Virus record (IMG/VR): IMGVR_UViG_3300020731_000615
Coordinates: 1-35,961 of that record
Reading direction: 5' to 3' (one strand)
DNA: 35,961 nt
DNA from: a virus
Shown: positions 1-35,961 of the stretch, in pieces
Numbering within the stretch: the stretch's first letter is position 1
Layout: every line of letters starts with the position of its first letter
The notes under the pieces: model-generated
Database searches by the model: none
Told to the model about the DNA's origin: nothing
The model's input: the letters and a program-made list of their open reading frames with translations, nothing else
Translations under genes and position numbers: made by a program

Positions 1-366
1 TACACTTGGCAAACAGGCCACATAACCTAATTGGTTTTCCTTAACAGTTTCACTATTCAAAATAGTATTGATGGTAGTAAGGAAATCATTCTCGCCATCA
101 ATAGCGGAAAACATTAGTCGCTTGTAGTAGGTTTTGATTTCTTCTGCCCGAACCGTATCTTCAGGTTCAATTTTAAGTGCCTTAGTATCGGGGATAATCA
201 TTCGGTCATCCAAAGTGTAAAGCATTAGAACTTTGTTTGGATACTTAGTGTACATGAAGACACCATCATCGGCATAAACCGATTCCTGATCTTTAAGATA
301 AGCACCATTAGTACGCTGTGCCGCACAGGCCAATTCTAGAACTTGCTGAATAGGGAACTCTTTCAT
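1..366 (-). CDS. Unknown protein, 5' part only (runs off the left edge)
   Basis: An open frame starts at the ATG at 366 (MKEFPIQQVLELACAAQ...) and stays open to base 1, giving 122 codons without a stop. Nothing in it points to a family. It is soluble-looking and mixed in charge, with alternating hydrophobic segments such as VFMYTKYPNKVLMLYTLDD near residues 36-54. There is no signal peptide or membrane segment. It lies 33 bases downstream of the zincin-like gene, and a sigma-70 promoter match at 397-425 is positioned to drive it. The C-terminal part is outside the window. Confidence 0.8.
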   Translation of the reverse strand, partial: MKEFPIQQVLELACAAQRTNGAYLKDQESVYADDGVFMYTKYPNKVLMLYTLDDRMIIPDTKALKIEPEDTVRAEEIKTYYKRLMFSAIDGENDFLTTINTILNSETVKENQLGYVACLPSV

Positions 367-396
367 GTCGCTTACTCTATGAGTTAATATAAGTGT

Positions 397-425
397 ATTT
401 TACATGAAAACGTAGCGTTTGTCAA
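397..425 (-). promoter_or_regulatory. Sigma-70 promoter match upstream of the 366 gene
   Basis: On the minus strand, TTGACA (425-420), a 17-base spacer and TAAAAT (402-397) stand about 30 bases ahead of the ATG at 366. The -35 box and spacer lie inside the 3' end of the preceding gene, so this would be an internal early promoter. Confidence 0.6.
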
Positions 426-1062
426 TCGTTTCTAGATGATGATAAATCTTTTTGGCTAATTTTTTAGTAAGCCCATTTAAACCAAAATGTCCCATATAGG
501 CACGTAGAGTTGGGCTAGAATAGACTGCTCCGGTACGCATCTTGCTTAGTACACTAATTCTGGATAGTCTTCTTTTGGCTCTATCGGCGTCCATAGTGCG
601 TAGAAGTTCAATACTAATACTAAATGCATAGGCATCCATTTCATCATCGTCGGCTAGATATACTTCGTAGGGTGAATCGGCATGTGCGCCATATTGATTA
701 TGATCTCTGCGCATACTTTGATATTGATGGCGGAACTCATGTATAGTTGCATCAAATATTTCTTTTAAGAATGATGTTACTTGATGAGGACCAAAAGGTT
801 CGTCACCCTGTAGATTATGATAAACTATAACTTCTATAGCAGTATCTAGATGATAATCATTTTCGCTATCATAGTATGCCATTACATACCATTTGTCGGG
901 ATCTAACTCTTTGTCTTTTTTAGTTTTAATAGCGATGTCAAAATTATGACGTTTGAAAGTTTTACGTGTTTTAGTAATTAATTGTTTAAAGGTTGTCAAG
1001 TCCACGATTGAATCTTGGACTTCTTTACAAACTTCAAAAACCCGTCCAAGAATAATGTTCAT
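400..1062 (-). CDS. Putative zincin-type metallopeptidase (HExxH)
   Basis: A 220-residue protein with HEFRH at residues 108-112, the zinc-binding helix pattern of zincin peptidases. Thirty residues later comes an acidic stretch, LADDDEMDAYAFS (136-148), whose E141 or D143 could be the third ligand, as in gluzincins. Upstream, IEVIVYHN (76-83) looks like the edge strand before the active helix. No signal peptide is visible, so it probably acts in the cytoplasm. It starts two bases after the IF-1 stop codon, so the two are probably cotranscribed. The substrate is unknown. The motif is clear, but family assignment rests on it alone and an ImmA/IrrE-like role is only a guess. Confidence 0.7.
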   Translation of the reverse strand: MNIILGRVFEVCKEVQDSIVDLTTFKQLITKTRKTFKRHNFDIAIKTKKDKELDPDKWYVMAYYDSENDYHLDTAIEVIVYHNLQGDEPFGPHQVTSFLKEIFDATIHEFRHQYQSMRRDHNQYGAHADSPYEVYLADDDEMDAYAFSISIELLRTMDADRAKRRLSRISVLSKMRTGAVYSSPTLRAYMGHFGLNGLTKKLAKKIYHHLETIDKRYVFM

Positions 1063-1064
1063 AA

Positions 1065-1283
1065 TTACAACCTATAAGTTACTCTACCTTTGCTAAGATC
1101 ATATGGGCTAACTTCTACGCGAACGCTGTCGCCTAATATGATCCTAATTTTGTTTTGCTTCAGTTTACCACCCATGTAACATAATAACAAGTTAGGCATA
1201 TTTTCTACCTTAACTCTAAACATGTTGCCTGGTAATACTTCGTCTACAGTGCCTGTTAATTCTAATATGTCGTCTTTAGCCAT
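1065..1283 (-). CDS. infA: Translation initiation factor IF-1
   Basis: A 72-residue protein, the normal length of bacterial IF-1, that follows its sequence from end to end: MAKDDILELTGTVDEVLPG, MFRVKVENM, KIRIILGDSVRVEVSPYDLS and a final KGRVTYRL. This is the single OB-fold that binds the ribosomal A site of the 30S subunit and modulates IF2 and IF3. The conserved GK-x-KxNKIRI and SPYDLSKGRI-like blocks are present. It overlaps the preceding AbrB-like gene by 8 bases. Homology is certain; whether the phage copy replaces or alters host IF-1 is inference. IF-1 is known from some very large phages but is unusual in T4-like ones. Confidence 0.95.
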   Translation of the reverse strand: MAKDDILELTGTVDEVLPGNMFRVKVENMPNLLLCYMGGKLKQNKIRIILGDSVRVEVSPYDLSKGRVTYRL

Positions 1284-1446
1284 TAGTTACTTTTGAAATG
1301 CTCCATGAGCCATCCTTGTTATCTGTCCACTCAAGTGTATCTCCCTCTACCCAACCTTGTAGATCCAGTAATTCTTGTGGTAGTGGAAGAATTAAATCCC
1401 CACTACCGTCATCTGCTTCTTCTAAGGTTATAGTCCAATGTGTCAT
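1276..1446 (-). CDS. Small AbrB/SpoVT-like protein
   Basis: A 56-residue protein read from the ATG at 1446. The frame is open further upstream, but only by overlapping the preceding gene. It contains ILPLPQELLDLQGWVEGDTL and then EWTDNKDGSWSISK, the hairpin pattern of SpoVT/AbrB swapped-hairpin DNA-binding domains (strand, P-x-E-L-L-x-x-x-GW-x-x-GD-x-L, strand). Small proteins of this type are common in T4-like phages. It may bind DNA or simply be a small dimeric barrel. It overlaps IF-1 by 8 bases and starts 9 bases after the gene upstream. Confidence 0.7.
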   Translation of the reverse strand: MTHWTITLEEADDGSGDLILPLPQELLDLQGWVEGDTLEWTDNKDGSWSISKVTNG

Positions 1447-1454
1447 ATAATTAC

Positions 1455-1865
1455 TTATATAATTTCGTCCTTGTATGGTACAGGAAACCATCCCAACTTG
1501 TCAAGGTCTTCGAGTATCTCGTCTGTGACTTCGCCTTCGGACACATATTTAGTACGTTCAAAATATTCATCATCTTCTTTACTGTTCATGCTCAAACCTC
1601 CCCTGATACCAGAACAGTAGTAGTCCATATAGTCCTCACCCTTGTTGCGAAGGTCTGCTACAATACCGCCAGCACTACGCCAAGAACAATGCCAATATTC
1701 TTCTGTGAGTATGGGCCATACGTTCTCTGGATCACGCTTACACCATTGCATGTTGCACCAAGCCGCATACAAGTTCTGTGCATAGGATTTATCCTCAGCA
1801 CTAATCTTAGCCATTATTTCAGAGCTATTACGTATGTCTTCAACTAGGTCAGGGTGTTTCATCAT
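1455..1865 (-). CDS. Unknown phage protein, 136 aa
   Basis: A 136-residue acidic protein without a recognised domain. It begins MMKHPDLVEDIRNS and is rich in Trp and Cys in the middle (AAWCNMQWCKRDPENVWPIL, residues 34-53; WHCSWRSAGGIVADLRNKG, 58-76). The RSAGGIVADLR segment suggests an amphipathic helix after a loop. It is the first gene after the tRNA-like gene at 1874-1990 and leads the short operon that includes IF-1 and the zincin-like gene. No function is proposed. Confidence 0.75.
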   Translation of the reverse strand: MMKHPDLVEDIRNSSEIMAKISAEDKSYAQNLYAAWCNMQWCKRDPENVWPILTEEYWHCSWRSAGGIVADLRNKGEDYMDYYCSGIRGGLSMNSKEDDEYFERTKYVSEGEVTDEILEDLDKLGWFPVPYKDEII

Positions 1866-1873
1866 TTTAAAAT

Positions 1874-1990
1874 TGGTACAGACGGGAAGATTCGAACTTC
1901 CAAAGTCGCTCTAAGAGCTAGACCCTTGCCCTCCGTTCAGCTGGGGGTCAGCTTACTAGGAGGAGGTTTACCAGTTACACTCACGTCTGC
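1874..1990 (-). tRNA. tRNA-like gene, 117 nt, isotype unresolved
   Basis: The ends are those of a tRNA: acceptor GCAGACG (1990-1984) pairs with CGTCTGT (1884-1878), followed by discriminator A and encoded CCA (1876-1874). The T arm is a perfect five-pair stem, GGAAG TTCGAAT CTTCC, and the D loop holds TGG. The interior does not fold as a standard anticodon arm. CCTCC could pair with GGAGG only across a 24-base loop that itself contains the hairpin AGCTG-ACCCC-CAGCT, and a second hairpin GCTC-TTA-GAGC follows in the variable region. At 117 bases it exceeds normal class II tRNAs (85-95). It may carry an intron or insert, or be a tRNA-derived RNA. Confidence 0.6.
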
Positions 1991-2018
1991 CTAATAATTG
2001 TAGCACCATGTGTAAATA

Positions 2019-2984
2019 ATGTCAATGAACTTTAGCACAATACCACTCAAAGATATAACTCGTTTTGGACAACAAACTATGTTAGATCGTCCTTTATTTA
2101 ACATTAGTTGGATATTGGGACGGTTTTGTAATTATAAATGTAGTTACTGTTGGCCTTATGCTAGAACTGACAAGCCAGATCACTTGCCGCTTGAAGTATA
2201 TAAATCTACTGTAGATGAGATTAAGCGCCAAGCACGAGCTAATGGGTTCAACCAGTTCCATTGGTCGTTCAGCGGAGGTGAGCCGACTGCTTATAAACAG
2301 TTACTCGATTTGATTAAACATTTAGATGAGACAGTAAGTCCCTACCAAAGTATACACATGACAACTAATTTGTCACCAGGATCTAAATGGTGGAAGAGCT
2401 GGTGTGATATCACAGGAAGCCTACAGCGTCGTAGTGTTACAGCCAGTTACCATTCTGAGTTTGCCAAAGAACAAGAGTTCGGTGATAAGTGTTTGCAGTT
2501 AATGAATGAAACAGTTCATGTGACTGTTAACCAGGTTATGGTGCCAGAAAAGTTTTACGAAACTCTAGAACGCTGTGAACGCCTTCGTGCTCGCGGAATC
2601 AATGTTACACTAAAACCACAGAGCAATGATACTGCTACTGCTATTGTAGACGGATACAGCGAAGACATGATCAAGATCATGCAAGATGACTTCGCTCAGC
2701 AAGAAGGGTTCCAAATACGATTAACTGACGGGACTACTAACTATTACATAGATCAAGCCGAGCGATTTAATGCACTAGGATTTAATAGTTTCACCAATTG
2801 GACTTGTAATAGCGGCTATCAGAGTGTTATAATAAGAGGTAACGAGGTCAAGAGAGCATATAGCTGTCATGATACACCCTTAGGAACTTTGGAAAATTTT
2901 ACTTTATTTTCTAATCCTAAAAGATGTACAACACCTAGATGTGTTAGCTCAGCTGATAGCAAAATACCAAAATGTATAAATTAG
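2019..2984 (+). CDS. Radical-SAM protein with SPASM-like C-terminus
   Basis: A 321-residue radical-SAM enzyme. CNYKCSYC places the cluster cysteines at C37, C41 and C44, and SFSGGEPT (83-90) is the SAM-binding GGE motif. The C-terminal third carries C263, C283, C303, C308 and C319, consistent with an auxiliary Fe-S cluster of SPASM or twitch type. The same plan (WxC near the middle, then a cysteine-rich tail) recurs in the genes at 7027 and 8044. It opens a six-gene plus-strand operon and overlaps the next gene by 13 bases. The start is either 2019 or the ATG two codons later; no clear ribosome-binding site decides. The substrate is unknown. Confidence 0.9.
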   Translation: MSMNFSTIPLKDITRFGQQTMLDRPLFNISWILGRFCNYKCSYCWPYARTDKPDHLPLEVYKSTVDEIKRQARANGFNQFHWSFSGGEPTAYKQLLDLIKHLDETVSPYQSIHMTTNLSPGSKWWKSWCDITGSLQRRSVTASYHSEFAKEQEFGDKCLQLMNETVHVTVNQVMVPEKFYETLERCERLRARGINVTLKPQSNDTATAIVDGYSEDMIKIMQDDFAQQEGFQIRLTDGTTNYYIDQAERFNALGFNSFTNWTCNSGYQSVIIRGNEVKRAYSCHDTPLGTLENFTLFSNPKRCTTPRCVSSADSKIPKCIN

Positions 2985-3961
2985 AAGATATAAGAGATGT
3001 ACATCTAGAACTAACTAGCAAATGTCAAGCACGTTGCCCTATGTGCCCACGGCGCATCAGCGGAGGTATACTCAATCCCCTAATAACTCTAAATGAAATA
3101 ACTCTAGAACAATTTAAAGAATGGTTCCCAGTTACATTCATTCAACAGTTAGATAGTTTGTTCATGTGCGGAAATTTAGGTGATCCTATAATTGCACAAG
3201 ACTGTTTAGAAATATTTCAATATCTGAGAGATACTAATCCTACAATTCGTCTAAGTATGCACACCAACGGTAGTGCTAGAAATAAATCATGGTGGCAATC
3301 TCTAGCAGAAACAAAAGTTAAAGTTACATTTGGTATTGATGGAAGTTTACAAATTACTCATAGTGCTTATAGAATAGGAACTGACTTAGATAAAATTTTA
3401 GAAAATGCCCAAGCATTTATTACGGCTGGTGGCGATGCTCGATGGGACATGCTAGTGTTCGGGCATAACGAACATCAGATAGCTGCCTGCAGAAAACTTA
3501 GCGAAGACCTAGGCTTTACAGAATTTAGAACTAAACATACTAGTAGATTTACCGACGATAGTTTAACTGTATTAGACGATGCTGGCAAGCCTATGCATGT
3601 GTTGTTTCCTACAGAAACTAGTAAGGCAATGATTTCAAAAGTTAAAGAAGCACAAGAAGATCACTTGCCTACTATAAGCTGTAAGGCGCAAGCAACCCGC
3701 ACACTTTATGTTAGCGGTACAGGTAATGTTAGCCCGTGCTGTTGGTTAGATTTAGAATGGTATCTACCTAATCACAAATCACGCATAGACTATATGAGCA
3801 AGATAGAAGAGTTCCCTAATCTGCATAATCAAACGTTTAAAGAAATTTTTGACAGCAACTTCTTTAGTAAGATACAAGGTTGTTGGACCGAAAACGGTCT
3901 AAGAGAATGTAGTAAACAATGCGGTAAGTTTAACAAGTCAGGAGCTCAATTTGTTAATTGA
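2972..3961 (+). CDS. Radical-SAM protein, CPMCPR type (paralogue of 4540)
   Basis: A 329-residue radical-SAM enzyme. KCQARCPMCPR gives C18, C22 and C25 as the 4Fe-4S ligands. Where most families have GGEP, this one has MCGNLGDP (65-72). TNGSARNKSWW and GIDGSLQITHSAYRIGT follow the usual barrel pattern. C-terminal cysteines (SCKAQ, SPCCWLD, GCW, ECSKQCG) could hold an auxiliary cluster. It is a clear paralogue of the gene at 4540: both share NPL, GDP, TNGS-R, WW, DG, H-YR-GT and HNEHQ blocks. It overlaps the genes on both sides (13 and 11 bases). No product is known. Confidence 0.9.
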   Translation: MYKLEDIRDVHLELTSKCQARCPMCPRRISGGILNPLITLNEITLEQFKEWFPVTFIQQLDSLFMCGNLGDPIIAQDCLEIFQYLRDTNPTIRLSMHTNGSARNKSWWQSLAETKVKVTFGIDGSLQITHSAYRIGTDLDKILENAQAFITAGGDARWDMLVFGHNEHQIAACRKLSEDLGFTEFRTKHTSRFTDDSLTVLDDAGKPMHVLFPTETSKAMISKVKEAQEDHLPTISCKAQATRTLYVSGTGNVSPCCWLDLEWYLPNHKSRIDYMSKIEEFPNLHNQTFKEIFDSNFFSKIQGCWTENGLRECSKQCGKFNKSGAQFVN

Positions 3962-4547
3962 TACAGAACATTTGCATCACTGGATGCAAGCCATCCGCCA
4001 AAGTCCAGATCCTATAAGAACTATGGATGCATTTTGGTCTGGTCAACTTCGTAGCAAAGAATGGCTTATTAAGAATTTACGTAAACACGTTAATAAGGTT
4101 GTTACTATAGACATACACGGAGGTTGGGTAGGCACTCTTGCTAGTATGCTGTTTCAAAGTGATATATACGTTACTTCCATTCGAAGTGTTGATATAGATC
4201 CTAGTTGTGAACCTATCGCTATTAATATGAACAAGCTGGAAGAAATACAAGGCAAGTTCAAAGCAGTTACAGCTGATATGTGTAGTATTCGCAGTGATGC
4301 GGATGTTATTATCAATACCAGCTGTGAGCATATAACACAAGAAGAATATGAACTATGGTTAAGCGGGCATCCGCAGAACAGCATTATAGTTTTGCAAAGT
4401 AACAACTATCAAATACCAGAACATATTAGAATCGCCAATAGCTTAGAAGAATTTAAAGAACAAAGTAATTTAGACATTCTTTTTGCGGGCGAGTTGGAAT
4501 TACCATTATATACCCGCTGGATGCTTATAGGAAAGAAAAATGTTTAA
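3951..4547 (+). CDS. Class I SAM-dependent methyltransferase-like protein
   Basis: A 198-residue protein with a Rossmann methyltransferase pattern: a first motif VVTIDIHGGWVGTLA (50-64), an acidic end of strand 2 in SVDIDPSCEPIA (79-90), an acidic ADM (108-110) in the position of motif III, and DADVIINTSCEHI (116-128) in the motif IV position. The glycine-rich loop is degenerate (HGGWVG rather than GxGxG). It sits between two paralogous radical-SAM genes, overlapping them by 11 and 8 bases, so it is cotranscribed and probably translationally coupled. It may methylate an intermediate of the same pathway. The fold is likely; the substrate is unknown. Confidence 0.65.
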   Translation: MLIDTEHLHHWMQAIRQSPDPIRTMDAFWSGQLRSKEWLIKNLRKHVNKVVTIDIHGGWVGTLASMLFQSDIYVTSIRSVDIDPSCEPIAINMNKLEEIQGKFKAVTADMCSIRSDADVIINTSCEHITQEEYELWLSGHPQNSIIVLQSNNYQIPEHIRIANSLEEFKEQSNLDILFAGELELPLYTRWMLIGKKNV

Positions 4548-5625
4548 CTTTAATGAACTTAAAAGTGTTCACGTGGAGATATCCAATCGATGCCAAGCGT
4601 CTTGTCCTATGTGCCCTCGTAACATACACGGCGGCATAGAAAATCCATTGTTGAATATAAACGAATGGACCTTAAGCGATTTTATAAAAATATTTCCAAT
4701 AGATATACTAGAGCAACTTGATACTATTAATTTCTGTGGAAACTTTGGCGATCCTTTAATGAACGCTGATCTTGTTGACATGTGCCAATATGTTAAAGAC
4801 ACCACGCCCGATGTTAGGATTGAAATTCATACTAACGGTAGTTTGAGATCTTCTGCTTGGTGGAAAAATTTATACAATGCACTTCCTGTTCGCCATATAG
4901 TAGTATTTGCGCTCGATGGGCTGGCAGATACACACAGTCTGTATCGTGTTGGTACTAACTATGATTTAATTTTAAAGAACGCTAAAACATTTATAGATGC
5001 AGGCGGACTTGCAGAATGGATGTTTATTAGATTTAAACACAACGAACATCAGGTCGGTGCCGCCGAGACTGTGGCTAAACAGATAGGATTTAAAAAATTT
5101 ACGGTAAAAAACAGCAGACGACATGCTCGTCCATTTCCAGTAGTTGATAATCAGGGAACGGTTTTATATAATCTAGAACAGCCGTCTGACAGCACTGTTA
5201 AGTTTGTAAGTAAACAGGATATAGCAGGGCATCAAAATTGGCCTAATGCAGATAAGATCAATTGTGTGGCAATTAAAGATAAAGAATTGTTTATCGATGC
5301 ACACTATCAACTAAGCCCCTGCTGTATGATCGGTGCCTTCCTACATACAAACTACGATGTTGATTTATTAAAATCATATAATTTGTTTCAAGAGGATTCA
5401 GTCGTAGAGGAAGGTGAACGAGTACGACAGCAGGTTCTAGGATTTCCAAGATTAAACGTGTTAGAAACAGGATTACGTAAAATTGTTGAAACAGATCAGT
5501 GGCAAACGATGTGGCAACAGAAGTGGCAGGAAAAATCTAGTTCAACTTGTATAATCATGTGCGGACCTCACAGTCCTTTTATAAGTATAGACAATCAAAA
5601 AATTAAGGTAGAGCAACATGGATAA
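4540..5625 (+). CDS. Radical-SAM protein, CPMCPR type (paralogue of 2972)
   Basis: A 361-residue radical-SAM enzyme with RCQASCPMCPR (C18, C22, C25) and FCGNFGDP in place of GGEP, exactly as in the gene at 2972. It keeps HTNGSLRSSAWW, ALDGLADTHSLYRVGT and FKHNEHQVGAAETVAKQIGF. The C-terminus has SPCCMIG and CIIMCG cysteines that may bind a second cluster. It is about 30 residues longer than its paralogue, mainly in the region after residue 270. It overlaps the methyltransferase-like gene and the following twitch-type gene by 8 bases each. The pair looks like a duplication with the methyltransferase-like gene between the copies. Confidence 0.9.
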   Translation: MFNFNELKSVHVEISNRCQASCPMCPRNIHGGIENPLLNINEWTLSDFIKIFPIDILEQLDTINFCGNFGDPLMNADLVDMCQYVKDTTPDVRIEIHTNGSLRSSAWWKNLYNALPVRHIVVFALDGLADTHSLYRVGTNYDLILKNAKTFIDAGGLAEWMFIRFKHNEHQVGAAETVAKQIGFKKFTVKNSRRHARPFPVVDNQGTVLYNLEQPSDSTVKFVSKQDIAGHQNWPNADKINCVAIKDKELFIDAHYQLSPCCMIGAFLHTNYDVDLLKSYNLFQEDSVVEEGERVRQQVLGFPRLNVLETGLRKIVETDQWQTMWQQKWQEKSSSTCIIMCGPHSPFISIDNQKIKVEQHG

Positions 5626-7030
5626 AGTATTTTGGATGAAACACGAAAACAGTGAACTAGCCAGTTGGCAACAACAGTTAGAGCAGGTAACTGGTACAGC
5701 ATCATTTTGTGTTATTCCATGGATACATCTTGCAACTAGACCCAACGGTGATGCACGTATCTGTTGTGTGGCAAATGCATCAGGATCGTATTCCGGAGAT
5801 TATGGTGTAGGGCTTGTTAAGAAAGAAGACGGTGATCCTAGTAACTTCAGTAACGAATTACCTAGTCAAGTATTCAACAGCACCTACATGCGTTCTGTAC
5901 GTAAACTAATGCTAGAGGGAAAAATTCCTAGTAGCTGTACAAAATGTTTTGAAGAAGAGTCTAACGGAATTGTCAGCAAACGTATTTGGGAAACTGGTGC
6001 TTGGCATTTAGATAAACTTGATATCCCCGAATTGATTAATAACACAGAAGAAGACGGCACTGTTCCTTATAAATTACAATACTTGGATCTTAGACTTGGA
6101 CATACTTGTAATTTAAAATGTATCATGTGTAGTCCGCATGACAGTAGTATGTGGGTGCCGGATCACAAAAAAGTATTTCCTATATTCCAAAGTCCTTTGA
6201 TTAAAAAACAAATGGGTTGGGATCCGAAAGAATTTAATAACTACTGGCATGAGAACCCTGCCTTCTGGGAAGAAATCTATGCTCAGATACCTAATATTCG
6301 ACAGTTGTATTTTGCTGGCGGTGAACCTTTGATCATTAAAGAACATAAGATTTTCTTAGAAGAGATTGTTCGCAGGGGCTACGCTGGACAAATACATCTG
6401 CGTTATAATACAAATGTCTTAATGCTGGATGACTCAATTATTGAACTATGGAAAAATTTTAAAGTAGTTAAAGTTGGAGTAAGTTTGGATGGTATGGACG
6501 ATCGCAATCACTACATACGTTTTCCAAGCGATTGGGATACCATTGTGCAAAATTTGCACAAACTAGACAACACTCCCGACAATATCCATGTTACTATTGC
6601 ACTAGCCGCACAAATTTTAAACATCAAACATATTCCAGACTTTATAAAATGGAAAGTATCTAGCGGTTTTAAAAAGATAAACAAACAAGTAAATGCCAGC
6701 GGATATACGCAAGGCGGCGGATTGATAGGTGTACATTTGTTGTGGATTCCTACATGGCTAAGTCTACGTGTTCTGCCCAAAGAAGACAAGTTAGAAGTTC
6801 GTAGAAAATTTGAAGAGCTTAAACTTTGGTTAGAAGAAAATAATAAAGATGACGAATCTCTAGGTAAGAACCCTTGGGGATGGAAACGTTGGGAAGGTAT
6901 ACTTGATTGGATGGACGAAGAAGATGACACCCATCTGCTTCCGGATTTTAGAGAATATATTACTACTCTAGATCAACAACGCAAAACAGATTTTACTAAA
7001 ACGTTCCCTGAGCTTGCTCATTTGCTATGA
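5618..7030 (+). CDS. Twitch-domain radical-SAM protein
   Basis: A 470-residue two-part protein. The N-terminal twitch-like domain has C31 (FCVIPWIHLATRPNGDAR), CC at 49-50 and CTKCFEEE (107-114), a cysteine set for an auxiliary Fe-S cluster placed before the barrel. The radical-SAM domain follows with HTCNLKCIMC (C164, C168, C171), YFAGGEPLI (231-239), RYNTNVL and VSLDGMDDRNHYIRFPSDW. This matches the family of radical-SAM proteins with an N-terminal twitch domain; a second member is at 8939. It overlaps both neighbours (8 and 4 bases). Related proteins act on peptides, amino acids or sugars, but nothing here fixes the substrate. Confidence 0.92.
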   Translation: MDKVFWMKHENSELASWQQQLEQVTGTASFCVIPWIHLATRPNGDARICCVANASGSYSGDYGVGLVKKEDGDPSNFSNELPSQVFNSTYMRSVRKLMLEGKIPSSCTKCFEEESNGIVSKRIWETGAWHLDKLDIPELINNTEEDGTVPYKLQYLDLRLGHTCNLKCIMCSPHDSSMWVPDHKKVFPIFQSPLIKKQMGWDPKEFNNYWHENPAFWEEIYAQIPNIRQLYFAGGEPLIIKEHKIFLEEIVRRGYAGQIHLRYNTNVLMLDDSIIELWKNFKVVKVGVSLDGMDDRNHYIRFPSDWDTIVQNLHKLDNTPDNIHVTIALAAQILNIKHIPDFIKWKVSSGFKKINKQVNASGYTQGGGLIGVHLLWIPTWLSLRVLPKEDKLEVRRKFEELKLWLEENNKDDESLGKNPWGWKRWEGILDWMDEEDDTHLLPDFREYITTLDQQRKTDFTKTFPELAHLL

Positions 7031-8064
7031 CACCTATAAAGATAGTATCAACTCAGCAATCTCACATCTTAGCAATAAGATGGAATCCTAATAATCTTTG
7101 TAATTATAAGTGTGAGTATTGCTGGCCGGGCAGTAATGCCGGGGACTATCGATCTCCTGCCGATTTAGATCTTATCATTAAAAACTTTAATCATCTTATT
7201 GAACGTTATCGGACAAAGCTAGGCAAGACTAAAATACATCTTAGCCTTGCGGGCGGTGAACCTACTCTGTGGCGAGATCTTGCTGAGTTTATTGAAGCAG
7301 TTAAAAAAGAAAATGACATCTACTTTAGTTTGATCAGTAACGGTTCGAGAACATTGCGCTGGTGGAAAGAGTACGGACATTTAATAGACAATGCCCATTT
7401 GTCGTATCATATATCGCAAGCAGATCCTGACCATATGATTGCTGTAGCAGATACGTTATTCGAACTTAATAAAAAAGTAACTGTTAAAGTCCTGATGGAC
7501 AGGAAGCATTGGCAAGAGGGATTGGATGTCATTGACTATATGAAAAAGAATAGTCGTCACAAATGGATCCTTATGACTTGCGAAGTCATTGAACCAGAAG
7601 TATCAAGCATTAAAGGTATCAAAGTTATAGATGCGAGTGATATTCAACTGACAAGGAAACAAAAAAGTTTTTTAAAAAATCCATTGAAGCGGATTCCTGA
7701 TCTAGTGTGGCTATGGAAAAATAGAAAACTTATATTTGGCGGCCAAATGCGCATCTATGAAAGTGTAGCGACTCTTGATAATGGCAAAACAATTAAAGCC
7801 AAATCTAATACCTATATTAATAAAAACTGGACCAGCTTCGAAGGTTGGAACTGTGACATAGGCTTAGATAATGTTTATATTAATTGGACTGGAGAAATAC
7901 AAGGATCGTGTCAGCAGACAATTTATGGATTAGATTATAGTTTCAACATTCTAGACAAAGACTTTGTAGCAAAGTTTGATCCTGAATTCAAATCATCTAT
8001 ATGTTCTATTAAGAACTGCTTGTGTAGTTGCGAAACACATCAATCAAAGTTTAGACTTAGTTAG
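7027..8064 (+). CDS. Radical-SAM protein with cysteine-rich C-terminus
   Basis: A 345-residue radical-SAM enzyme: NLCNYKCEYCWP (C25, C29, C32), HLSLAGGEPTLW (71-82), then LISNGSRTLRWW. Its C-terminus has WNCDIGLDNVYINWTGEIQG followed by several cysteines (SCQQT, SICSIKNCLCSCE). This is the same tail plan as the genes at 2019 and 8044. It starts inside the end of the 5618 gene (4-base overlap, ATGA) and is the last gene of the first plus-strand operon. Its 3' end overlaps the convergent minus-strand gene by 21 bases, with no terminator in between. Confidence 0.9.
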   Translation: MTPIKIVSTQQSHILAIRWNPNNLCNYKCEYCWPGSNAGDYRSPADLDLIIKNFNHLIERYRTKLGKTKIHLSLAGGEPTLWRDLAEFIEAVKKENDIYFSLISNGSRTLRWWKEYGHLIDNAHLSYHISQADPDHMIAVADTLFELNKKVTVKVLMDRKHWQEGLDVIDYMKKNSRHKWILMTCEVIEPEVSSIKGIKVIDASDIQLTRKQKSFLKNPLKRIPDLVWLWKNRKLIFGGQMRIYESVATLDNGKTIKAKSNTYINKNWTSFEGWNCDIGLDNVYINWTGEIQGSCQQTIYGLDYSFNILDKDFVAKFDPEFKSSICSIKNCLCSCETHQSKFRLS

Positions 8065-8946
8065 TGGGATATCTGCCGCGCAGGTACAGAAATTACGGTC
8101 ACAAGTTACGGGTTCGCTAGGAGCAACGAAGTTGCCTTCATATATGTTGCCAAGACTACCACCGACTCTACAAGTCGCTCTGTGTACATCTCCGTCCCAA
8201 TTTATCATTAGGCTTTCTATACCTGCGTTGCAGGTCCAACCTTTAAATTGATTCTGATGATTCTTAATCATGTCATTAGCATGATACAATAGTTGTGCGT
8301 ACTTGTCATCTAACCACACTACTGTATTTGCTTCAACTGTAGACTCCATTGATTTAATAAAATCTAAATCGTTAGCATTATATCTCATGTCGTCAAAGAG
8401 ATCATGATCTCCTTTGGTCCAGCGTATACGTCTAACAGTGTTTGGTATATTGCCTAACTGACATCTAGCTCTTAATTGCACTGCCGCAGGCATATGGTCG
8501 TGATGTGCCATTATCTGTGCTATAACTTTTACTGTTGATAATTTGTTAATGCTCTCTACTGTGTTGAATACACGTTTCCAATCATACTCTAAATGTATAC
8601 TGAATACATATTGATCAACAGGAAGACCTGCATAGAATTCATACGGTCGTGTTCCATTAGTTGTTACATTAATCCAACTGATGCCTACATGTTTAGCATA
8701 CTTAACTAGTTCGTCAAACTTAGGATGGACACAGGGCTCCCCTCCTGTGAAACTTAATCGAATAGGCTTACCCAATGTTACTAGTTTATCTATAGTAGAT
8801 TTTAAAATTTCTATATCTGTGTGCTGGCTTGTGTTGTCGTGTATTTCACTAGGGCAGTAACTACAATCATAGTTACAGCGTTTGCCAAGATTCCATTCAA
8901 TCTTAATACTACCTTGATGCGGCCAACGGCTAGTTACTTTAAACAT
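8044..8946 (-). CDS. Radical-SAM protein with cysteine-rich C-terminus
   Basis: A 300-residue radical-SAM enzyme read from the ATG at 8946. The frame extends to 9000, but this start gives the 8-base overlap typical of the cluster and aligns with the paralogues. KRCNYDCSYCPS gives C24, C28 and C31, and LSFTGGEP (64-71) the SAM-binding motif. The tail WTCNAGIESLMINWDGDVHR, CRVGGSLGNIY and CDRNFCTCAA matches the plan seen at 7027. These two genes end tail to tail with 21 shared bases and may derive from an inverted duplication. It is the last gene of the minus-strand operon that runs from 11649. Confidence 0.9.
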   Translation of the reverse strand: MFKVTSRWPHQGSIKIEWNLGKRCNYDCSYCPSEIHDNTSQHTDIEILKSTIDKLVTLGKPIRLSFTGGEPCVHPKFDELVKYAKHVGISWINVTTNGTRPYEFYAGLPVDQYVFSIHLEYDWKRVFNTVESINKLSTVKVIAQIMAHHDHMPAAVQLRARCQLGNIPNTVRRIRWTKGDHDLFDDMRYNANDLDFIKSMESTVEANTVVWLDDKYAQLLYHANDMIKNHQNQFKGWTCNAGIESLMINWDGDVHRATCRVGGSLGNIYEGNFVAPSEPVTCDRNFCTCAADIPLTKSKL

Positions 8947-10201
8947 AATCTTTAAACTCCATAGTAACATCTGTAAACGATTTACTGTTTCTACTAGCAT
9001 CTAATTTACGATTAAATTCTACACAGTCTCCCCACAGGATACTTTGATCAACAGCGTTGATATAATTGATGTTATCTTGTATTTGCCCTAGAGTATACGC
9101 TAGTAGTTCCGGATGTTGTTTGACCATTTTAAATTCTGAAACACGTAATTTAACTTCTTCCAATCTTTGAATAGCCAGCGCCTTTAAAGGTTTAGGTAGT
9201 ACCTGTACACTTAACACTTTAGGATAGGATACTCGATGAGTGTGAAACACTATGCCAAGGTCGTTTAAAAAATATTCTATTATTTGATCTAATACCAGTA
9301 CGTTACTTACTTGAACAGTAACGGCTCCGACTATGCGGCTAATATTTGGTATAGTTTGTATCTGTCTAATATTGTTAATAAGTTCGGACCATCGAGCGTT
9401 AGAACGCACATATTCGTAACTATCTCGAATTCCGTCTATACTAACGTTAACTGCGACTGATTTAAACTTAGGCCAATATTCCCAAACAGTACGATTACTT
9501 TTCCCAAGCATGGTTAAGTTAGTTGCATATTTAATTTCAATTTGGTCACCGTACGGTGCAAGCATATCTAATATGCGATAATGTTGTGGATCCATTAATG
9601 GCTCGCCGCCGGCAAACTCAACGCGACGGAAATAAGGCAGTAATTTTTCTAGGCTTGCCCACCATTCTGGACTATCTTGGAATTTGTCCAAGTGTGGTTT
9701 ATTTTCTAAATCATGTTCTTCGACAATGGCATACATGATATTGTTTTCTGCCTTGTAATACTCTTTCACCACACTCCAGTCCTTCCAACTGGTACTGTCC
9801 ATCGGATGACACATACGGCAAGCAAGATTGCACAAATTGTTTAATTTTAGTTCTATAGTAGGAATTTCAAATGGCATGCTATAGTCGTCTTTTAAAGCGT
9901 CTAGCGCATTAGGGTACAAGTTAACCCTAGCTTCGGGTATTCGACCGATTATATGACGTTGTCGCAAGGATTCGACACCTTGATCTTCAAGGCTGAAACA
10001 CTGATCGCACTCCGGAGGACGTATGTTAGTAAGCACTGACTTACGTATACGTTTCATAGTGTCATTGTTCCAAATTTCTTCTAAGGATTGCTGTTGTATA
10101 AAACCAACAGGATGACTACGACAGCAGGCTTGCACAGCGCCATCTTCTCTAGTAGCTAATCCTGTAAACGGATGCATACAAAATGTTTTACTTTGTTCCA
10201 T
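8939..10201 (-). CDS. Twitch-domain radical-SAM protein
   Basis: A 420-residue protein with the same order as the gene at 5618: an N-terminal twitch-like domain (TFCMHPFTGLATREDGAVQA with C8, CC at 26-27, CDQCF at 65-69), then the radical-SAM barrel (NNLCNLACRMCHP with C124, C128 and C131; EFAGGEPLMDP near 195-205; VSIDGIRDSYEYVRSNARW). The pattern EEIWNNDTMKRIRKSVLT (41-58) is typical of the segment that links the two cysteine pairs in this family. It overlaps the SGNH-like gene by 14 bases and the next radical-SAM gene by 8. The substrate is unknown. Confidence 0.92.
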   Translation of the reverse strand: MEQSKTFCMHPFTGLATREDGAVQACCRSHPVGFIQQQSLEEIWNNDTMKRIRKSVLTNIRPPECDQCFSLEDQGVESLRQRHIIGRIPEARVNLYPNALDALKDDYSMPFEIPTIELKLNNLCNLACRMCHPMDSTSWKDWSVVKEYYKAENNIMYAIVEEHDLENKPHLDKFQDSPEWWASLEKLLPYFRRVEFAGGEPLMDPQHYRILDMLAPYGDQIEIKYATNLTMLGKSNRTVWEYWPKFKSVAVNVSIDGIRDSYEYVRSNARWSELINNIRQIQTIPNISRIVGAVTVQVSNVLVLDQIIEYFLNDLGIVFHTHRVSYPKVLSVQVLPKPLKALAIQRLEEVKLRVSEFKMVKQHPELLAYTLGQIQDNINYINAVDQSILWGDCVEFNRKLDASRNSKSFTDVTMEFKDYV

Positions 10202-10811
10202 TGATTATCTCGTATAGTGTTTCGGCAGCCTGTTGATGACTTGCTAGTCCGGGATGGCTATTATCCAACGCTTTATCTATCCTCGGCAACAGTTTGCCAT
10301 TTATAAAATTTTCGGGTATTAGTGTAAAACTAGGCATTACATCGAGCACTTCTTGATGAGCACAAAAATGATGTTGATTTGATACTTTTGTTTTTAAATA
10401 AGATTCCGCGTGATGGATGTATAGTCCTGCTCTAACAGCCATGTCGTAGTCATTGTGTACATTAAAATAATTTTTAATAAATGCTGTATCTTTATGCCAT
10501 GGACTAACTTTAATCGAAGTATCTATACCTAATATATTTTTCTTAAAAATACAATCCCTTACTACAAAAGTCCACCCAACTATTACAACATCTGTTTTTA
10601 ATATATCAAAACTTAAAATATCTTGTAATATTTGTATATTGCTATGTCCCGGTTTTGATTTATTAATAACTTCAGTACCTAACATATTTCCTAATATTTG
10701 CGGCCATGCAAATTTACTAGGATTAGGTCCCGGCAGATCGGGCGGGATATGGCTGTCAGGTAATCCGTGCCCATACGTAAAACTATCACCAAACGCTATT
10801 AGCCTAGACAT
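10188..10811 (-). CDS. SGNH/GDSL hydrolase-like protein
   Basis: A 207-residue protein with the SGNH blocks in order: AFGDSFTYGHGL (6-17; nucleophile S10), KPGHSNIQIL (53-62, the Gly/Asn block) and DNSHPGLASH (183-192; D183 and H186 as the likely rest of the triad). Members of this superfamily are esterases, acetyl hydrolases or transferases acting on glycans and lipids. The insert PPDLPGPNPSKFAWPQIL is also seen in phage relatives, where a WP dipeptide precedes the second strand. It lies between the PLP-type gene and a radical-SAM gene, overlapping by 8 and 14 bases. Two more SGNH-like proteins are at 15036 and 33933. A role in acyl removal or transfer is inference. Confidence 0.8.
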   Translation of the reverse strand: MSRLIAFGDSFTYGHGLPDSHIPPDLPGPNPSKFAWPQILGNMLGTEVINKSKPGHSNIQILQDILSFDILKTDVVIVGWTFVVRDCIFKKNILGIDTSIKVSPWHKDTAFIKNYFNVHNDYDMAVRAGLYIHHAESYLKTKVSNQHHFCAHQEVLDVMPSFTLIPENFINGKLLPRIDKALDNSHPGLASHQQAAETLYEIINGTK

Positions 10812-11649
10812 TTTCTAAATATCTCATAAGAGGACTAACGCCTACTGGATGACCATCTTTAAGTGCAAGGTAAATTGCTTTAGTAGGTGTTAGATTAAAG
10901 TCTCGACATATTTTATAATAATTTTCGCCGCATTCGTTCCACAAATAATCTGGTGGCAAGTTACGTATAAAATGTAGACCGATCATTACAGGCGCACGAA
11001 GATTCATGTTGAAATCATTTTGTATAGTAACAGCATCGGCATCTTTACTTTTAGTCCAACGTAAGCCTACACGATTCCATCCTAAACCTAAACCTTTGCT
11101 TAGACTTATCCCGACAGACCTAATCGATGGATGAGATACATCAAAGTCAATTCCGCGGCAGCAAGTATACCAAGCGCCGTCCACATGTACACTAATACCT
11201 TTGTCTCCCGCTTCATCTAATATCTCCTTCATTTGCGTGTGCGTATCGCCTGTACTAGGAAATGGCCATGCAATTACTAATTGTTTTTCTGCACTAAGGA
11301 ACCCAGGATGAGTATACCAATTACCTAATCTAGCATGATATCTATAATCGCCTGCTAATACTTGCACAGGACCATTCATATAAGCAGTGTCTATAAATTG
11401 AGTACAACCATTAACAATGTCTACTCTATTAAAATTATCTAACCCTGTAATACGATTGAGTTTAGACTTTAAAACCCAACTGGTCATTTCTTTTTTAAAA
11501 TTAATATACACCTGATCACTAATGTCTGTGTCTAATTTGCCAGATAGCACATCTTGTATCATAGACTCGATTTGGTTAGTTACTAGCGGCTGTGGTCGTT
11601 CCGTTTCTAGATATTTTGGATCGTACTCTGGTGCGATTTTAATTTTCAT
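10804..11649 (-). CDS. Short PLP-dependent aminotransferase-like protein (fold type I)
   Basis: A 281-residue protein with the core signatures of fold type I PLP enzymes. ISVHVDGAWY (152-161) provides D157, which would contact the pyridine nitrogen. SVGISLSKGLGLGWNRVGLR (178-197) provides K185 as the candidate Schiff-base lysine and R193 near the phosphate-binding region. Typical members are 350-420 residues; here the N-terminal part is short and the C-terminal domain is cut down, so it may be minimal or non-catalytic. It leads the minus-strand operon 11649-8044 and diverges from the gene at 11688. Amino transfer to a sugar or amino acid substrate would fit but is not shown. Confidence 0.65.
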   Translation of the reverse strand: MKIKIAPEYDPKYLETERPQPLVTNQIESMIQDVLSGKLDTDISDQVYINFKKEMTSWVLKSKLNRITGLDNFNRVDIVNGCTQFIDTAYMNGPVQVLAGDYRYHARLGNWYTHPGFLSAEKQLVIAWPFPSTGDTHTQMKEILDEAGDKGISVHVDGAWYTCCRGIDFDVSHPSIRSVGISLSKGLGLGWNRVGLRWTKSKDADAVTIQNDFNMNLRAPVMIGLHFIRNLPPDYLWNECGENYYKICRDFNLTPTKAIYLALKDGHPVGVSPLMRYLENV

Positions 11650-11687
11650 GTTTTATTTACACTATAATAGTAGCACATAAATATTTC

Positions 11688-12353
11688 ATGCTGACTCCTA
11701 CCAATTATACAATCGATCCACAAATATTTCAAGAGGCTTTGAGCCAACTACCCGAAGCAGGTATGCGGACTACTATTAATGAACCTACAGGTGATTTCTT
11801 CTATGACCCATGGGTTATCAAGGATGAGTACAAAGGTACAGTTTGGGAAACACTTTACAACAGCTTGCCTGTAGTTAAAGGTGAAGCAAGGATTATTATT
11901 TTGGATCCTAACCAATGCTATCAGAGACATGCTGATATAGATGATCGTTACCATTTGAATATTTTGGGAGAGAACAGTTACTTGATTGATCTAGTTAGAG
12001 ATATAATGCATCCACTGGCTCAGGATGGCATATGGTATGATATGGATGCTAGCTTCTTGCATACAGCCGCTAATTTTGGACGTCGTGCTAGAATACAGTT
12101 AGTTGTTAGGAAATTATTGAAGAAGAACCAATTAAAGAATCCTGTTGATGTAGCTGTGACTACTACTATGACAAACGCAGATCATGCTAGACATATATTT
12201 GATAACACAGTTAGCCCCTGGCTCAACGGCGCTAACAAGGCAGGATACATAGTTAATTTTAGCCATTCATCTACTTTTGTAAAATTTAGTGTAGAACAAG
12301 ACAAGATAGATTCATTAAAACATATACTACCTGACGAGTTCCGATTGGTATGA
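11688..12353 (+). CDS. Asp/Asn beta-hydroxylase-like 2OG-Fe(II) oxygenase
   Basis: A 221-residue protein with a double-stranded beta-helix iron site: CYQRHADIDDRYHLNI gives H81 and D83, and DASFLHTAANFGRRARIQLV gives distal H125 and a 2-oxoglutarate-binding arginine around 133-135. The spacing resembles the aspartyl/asparaginyl beta-hydroxylase group. An extra C-terminal segment of about 75 residues (after 145) has no assignment. It is the first gene of the plus-strand block 11688-15070 and overlaps the next gene by 4 bases (ATGA). TATAAT at 11663-11668 is a possible -10 box without a good -35. Confidence 0.75.
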   Translation: MLTPTNYTIDPQIFQEALSQLPEAGMRTTINEPTGDFFYDPWVIKDEYKGTVWETLYNSLPVVKGEARIIILDPNQCYQRHADIDDRYHLNILGENSYLIDLVRDIMHPLAQDGIWYDMDASFLHTAANFGRRARIQLVVRKLLKKNQLKNPVDVAVTTTMTNADHARHIFDNTVSPWLNGANKAGYIVNFSHSSTFVKFSVEQDKIDSLKHILPDEFRLV

Positions 12354-13891
12354 ATCACGCACTATTTTTCAGCCTAACAGGTAAACGCTGGGAACGTATC
12401 CTGTGGACGCATCGAGTGGCCACGTTTTTAAGGCAACAAGACTGGGATGCCGAAGTTGTCGACTTTACTGCATTTTGGCAATTGGAAGAACTACAGGAGT
12501 TTGTAAGGTCACGAACAACCGACAAAACAGTTATGTTTTGTTTTGGAACAGCGTTCTTAAATCCTTGGAGTCCATACTTAAACGACTTTATCGATTGGCT
12601 TAAACAAGAGTATCCTACTATCCCCATTGTAGTCGGCGGCAACAATGCACTAACTACTCCTGCTAAGAATGTAGACTATTGGGTTGATAGCTACGGAGAA
12701 AATGCTGTACTAGCACTGTGCCAGCATCTTATTGGAACGCTAGGAGCACCACTAATGACTGACTCTGCTTTCTTTGGCAATAAGAAAGTTATTCGAGGAC
12801 TGCATCATTATCCAAGTGCGCCGTTAGACAGTTATCTAGTAGACTACGAAACTCGTGACTTTATGATGCCGTGGGAATGTCCTCAGATTGAAACAGCACG
12901 TGGTTGTATGTTTAGTTGTAGCTATTGTAATTTCCCTATTATAGGACAAGCTAAAGACGTTAGCGTTAGCAAAGAACAATTCAAACTACAAATGCAAACA
13001 GGCTATGAAAACTGGGGTATCAAGAATTGGCGTGTGATGGATGAAACATTCAATGATCGTCCAGAGAAACTACAGAAGTATGCAGACGCAGTAGATGAAC
13101 TAGGATACAATCCTTGGATATGCGGATTTGCTCGCGGTGACCTAGTGGTTAAACACAAGGAACATTGGGACACTTACATTAGACTAGGGTTCCTCGGCCA
13201 TTCAATGGGTATAGAAACATTTAATCATGCCGCGGGCAAACTTGTACGTAAAGGCATGGATCCCGATAGACTACAACAAGGTCTATTAGAATTTCAAACA
13301 TACACCGATCAACATGCCCCTAATCGATACAGAGCTAATATACAAATGATATGCGGCATACCAGGCGAAAGTGTAGAATCTTGGAACACATCATTAGAAT
13401 GGCTTAATGCTAATTGGACTAGACAAAGCGCCAGCGCACACATACTAGAAGTACCCGACTATGACGAATCTCTAACTAACCAAAGTCGCTTTACTAAGGA
13501 ATTAGTAAGCAATGGACTAGTTAAATTAGAAGCTAGGCAAAATCCAGGCTATGAAGTTACTAAGGACAGCAGAGGCAATGTCGTGTTCAAATCTACTACA
13601 CCAAGAGGCGGTGGTGTAGGTAGTACTAGAAACGATATTGTTATTTGGAAACACAATACAATGGATTGGTATCAGGCAGAAACCCTTGTACAAGAGTTTT
13701 ATAGTGATAGTGGCTTTAAAGGGCTACGTGGATGTAATCCATTCTTGTCAGACAGACTATTCGCTTTTTACGAAACAAACTCCTATGAAGCAATATATAA
13801 TTACAAACTATCAGATATAGATACAGCTGACCAAAAGTTTAAAGATCAAGTACAATCTTATATCAGCAAAAAATTAAATTGGAACGCATAA
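12350..13891 (+). CDS. B12-binding-domain radical-SAM protein
   Basis: A 513-residue protein with an N-terminal Rossmann-like domain of the cobalamin-binding type (about 1-135; VMFCFGTAFLNPWSPYLNDF and IPIVVGGNNALTTP) and a radical-SAM domain with ETARGCMFSCSYCNFPIIG (C186, C190, C193). The cobalamin-ligating DxHxxG motif is not evident, so cobalamin, if bound, would be base-off and without a protein histidine. FLGHSMGIETFNHAAGKLVR and QMICGIPGESVESWNTSLEW are typical of the B12-type radical-SAM family of methylases and ring formers. It overlaps its neighbours by 4 bases and 1 base. The substrate is unknown. Confidence 0.88.
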   Translation: MNHALFFSLTGKRWERILWTHRVATFLRQQDWDAEVVDFTAFWQLEELQEFVRSRTTDKTVMFCFGTAFLNPWSPYLNDFIDWLKQEYPTIPIVVGGNNALTTPAKNVDYWVDSYGENAVLALCQHLIGTLGAPLMTDSAFFGNKKVIRGLHHYPSAPLDSYLVDYETRDFMMPWECPQIETARGCMFSCSYCNFPIIGQAKDVSVSKEQFKLQMQTGYENWGIKNWRVMDETFNDRPEKLQKYADAVDELGYNPWICGFARGDLVVKHKEHWDTYIRLGFLGHSMGIETFNHAAGKLVRKGMDPDRLQQGLLEFQTYTDQHAPNRYRANIQMICGIPGESVESWNTSLEWLNANWTRQSASAHILEVPDYDESLTNQSRFTKELVSNGLVKLEARQNPGYEVTKDSRGNVVFKSTTPRGGGVGSTRNDIVIWKHNTMDWYQAETLVQEFYSDSGFKGLRGCNPFLSDRLFAFYETNSYEAIYNYKLSDIDTADQKFKDQVQSYISKKLNWNA

Positions 13892-14586
13892 TGACAGATA
13901 CAACTAACTGGGATTACTATTTTAAATTAAATCCAACCGGCACACCTTATCCTTCGAACTTATTATATACTCCTAGAGTCAACCCGGAGCAGACAGTAAT
14001 GTGTGCTCACTACTGTATTGATCCTGAATATAGGCCTAATGAAGATATCCTAGTGCCGGAAGAACTAGTAGACTGGTTCTTTCATAGAGATGTTAAATTT
14101 TTAAAACAATTATCGCATCTTAAAACTACACCTGCATTATATGATGTAGATTTTGAAAATAGAAAAATTTTTATGGAGTGGAATAAAGAAACATTATCGC
14201 AAGTATTGTTTACCTCTGGACGAAACTTGGACGAGGAAGTTCCTAACTGGAAAGAACAAATGAAAGATTTCTTTATTTCAACTAAAGCAAACAATTTTTG
14301 GAAAGTATCATTGTATCCTAATTGTTTCTTTATTGCTAAAGATGGCCAATTAAAAACTATAGATAACTATGCTGTAATTCCTTATGAAGAAAGATTTATA
14401 GAAAGAAAAATAATAGAAGGCATTATAGGTAAAGATGGTGCTTATCGATTTGATCAATCAACAGATGAAAAAGGGTTCATTGATTTTAAAAAGTTTTTTG
14501 AAATTACTATAACAAAACATCTAAAAGAAAGATCATGGGGCAATACCGTGTTTGCTGATATATTTGAAGAAGTATATAATGATTGA
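13891..14586 (+). CDS. Kinase-fold-like protein (paralogue of 19304)
   Basis: A 231-residue protein from the ATG at 13891, which shares one base with the preceding stop (TAATG); a TTG four codons earlier is less likely. It resembles the gene at 19304 in several blocks: an opening with Y-R/P-N-L-Y-T, a central W-E-x-x-M-K-x-F region, and a closing block FWKVSLYPNCFFIAKDGQLK followed by IDNY. That last block sits where kinase-like and aminoglycoside-phosphotransferase-like folds have HxD-x-x-x-x-N and a following D. The catalytic aspartate is missing, so activity is doubtful. It is coupled to a radical-SAM gene and a 2OG-oxygenase gene. Confidence 0.5.
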   Translation: MTDTTNWDYYFKLNPTGTPYPSNLLYTPRVNPEQTVMCAHYCIDPEYRPNEDILVPEELVDWFFHRDVKFLKQLSHLKTTPALYDVDFENRKIFMEWNKETLSQVLFTSGRNLDEEVPNWKEQMKDFFISTKANNFWKVSLYPNCFFIAKDGQLKTIDNYAVIPYEERFIERKIIEGIIGKDGAYRFDQSTDEKGFIDFKKFFEITITKHLKERSWGNTVFADIFEEVYND

Positions 14587-15070
14587 TTGGAACGCAGTTA
14601 TATCTAATCTTAAAAACGGCAAAGACATTACTGTAGATCCTGCACGGTGGAATATGAGTAATCCAGAATATGCAGAAATATTAAAGCTATGGCAAGATAG
14701 TAATTTCAATACCGATAGTGTCAAGTGGACTAATTTCTACGAGACTAAGGATATTGAACTTGAACTTGCTAGTAGACTACATGTAACTCCTTTACGTAGT
14801 TGGATTAGTTGTGTAGAACCTGGCTATATGACTGGACACCATTATGATATTGATGACAACGAAAAGGATTATTTAAAGCATGGAGAGATAAAACGCTTCT
14901 CTGTGTTTATGAACACACCTAGTACAGGACAATTATTCATACTAGGAAGTAACTATTATTACAACATGGAGCAAGGTACAATTATATCTTGGGTTAGCCA
15001 TCGAGAATGGCACAATGGTATTAACGGTAGTCTAGCTAACAAGTATATGTTCCACTTGCTAGGTTACTAA
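14579..15070 (+). CDS. 2OG-Fe(II) oxygenase-like protein
   Basis: A 163-residue protein from the ATG at 14579, overlapping the preceding gene by 8 bases. Upstream in-frame codons to 14552 would only lengthen the overlap. PGYMTGHHYDIDDNE gives the metal pair H88 and D90, and SWVSHREWHNGINGS gives the distal histidine (H145 likely). RFSVFMNTPSTGQLFILG is the strand pair between them. It lacks an obvious 2-oxoglutarate arginine after the distal histidine; K or Y in NKYMFHLLG occupies that place. It ends the block 11688-15070 and overlaps the convergent SGNH-like gene by 35 bases. Confidence 0.72.
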   Translation: MIDWNAVISNLKNGKDITVDPARWNMSNPEYAEILKLWQDSNFNTDSVKWTNFYETKDIELELASRLHVTPLRSWISCVEPGYMTGHHYDIDDNEKDYLKHGEIKRFSVFMNTPSTGQLFILGSNYYYNMEQGTIISWVSHREWHNGINGSLANKYMFHLLGY

Positions 15071-15860
15071 TTACTTCTTGAGCAAACAGTTTATGTGATT
15101 CCTCACCAGGGTGGCCATCTCTAGCTTTATCGGTTACTGTAAATTTAAGTATATCTAAATCAAATGCAGTTTTAACTAATTGGATAGTGTCTTGGTCCCA
15201 AGAGGCTAGTACAAGATTAATATTATTTGATTTGGCAATATCCATAATCCATTGTATTGCATCAATAGTTTGTGACATTAAGAACTGATCACTAAAATGT
15301 TGCAATATATCCTTTCTTACATTTTCTATTTCACCCGGTTCAATATCATAAGTTAACAAAATTGATTGTAGGTGATTAGTTTTATCAACATAATGAAATC
15401 TTGTATAAGGAGGTAAATTTATTACTGCCGTTTCAATGTCCCATATTTTTGTGGCGGCTGAAAAAGTTAAAGCTATTCGATGACACCCTGCTCCGGGTAT
15501 TCCTAAATTTAGATATTGTTGATTGCGATGATTGGCAATTAGATTAGCATAAATGTTATCTTCAGATAATCCTTGTCCAAATGCTATACTACATCCTAGA
15601 AACGCTAACAATTTTTTATTATCTGTGTTAGGATAGTTACCTCTAAATCCTATATCGTTTATGAAGTAACCAACATCACTGTCCTCTACACTACTATTTT
15701 TTTCTTCTTCGGAAAAGTATTTGATCCATCCAAACTTACTGTACTCGTCTGCATATTCTTTGTAATACTGTAAACAACCAAACTCTAACATATCTGCCGG
15801 AGTTTTAACAAGTGAAGGACTTTTAGATTTTAAAAATGTTATTAAATTCTGATCTAACAT
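15036..15860 (-). CDS. SGNH-hydrolase-like protein
   Basis: A 274-residue protein. FINDIGFRGNYPN (66-78) followed by LLAFLGCSIAFGQGL (84-98) is the usual start of the larger SGNH group, with S91 as nucleophile in GCS instead of GDS. LNLGIPGAGCHRIAL (118-132) is in the second block position, with G in place of the expected N. ARDGHPGEESHKLFA (246-260) gives the Asp/His end block. The changes in blocks I and II could alter activity. It is the last gene of the minus block 19264-15036, one base after a 2OG oxygenase, and meets a plus-strand oxygenase tail to tail. Confidence 0.7.
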   Translation of the reverse strand: MLDQNLITFLKSKSPSLVKTPADMLEFGCLQYYKEYADEYSKFGWIKYFSEEEKNSSVEDSDVGYFINDIGFRGNYPNTDNKKLLAFLGCSIAFGQGLSEDNIYANLIANHRNQQYLNLGIPGAGCHRIALTFSAATKIWDIETAVINLPPYTRFHYVDKTNHLQSILLTYDIEPGEIENVRKDILQHFSDQFLMSQTIDAIQWIMDIAKSNNINLVLASWDQDTIQLVKTAFDLDILKFTVTDKARDGHPGEESHKLFAQEVISNLASGTYTC

Positions 15861-15861
15861 T

Positions 15862-16386
15862 TTAATCGTTTAATGTTATTTGAAATGTGTATCGCGTGTT
15901 ATAACCAATGTTAGCTGGTCCGTGTACTGACATAGGATCACTCCATTCATACATGTCACCAGCTTTATAGTTAGATATGTATTTGTCATCGTACACAAAT
16001 ATATGACCTGGTTCCCAGTCTTGTAAAAATATTGTATACCTTACAAGATTTTGTACGTCTAACGTGTGCGGATCAATATGCATACTTTGAAACTCGCCTG
16101 GATATAATTTTACAAACCACCAATTTGTATATGTGCGAGTTTCTGGAAGTTCTGGTAATTCAAATTTAAAATCTAAAATCTCAGGACTTGCTGGACCTAA
16201 TTGATGAAAGAAATATTTGTTATTAGAATATCCAGGTCTAGCTAGTTCTTTGTACTTTTCTAACTCTGGATGATCAGACCATTTTTCAGGTTGCCAAATT
16301 GGAGCACGTTCTCCTTGCACCGAAGTTAAAAACTCCATTATTTTTTGTTCTTTAATCCAGTGTGCGTAGTTACCAATATAGTTCAT
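15862..16386 (-). CDS. 2OG-Fe(II) oxygenase
   Basis: A 174-residue compact oxygenase with a good iron site: YPGEFQSMHIDPHT gives H103 and D105, and MSVHGPANIGYNTRYTFQI gives distal H155 and R165 for 2-oxoglutarate. Between them, FLQDWEPGHIFVYDD and KAGDMYEWSD match the strand pair with the GH-x-F turn seen in phage prolyl-hydroxylase-like proteins. It abuts its neighbours: its start shares base 16386 with the end of the gene upstream and its end is one base from the next gene. The hydroxylation target is unknown. Confidence 0.82.
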   Translation of the reverse strand: MNYIGNYAHWIKEQKIMEFLTSVQGERAPIWQPEKWSDHPELEKYKELARPGYSNNKYFFHQLGPASPEILDFKFELPELPETRTYTNWWFVKLYPGEFQSMHIDPHTLDVQNLVRYTIFLQDWEPGHIFVYDDKYISNYKAGDMYEWSDPMSVHGPANIGYNTRYTFQITLND

Positions 16387-17186
16387 TAATATGTCTCCAA
16401 ATGATCAATACCTAAAGTCTTACGAAATTCTTCAGTGAACTTGCCATCAATTCGTAATCCATAACTTTGTTCCATGATACGCTCGCCGCCATGCCAGTCT
16501 ACATCATTCCACCATGCGGCACGAGTGTTCAAGTATGTTTTATCCTTAGTTTCAGGATCCCACAAGTAAAACGCTTTTTTAGTATTAGGACGTATGTGTA
16601 TAAACTCATTGCGATGCGGTTTAACTACATCAACTCCGTTTTTGGCATCTAAGTCTCTGTGTTCAAATGGAATGCCATCTGCTTCACAATGAAAGAATAT
16701 AACACGGCCAATATCTTCAAACACTGTACCTACTAAACTTTCAACCCACTTAACTACATTAGGAAAGTACTCTGCTTCGGGAGTTAGTTTACGTGGCGCA
16801 GTACGGTCATCCCACGAACCTTCTTCCCACAAATAGTAGTAAATGTAAGGATCGTATGCACCCATAGCCATTTTCAAATAACGTGTAAACTTGTTACGTT
16901 GTTGGAAGTTTTTAAAATCTGTCGGCATTAATTTTATGCCAGCTTGATATATAGGATCGTCTTTAGGTAGTTCCATAAACTCATCCATGGACTGATAGAT
17001 AGGTTTCCAACTGAGTTTGTAACTCATATTATCAAATGTAAACCCTGGTTTCATCCACGTGCCTTCTTTAGCGTACTCACGTGCTAGAGCAAAGCCTGTT
17101 AATATTTCAGGTTGTAGTTTATCAAACGTCTCCATGTCTAAGAACGGAGCCATATCTATATAAGTTTGTCCGTTAATCCCTCGCAT
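16386..17186 (-). CDS. 2OG-Fe(II) oxygenase-like protein (paralogue of 24126)
   Basis: A 266-residue protein. The start at 17186 is chosen because AAAGGA lies 6 bases upstream and because it aligns with the start of the paralogue at 24126 (GQTYIDMAPFLD versus GQIYIDLEKHVD). The iron site is GIPFEHRDLD (H176, D178), with WHGG (H232) and YGLRIDGKF (R245) later. Between them, FIHIRPNTKKAFYLWDPETK and YLNTRAAWWNDVDW are shared nearly block by block with the paralogue. It overlaps the upstream radical-SAM gene by 14 bases and the downstream oxygenase by one base. Confidence 0.78.
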   Translation of the reverse strand: MRGINGQTYIDMAPFLDMETFDKLQPEILTGFALAREYAKEGTWMKPGFTFDNMSYKLSWKPIYQSMDEFMELPKDDPIYQAGIKLMPTDFKNFQQRNKFTRYLKMAMGAYDPYIYYYLWEEGSWDDRTAPRKLTPEAEYFPNVVKWVESLVGTVFEDIGRVIFFHCEADGIPFEHRDLDAKNGVDVVKPHRNEFIHIRPNTKKAFYLWDPETKDKTYLNTRAAWWNDVDWHGGERIMEQSYGLRIDGKFTEEFRKTLGIDHLETY

Positions 17187-18237
17187 CATATTTCCTTTGA
17201 TATTTCTCTGGTATTGTATCATACAATGGTAAATTTTTATTTACAGCACCATCACGCAGTATAACTTGATGTACTAGTGGGCTGACTGGTTTACCAGGAA
17301 GCATATCTGCCCACGACTCAGTTTGATCTTCTTCTAGGTCAATTGTACGCACATCTGGCCATTGAATTATTTTAACTAATATGCCATTAATACGTAATGG
17401 ATAATGTACACGTATTCCGTAAGACGGTTCGTACTTGTAGTCCCAACCTTTACGTTTGCATATTTCAATTACCATGTCTACTAATTCTGACAAGTATATT
17501 TTTTCTTCACCCGGATGGCGTCCTATGTCTGTACCTACACGCACTCTGTAATTGTGTGGACTAAGAGTTTTTCCAAATTCTTGTATTTCGTCTAGACAAT
17601 ATTCTAATTGAGCAATAGTTTCAAGTGTATAGCTAACATTCTTAATTGGCATGTTTAATTTCATGCAATTATCAATGCCTTCCATTTGTTTTTTTCTAAC
17701 AGTATGCCCTTGATAGTCAGGATGGTTTAATCCTATCGTCCAAAACACATTAGACATATCTGCAAATTGTTGAGCATATTCATAGTCTGATAGATAAACT
17801 CCGTTGGTTAATATCATTATAGCTCGAGGCTTACCTGGTAACGATTGTATAGCACGACAAAGTTCAGGCAAGTCTTTTCTAGTAGTCGGTTCAGCACCCA
17901 TTAGAGCAATAGCATAACCATCGTCTTCCCATACTCGTATAATATCTAGTATGTTTTCTATGCTAGGATCTTTGCTCATGTTATCTGGAATTTGATAACA
18001 ATGTGGGCAATTTAAATTACAACGGTTAGTAATATCCAAACAGTATGTTTTGTTAGTTGGCCTATCATACTTGTAGTTAAGATAAAAGTTAGCATTAGGT
18101 TCAACTAGATGCTCACTTTCACCGTGCCATTTACATTTTTTTGAAAGCCATATAGATTCATCTCTTTCAAACAGGACAGCGGGAACGTGTCTGTAACAAT
18201 GTTCACATACTGATGTTGTATCGTGTATTTTATTCAT
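17173..18237 (-). CDS. Radical-SAM protein with N-terminal Cys motif, Tes/GrsAB-like layout
   Basis: A 354-residue protein. The N-terminal region has CEHCYRHVPA (C11, C14) and KKCKWHGE (C35, H38), the short metal-binding module found before the barrel in a group of radical-SAM enzymes that includes tetraether lipid synthase (Tes) and GDGT ring synthases. The barrel has DITNRCNLNCPHCYQ (C73, C77, C80), and GAEPT (113-117) replaces GGEPT. The C-terminal KPVSPLVHQVILRDGAVNK is shared with its tandem paralogue at 18230, which it overlaps by 8 bases. The layout suggests C-C bond or lipid-type chemistry, but only at family level; function is unproven. Confidence 0.85.
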   Translation of the reverse strand: MNKIHDTTSVCEHCYRHVPAVLFERDESIWLSKKCKWHGESEHLVEPNANFYLNYKYDRPTNKTYCLDITNRCNLNCPHCYQIPDNMSKDPSIENILDIIRVWEDDGYAIALMGAEPTTRKDLPELCRAIQSLPGKPRAIMILTNGVYLSDYEYAQQFADMSNVFWTIGLNHPDYQGHTVRKKQMEGIDNCMKLNMPIKNVSYTLETIAQLEYCLDEIQEFGKTLSPHNYRVRVGTDIGRHPGEEKIYLSELVDMVIEICKRKGWDYKYEPSYGIRVHYPLRINGILVKIIQWPDVRTIDLEEDQTESWADMLPGKPVSPLVHQVILRDGAVNKNLPLYDTIPEKYQRKYDARD

Positions 18238-19264
18238 GTCTATATTTTTCAGGTACTGTATCGTACAACATCTGCCCTTTGTTAACTGCTTGATCTCTTA
18301 GTATAACTTGATGTAGCAATGGACTCATTGGTTTTCCTGGAACTATGCTAGCCCACGATTCACTTTGTACTTCCTCTAAATCGATAGTCCTCACATCACA
18401 CCATTTAATAAATTTATGTTCAATTCCATTTATACGCACAGCATAGTGTGTGCGATTACCGCCTACGGGATCAGGCTCCCATGTCCATCTATTGTCTTGA
18501 CAAAACTGTTCGGCAACTGCAACTAACTCAGACAAGTATAGTTCTTTGAAGTCACCCTCTGGCACGCGGCCAATCTCAACACCTAATTGTATTCTAGCAT
18601 TGATCTTAAACTTTTGTACTTCGTGCATTACATCTGTTAGCTGTTCTAAATTGGCTAATGTATAGGTCAGTGTCTTAACATCTAATCCTAGCTTAATACA
18701 GTTTTCTAATCCTTCCATCTGCTTAGTACGTATCTGTCCGCCATTGTAGTCAGGATGATTAAGTCCAAATGTCCATTTTAAATTTGGTAATCCTTCAAAA
18801 CGACTTACATAATCCCATTTGGCTAGATACACTCCATTTGTAACGATTATAACATTTCTACGCTTGATGGGCAAGTTGTGTATAGCTCGAACTAGTTCAG
18901 GCAAGTCTCTACGCACAGTGGGTTCAGCACCAACTAAACTAACTGGCAATCCATTGTCTGGCCAGCTCAACACTTCAGATAGCAAATAATCTATACTAGG
19001 ATCCTTGCTGTTATTATCGGGCATTTGATAACAATGCGGGCAGTCTAAGTTACAGCGATTGGTAATGTCTAACCAATATGAACTTGGCCTACGTCTTTGA
19101 TATTGTTGACCTTTATAGAAATTTGTGTTAATATCTAGTATTGCTTCTTGGTATCCGTGCTTCGGGCAAGTTTTGCCCAACATCATTTTTCCATCCTTTT
19201 CAAATCGTTCAGCTGGTATGTGACGATAACATGTTTCACATAAGGATAGTGTTTGATTTAGCAT
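18230..19264 (-). CDS. Radical-SAM protein with N-terminal Cys motif (tandem paralogue)
   Basis: A 344-residue protein built like the gene at 17173: LCETCYRHIPAERFEKDG (C9, C12), GKTCPKHG (C33, H36), DITNRCNLDCPHCYQMPDN (C71, C75, C78), VGAEPTVRRDLPELVRAI, FGLNHPDYNGGQIRTKQMEG and KPMSPLLHQVILRDQAVNK. The two proteins are similar along their whole length, so this is a tandem duplication. It is the first gene of the minus block and starts 18 bases after a TATAAATT box in the palindromic intergenic region 19265-19303. The two may act as a heterodimer or on two steps; neither can be told from sequence. Confidence 0.87.
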   Translation of the reverse strand: MLNQTLSLCETCYRHIPAERFEKDGKMMLGKTCPKHGYQEAILDINTNFYKGQQYQRRRPSSYWLDITNRCNLDCPHCYQMPDNNSKDPSIDYLLSEVLSWPDNGLPVSLVGAEPTVRRDLPELVRAIHNLPIKRRNVIIVTNGVYLAKWDYVSRFEGLPNLKWTFGLNHPDYNGGQIRTKQMEGLENCIKLGLDVKTLTYTLANLEQLTDVMHEVQKFKINARIQLGVEIGRVPEGDFKELYLSELVAVAEQFCQDNRWTWEPDPVGGNRTHYAVRINGIEHKFIKWCDVRTIDLEEVQSESWASIVPGKPMSPLLHQVILRDQAVNKGQMLYDTVPEKYRHE

Positions 19265-19278
19265 ATTATTTTTTTGGT

Positions 19279-19290
19279 TATAAATTTATA
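19279..19290. promoter_or_regulatory. Palindromic TATAAATTTATA, possible bidirectional late promoter
   Basis: The 39-base divergent gap between the genes at 19264 (minus) and 19304 (plus) contains a perfect 12-base palindrome. Read on either strand it gives TATAAATT, one base from the T4 late box TATAAATA. The box ends 17 bases before the plus-strand ATG and 18 bases before the minus-strand ATG. Confidence 0.5.
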
Positions 19291-19303
19291 GATAATTAGT
19301 TAT

Positions 19304-19993
19304 ATGAATTACGAATACTACTACAATAATGTTCCTGGTCAGGGGCTTTGTCGGAACAATCTTATTTACACTAGTTTAATCAGCCACGATAAAAAAGTTT
19401 TTGTTCAATGGTACCATAATGATACTGAATATCATAAAGATAAGAACCAAGTAGTTGATCCTGCTAAAATGGAAGAGAAGTGGTTGCGCGAAGTAAACTA
19501 TTTGACTCAAATGCGTAATGCATATCCACATCTGGTTCCTACAATTAAGAACATAGATTTAGATGCTAGAAAGTTATATTTAGAAATAGACGGACCTGAC
19601 TTTTGGGAGCAAGCAGGATGTGATATAGCAAACTATGACAGTGTGCTACCCGATTGGCAAGATCAGATGCTTGACATCATTAAGACACATAAACAATTAG
19701 GATGGCACAAGTACAGTATGCATCCTAGCAGTTACTTTGTAGTAGATGGCAAACTAAAAAGTATCAACTATTTCTTTACTTACAAAAATACCGAATCTAA
19801 TATTAGTATACAAGATGTTGAAAGTCATATCTATTCTACTAGACAAGATGAAATGCGAAAACATTTAGACACGCTAGGAATTGAATGGAACAAACCTCAA
19901 CCATGGGCAGTAATGGATCAACTATGCTGGGCAAGTTTTAATACAAACTATCCAACAGATTTTATTGAACGAGTAAAAGAATGTATAAAATAA
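19304..19993 (+). CDS. Kinase-fold-like protein (paralogue of 13891)
   Basis: A 229-residue protein similar in layout to the gene at 13891: an opening NVPGQGLCRNNLIYTSLI, a strand VFVQWYHND, a helix WLREVNYLTQMRNAYP, the block DLDARKLYLEIDGPDFWE, DWQDQMLDIIKTHKQLGWHK, and SMHPSSYFVVDGKLKSINYF. The last segment lies where kinase-like folds keep the HxD-N catalytic loop and metal-binding D; both are replaced (SMHPSS, IN). It could be a pseudokinase or a binding protein. It overlaps the GNAT-like gene by 13 bases. Confidence 0.5.
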   Translation: MNYEYYYNNVPGQGLCRNNLIYTSLISHDKKVFVQWYHNDTEYHKDKNQVVDPAKMEEKWLREVNYLTQMRNAYPHLVPTIKNIDLDARKLYLEIDGPDFWEQAGCDIANYDSVLPDWQDQMLDIIKTHKQLGWHKYSMHPSSYFVVDGKLKSINYFFTYKNTESNISIQDVESHIYSTRQDEMRKHLDTLGIEWNKPQPWAVMDQLCWASFNTNYPTDFIERVKECIK

Positions 19994-20520
19994 TTCCTTG
20001 GTCATCTGATTTGGATCTATCTGAATTTTATGCAGATGCTGGCCGTAGAGGATTTGTAAACAACTCAAGTCAAAAGGCAATGATAGATTGTTTTAAAAAC
20101 GAAAAGCATTGGCAGGTATGGATTCTTTATTACAACGATCGTGCTGTGGGAAGCGTTGCGGCACACAGCATGGAAGAAGGCTATCGTATCTGTGCTAGAA
20201 CATGTGTACTATCTGATCTGCTACCATTAAACACGCTACGCACTAGAAATCAAATTATAACGCATCAGCATGTTACAGCACAGTATCTAATGCCAGCGTG
20301 TATAGCTTGGGCGCCACCTTGGGAAGATCTGTATATAACTAGTCACCCTAGCGAAGTAGGGACACAGCGACTAGTACATACTATATGGGGTCCTAGTCTA
20401 GAAAAGACAGGTGTATTAACTAGAGCCTTTGAAAAAGAATATCGCGGGCATTTACAAACATTTTGGAGATTGAATACCAATGTTTTCCTGCAACAACTAG
20501 ATTCTGTACCTAAAATTTAA
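19981..20520 (+). CDS. GNAT-like acetyltransferase, tentative
   Basis: A 179-residue protein. A central hairpin, HWQVWILYYNDRAVGSVAAH (about 42-62), resembles strands 2-3 of GNAT acetyltransferases, and ICARTCVLSDLLPLN follows in the strand 4 position. However, the region that should hold the acetyl-CoA pyrophosphate loop (ITHQHVTAQYLMPACIAWAP) has no clear Q/RxxGxG/A motif. The C-terminal part GVLTRAFEKEYRGHLQTFWR is unassigned. It follows the kinase-like gene with a 13-base overlap and ends in a 4-base convergent overlap with the TauD-like gene. It is real as a gene, but the family is uncertain. Confidence 0.5.
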   Translation: MYKIIPWSSDLDLSEFYADAGRRGFVNNSSQKAMIDCFKNEKHWQVWILYYNDRAVGSVAAHSMEEGYRICARTCVLSDLLPLNTLRTRNQIITHQHVTAQYLMPACIAWAPPWEDLYITSHPSEVGTQRLVHTIWGPSLEKTGVLTRAFEKEYRGHLQTFWRLNTNVFLQQLDSVPKI

Positions 20521-21374
20521 TCAACGTATCCAAAGACCATTCTGTGTAGTAAGCGGTCTCTTATTTTTTCAAAAGCCCAACGTTTGTGTATTCCAAACCA
20601 TTGGTCTCCAATTACTACATCACCGTCTTGCCAATCGTGGTGGTAACAATATTTGTCCTGTATTAAATGATCATGCAATGGTTTAGCTATAGCTAGACTT
20701 TCTTCTCTGGTCATTCCGTCATATCTTTCTAATTGATAAAAAGAATGATAAATTCCAAGTTTACCACTAGGATGCGGTATAACTACATTTTGTAATACTG
20801 GATTTGGATCAATCTCAATTCCGCCTGCTATAGGACCTCTAAAGTCTGCCGTAGCATAATAGATTCCTTTAAGATCTTTAATCTGATCCTTAGTGGTCTG
20901 ATCGAGGTCATTATATCCTAGTACGCTGTTAGTATAGCTGGTTCTTGATCCTGCTGTACCAGTTACTCCGTATAACCATACTAGTGGTCCTCGTTGTAGC
21001 CCGTGATTGCTGTTGAGAAGATGCGGTTGGTTATTGTGCCATTCCATGTCGTCTACGTAGCCTGCTGTTCCTGGCTTACCATGTTCATTAAGAGAACCAG
21101 TTACTCTTGTAATATGTCCATTTGGATCGTTAACTAAATCAGCAGTTTCATTTTCAAATTCATCTTGCCCCGGAGCATACTCAGTAGTAACGTTGCCAAA
21201 CATATATCCAACGTCTAATTGATCTTTCACTGTTAGCGATTGATTTCTAAAAACAATTAGTGTGCTGGCTTTTAATAGATCCGATGCCTGTTTGATATCA
21301 TCTTTAGTTGCTGTTCTTAAATCAAAATCATCAACTATAATTGCCCAGCCGTTTTCGTGTATATGATGTTTCAT
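20517..21374 (-). CDS. TauD-type 2OG-Fe(II) dioxygenase-like protein
   Basis: A 285-residue protein of TauD/clavaminate synthase type: KASTLIVFRNQSLTVKDQL near the N-terminus, DDMEWHNNQPHLL at the first metal motif (H113), and GDVVIGDQWFGIHKRWAF at the distal end (H263) with R278 in HRMVFGY as a possible 2-oxoglutarate contact. The family norm at the first motif is HxD or HxE; here the codons read H-N-N, so the carboxylate ligand is replaced by asparagine. Non-haem iron halogenases lack this carboxylate, but there it is Ala or Gly, so no such role is claimed. It is a single-gene minus unit converging on the GNAT-like gene. Confidence 0.8.
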   Translation of the reverse strand: MKHHIHENGWAIIVDDFDLRTATKDDIKQASDLLKASTLIVFRNQSLTVKDQLDVGYMFGNVTTEYAPGQDEFENETADLVNDPNGHITRVTGSLNEHGKPGTAGYVDDMEWHNNQPHLLNSNHGLQRGPLVWLYGVTGTAGSRTSYTNSVLGYNDLDQTTKDQIKDLKGIYYATADFRGPIAGGIEIDPNPVLQNVVIPHPSGKLGIYHSFYQLERYDGMTREESLAIAKPLHDHLIQDKYCYHHDWQDGDVVIGDQWFGIHKRWAFEKIRDRLLHRMVFGYVD

Positions 21375-21456
21375 TGAGTATTCTCTAATTTAATTATGCT
21401 ACATTTTAATAAAGATATATAACTGTAGACAAACGTATTTATGATAGGAAAATAAC

Positions 21457-22902
21457 ATGGTAATGAAGTTTCGAACCGATAAGAAACAACCAATTGTGTT
21501 TTGTATTTTGGATGTTTCAGATAACTGCCAAAGTACAGAAGCTACAACTGTTTGCAATAATTTATCTGACTTTCTTATAAATCGGTTTGATCTACATGGC
21601 TATGATATTTTTATTAGTAAAGACGAAGATGACTTGCTTCAATCTGTAGCAACTGAAGATTATACTCACGCTATAGTTATTTCATCGGGCACTAGTTTAG
21701 GTTTGTCAGATAGACTGTTTGATGCTGTAGAAGATCAATGCAAAGAAGATTTCTTTATAGCCGGCCACATACTCGATAGAGGCGATCATCCCTACTATAA
21801 GAAAAATGCCTGTTTTGAATTACATCAACAATTTTATATAATTAATCTAGAACAGTATAAAGAAATTGGTTGCCCTAGTGTAGGGCAAGAAGAGTGGGTA
21901 GAGTACCAACAAATTGCACCTATTCGTAGTAAAGAATGCCTGTATGGTGATCCGGAGATCCCAGTATGGATGTCTAAGGGCACTGAGCTTAAAACATATT
22001 CTGTTAAGCTACATGGATGGAACATTTTAAATGTTGCATTAGAACATGATAAAAAACTACTAACATTGAATCAAAGAATTCGTGACAGCAAAAAATATCT
22101 ATATTATGAATATGACCACGTGTTTTTACGACATCTAGCAGATATAAAACAATTACAATTTTTTGGAATGAATTTCTTTGCTGGCTGGAATTCTGATCAA
22201 CTGCGTAAGGACTTACCGTTTGACGGACCTGTTGAACAGTACGCTAGTGTAGGCATTGGATTTAATTGGATTAAAAATTTAGAAACAGTAGGATTCTCAA
22301 ACAATACCAAAGTTATCTTTACAGACATCAACTATAACTGTTTAATGTTTATGAGAAAGATGGTCGAAGAATGGGACGGCAAAGACTACGATGAATTCTA
22401 TTGGACTCATAAACCTATGTTGCCCAACAATCCTCCGCACATTCCCCCTTCATATAAAGATCAAATAAAAGAACAGTGGCAAAAGTTTTTAACCACGATC
22501 GACGATTGGGATTCATTATGGAGCAAGGTCAAAAGTTTAACCTATGATTATATCCTTATAGACTACACAGCATCTTATAATTTTGATTGGCTAGAGCCGG
22601 GTAAGAAAACATTACTTAATCTGAGCGACCTGTACAATCATAGTCCATTTATTGCTACTACTAGTTTAAAATATCGAATCAGTGCAGAAAATAATTTACT
22701 CCAAAAACTTAAAAATAAAGATCCTAACATAACGCTGTTGATTACATCAAGAGCAGCCGACGGATTCTGGAAATCTAAAATTGAGCAACGTATAGATAAA
22801 GTTAGTAATTTTTCTTATACTGATATTACAGATTTAAAAATACCTAGTTGGCACGAACTTGACTGGAAACATAACAGTGAACGTCCACTAGGAGTCAACT
22901 GA
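21457..22902 (+). CDS. Large unknown two-part protein
   Basis: A 481-residue protein without a firm family. AGGA lies seven bases before the ATG at 21457. Residues 1-150 read like a Rossmann or glycosyltransferase-like half (VFCILDVSDN, THAIVISSGTSLGLSDRLFD, FFIAGHILDRGDHPYY, FYIINLEQYKEIGCP). Residues 250-400 have a methyltransferase-like order: EQYASVGIGFNWIKNL, KVIFTDINYNCLMFMRK and YDYILIDYTASYNFDW. The middle contains ELKTYSVKLHGWNIL. It precedes an Asp/Asn-hydroxylase-like gene with a one-base overlap (TGATG). It may be a sugar- or peptide-binding scaffold or an enzyme; the domain ideas are low confidence. Confidence 0.7.
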   Translation: MVMKFRTDKKQPIVFCILDVSDNCQSTEATTVCNNLSDFLINRFDLHGYDIFISKDEDDLLQSVATEDYTHAIVISSGTSLGLSDRLFDAVEDQCKEDFFIAGHILDRGDHPYYKKNACFELHQQFYIINLEQYKEIGCPSVGQEEWVEYQQIAPIRSKECLYGDPEIPVWMSKGTELKTYSVKLHGWNILNVALEHDKKLLTLNQRIRDSKKYLYYEYDHVFLRHLADIKQLQFFGMNFFAGWNSDQLRKDLPFDGPVEQYASVGIGFNWIKNLETVGFSNNTKVIFTDINYNCLMFMRKMVEEWDGKDYDEFYWTHKPMLPNNPPHIPPSYKDQIKEQWQKFLTTIDDWDSLWSKVKSLTYDYILIDYTASYNFDWLEPGKKTLLNLSDLYNHSPFIATTSLKYRISAENNLLQKLKNKDPNITLLITSRAADGFWKSKIEQRIDKVSNFSYTDITDLKIPSWHELDWKHNSERPLGVN

Positions 22903-23546
22903 TGAAAGAATACTATCACTCAGACGGTCGCTATTTAAAATTAGATATAGCACTACCCTATAAAGAAATGTGTGCTGAGGCATTTGCATTACTTGATAAA
23001 TTTAGTCCTCACAGAGGCGATGAAGATTCGCATGGGTGGGAAAGTTTAACTATACACGGGCTTGGCTGGAATAAACATGAGAATTATGACGTGTATGGAT
23101 ATAAGAAAGGTAAAGATGCTAGCAATGATATGCACTGGACAGAAATTGCAGACCTATGCCCTATAACAACTAAATGGTTAAAAGAAGTATTTCCTTCTAA
23201 TAAGTACGGCCGTGTTAGATTTATGTTGCTACGTGCTGGCGGGAAAATTGCCTTACACAGCGATAGTAGTATAAAGCTGATTGAGAATATCAATGTTGCT
23301 CTTAATAATCCATTAGGTTGTAAATGGATATGGGGTGACGGTGAAGAATTAATTATGGAACCCGGAGGAGTGTATGCTATGAATCTACACTATCATCATT
23401 CTGTAATTAACAACAGTAATGAAGATCGTATGCATATGATTATTGCTAGACACGATGCTACAGATGAATGGAAACAACTAGTAGAAAAGGCAGCAGCCAA
23501 CCAAGGAATTACTGGCCAATATATTGTTATTGACGAACTACCTTAA
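22902..23546 (+). CDS. Aspartyl/asparaginyl beta-hydroxylase-like 2OG oxygenase
   Basis: A 214-residue protein with the typical late core of this family: GRVRFMLLRAGGKIALHSDS (H119, D121), IENINVALNNPLGCKWIW, then MEPGGVYAMNLHYHHSVINN (distal H165 or H166) and RMHMIIARHD, which provides the arginine that contacts 2-oxoglutarate. The N-terminal half (GWESLTIHGLGWNKHENYDV) is probably the substrate-side insert. The ATG overlaps the preceding stop by one base. Known relatives hydroxylate Asp/Asn side chains or small molecules. It ends in a 4-base convergent overlap with another oxygenase. Confidence 0.82.
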   Translation: MKEYYHSDGRYLKLDIALPYKEMCAEAFALLDKFSPHRGDEDSHGWESLTIHGLGWNKHENYDVYGYKKGKDASNDMHWTEIADLCPITTKWLKEVFPSNKYGRVRFMLLRAGGKIALHSDSSIKLIENINVALNNPLGCKWIWGDGEELIMEPGGVYAMNLHYHHSVINNSNEDRMHMIIARHDATDEWKQLVEKAAANQGITGQYIVIDELP

Positions 23547-24124
23547 TTTCTTACAAAAGCAATCATAAATGCTAGGCTAATTCTGTCTGAATTTACGGTG
23601 TTTGTTTTAACACCGTGTGCTAGCCATCCAGGGAATAATAATAATTTACCAACCTCTGGCTTATGCTCGTGTCGCGTTGTAAATTTTTGATAACACAATG
23701 ATGACACTGCTGGGCTCACTGGAGTCTCAAAAAATATATCACCATCATTTCCAGTAGTTTGAAAATAGTAGCACCCAGCGATGTCATATTCTCCGTGACT
23801 ATGTATATGCGTATGTCCACCAGTTGAATTTTTAACGATCCACGACTTTCTTTTATATTCTCTTTTTTGAAATCCAATTTCTTTACAGTATTGTTCAAGA
23901 TGTTGATCAATTGCCTGTGCTAGATTATTCATTTGCTTTTCAGAAAGTATGTCGGCTTCGACACTTGTAGTTTCAAAAGTTTTGCCCCATTGATAATAAT
24001 TAACAGAATCATCATATTGAACATTAACTAATGCATTAGACATTTCTGTTTCTACAGCATCTTTGTTTTCTAAAAAACAACTATATATAGGGGTCGGAAA
24101 TAGATTTTCAATTTTGTAAGTCAT
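23543..24124 (-). CDS. 2OG-Fe(II) oxygenase of the FPTPI phage/cyanophage type
   Basis: A 193-residue protein with the opening NLFPTPIYSCFL that marks a family of putative 2OG oxygenases common in marine phages. The iron site lies in GGHTHIHSHGEYDIAGCYYF (about 102-121), with the distal histidine in LLLFPGWLAHGVKTN and an arginine in SDRISLAFMI. The strand GDIFFETP is typical. It starts one base after the end of the 24126 gene, with which it forms a two-gene minus block next to the tail fibre. The substrate is unknown for the family. Confidence 0.82.
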   Translation of the reverse strand: MTYKIENLFPTPIYSCFLENKDAVETEMSNALVNVQYDDSVNYYQWGKTFETTSVEADILSEKQMNNLAQAIDQHLEQYCKEIGFQKREYKRKSWIVKNSTGGHTHIHSHGEYDIAGCYYFQTTGNDGDIFFETPVSPAVSSLCYQKFTTRHEHKPEVGKLLLFPGWLAHGVKTNTVNSDRISLAFMIAFVRN

Positions 24125-24125
24125 C

Positions 24126-24851
24126 TTACACTATCATTCCTGTTTTACGTTTAAATTCGTCTGTAAAATATCCGTTTATTCGTAAGGTATAAGTAGGGCG
24201 CCAAATAGGTAATCCGCCATGCCAATCTCTTTCATTCCAATAGGCTACCCTAGTATTCATAAAAGTACGTTCGCCCGTTTCTGGATTGAGTATATAAAAT
24301 GGTCTATCAGTATCAGTTTTTACATGAATAAATTCTGGTAAGAACCCGGGAGTTTCGTAGCCGTCAGCTGGATCGTAATGTTCCCACGGAATGCCGCCTG
24401 CATCTACTGATATTAAATTTACGCTATGCAAATTTTTTAAAATTCCAGATGTGACAAATCCCTGCACCCATTTTAATAACCCTGGAAAATGTTTAGTGAC
24501 GTTCTCATTAACTCCATCTTCATTAATCAATTGAAAGAGACGATAGTAGTCATATGCTCCGTAGGCATTTTTTAAATAGTCAGTTAATTGATTATATGTT
24601 AGATCTTTTCCTGCTATTTTAAATGGATCATCATCTGGCAATGCTTTCCAATTATCAGTTACTTCAAACAATGGATTAACTTTATAACCTTGTGCATGAG
24701 GATGCATAGTGCCATTAGGTACTGATTGTAGTCCATCATATGCAAAATCTCTAGCAAGAGCTATTCCCCTAGAAATTTCTAAATGTAAAGAATCAAACCC
24801 TGTTAAGTCTACGTGTTTTTCTAAATCTATATAAATTTGTCCGTGTATCAT
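24126..24851 (-). CDS. 2OG-Fe(II) oxygenase-like protein (paralogue of 16386)
   Basis: A 241-residue protein sharing its whole layout with the gene at 16386: GQIYIDLEKHVDLTGFDSL, ISRGIALARDFAYDG, LKNAYGAYDYYRLF, PGLLKWVQGFVTSGIL, GGIPWEHYDPADGYETPGF (H158, D160), FIHVKTDTDRPFYILNPETG, MNTRVAYWNERDWHGG (H211) and YTLRINGYFTDEF (R224). The metal and 2-oxoglutarate residues are all conserved between the copies. It is 25 residues shorter, mostly around residues 60-130. A TATAAATT box lies at 24882-24889, 30 bases before its ATG and in the gap after the tail fibre. Confidence 0.8.
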   Translation of the reverse strand: MIHGQIYIDLEKHVDLTGFDSLHLEISRGIALARDFAYDGLQSVPNGTMHPHAQGYKVNPLFEVTDNWKALPDDDPFKIAGKDLTYNQLTDYLKNAYGAYDYYRLFQLINEDGVNENVTKHFPGLLKWVQGFVTSGILKNLHSVNLISVDAGGIPWEHYDPADGYETPGFLPEFIHVKTDTDRPFYILNPETGERTFMNTRVAYWNERDWHGGLPIWRPTYTLRINGYFTDEFKRKTGMIV

Positions 24852-24881
24852 AACTCTATTTATTAGTCACAACACACGTTA

Positions 24882-24889
24882 AATTTATA
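24882..24889 (-). promoter_or_regulatory. T4-late-like box TATAAATT
   Basis: One base from TATAAATA, on the minus strand in the 45-base gap between the tail-fibre gene and the oxygenase gene starting at 24851. The spacing to the ATG (30 bases) is similar to the exact box at 33592. Confidence 0.4.
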
Positions 24890-24896
24890 ATAGATT

Positions 24897-26168
24897 TTAA
24901 TTATCTAACTGTTTCCAAACAGTACCGTTATAACCATAGAAATGGCTGTTGCTACTGTCAAAGATAATCATACCAGCCGTTGCTGGTGAAGGATACAAGC
25001 CCGATCCTGCATATGAACCAGTTTGAATAGTGTTTGCAGAAAGTGTTCCTGCACTGTTTAAAATTGCCTGATTAATACCACTGCCGCCTGCGCCTGATAT
25101 TAACGCAACAGAAGATTTTGGTGAGCTGTCAGAAAGGTTTGCACCTACTTCCCAACCAGCACCTACTGCACCTGCAAATTGATATAATGTTCCTGTATAG
25201 CCTTTAATAGACACTACCATGCCGCTTGGTCCAGTAGCTACTGATGTTGGACTTCCAGCTGTTCCATTATAATAATTTACTGAGAAACTGTTTCCAAGTT
25301 TAGTACCAATTTGTAATCCAAGACTTGCATCAGGTACTGCAATCGCCGCTGTGCCTAATGTAGTAGCATTAACTGTTGTTCCTGTAACAGTTCCGCCAGT
25401 AATAGTACCAGTAGTAGTTATTCCACCTGCAATACTAATAGCTCCTGTACCGGAGCTAGTAATATTATAGTTTCCGATTGCTAAGTTTCCGCCTAATGAA
25501 GGGCTAGTATCGTTAATAATGCTAGTGACACCGCTAGCAGTTACGTTCATTACATGATTAATTGAATCATAAGTAAAATTAATTCCAGTATCAGTTCCGC
25601 CTGCAGAATAACTTGTTCCAGTAATTGCGCCAGTAGTTAGACTAGTAATCGCTGTGCCAGCCATTGCGTTAGCTAAAGAACTAGCTAGTGTAATAGTTGT
25701 TGAAACTACACTTACTACGTAATAGGTACCAGCTGACAAGCCATTTCCGCCTGTACCTGATACAACAAAACGCTCACCTTGTACCATATTACTAGGTGCT
25801 ACACTTACTGTAATTGATCCAGTAGCAACTGTACCGGTAATCGTACCTGTGCCAGTTGGACTTCCAACTGAAGTAAACAAGCTAGCAGCCGCATCTTGTG
25901 CTCGCTGTGTTGTAAAATATTTGTTTGATCCTTCGCTTACTACGCTGGTTGTAATTCCTAAATTTTGTGTACTGAAATCAAATGCCTGTGTTGTTGCGTT
26001 AAAAGTAACGCCAACACCTGCTGAAGTAGCTAGAATATTAACTCCGCCCTGTGTGATTCCATCACCTACGTATAGTTTCTTAGTATCGTTAGTATAGACA
26101 ATTTCGCCCTGATCAAATGTAAGGGTTTGTCTTTGGGCGTCAGTTCCTCTTCTTATGCGTAGCGACAT
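24897..26168 (-). CDS. Phage tail fibre / receptor-binding adhesin
   Basis: A 423-residue protein. The N-terminus RIRRGTDAQRQTLTFDQGEI and TNDTKKLYVGDGITQGGVNI is the small attachment fold found at the start of many phage tail fibres and tropism determinants. The body is a low-complexity run of Gly, Thr and Ser beta-strand repeats (TGTITGTVATGSITV, AGTYYVVSVVSTTITLASSL, ITSSGTGAISIAGGITTTG) expected for a trimeric fibre shaft. It ends in SSNSHFYGYNGTVWKQL, a common fibre tail end. It is the only clear virion gene in the window and lies next to the oxygenase block. CGGAGAT precedes the ATG. Confidence 0.85.
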   Translation of the reverse strand: MSLRIRRGTDAQRQTLTFDQGEIVYTNDTKKLYVGDGITQGGVNILATSAGVGVTFNATTQAFDFSTQNLGITTSVVSEGSNKYFTTQRAQDAAASLFTSVGSPTGTGTITGTVATGSITVSVAPSNMVQGERFVVSGTGGNGLSAGTYYVVSVVSTTITLASSLANAMAGTAITSLTTGAITGTSYSAGGTDTGINFTYDSINHVMNVTASGVTSIINDTSPSLGGNLAIGNYNITSSGTGAISIAGGITTTGTITGGTVTGTTVNATTLGTAAIAVPDASLGLQIGTKLGNSFSVNYYNGTAGSPTSVATGPSGMVVSIKGYTGTLYQFAGAVGAGWEVGANLSDSSPKSSVALISGAGGSGINQAILNSAGTLSANTIQTGSYAGSGLYPSPATAGMIIFDSSNSHFYGYNGTVWKQLDN

Positions 26169-26194
26169 CGTGCTATCTCCGTTATTCTATAGTG

Positions 26195-26202
26195 TATTTA
26201 TT
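26195..26202 (-). promoter_or_regulatory. T4-late-like box AATAAATA
   Basis: On the minus strand, 26 bases before the tail-fibre ATG and one base from the late consensus TATAAATA. A late promoter is expected for a virion gene, and the spacing fits the exact box at 33592. Confidence 0.45.
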
Positions 26203-26224
26203 AAAATGAACAGAACGCATAGTC

Positions 26225-26250
26225 AAAAAAATAGGGCCCTAAGGCCCTAT
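26225..26250 (-). terminator. Rho-independent terminator
   Basis: Read on the minus strand, an eight-pair GC-rich stem (ATAGGGCC / GGCCCTAT, four-base loop) is followed by a run of T (bases 26230-26225). It stands 17 bases after the phosphoesterase stop and separates the early-type genes from the tail fibre. Confidence 0.85.
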
Positions 26251-26266
26251 TTAACCACTACTATTA

Positions 26267-26872
26267 TTACATAGTAGGGCCATTTCCGTTCTTAAATCCT
26301 ACACTTCCGCCCTCTGCTTCGATGTTCTTAATGACATCTTCAAACAAAATAGGAGCAAAATCAGGGGTTTGTTCTACGCAAACGCAATGATAACGAACAT
26401 CGTTTTCATCGCTGTATAGTACTTCACCAGTTCTAGCATCAACTCCTCGAGCTTTCTTAACACGATTTGCATGTAAGTGTCCGTGAATATTAACACCAAA
26501 ACGTCCAAGACTTTCTGCGTGAACAGGAATATGGCTAAGGATCATACCATTCATAACGTGATAAGCTCTAAGTTCTCTAAAGTACTGACGATAGTCCTCA
26601 TCTTTAAAGATATCGTGGTTACCACGAATTAAAACTTTGTCGCCGTTAAGTCTGCGCATGATGCTTAACGCTTTACGATTGATGACAACATCGCCCAAAT
26701 GATAGACCTTGTCAGTGGGTTTTACCCGTTCGTTCCACGCCTCAACCATTGCTTCGTCCATTTCATCTGCATTGTCCCATGGACGAAGTTTTGTAACACC
26801 ATCGTTACGTGTAAAGCGACATACACCAGCATGTCCAAAATGCGTGTCGCTAACTAAAAATACACTTGGCAT
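26267..26872 (-). CDS. Calcineurin-like metallophosphoesterase
   Basis: A 201-residue enzyme with all the family motifs: VSDTHFGH (D9, H11, H14), HLGDVV (D61), IRGNHD (N85, H86), LSHIPVH (H114) and NIHGHLHANR (131-134 region). These bind two metal ions and cleave phosphoester bonds in nucleotides, nucleic acids or proteins. Single-domain phage versions are known, but their substrate is mostly unknown. A strong AAAGGAGG precedes the ATG, and a promoter match with TTGACT, 17 bases and TATAAT is at 26902-26930. The terminator at 26225-26250 closes the unit. Confidence 0.93.
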   Translation of the reverse strand: MPSVFLVSDTHFGHAGVCRFTRNDGVTKLRPWDNADEMDEAMVEAWNERVKPTDKVYHLGDVVINRKALSIMRRLNGDKVLIRGNHDIFKDEDYRQYFRELRAYHVMNGMILSHIPVHAESLGRFGVNIHGHLHANRVKKARGVDARTGEVLYSDENDVRYHCVCVEQTPDFAPILFEDVIKNIEAEGGSVGFKNGNGPTM

Positions 26873-26901
26873 ATTCGCCTCCTTTCATTGTTTAAGTTAT
26901 A

Positions 26902-26930
26902 ATTATACTACCAAAAACTCAATTAGTCAA
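26902..26930 (-). promoter_or_regulatory. Sigma-70 promoter for the phosphoesterase gene
   Basis: Minus strand TTGACT (930-925), a 17-base spacer and TATAAT (907-902), about 30 bases before the ATG at 26872. The -35 box overlaps the last codons of the phosphatase gene upstream. It is one base from full consensus. Confidence 0.8.
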
Positions 26931-27390
26931 CACTTCTAAAAGTGCGCCAATCGTCGATGTTGGGCTTTTCGTCCGGGTCATAGGTCCAACCCAAGGCTTT
27001 CATCATACGATGCTTAACGAGCAGATTAGGGCTTCTAAAACGCTCTGTATCACTGAATCCAAGCATTACACCCACTTCGCATACAGCACCCGAACGACAA
27101 ATGCCTGCAAAGCAATGAACAACAACATTCATTCGATTTTCAAGTGCGTGTTGTAAAAGAGCCACAAGCTGATTGGCTTGTTCTTGACTGCACTTCATTT
27201 CTTCTTCTAGAACCTCATCCTTTTCCTCTACATCCAAAAATTCAAAGTTATGAATTTCTTTGAATTGGTGTTTTGGAGTAGGCCGCCAACTTGCTGGATC
27301 AACAATGCTGATCAGCATACTGTTTGGCCCGGCATCGTGATGAAAGCCTATTGAAACATCACTAGCCGCTACATTCTCAATCCACGGCAT
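26923..27390 (-). CDS. Dual-specificity-type protein phosphatase
   Basis: A 155-residue protein with the Cys-based phosphatase loop NVVVHCFAGICRSGAVCE (H92, C93, R99, S100), which matches HCxxGxxRS. The upstream half SMLISIVDPASW and HNFEFLDVEEKDE contains the acidic loop that would supply the general acid. The helix CSQEQANQLVALLQHALEN precedes the loop as in dual-specificity enzymes. A perfect AAAGGAGG is placed eight bases before the ATG. The target is unknown; it could dephosphorylate host proteins, RNA ends or inositol-type molecules. Confidence 0.85.
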   Translation of the reverse strand: MPWIENVAASDVSIGFHHDAGPNSMLISIVDPASWRPTPKHQFKEIHNFEFLDVEEKDEVLEEEMKCSQEQANQLVALLQHALENRMNVVVHCFAGICRSGAVCEVGVMLGFSDTERFRSPNLLVKHRMMKALGWTYDPDEKPNIDDWRTFRSVD

Positions 27391-27404
27391 AATGATGCCC
27401 TCCT

Positions 27405-27572
27405 TTAATGTACGCTTTCTTTTGCGTCTACTTCACATTCTATAACCCAATTTTCAAACTGGGTAAACTTGTTTACTTCGACACCGAGTCCAACAGCTTC
27501 ATTTACAAAGTGCTGTAACAAGGCATTGTATAATTCGTCGGGCATAGTGTCTTTATCAAATTTAATTTTCAT
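27405..27572 (-). CDS. Small unknown protein, 55 aa
   Basis: A short open frame (MKIKFDKDTMPDELYNALL..., ending DAKESVH). It starts in the ATGA overlap with the stop of the gene at 27569 and ends 14 bases before the phosphatase ATG, with the phosphatase ribosome-binding site in between. The coupled start and gap-free fit make it a real gene. It is acidic, with an amphipathic helix DELYNALLQHFVNEAVG and a strand NWVIECEV. No family is recognised. Confidence 0.75.
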   Translation of the reverse strand: MKIKFDKDTMPDELYNALLQHFVNEAVGLGVEVNKFTQFENWVIECEVDAKESVH

Positions 27573-27883
27573 GCTACTACCCAATCCATTTCTTCTTTAA
27601 TTTCAATGCTTTCGCTTCCATCATATTCGTGTATGCGAAAGGCTGTTCCTTGCGGAACCCAATGTACTACAAGATCCTCAACACCGCCTCTGTAGGCTTC
27701 TGGAAAGCGCATATTAACGTAAGTTAATGCTTCATCCATTTTACCTTCATCGACATACGCGGCCAATACCGGATCAAAAAGCATTTCGTCACCGTAGTGA
27801 ACATTATTCCAAGTATACCAGCCAGCCCCAAATCCCGGACTGTAAATTACTGCTACTTTTCCATCGCGTATTAACTTTTCCAT
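27569..27883 (-). CDS. Unknown phage protein, 104 aa
   Basis: Read from the ATG at 27883, which shares one base with the preceding stop (TGATG) and has GGAG six bases upstream; the frame upstream begins only with TTG. The sequence MEKLIRDGKVAVIYSPGFGA then GWYTWNN, and LVVHWVPQGTAFRIHEYDG, looks like a small beta-rich protein. Proteins of this kind are frequent in T4-like phages without known function. It lies in a four-gene early unit with small neighbours overlapping by 1-4 bases. Confidence 0.8.
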   Translation of the reverse strand: MEKLIRDGKVAVIYSPGFGAGWYTWNNVHYGDEMLFDPVLAAYVDEGKMDEALTYVNMRFPEAYRGGVEDLVVHWVPQGTAFRIHEYDGSESIEIKEEMDWVVA

Positions 27884-28083
27884 CAAAATCTCCGTTTCTT
27901 CCAACTATATTCAACACCATCTGGGCATTTACCGTCTACAACACTATCTGCGCCAAAACGGCCTACAAGTTCCATACCATTGACTTTAATAGTAACGAAC
28001 TCTCCCGATTCTTTCGCCCAATCCATTGCTTGGGTTAGAGTATCAAACTCTACTCGTACCTCTTTATGTTCTACTGTTATCAT
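27883..28083 (-). CDS. Unknown small protein, 66 aa
   Basis: First gene of the unit driven by the promoter at 28090-28118, whose predicted transcript would start only a few bases before the ATG, leaving almost no leader. The protein has two beta-strand-like stretches (EVRVEFDTLTQAMDWAKESG, FVTIKVNGMELVGRF) and a basic end WKKRRF. No family is recognised. The stop shares one base with the next ATG. Confidence 0.75.
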   Translation of the reverse strand: MITVEHKEVRVEFDTLTQAMDWAKESGEFVTIKVNGMELVGRFGADSVVDGKCPDGVEYSWKKRRF

Positions 28084-28089
28084 ACTAGT

Positions 28090-28118
28090 ATTATAAGCTC
28101 AAACAAAAGCCCTGTCAA
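28090..28118 (-). promoter_or_regulatory. Perfect consensus sigma-70 promoter
   Basis: Minus strand TTGACA (118-113), exactly 17 bases, TATAAT (095-090). Its -35 box lies inside the loop and stem of the hairpin at 28107-28127. It drives the unit that starts at 28083. Confidence 0.85.
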
Positions 28119-28127
28119 GCAGGGCTT
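28101..28127 (-). terminator. Terminator hairpin overlapping the promoter
   Basis: Stem AAGCCCTG / CAGGGCTT (28107-28114 with 28120-28127), loop of five, followed on the minus strand by TTGTTTG. It stands 22 bases after the gene that ends at 28149. The T run is interrupted, so termination may be partial. Confidence 0.65.
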
Positions 28128-28148
28128 ATGTAGTTTTTATACAACAGA

Positions 28149-28457
28149 TTAAATCTCTGTAGTTGTTTTGCTAGAATTTATATCATGATAGGAATTATAC
28201 CTAGTTCGTATAACATCTTCTTGATAGCGCAATACCTCATCGTTTATAAACTCAAAATAATTCTCTCGAGTTTTGAAAACTAGTGTTTTAGTTTCAGTTG
28301 AATAGTCTTGGCTTATGCTAGTTGACATACTGACTAATTTGCCATTATCTTGAAAATTCTTTTGGATATGCTCTTTTATTCCTAGGTCAGCATTAAAAAA
28401 CTGATGCACTACTGCTTTATCTAAACGTCTTACACTTATTGTCTTCAATTCTATCAT
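28149..28457 (-). CDS. Unknown protein, 102 aa
   Basis: A 102-residue protein (MIELKTISVRRLDKAVVHQF...) with mixed charge and a Ser/Thr-rich centre (LVSMSTSISQDYSTETKTLV). The run TLVFKTRENYFEFINDEVLR suggests a strand and a helix. It overlaps the preceding gene by 4 bases and is the last of a three-gene minus unit (29375-28149) that ends at the hairpin at 28101-28127. No family is recognised. Confidence 0.7.
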   Translation of the reverse strand: MIELKTISVRRLDKAVVHQFFNADLGIKEHIQKNFQDNGKLVSMSTSISQDYSTETKTLVFKTRENYFEFINDEVLRYQEDVIRTRYNSYHDINSSKTTTEI

Positions 28458-29053
28458 GTATAATCCTTAACAAAATTAACATCAAGTTTTGGACAAGATT
28501 CAAATAATGTGGCCCTAGTCCAATCCCAATTATGAGCACTATTTGGAACTAGTCTATTCCCTATACAAATAAACGTCCTTACAGGAAAGTCGTCATCATT
28601 TTTAAGTTCTGCAAATTTATCGTAATCGATATGCAGGTAATCTTGCAATTCTCGCACCCGAGGATCATGATAGTCTAGGCTATTTTGAAATGCGAGGGCA
28701 TATCCTCTTTTCAAAACCTCCATACCTAATTTTGAATAAAATCTTCCTAGATTAATTAATGCTTTACCGTCTGTACGATCTATCGGAGGAAGGACAATAA
28801 TTAATGGTGCCCAAAAAGATGGAAGTTTGTATTCACCGTTATATTCGCCATCTCTATTCCAGATGCTAACATAATAAAGTTTTTTAATAATTTCTTTGTC
28901 TTCGATTATACTTTTATGTGCAATTGGATTTACATTTAGAAATTCATCTATCATGTTACTTAGATATGCTATTGTTTCAGCATCTACAGGAGTGTCGATA
29001 TCAAATGATCGATTAGCATGTGATAAAGTATGATTTAGTTCAAGATTATACAT
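28454..29053 (-). CDS. Unknown protein, 199 aa; distant nitroreductase-like pattern
   Basis: A 199-residue protein. The central part has LPSFWAPLIIVLPPIDRTDG, ALINLGRFYSKLGMEVLKRG and YALAFQNSLDYHDPRVRE, then RTFICIGNRLVPNSAHNWDW. The order (strand of hydrophobic residues with PP, an N-LG-x-x-x-x-x-x-x-EV helix, A-x-QNSLD, CIG) faintly recalls flavin nitroreductases, where a helix carrying the homodimer contact precedes the GxG strand. No FMN-binding arginine set is evident, so this remains a guess. It overlaps its neighbours by 4 and 8 bases. Confidence 0.5.
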   Translation of the reverse strand: MYNLELNHTLSHANRSFDIDTPVDAETIAYLSNMIDEFLNVNPIAHKSIIEDKEIIKKLYYVSIWNRDGEYNGEYKLPSFWAPLIIVLPPIDRTDGKALINLGRFYSKLGMEVLKRGYALAFQNSLDYHDPRVRELQDYLHIDYDKFAELKNDDDFPVRTFICIGNRLVPNSAHNWDWTRATLFESCPKLDVNFVKDYT

Positions 29054-29375
29054 TTACTAATACCTCAAAGTATGTCGGCGAATTAGATTCATCTATAGTA
29101 TAGGGTATATTGTTATTTTGAAAAAAACATTCTAACGACCCTATAGCGATTCCAGTATGATGATGACTTTCGTAAAAAGAAAAGGGCTTATCTAATATCC
29201 CCTCGTCGTCTTTTCTATCATCAATTTCAAAATACTCAGTTGTAGGTAAAAATTTTACCTTAATTGTATCGTCTACTTTGGTTATTACACAATCAAAATA
29301 CACTCTACCGCATCGTGCTGGCGAATTTTTAACTACGTTTTTAATTGAATCAACTAGATTAGGATATTTTTTCAT
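29046..29375 (-). CDS. Unknown protein, 109 aa
   Basis: A 109-residue protein: MKKYPNLVDSIKNVVKNSPA, then two beta-like segments (GRVYFDCVITKVDDTIKVKF, PTYFEVLVNV) and a histidine-rich turn ESHHHTGIAIGSLECFF. No family is recognised. It is the first gene of the unit 29375-28149. The 44 bases upstream are very AT-rich, with the inverted repeat AATATT / AATATT but no clear promoter. Confidence 0.65.
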   Translation of the reverse strand: MKKYPNLVDSIKNVVKNSPARCGRVYFDCVITKVDDTIKVKFLPTTEYFEIDDRKDDEGILDKPFSFYESHHHTGIAIGSLECFFQNNNIPYTIDESNSPTYFEVLVNV

Positions 29376-29419
29376 AAAAATATTTAGTATGTAATCTAAT
29401 ATTTTTTAATATTATTGAA

Positions 29420-29656
29420 TTACTTACGTCTTTCTGAGTAAGTTTGGCAATCAATGCACATAGTACAACCGCTGACAGCTTGTTGGCGAGCTAGTGGAAT
29501 TTCCTCTCCACATTCGTTGCAATGGCTTAGACTCGGACCTCTTGGAATCGCGGCCCGTAGTTTTGCCACAGCATCGGCACTGGCAGTTACTGACAATAGT
29601 TGGGCCATATCGCTTTCTTCAAGATTATCGCCTTGAATGCTTTCGTATTCTCTCAT
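29420..29656 (-). CDS. TraR/DksA-type C4 zinc-finger protein
   Basis: A 78-residue protein whose C-terminal half is the DksA/TraR zinc finger: HCNECGEEIPLARQQAVSG then CTMCIDCQTYSERRK, with zinc ligands C46, C49, C67 and C70. The N-terminal helix is short, as in TraR. TraR of F plasmids and phage relatives bind the RNA polymerase secondary channel and mimic DksA plus ppGpp, altering promoter choice. This one has the acidic residues EESD at 13-16 in the tip region. A perfect promoter (29693-29721) drives it. That it acts on host RNA polymerase is inference from the family. Confidence 0.88.
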   Translation of the reverse strand: MREYESIQGDNLEESDMAQLLSVTASADAVAKLRAAIPRGPSLSHCNECGEEIPLARQQAVSGCTMCIDCQTYSERRK

Positions 29657-29692
29657 AGGTACTCCTGTCGCTCGTTAATTAATATACTTAGT

Positions 29693-29721
29693 ATTATACA
29701 GTCAAAAAGTGCAGTTGTCAA
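29693..29721 (-). promoter_or_regulatory. Perfect consensus sigma-70 promoter for the TraR-like gene
   Basis: Minus strand TTGACA (721-716), 17-base spacer, TATAAT (698-693). It lies between the tRNA-Cys gene and the TraR-like ATG at 29656, so that gene can be transcribed separately from the tRNA array. Confidence 0.85.
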
Positions 29722-29730
29722 TTGAATTAT

Positions 29731-29808
29731 TGGAGCAACGGGAGGGATTTGAACCCCCGGTTTTACGGATTTGCAATCCGTTGCATTGGACCTCTCTGCC
29801 ACCGTTGC
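29731..29808 (-). tRNA. tRNA-Cys (GCA)
   Basis: Acceptor GCAACGG/CCGTTGC, encoded CCA. The anticodon arm ACGGA-TTGCAAA-TCCGT gives anticodon GCA. The T arm GGGGG-TTCAAAT-CCCTC is intact. It sits just after the oxygenase gene ending at 29812. Confidence 0.95.
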
Positions 29809-29811
29809 ATG

Positions 29812-30354
29812 TTATTTAAAAACACAATTAAATGTGTATCGAAATGGTGCATCCGAACTTATACAAGCCGCTTTATGGTTTATACTGCTGTCAAACAATA
29901 CTAGTCGTCCAGGTTTGTAACTTATACAAATTTCGGCTTCCCCATTTTCATCTGCAAAAATAGTTTCGCCACCCCAATAATCTTTCCATTCTAAATTAAC
30001 ATAGTATAACATACTGTATGCTGAATCTGTTTCGAGATTAACATCGGTATGATAGTAGATCTTTGTTGATAGGTCTGAAAATAATAACCACGCTCTATCT
30101 ATTCTTCTAGAGCCAATCATTTTGAAAACTGGCTCTATTTCATCTGTATCAAAAAGTTTAAAATTTTCTAAATCTTTTGGACCAAATCTTGCTAATAAAA
30201 ATCTATCAGGGTGTTCCCAAGCTGTGGTACTACGACCTTCAGGACGGAGATAACAATCCTGGGCAAAGTCCTTAAACCAGCGACGCTGTGTTAGTGTAAA
30301 CAAATCATCAAAAATGTGTATTTGTTTTCCAGAACTTAATGTAAGGGTTTTCAT
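29812..30354 (-). CDS. Prolyl-4-hydroxylase-like 2OG-Fe(II) oxygenase
   Basis: A 180-residue protein with the P4H-type core: TKIYYHTDVNLETDS (H102, D104), SMLYYVNLEWKDYWGGETIF (the typical strand and GGET turn), SYKPGRLVLFDSSINHKAAC (H160) and RYTFNCVF (R172). It is complete and likely active. Phage homologues of this size are common in marine T4-like genomes, with unproven protein or nucleotide targets. It overlaps the omega-like gene by 4 bases and is followed by tRNA-Cys after 3 bases. Confidence 0.9.
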   Translation of the reverse strand: MKTLTLSSGKQIHIFDDLFTLTQRRWFKDFAQDCYLRPEGRSTTAWEHPDRFLLARFGPKDLENFKLFDTDEIEPVFKMIGSRRIDRAWLLFSDLSTKIYYHTDVNLETDSAYSMLYYVNLEWKDYWGGETIFADENGEAEICISYKPGRLVLFDSSINHKAACISSDAPFRYTFNCVFK

Positions 30355-30578
30355 TTGACTCGTTTAAGATATTCCTTGTCGTACTTGCCGTCTTGGAATT
30401 CTTTTAAGGCCGTTATGGTTGTATGTAAATGCTCAAACTTTTCACTAGACTTATGCTGTCTACGTACTTCTCTAGCACGGGCACTGGCCATCACTACTAG
30501 TTCATATCGATTGCCGCCTGCGTTTGCAACGCACATTTCTGTATCAATTTCTAATGAACGACTATTGACCTTATTCAT
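30351..30578 (-). CDS. rpoZ: RNA polymerase omega-subunit-like protein
   Basis: A 75-residue protein matching the core of bacterial omega: VANAGGNRYELVVMASARAR (the conserved N-R-(F/Y)-x-L-V-x-x-A-S-x-R-A-R helix), EVRRQHKSS, then TTITALKEFQDGKYD, which corresponds to the end of helix 4 (V-A-L-R-E-I-x-x-G). Bacterial omega is about 70-110 residues. It helps fold and hold beta-prime and, with ppGpp, shapes the stress response. AAAGGA precedes the ATG. It lies between tRNA-Met (CAU) and an oxygenase gene. Incorporation into host RNA polymerase is inference. Confidence 0.82.
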   Translation of the reverse strand: MNKVNSRSLEIDTEMCVANAGGNRYELVVMASARAREVRRQHKSSEKFEHLHTTITALKEFQDGKYDKEYLKRVK

Positions 30579-30596
30579 AACTTTCCTTTAATTGTA

Positions 30597-30670
30597 TGGT
30601 TGCGGATGATGGACTCGAACCACCGACTGGAGCTTATGAGACTCCTGAGATACCTCTTCTCTAATCCGCG
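30597..30670 (-). tRNA. tRNA (CAU), initiator-like, copy 1
   Basis: Anticodon arm GGAGT-CTCATAA-GCTCC gives CAU. The first acceptor pair is mismatched (C1 with A72: CGCGGAT with ATCCGCA) and the D stem has A11:U24, both features of bacterial initiator tRNAs. The three G:C pairs next to the initiator anticodon loop are absent. CCA is encoded. The sequence is identical over 74 bases to 35870-35943. The 5' end abuts the oxygenase gene ending at 30671. Confidence 0.9.
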
Positions 30671-31231
30671 TCAGTTGTAATCTATATCTGCCGCCAATAT
30701 AAACCGATATTGGCTACTTTGCACAATACCCGGTCTATGCCATATTTTACTAGGATATATCGTCCATGTAAAGTAACTTGGACGAATGTAAAATTTCCCA
30801 TCAGATTCTGGTCCATTTGGCGCCATTTCGGTTCCGCATGTATCAAAGTCTTTGACATCATCTGGAATATGCAAGTACATGATTCCACTCAAACCTTGTC
30901 CAGAGTGTTTGTCATGATGATGCCAATATTTGTCTCGATCTTCTACAGTTCTTAAGTTTGTCATAAATGACCATGCCATCATATTACTAACACGGGCTTC
31001 ATGCCCTAAATATAAGAATACGCTAGTTAAAAATGTCATTCGATATTTTAACCAAATAGCTTCTGGTCTAGCAAACAAATTTTCCTGTGTTTGGAAAGGT
31101 GGACTATTCTTAAAGTAGTTGCCGCTATCAATGATGCTCCTGATAGTGCTTATAGCTGTGTCGTTGTCTGCGGCAGTAATTAAACTACTGTAATCATACT
31201 TACGGCAAAGATCGTTAGAATCTACTATCAT
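30671..31231 (-). CDS. 2OG-Fe(II) oxygenase-like protein
   Basis: A 186-residue protein with an iron site: RDKYWHHHDKHSGQGLSG (H105 and D107), LSGIMYLHIPDDV, and TIYPSKIWHRPGIVQSSQ then YRFILAADI (H165, R176). The strand order matches phage 2OG oxygenases of the P4H type. The N-terminal 90 residues (SDLC-like start, NYFKNSPPFQTQENLF) have no assignment. It overlaps the parvulin gene by 4 bases and its stop codon touches the tRNA-Met 5' end. The target is unknown. Confidence 0.78.
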   Translation of the reverse strand: MIVDSNDLCRKYDYSSLITAADNDTAISTIRSIIDSGNYFKNSPPFQTQENLFARPEAIWLKYRMTFLTSVFLYLGHEARVSNMMAWSFMTNLRTVEDRDKYWHHHDKHSGQGLSGIMYLHIPDDVKDFDTCGTEMAPNGPESDGKFYIRPSYFTWTIYPSKIWHRPGIVQSSQYRFILAADIDYN

Positions 31232-31488
31232 CCAGTACGGTGAATCAAATGAAATCCAAATTGTGTCTGCACTGGTCGGCTAATCTCTCCAATTGGAGTC
31301 GCTAGCGTAGCATCTTCAAACGGCTTGACCATCATTCCTGGACCAAACTCGCCTAGATCTCCGCCACGTGCCTTACTAGGGCATGAGCTGTGTTGCTGTG
31401 CTAAAGATCCAAAATTCAAAGGATTAGCTTCTGCTAAGATCGCATCAGCTTGTTCTTTTGTGCTTACTAAAATATGACTTGCTTTCAT
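31228..31488 (-). CDS. Parvulin-type peptidyl-prolyl isomerase
   Basis: An 86-residue stand-alone rotamase domain: MKASHILVSTKEQADAIL, NFGSLAQQHSSCPSKARGG, DLGEFGPGMMVKPFEDATLA and TQFGFHLIHRTG. It contains both active-site histidines (H5, H80), C36 and the F/M pocket residues of parvulin/PpiC. The length matches the smallest parvulins (about 90). It catalyses cis-trans isomerisation of X-Pro bonds. AGAGGAA precedes the ATG. It sits between two oxygenase genes and may assist folding of phage or host proteins; that link is inferred only from position. Confidence 0.93.
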   Translation of the reverse strand: MKASHILVSTKEQADAILAEANPLNFGSLAQQHSSCPSKARGGDLGEFGPGMMVKPFEDATLATPIGEISRPVQTQFGFHLIHRTG

Positions 31489-31507
31489 TTATAATTCCTC
31501 TTTTAAA

Positions 31508-32161
31508 TTAAATTTCAGTATCGGGTGATGATATATTTCCGGATACACTAATACGGTATCCGTCGCTAGTATAAAATGGATACACACAATGATTTAGACT
31601 AGCTGGAAACATCAATACAGTTCCTTCCCATGCTTTTTCTACAGGAAACGATTTCATTGCAATATCGTGAGTTGTTCCTGGATAAACAAATTGAAAGCAG
31701 GACGTTACATTAACTGTACCGTTGTTGTATAATTTTTGTTCTTTCTTTATGTCGTATGGAACTTGTGCCCATATAACAAAACTAACTATGCCATCGTGAT
31801 GATGTATAGGATTAAACTCGTATTTTTTTTGAAAGTTGACCCACAGCTTGCCAATCTCTACTTGATCGTCTGTACCAAAGTCAACATGTTTTTCTGTACC
31901 AGAAATGTTTTTAAAGTGATCTATGTATGCACCATACATGTCATCTAAAAAGTATAATACCTCAGGAACTAAAGTTGGATCTACAGTGTATTCTTCTTTG
32001 ATAGCACCGGCTAGGTATTTGTTATGACTTACTGGCCTATTACTTTTTATTTTTAGAAGAGCTGTTTTTAAATCAGCTAATACCTTAGGTGATAAATTAC
32101 CAGCCATTACTGGTATTGTGGCATTATCTTCTAATGCAATTTGCCGAAAATTTGGGTTCAT
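31508..32161 (-). CDS. 2OG-Fe(II) oxygenase-like protein
   Basis: A 217-residue protein with KYEFNPIHHHDGIVSFVIW (metal residues H121 and D123), VTSCFQFVYPGTTHDI and TVLMFPASLNHCVYPFYTSD (H191) followed by GYRISVSGNI (R203). The pattern belongs to the marine phage oxygenases that hydroxylate unknown targets; a related one is at 23543. It is downstream of tRNA-Gly and is the first of three coding genes before tRNA-Met. Confidence 0.8.
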   Translation of the reverse strand: MNPNFRQIALEDNATIPVMAGNLSPKVLADLKTALLKIKSNRPVSHNKYLAGAIKEEYTVDPTLVPEVLYFLDDMYGAYIDHFKNISGTEKHVDFGTDDQVEIGKLWVNFQKKYEFNPIHHHDGIVSFVIWAQVPYDIKKEQKLYNNGTVNVTSCFQFVYPGTTHDIAMKSFPVEKAWEGTVLMFPASLNHCVYPFYTSDGYRISVSGNISSPDTEI

Positions 32162-32175
32162 AACACTCCTATTAA

Positions 32176-32249
32176 TGGAGCGGGACAGGAGAATCGAACT
32201 CCTAACCGAAGATTGGAAATCTGCTGTTTTACCATTAAACTAGTCCCGC
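32176..32249 (-). tRNA. tRNA-Gly (UCC)
   Basis: Acceptor GCGGGAC/GTCCCGC, encoded CCA. The anticodon loop TTTCCAA gives UCC. The T arm AGGAG-TTCGATT-CTCCT is intact. G1 is base 32249, which is also the last base of a 17-base inverted repeat (249-265 with 329-345) that forms the 5' leader hairpin. Confidence 0.95.
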
Positions 32250-32641
32250 ACTTTAATCAAATACACTTATGGCTTTTTCTAAAACGATGGTGCCCTGTCC
32301 TTACTACTTACACTAGATGTAAGTTAAATGTATTTGATTAAAGTGTCTAGTTACACTCTCCCGAATGCCCTAGACTAGGCTTAGTATCCGTACTGCATTT
32401 TTCCATTTAGACAGTTGGTGCTCTGCCTTTGTGATTTCTCAAGTCGCTCCTAGAGAGAGCCTTGCGGTAGATCCAATGCACCGTACAGTTCTCGTTACTG
32501 TAATTACGCTACTTAGGTTACGGCCAGTAGTTCCGGGAAACTAATAAACATATTATGGTGTATTGAGTATGTGGGCTATGCCTATCACAGTGACTGGGAT
32601 ACCAAACCTGATCTTTTTACAGATTCTAATATGTTTAAACT
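32250..32641 (-). other. Structured gene-free stretch between tRNA-Gly and tRNA-Thr
   Basis: About 390 bases without a credible gene. It contains a perfect 17-base inverted repeat (32249-32265 with 32329-32345; ACTTTAATCAAATACA and its complement). The 63-base loop holds a second hairpin, ACTTACA/TGTAAGT, near 32306-32324. A separate 10-base repeat (AAACATATTA at 32546-32555 with 32627-32636) encloses GGC-TAT-GCC. The middle (32346-32545) shows no strong pairing by eye. No tRNA, tmRNA tag or RNase P core was seen. It may be a tRNA-array processing region or an unrecognised RNA. Confidence 0.5.
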
Positions 32642-32717
32642 TGGTGCCCCTTGTCCGACTCGAACAGACCACCTACTGATTACAAATCAGTTGCTCTACC
32701 AGATGAGCTAAAGGGGC
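32642..32717 (-). tRNA. tRNA-Thr (UGU)
   Basis: Acceptor GCCCCTT/AAGGGGC, encoded CCA. The anticodon arm ACTGA-TTTGTAA-TCAGT gives UGU. The T arm GTCTG-TTCGAGT-CGGAC is intact. It is 7 bases from the end of the small gene at 32724. Confidence 0.95.
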
Positions 32718-32723
32718 AATTAA

Positions 32724-32927
32724 TTACTTAAATGTTTCTACAACTTTATACTTACCTACATGTAGAATCTTCTTTAAAATTTTAACACGATTTAGAATCT
32801 TAGCCTTGTCTTTTGGGCGACTTGATTTCTCAAGCATTTCGTTTAGTTGATTTAGGCTCAGTGGTCCCAGACGTGTCTTTCCTGTCTTTGTCATCATCGG
32901 ATTTGATTTGTTGCTCTTTGCTGACAT
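32724..32927 (-). CDS. Small unknown phage protein, 67 aa
   Basis: A basic 67-residue protein: RLGPLSLNQLNEMLEKSSRP followed by KDKAKILNRVKILKK. Short Lys-rich proteins with this G-P-L-S-x-x-Q-L-x-x-x-L-E pattern are common in T4-like phages. It overlaps the gene at 32830 in another frame by 98 bases if the first ATG is used. Starting at an internal ATG near residue 11 or 12 reduces the overlap to about 65. The shared pattern supports it as a gene, but the start is uncertain. Confidence 0.6.
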   Translation of the reverse strand: MSAKSNKSNPMMTKTGKTRLGPLSLNQLNEMLEKSSRPKDKAKILNRVKILKKILHVGKYKVVETFK

Positions 32928-33024
32928 CTGAATTTTCCTTTTTCTTAAAAATCATGTCCCATCTATTATCGAATACTTCTTTAGGAACACTAAATGGTCT
33001 TGCTTTACTTCCTTTTCCTGCCAT
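32830..33024 (-). CDS. Small conserved phage protein, 64 aa
   Basis: MAGKGSKARPFSVPKEVFDN, then RWDMIFKKK and an acidic Lys-rich tail. Phage proteins beginning MAGKGSKPRPFSV-x-x-x-x-(Y/F)-x-x-NWD are widespread in T4-like genomes and have no known function. AGGAGAA stands just before the ATG. It overlaps the gene at 32724 by about 98 bases in a different frame, the longest overlap between two probable genes in this window. Confidence 0.8.
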   Translation of the reverse strand: MAGKGSKARPFSVPKEVFDNRWDMIFKKKENSDVSKEQQIKSDDDKDRKDTSGTTEPKSTKRNA

Positions 33025-33044
33025 ATCATTCTCCTACTATCACT

Positions 33045-33120
33045 TGGTGGAGGCAACAGGACTCGAACCCGCCACCTGATGCTTGCAAAGCACCTGCTCT
33101 ACCAGATGAGCTATACCCCC
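33045..33120 (-). tRNA. tRNA-Ala (UGC)
   Basis: Acceptor GGGGGTA/TGCCTCC with wobble pairs, encoded CCA. The anticodon arm GGTGC-TTTGCAA-GCATC gives UGC. The T arm GCGGG-TTCGAGT-CCTGT has two wobble pairs. It lies between the HNH endonuclease gene and the small gene at 33024. Confidence 0.93.
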
Positions 33121-33125
33121 ATGTA

Positions 33126-33569
33126 CTACTGACGTTCTAAATAATGCACTATACTATGACAGTTATGGCATAATACATCGCATTTATCTAATTCGTCTTT
33201 GATTCTATCAATAGACCAATTATTTTGTTTCATTCTTCCCCAGTTGATATCTTTTTCAGCTGGATCTCTATGATGAAACGCATAACAGTCCGGTATTGGT
33301 TCATCAAACCCGCAACGTGTGCATTTCATTCCGCCTCTATAATCTAGTGCTTTTAGCTTTTTATTTTGCCTTGCCCTAGTTACTGCTTTTGATTGCCACG
33401 CATTTCTATCAAATGTAGGACCGCCTTCTTTTTTTCGACTGTTGTGTTGAATACCGTATTCTTTAATATATTTTCTTAAAGTGCTATATCCAATTCCTAA
33501 CTCTTCCGATGCTGGTTTAATATTCCAATGTTTCTGTAATGCTTCCTCTACTCTCTGTTTTGATAACAT
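33126..33569 (-). CDS. HNH endonuclease with N-terminal helix-turn-helix
   Basis: A 147-residue protein. The N-terminus (LQKHWNIKPASEELGIGYST and LRKYIKEYGI) is a helix-turn-helix of the type found in phage HNH proteins. The HNH part has zinc ligands in MKCTRCGF (C83, C86) and VLCHNCHSIVH (C134, C137), and YAFHHRDPAEK (H99, H100) in the catalytic strand. It is intact and sits between tRNA-Ala and tRNA-Asn, a typical site for homing endonucleases in phage tRNA arrays. An exact T4 late box is 23 bases upstream of the ATG. It is probably a mobile gene. Confidence 0.9.
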   Translation of the reverse strand: MLSKQRVEEALQKHWNIKPASEELGIGYSTLRKYIKEYGIQHNSRKKEGGPTFDRNAWQSKAVTRARQNKKLKALDYRGGMKCTRCGFDEPIPDCYAFHHRDPAEKDINWGRMKQNNWSIDRIKDELDKCDVLCHNCHSIVHYLERQ

Positions 33570-33591
33570 AGCTCACTCCGTACATATAATG

Positions 33592-33599
33592 TATTTATA
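33592..33599 (-). promoter_or_regulatory. T4-type late promoter box TATAAATA
   Basis: An exact match on the minus strand, 23 bases before the HNH gene ATG. It is the only exact copy I found ahead of a gene in this window. Confidence 0.7.
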
Positions 33600-33615
33600 C
33601 AGAGTGAGCTAAATT

Positions 33616-33691
33616 GGCTCCCCAAGATGGGCTCGAACCACCGACATAGGCATTAACAGTGCCTCGCAACTACCAACTGTGCTATTGGGGA
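33616..33691 (-). tRNA. tRNA-Asn (GUU)
   Basis: Acceptor TCCCCAA/TTGGGGA, discriminator G, encoded CCA. The anticodon arm AGGCA-CTGTTAA-TGCCT gives GUU. The T arm CGGTGG-TTCGAGC-CCATC is nearly perfect. Its 5' end is duplicated as a fragment at 33701-33719. Confidence 0.95.
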
Positions 33692-33700
33692 ATAATCTTT

Positions 33701-33719
33701 ACTGAGCTATTGGGGAACA
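33701..33719 (-). repeat. Partial duplicate of the tRNA-Asn 5' end
   Basis: Bases 33701-33719 repeat 33676-33694 at 17 of 19 positions, covering the acceptor 5' strand and the start of the D arm of tRNA-Asn. There is no second body, so this is a remnant of duplication, slippage or recombination. Confidence 0.8.
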
Positions 33720-33727
33720 GATATTAC

Positions 33728-33949
33728 TTATTCGCCTGTCGTAGTGTAAGCGTGACTTCCGGTAGTACCTGCAGGACCGGTAGGTCTACGTTGGCCTTCA
33801 TTCTTCGGAGTCTTTATGACTATTGCCGCTGATAGCTCGGCATCGATCATCATGCGTTTCCACTGTCCACGAGCATGCGAATCTGTGAACTGTGCTAAGA
33901 TACGCTTACTTGTTTTACTTAAATTAAACGTCTTACCTGGTTTTAACAT
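33728..33949 (-). CDS. Unknown small phage protein, 73 aa
   Basis: A basic 73-residue protein: MLKPGKTFNLSKTSKRILAQ, FTDSHARGQWKRMMIDAELS, AAIVIKTPKNEGQRR, then a Gly/Thr-rich tail. Short proteins of this pattern occur in T4-like phages and have no known function. AAGGAAAAA precedes the ATG. It overlaps the next gene by 17 bases, in the tail of the SGNH-like gene. Confidence 0.7.
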   Translation of the reverse strand: MLKPGKTFNLSKTSKRILAQFTDSHARGQWKRMMIDAELSAAIVIKTPKNEGQRRPTGPAGTTGSHAYTTTGE

Positions 33950-34637
33950 ATTTTTCCTTTTTTATTAAATGCTGAATAATTAGTTCAGCTAATGCTTTGT
34001 GAAAATCTATTCCGTAATGAAAAGTATGTTTTGAAAATTTATTTTCAATACACCATACTTCGGCATTTTTTCTAGGATTACCCCAATCAATTGAATTATC
34101 TATATCAGGAACTTCGTCAAAATTATCAACAGTGAATAATGGTATATGAACAAAATTTGTTGCATACAATTTGCATATAGAATCAACGCAAAACATTATT
34201 TCTTTAAGATTATTATAAGGGCGCACAATTTCTAAATATTTTCTGTTTATATGCAAGTCATAGTTATTAGGACCTGTTTGAAAAAAATTGTCTTGGTCGC
34301 AACCTAGTCCGCCTTCGGGATGATAAAATTCAGTTCTGTTAGTAGGACCATAACCAAATAATACTAAACTATTTGGATGATCTTGTACTGCTTGTGTTAG
34401 TAATCTTAAACTTCGATTATTACTTCCACCAGTCATCGCATAGTTGTAACAAGGAACACCAAAGTGATCTGCTACAATTTGTGGGTACGCTAGCAGTTTT
34501 CCCGGAGCATCTACGTCCCAAATTGAAATCTTTCCAGTCATGTATTCTCTGGATCTAAAATCTTCTAAGCCTACAGCTAGTTCACACCCTGAGGGTGTGC
34601 TATCGCCAAACGCTAAAACAGATTCAAAATTCATCAT
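33933..34637 (-). CDS. SGNH-hydrolase-like protein
   Basis: A 234-residue protein: VLAFGDSTPSGCEL gives GDS with S13 as nucleophile; YAMTGGSNNRSLRLL (67-81) gives the G-x-SN block; VLFGYGPTNRTEFY lies where the third block is expected; FHYGIDFHKALAEL near the C-terminus provides candidate D/H. It is intact and similar in plan to the gene at 10188 rather than to the one at 15036. It is the only SGNH gene outside the island. It is probably an esterase-like enzyme, substrate unknown. Confidence 0.75.
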   Translation of the reverse strand: MMNFESVLAFGDSTPSGCELAVGLEDFRSREYMTGKISIWDVDAPGKLLAYPQIVADHFGVPCYNYAMTGGSNNRSLRLLTQAVQDHPNSLVLFGYGPTNRTEFYHPEGGLGCDQDNFFQTGPNNYDLHINRKYLEIVRPYNNLKEIMFCVDSICKLYATNFVHIPLFTVDNFDEVPDIDNSIDWGNPRKNAEVWCIENKFSKHTFHYGIDFHKALAELIIQHLIKKEKYVKTR

Positions 34638-34656
34638 CTAACTATTACCCTTAATT

Positions 34657-34751
34657 TGGCGGTGAGCAAGAGATTCGAACTCTTGATACAGGTTTTGGCC
34701 CGTATGCCTTCTTAGCAGGAAGGTGCCTTCGACCAACTCGGCCAGCTCACC
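34657..34751 (-). tRNA. tRNA-Ser (GCU)
   Basis: A 95-base class II tRNA. Acceptor GGTGAGC/GCTCACC, encoded CCA. The anticodon arm CCTTC-CTGCTAA-GAAGG gives GCU. It has a long variable arm and T arm AAGAG-TTCGAAT-CTCTT. Confidence 0.95.
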
Positions 34752-34758
34752 ATTATTC

Positions 34759-34902
34759 TTATCTTGTTACCTTACGTATTAATTTATACCAGTAATATTT
34801 TATGCCTCTCCATCCTGGCACAAAATCAAAATCAAACGAGTAACCTACTTCTTTTGGCATATTACCGTATGCCTTGTCTAGAGTTTCTTTTGGTGTTGAC
34901 AT
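34759..34902 (-). CDS. Small unknown protein, 47 aa
   Basis: Read from the ATG at 34902 (MSTPKETLDKAYGNMPKEVG, then YSFDFDFVPGWRGIKYYWYK). An upstream in-frame start would place its first codons inside tRNA-Leu. AGGAG is well placed before the ATG at 34902. The protein is aromatic-rich toward the end. It sits between two tRNAs. No family is recognised. Confidence 0.65.
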   Translation of the reverse strand: MSTPKETLDKAYGNMPKEVGYSFDFDFVPGWRGIKYYWYKLIRKVTR

Positions 34903-34920
34903 ACAGCTCTCCTTTGTTGT

Positions 34921-35005
34921 TGGTGCGACTGGCCGGAATCGAACCGGCACGACTTTCGTCGGCAGATTTTAAGTCTGCTATGGCTACCTATTACATCACA
35001 GTCGC
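34921..35005 (-). tRNA. tRNA-Leu (UAA)
   Basis: An 85-base class II tRNA. Acceptor GCGACTG/CAGTCGC, encoded CCA. The anticodon arm GCAGA-CTTAAAA-TCTGC gives UAA. The first 15 bases of the tRNA also encode the last codons and stop of the gene at 34991. Confidence 0.95.
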
Positions 35006-35563
35006 ATTTTTTAATACTATTTCTTTTAGTTGTTTTAAATCATCTTTGGACATACAATCATTAGGTTTATTTTGATATTCATATACTGCTTGAATATCTA
35101 AAATACCATCTAAAATTTGATCATCGATAAAATTTCCTACATCAATATCTACTCCTGGAAATAATTCCTTTCCCTCTGTAGAGATTATTAATCTAGTTGG
35201 TCCATTAAACAACAAATGCTCATAAGAAAAATTTTCATCTGCATTAATAGTAATTTCAAAAGGAACTGTTTTCAGTTCTCCATTTTTTATTACAGCGACT
35301 GGTTCAGCGATAGGTTGAATCATAGTTGCTGTTCCATTTACATCATTAAAAATTGCGGGATACGTAGCAGTACAGTGTGTCATAATAATAAAACCGGTAT
35401 TAACACTGATTGAAATACTATAACTACCATGAACTGTTGTACTGGTTATAAATGAAAATAGTTCATCAGTACTGTTGTCTATTACCTTTCCATTTATTAC
35501 AACAATGTAATCAGCATCGGCACTTTTAAAACCATGCATTTTTAATGTTCTAAAGGTATTCAT
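34991..35563 (-). CDS. Unknown protein, 190 aa
   Basis: A 190-residue protein with many short beta-type segments (YIVVINGKVIDNSTDELFSF, TTVHGSYSISISVNTGF, TVPFEITINADENFSYEHLL) and a helical end (KDDLKQLKEIVLKN). It is soluble, without a signal peptide, perhaps a small beta-sandwich. Its final five codons and stop overlap the 5' end of tRNA-Leu by 15 bases, so mRNA and tRNA share sequence. No family is recognised. Confidence 0.75.
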   Translation of the reverse strand: MNTFRTLKMHGFKSADADYIVVINGKVIDNSTDELFSFITSTTVHGSYSISISVNTGFIIMTHCTATYPAIFNDVNGTATMIQPIAEPVAVIKNGELKTVPFEITINADENFSYEHLLFNGPTRLIISTEGKELFPGVDIDVGNFIDDQILDGILDIQAVYEYQNKPNDCMSKDDLKQLKEIVLKNATVM

Positions 35564-35577
35564 GTATTCCTTAAACT

Positions 35578-35651
35578 TGGCATCCCCCCAGGGATTTGAA
35601 CCCCGACCAACAGTTTTGGAGACTGGTATGCTGCCATTACACTAGGGAGAC
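35578..35651 (-). tRNA. tRNA-Trp (CCA)
   Basis: Acceptor GTCTCCC/GGGGGAT with a G:U first pair, discriminator G as in other Trp tRNAs, encoded CCA end. The anticodon loop CTCCAAA gives CCA. The anticodon stem has four good pairs and one mismatch at its base. The T arm CGGGG-TTCAAAT-CCCTG is intact. Confidence 0.93.
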
Positions 35652-35753
35652 ATTAACTAAAACAGGATACATTTTTCTTCATTTGCAGTGAAATAAAATT
35701 ACTGTTAGTATCCTAAAACTGGCGGAAACGGTGAGATTCACCTTTTCCTAATT
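35652..35753 (-). other. Spacer with nested inverted repeats between tRNA-Ser and tRNA-Trp
   Basis: It contains AGGATAC/GTATCCT (35664-35670 with 35708-35714) around CAGT/ACTG (35686-35689 with 35701-35704). A separate hairpin of two five-pair stems broken by one mismatch (GGAAA-c-GGTGA, loop GAT, TCACC-t-TTTCC) spans 35724-35748. No gene is present. These may be processing signals in the array transcript. Confidence 0.5.
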
Positions 35754-35844
35754 TGGCGGAGGGCTAGAGAGTCGAACTCTAAAGGCGCTATTAACACTCG
35801 GCGGTTTTCAAGACCGTTACCGTCACCAGTCGGTTTGGCCCTCC
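35754..35844 (-). tRNA. tRNA-Ser (UGA)
   Basis: A 91-base class II tRNA. Acceptor GGAGGGC/GCCCTCC, discriminator G, encoded CCA. The anticodon loop CTTGAAA gives UGA, with a four-pair stem plus an A:C mismatch at its base. The T arm AGAG-TTCGACT-CTCT is intact. Confidence 0.94.
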
Positions 35845-35869
35845 AGAACTATTCATACTTTCCTAAATT

Positions 35870-35943
35870 TGGTTGCGGATGATGGACTCGAACCACCGAC
35901 TGGAGCTTATGAGACTCCTGAGATACCTCTTCTCTAATCCGCG
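35870..35943 (-). tRNA. tRNA (CAU), initiator-like, copy 2
   Basis: Identical over all 74 bases to the gene at 30597-30670, with the same C1 with A72 mismatch, A11:U24 pair and encoded CCA. The flanks differ after the CCA, so the copy unit is the tRNA itself. Confidence 0.92.
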
Positions 35944-35949
35944 ATAACT

Positions 35950-35961
35950 TGGTGCCCCAAG
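35950..35961 (-). tRNA. Partial tRNA at the right edge
   Basis: CCA (952-950), discriminator A and the 3' acceptor strand TTGGGGC are visible before the window ends. The spacing from the preceding tRNA (7 bases) fits the array. The isotype cannot be read. Confidence 0.55.

Follow-up and report, generated by a model that had tools for sequence, protein, structure and literature searches.

A conserved island of radical-SAM enzymes and iron oxygenases in phage genomes

Within the 35,961-nucleotide stretch of DNA analysed here (the window), which belongs to a virus of bacteria, an island of ~23 kb (2019–24851) encodes ten radical-SAM proteins together with iron oxygenases, at least six of them supported. 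This island is a real, conserved chemical toolkit, because many related viruses carry the same genes together, next to a gene for a tail fibre. A plausible, if tentative, reading is that it is a modular tailoring island that diversifies an exposed recognition structure, with the fibre or some other protein on the virion surface as the first candidate. Coding is nearly gapless, with 161 intergenic bases in 22,833 across the island (Table 1).

Table 1 Features of the island and its border in the window
Feature	Coordinates	Strand	Assignment and evidence
RS1	2019..2984	+	MoaA/viperin-like class; PF04055 52 bits; 29/35 non-redundant relatives
RS2	2972..3961	+	Radical SAM with SPASM domain; PF04055 and PF13186 above cut-off
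MT_3951	3951..4547	+	Methyltransferase-like conserved partner; 30/35 relatives; 55/83 distant-scan loci
RS3	4540..5625	+	Same family as RS2; PF04055 just below cut-off; phrog_21308
RS4	5618..7030	+	N-terminal twitch domain; NF033640 402 bits; 35/35 relatives
RS5	7027..8064	+	Viperin/MoaA/QueE-like class; PF04055 52.6 bits
RS6	8044..9000	-	PF04055 47 bits; 35/35 relatives
RS7	8939..10201	-	N-terminal twitch domain; NF033640 323 bits
SGNH hydrolase-like	10188..10811	-	Weak GDSL match; exchangeable slot between PLP and RS7
PLP enzyme	10804..11649	-	Small, fold-type-I; AlphaFold2 pLDDT 90; Foldseek NifS/HisC/threonine-phosphate decarboxylase, E to 3e-9
OX1	11688..12353	+	Asp/Asn hydroxylase-like 2OG oxygenase; weak PF05118 (Asp_Arg_Hydrox) match, E 0.0012; 35/35 relatives
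RS8	12350..13891	+	B12-binding-like radical SAM; PF04055 above cut-off; PF02310 E 1e-4
Kinase-fold protein	13879..14586	+	Degenerate catalytic loop; profile to kinase structures E 2e-5
OX2	14552..15070	+	Oxygenase-like; likely start 14579; profile to beta-hydroxylase structure E 0.0019
SGNH-like	15036..15860	-	No Pfam match; 24 loci
OX3	15862..16386	-	Oxygenase-like; profile built with OX2
OX4	16386..17222	-	Oxygenase-like by HxD...H motif only; no database match
RS9	17173..18237	-	Zinc-ribbon radical SAM (HMPTM/Tes-like); PF23545 and PF04055 above cut-off
RS10	18230..19264	-	Zinc-ribbon radical SAM (HMPTM/Tes-like); PF23545 and PF04055; PDB 7tol Tes E 2e-22
KIN_19304	19304..19993	+	Kinase-fold; paralogue of 13879 by alignment and profile
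Conserved partner 19981	19981..20520	+	Directly adjoins KIN_19304 in 51/53 loci
TauD-family protein	20517..21374	-	PF02668 91 bits; WHNN at iron site
Two-domain protein 21457	21457..22902	+	Tentative GT-A-like N-terminus, methyltransferase-like C-terminus; AlphaFold2 pLDDT 88; Foldseek NNMT, LH3, GT25
OX6	22902..23546	+	Asp/Asn hydroxylase-family oxygenase; PF05118 (Asp_Arg_Hydrox) 45.8 bits, above cut-off
OX7	23543..24124	-	2OG-Fe(II) oxygenase; PF13759 (2OG-FeII_Oxy_5) 60.7 bits; TIGR02466 above cut-off
OX8	24126..24851	-	OX4 paralogue by alignment; no database match; 45 bases downstream of fibre gene
Tail fibre	24897..26168	-	Mtd_N domain, PF18454 above cut-off; borders island, collinear with OX8 and OX7
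2OG oxygenase beyond fibre	29812..30354	-	PF13640 above cut-off
2OG oxygenase-like beyond fibre	30671..31231	-	PF13759 E 3e-4, below cut-off
2OG oxygenase beyond fibre	31508..32161	-	PF13759 above cut-off

A preliminary description had listed ten radical-SAM proteins of five motif types, and both counts held. All ten PF04055 matches in the window retained CxxxCxxC intact (10/10); nine exceeded the curated cut-off, and RS3 scored 27 bits against 29.5. The types are the NF033640 pair, a zinc-ribbon pair, a B12-binding-like protein, a SPASM-family pair and a short MoaA/viperin/QueE-like trio (RS1, RS5 and RS6). RS4 and RS7 both lie above the curated NF033640 cut-off of 170 bits, and the cysteine motif was kept in 83/83 RS4 and 103/103 RS7 homologues. 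RS2 and RS3 form one family, with SPASM detected in RS2. The best NCBIfam model for RS5, viperin_w_prok, was far below its cut-off, as was TIGR04479 (PhpK-like) for RS8. RS9 and RS10 combine the HMPTM zinc ribbon PF23545 with radical SAM and are thus of HMPTM/Tes type, while at 74–84 bits they fall outside the Tes and TrsS equivalogs (cut-offs 450–490). Each of 25 large records held 7–15 radical-SAM matches, and an A-type Fe-S carrier, from which the radical-SAM proteins would benefit, was encoded in 13 of 19 related viral records.

Eight oxygenases had also been called. Three stood above curated cut-offs (the TauD-family protein, OX6 and OX7), and three drew weak or profile matches (OX1, OX2 and OX3), but OX4 and OX8 kept only their motif. 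The TauD-family protein has WHNN where WHxD is expected, and OX2 and OX3 reached the beta-hydroxylase structure only as a profile. The HxD...H region of OX4/OX8 aligned to the OX2/OX3 profile at E 0.03 (hhalign), and a search of OX4 against phages gave no match. On the far side of the tail fibre, outside the island, are three further oxygenase-like genes.

The calls for partner proteins fared unevenly. The PLP enzyme was borne out by a confident fold-type-I model, though it lacks a Pfam match. A weak kinase fold was recovered for 13879 and KIN_19304, but without conservation of the usual HxD...N loop; an SGNH assignment was weakly supported for 10188 but undetected for 15036, and the methyltransferase call for 21457 found support in its C-terminal half. 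We dropped the GNAT call for 19981, which matched neither Pfam nor PDB profiles. MT_3951 had no Pfam match above cut-off and no PDB profile match, and profile comparison found no homology between 21457 and either MT_3951 or C35, a DxD-bearing family recurrent beside MT_3951.

A fixed core with cassettes exchanged at defined slots

The comparison was anchored on RS7, found in 199 viral stretches; many loci were found via RS7 or RS10, and presence counts are therefore conditional on these two families. RS6, RS4, RS2/RS3 and OX1 accompanied RS7 in 35/35 non-redundant relatives, in 32 gene orders. The earlier idea of one pathway had been made to depend on co-occurrence in related phages, and it survived because the core families do co-occur there. 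A distant-profile scan extended this to hundreds of further loci, where the partners are again the same, among them RS2/RS3 (68/83), RS1 (48/83) and C35 (45/83); a single-protein marine scan returned two loci only.

Cassettes swap at fixed slots among relatives. The slot between the PLP enzyme and RS7 held an SGNH-like gene in 29 cases, nothing in 28 and a QueC-like PP-loop enzyme in 26. These variable cassettes speak less for one fixed pathway than for interchangeable tailoring genes around a conserved core. The dN/dS was 0.02–0.19 for every measurable island gene; island genes are under strong purifying selection. Accessory genes in relatives (amidinotransferase-like, AMP-ligase, halogenase-like and acyl desaturase) would fit a small molecule just as well.

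The island repeatedly borders a tail fibre gene in large tailed phages

Carriers of the island are large tailed phages, and T4-superfamily jumbo phages where typing was possible; the largest relative is one of the latter. The RS7 family was found full-length in phage contigs only. GTDB yielded three RS7 relatives, one of them full-length on contig MED685; a bacterial origin was rejected, as this contig, though binned with a bacterial MAG, comes from a T4-superfamily phage, its gp23 matching that of the 270-kb relative at 74%. Twitch-domain radical-SAM proteins exceeded the cut-off in 2/369 gammaproteobacterial genomes, one being the MAG that holds this contig and the other showing no island within the 40 kb examined. 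A near-identity search among annotated phages gave no match.

The placement of the island next to a tail fibre, also proposed earlier, proved to be repeated among relatives. Measured from the outer edge of the island, a fibre gene lay ≤3 kb away in 11 of 20 cases on the fibre side and in none of 18 on the side of RS1, and the order of fibre then OX8 on the same strand, with a spacing of 46–75 bases, recurs in loci L018, L022, L023 and L030. In marine phage contig C3, the island directly adjoins tail/baseplate genes. The fibre gene is fast-evolving (dN/dS = 0.225). As a variable island adjoining tail fibre genes, the locus qualifies as a host-recognition cluster.

Candidate substrates of the island

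Judged from their sequences, the island enzymes appear to be of tailoring type only, with few sugar genes, and we saw no genes for scaffold synthesis, including NRPS, PKS or carrier proteins, in the island. Since it seems to make no scaffold of its own, the island would have to decorate a molecule made elsewhere. We propose a fixed core of two twitch-domain radical-SAM enzymes, the SPASM-family pair, a small radical-SAM enzyme and an Asp/Asn-hydroxylase-type oxygenase, usually joined by the PLP enzyme and the methyltransferase-like protein, to which exchangeable cassettes would be added. Peptides and proteins are the main substrates of SPASM/twitch radical-SAM enzymes and Asp/Asn hydroxylases. 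An exposed recognition structure is the most likely substrate, because gene content changes at fixed slots and the fast-evolving fibre at the border is collinear with two oxygenases. The oxygenases would add hydroxyls to the fibre or surface protein, and the radical-SAM enzymes would add cross-links, methyls or other C-C/C-X bonds, modifications that would alter receptor binding or shield the virion. Alongside the observed families, linkage, modularity, selection and fibre adjacency, we infer that the enzymes are active, share a single substrate and act on the fibre. In a bolder form, which we consider unlikely, hundreds of aquatic phages would share a phage-specific combinatorial system that uses a conserved radical-SAM/2OG core and swappable cassettes to diversify the receptor-binding fibre, or an attached peptide, by chemical means, as tropism switching does through sequence. 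Against the fibre as substrate, fibre and island may lie side by side simply because they share an insertion site; in T4-like phages, host-recognition clusters are known to gather unrelated genes (PMC7029224). Also against it, no obvious modification motif was seen in the fibre, and none of 21 records has a RiPP recognition element domain.

It is rather unlikely that the island tailors a surface glycan, such that a host envelope or virion polysaccharide gains amino, amidino, carbamoyl, methyl or deoxy groups, for example in superinfection exclusion. The recurrence of C35 beside MT_3951 would fit this idea, but C35 itself has no Pfam, PHROG or PDB profile match. Glycosyltransferases are known in pelagimyophage host-recognition clusters (PMC7029224), and marine relative C3 carries a GDP-mannose-dehydratase-like epimerase, a carbamoyltransferase and a sulfotransferase-like gene in or near its island; in the window, however, no glycosyltransferase or sugar-nucleotide enzyme was firmly recognised apart from the tentative GT-A-like N-terminus of 21457, and sugar markers occurred in just 14/116 and 10/83 loci. 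A glycan biosynthesis island was rejected, the expected markers being mostly missing (14/116 loci with a marker).

A peptide- or amino-acid-derived metabolite, acting inside or outside the infected cell in counter-defence, exclusion or host control, is likewise a doubtful candidate. Chemistry of the island type is typical of natural-product tailoring, and relatives carry amidinotransferase-like, AMP-ligase, flavin-halogenase-like, aminotransferase or desaturase genes, at least one of them in 27/116 and 15/83 loci. Speaking against such a pathway are the missing NRPS, PKS and carrier proteins, the few intergenic bases, which leave no space for a precursor, and the PqqD-type RiPP recognition element (RRE) domain, found in 0/21 records. 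A RiPP biosynthesis cluster was rejected for want of an RRE and of precursor space in the island; a precursor encoded elsewhere is possible.

That the locus is simply a hypervariable site gathering unrelated accessory genes, with no single pathway, is improbable: accessory cassettes do turn over and comparable islands are known (PMC7029224), but the core is present in every non-redundant relative, recurs in distant loci and is under strong purifying selection. Known nucleic-acid hypermodification pathways include radical-SAM, PLP and 2OG enzymes. Hypermodification of phage DNA or tRNA bases is nevertheless very improbable, despite a QueC-like family within the island of relatives and FolE-like and QueE-like genes (by sequence reading) in genome G015, because the enzymes far outnumber the need of known pathways, the border is a fibre gene and not replication genes, and neither the window nor the 270-kb relative encodes a member of the thymidylate synthase/dCMP hydroxymethylase family, which is also missing from 18 of 19 related viral records (present in 1/19), an absence on which DNA hypermodification was rejected.

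Relation to described phage systems

The island is a phage-restricted, conserved enzyme set of unusual density under strong selection, with many uncharacterised radical-SAM and 2OG enzymes around a defined core. Action on virions would add a new layer of phage–host recognition, and action on a metabolite would make it a viral biosynthetic pathway. For aquatic T4-like phages, genes for radical-SAM proteins, Fe-S carriers, 2OG oxygenases and halogenases have been published but not explained, and the island offers a possible context for them.

The preliminary statement that no described phage system has this set stands for the conserved module, of which we found no description among open-licence papers, but not for its parts, which have been published without function (PMC7029224 and, in its accessible part, PMC5332604). 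The marine T4-like environmental genome TARA_ERS488813_N000010 resembles the island in its 12 radical-SAM genes and A-type Fe-S carrier (Nishimura 2017, PMC5332604). Compared by description, it differs in that the accessible part of that report gives a gene count among Fe-S genes and does not describe oxygenase partners, core, slots or fibre border. Pelagimyophage host-recognition clusters are likewise hypervariable, with tail fibres and radical-SAM cassettes (Zaragoza-Solas 2020, PMC7029224), but are rich in glycosyltransferases and are not described with 2OG partners; radical-SAM cassettes set apart two otherwise similar pelagimyophage genomes, and freshwater pelagimyophages are reported without radical-SAM genes (PMC7029224). 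The Vibrio jumbo phages K566 and K575 (OZ196521, OZ196514) carry clusters of remote twitch-domain radical-SAM genes, but have only this family in common with the island, with no partner families nearby except one marginal match. T4-like cyanophages encode several 2OG-Fe(II) oxygenases per genome and a tryptophan halogenase, comparable to the halogenases noted above, whereas their accessory genes are listed as sporadic and no radical-SAM island is described in the accessible part of the source (Sullivan 2010, PMC3037559); there, the cyanophage 2OG oxygenases are proposed to modulate 2OG/nitrogen signalling.

Co-occurrence of the island genes in related phages

The preliminary description had proposed that the radical-SAM and oxygenase-like genes beside the tail fibre belong to one modification or biosynthesis pathway. 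Searches with two of the radical-SAM proteins, RS7 and RS10, returned 199 and 35 viral stretches, respectively. Mapping the window families onto the loci found, with 80 of the RS7 stretches kept, revealed the same genes in many arrangements. We then reduced these loci to a non-redundant set (RS7 proteins >92% identical removed; ≥8.5 kb on each side; n = 35). In counts conditional on RS7, the radical-SAM genes RS6, RS4 and RS2/RS3 and the oxygenase-like OX1 were present in 35/35 loci, confirming co-occurrence in related phages, and the PLP gene, the methyltransferase-like MT_3951 and RS1 were present in 31, 30 and 29. The 35 loci show 32 distinct gene orders. A divergent twitch-domain profile, used in a further scan that shares some contigs with the first, reached at least 574 relatives; among 83 of their loci, RS2/RS3 (68/83), MT_3951 (55/83), RS1 (48/83) and family C35 (45/83) recurred. 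C35 carries an invariant DxD and had no database match; in one relative, a 1,288-residue protein that appears to consist of degenerate C35 (DxD) domain repeats lies upstream of MT_3951. Compared with the closest relatives that allowed measurement, the window gave dN/dS values of 0.02–0.19 for island genes and 0.225 for the fibre gene.

Enzyme content of the window

The window is a virus record of 35,961 bases. All ten proposed radical-SAM proteins matched PF04055, nine above the curated cut-off; all carry CxxxCxxC and sort into the proposed classes. None of those scanned against NCBIfam reached a characterised-enzyme cut-off. The closest solved structure for RS10 is the tetraether lipid synthase Tes. 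The eight proposed oxygenases fared unevenly: three are firm, three have weak or profile-level support, and OX4 and OX8 were called on motif, aligning with other oxygenases at E 0.03. The TauD-family protein has WHNN where WHxD is expected, which may mean an altered iron site; some relatives have HxD and others different forms. Among the proposed partners, the fold supports a real PLP protein, and the protein at 21457 has a methyltransferase-like domain at its C-terminal end. In the two kinase-like proteins the catalytic loop departs from the normal form, and no GNAT was recognisable at 19981. The flank beyond the fibre is seldom conserved among relatives.

Coordinates of the island and associated features (single positions are the lower coordinates of the genes)
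Feature	Record	Position	Strand	Assignment
Island	Window	2019-24851		
RS1, RS5, RS6	Window	2019, 7027, 8044		Short, MoaA/viperin/QueE-like
RS2, RS3	Window	2972, 4540		One family, with SPASM
RS4, RS7	Window	5618, 8939		Twitch-domain pair; NF033640, 402 and 323 bits
RS8	Window	12350		Radical SAM with B12-binding-like domain
RS9, RS10	Window	17173, 18230		Zinc-ribbon pair; PF23545 match
PLP	Window	10804		PLP protein
OX1, OX2, OX3	Window	11688, 14579, 15862		Weak or profile-level oxygenases
OX4, OX8	Window	16386, 24126		Conserved HxD...H pattern
TauD-family protein	Window	20517-21374		Firm oxygenase
OX6, OX7	Window	22902, 23543		Firm oxygenases
Fibre	Window	24897-26168	-	Mtd_N
Flank beyond fibre	Window	29812-32161		Three further oxygenase-like genes
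Isomerase	Window	31228-31488		Parvulin-type, beyond the fibre
G015 island genes	L131	13571-19049		Halogenase-like, aminotransferase and amidinotransferase-like genes
Putative C35-repeat protein	L208	259-4125		1,288 residues
4,890-residue ORF region	G015 (L137-L138)	128666-143338		Adjoins baseplate-like genes

Variable slots, the fibre border and the likely target

Gene content turns over at defined slots. The PLP–RS7 slot contains an SGNH-like gene (29 loci), no gene (28) or a PP-loop protein with a weak QueC match (26); the slot from RS7 to RS6 contains no gene (65), family C29 (17) or C54 (6). Relatives add amidinotransferase-like (read from sequence, with Pfam match absent), AMP-ligase, halogenase-like, desaturase, hexapeptide acyltransferase and short-chain dehydrogenase-like genes. 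G015, the largest relative, has in its island genes for a class-III-like aminotransferase, an amidinotransferase-like protein and a tryptophan-halogenase-like protein that is related to halogenases of cyanophages.

In the window, the fibre, OX8 and OX7 follow one another on one strand, separated by 45 bases and one base. Among relatives reaching that end, a same-type fibre lay no more than 3 kb from the island's outermost gene at 11/20 fibre-side and 0/18 RS1-side edges, counts that include near-identical contigs. In a marine relative, the island adjoins tail and baseplate genes. Slot turnover and the fibre border together point to an exposed recognition structure as the target.

No NRPS, PKS or carrier protein was seen in the island set; with no scaffold synthesis, the enzymes should decorate a molecule made elsewhere. 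Their classes favour a protein or peptide substrate; room for a precursor peptide was not found in the island, nor was a recognition element. We infer both activity and substrate in ranking the fibre first: the island enzymes, if active, would modify it. Glycan tailoring, for which few sugar-nucleotide genes were seen in island loci, and a small molecule come next. Nucleic acid modification, for which no base hydroxymethylase family was found, and the absence of any common pathway rank last.

Parts of the island are already published (PMC7029224, PMC3037559 and PMC5332604), and a description of the conserved module was not found in the literature searched; we therefore regard it, with its unexplained chemistry, as a variant of the variable host-recognition island already described in T4-like phages.

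Carrier phages

Each of 25 large records tested had 7–15 radical-SAM matches. The largest (269,730 bases) encodes a T4-type major capsid protein with 70–72% identity to those of jumbo phages such as PA5oct. Its 4,890-residue ORF corresponds to one of 4,024 residues in the marine relative. Bacterial genomes contained a single full-length relative, on a 108-kb contig of MAG MED685 (L128, L145-L150); we rejected a bacterial origin because the capsid and tail genes of this contig match the 269,730-base phage. The contig is thus T4-superfamily phage DNA that was binned with a bacterial MAG; it also encodes portal-like and baseplate proteins and eight or more twitch-domain radical-SAM proteins that pass the cut-off. 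Of 19 related viral records, 13 have an A-type Fe-S carrier (PF01521), some in two copies, in agreement with a marine genome described in PMC5332604, which has 12 radical-SAM genes and such a carrier. The cultured 250-kb Vibrio phages K566 and K575 (L124, L125) have remote twitch-domain radical-SAM genes annotated just as radical SAM or hypothetical, near which K575 has QueC-like and QueE-like genes.
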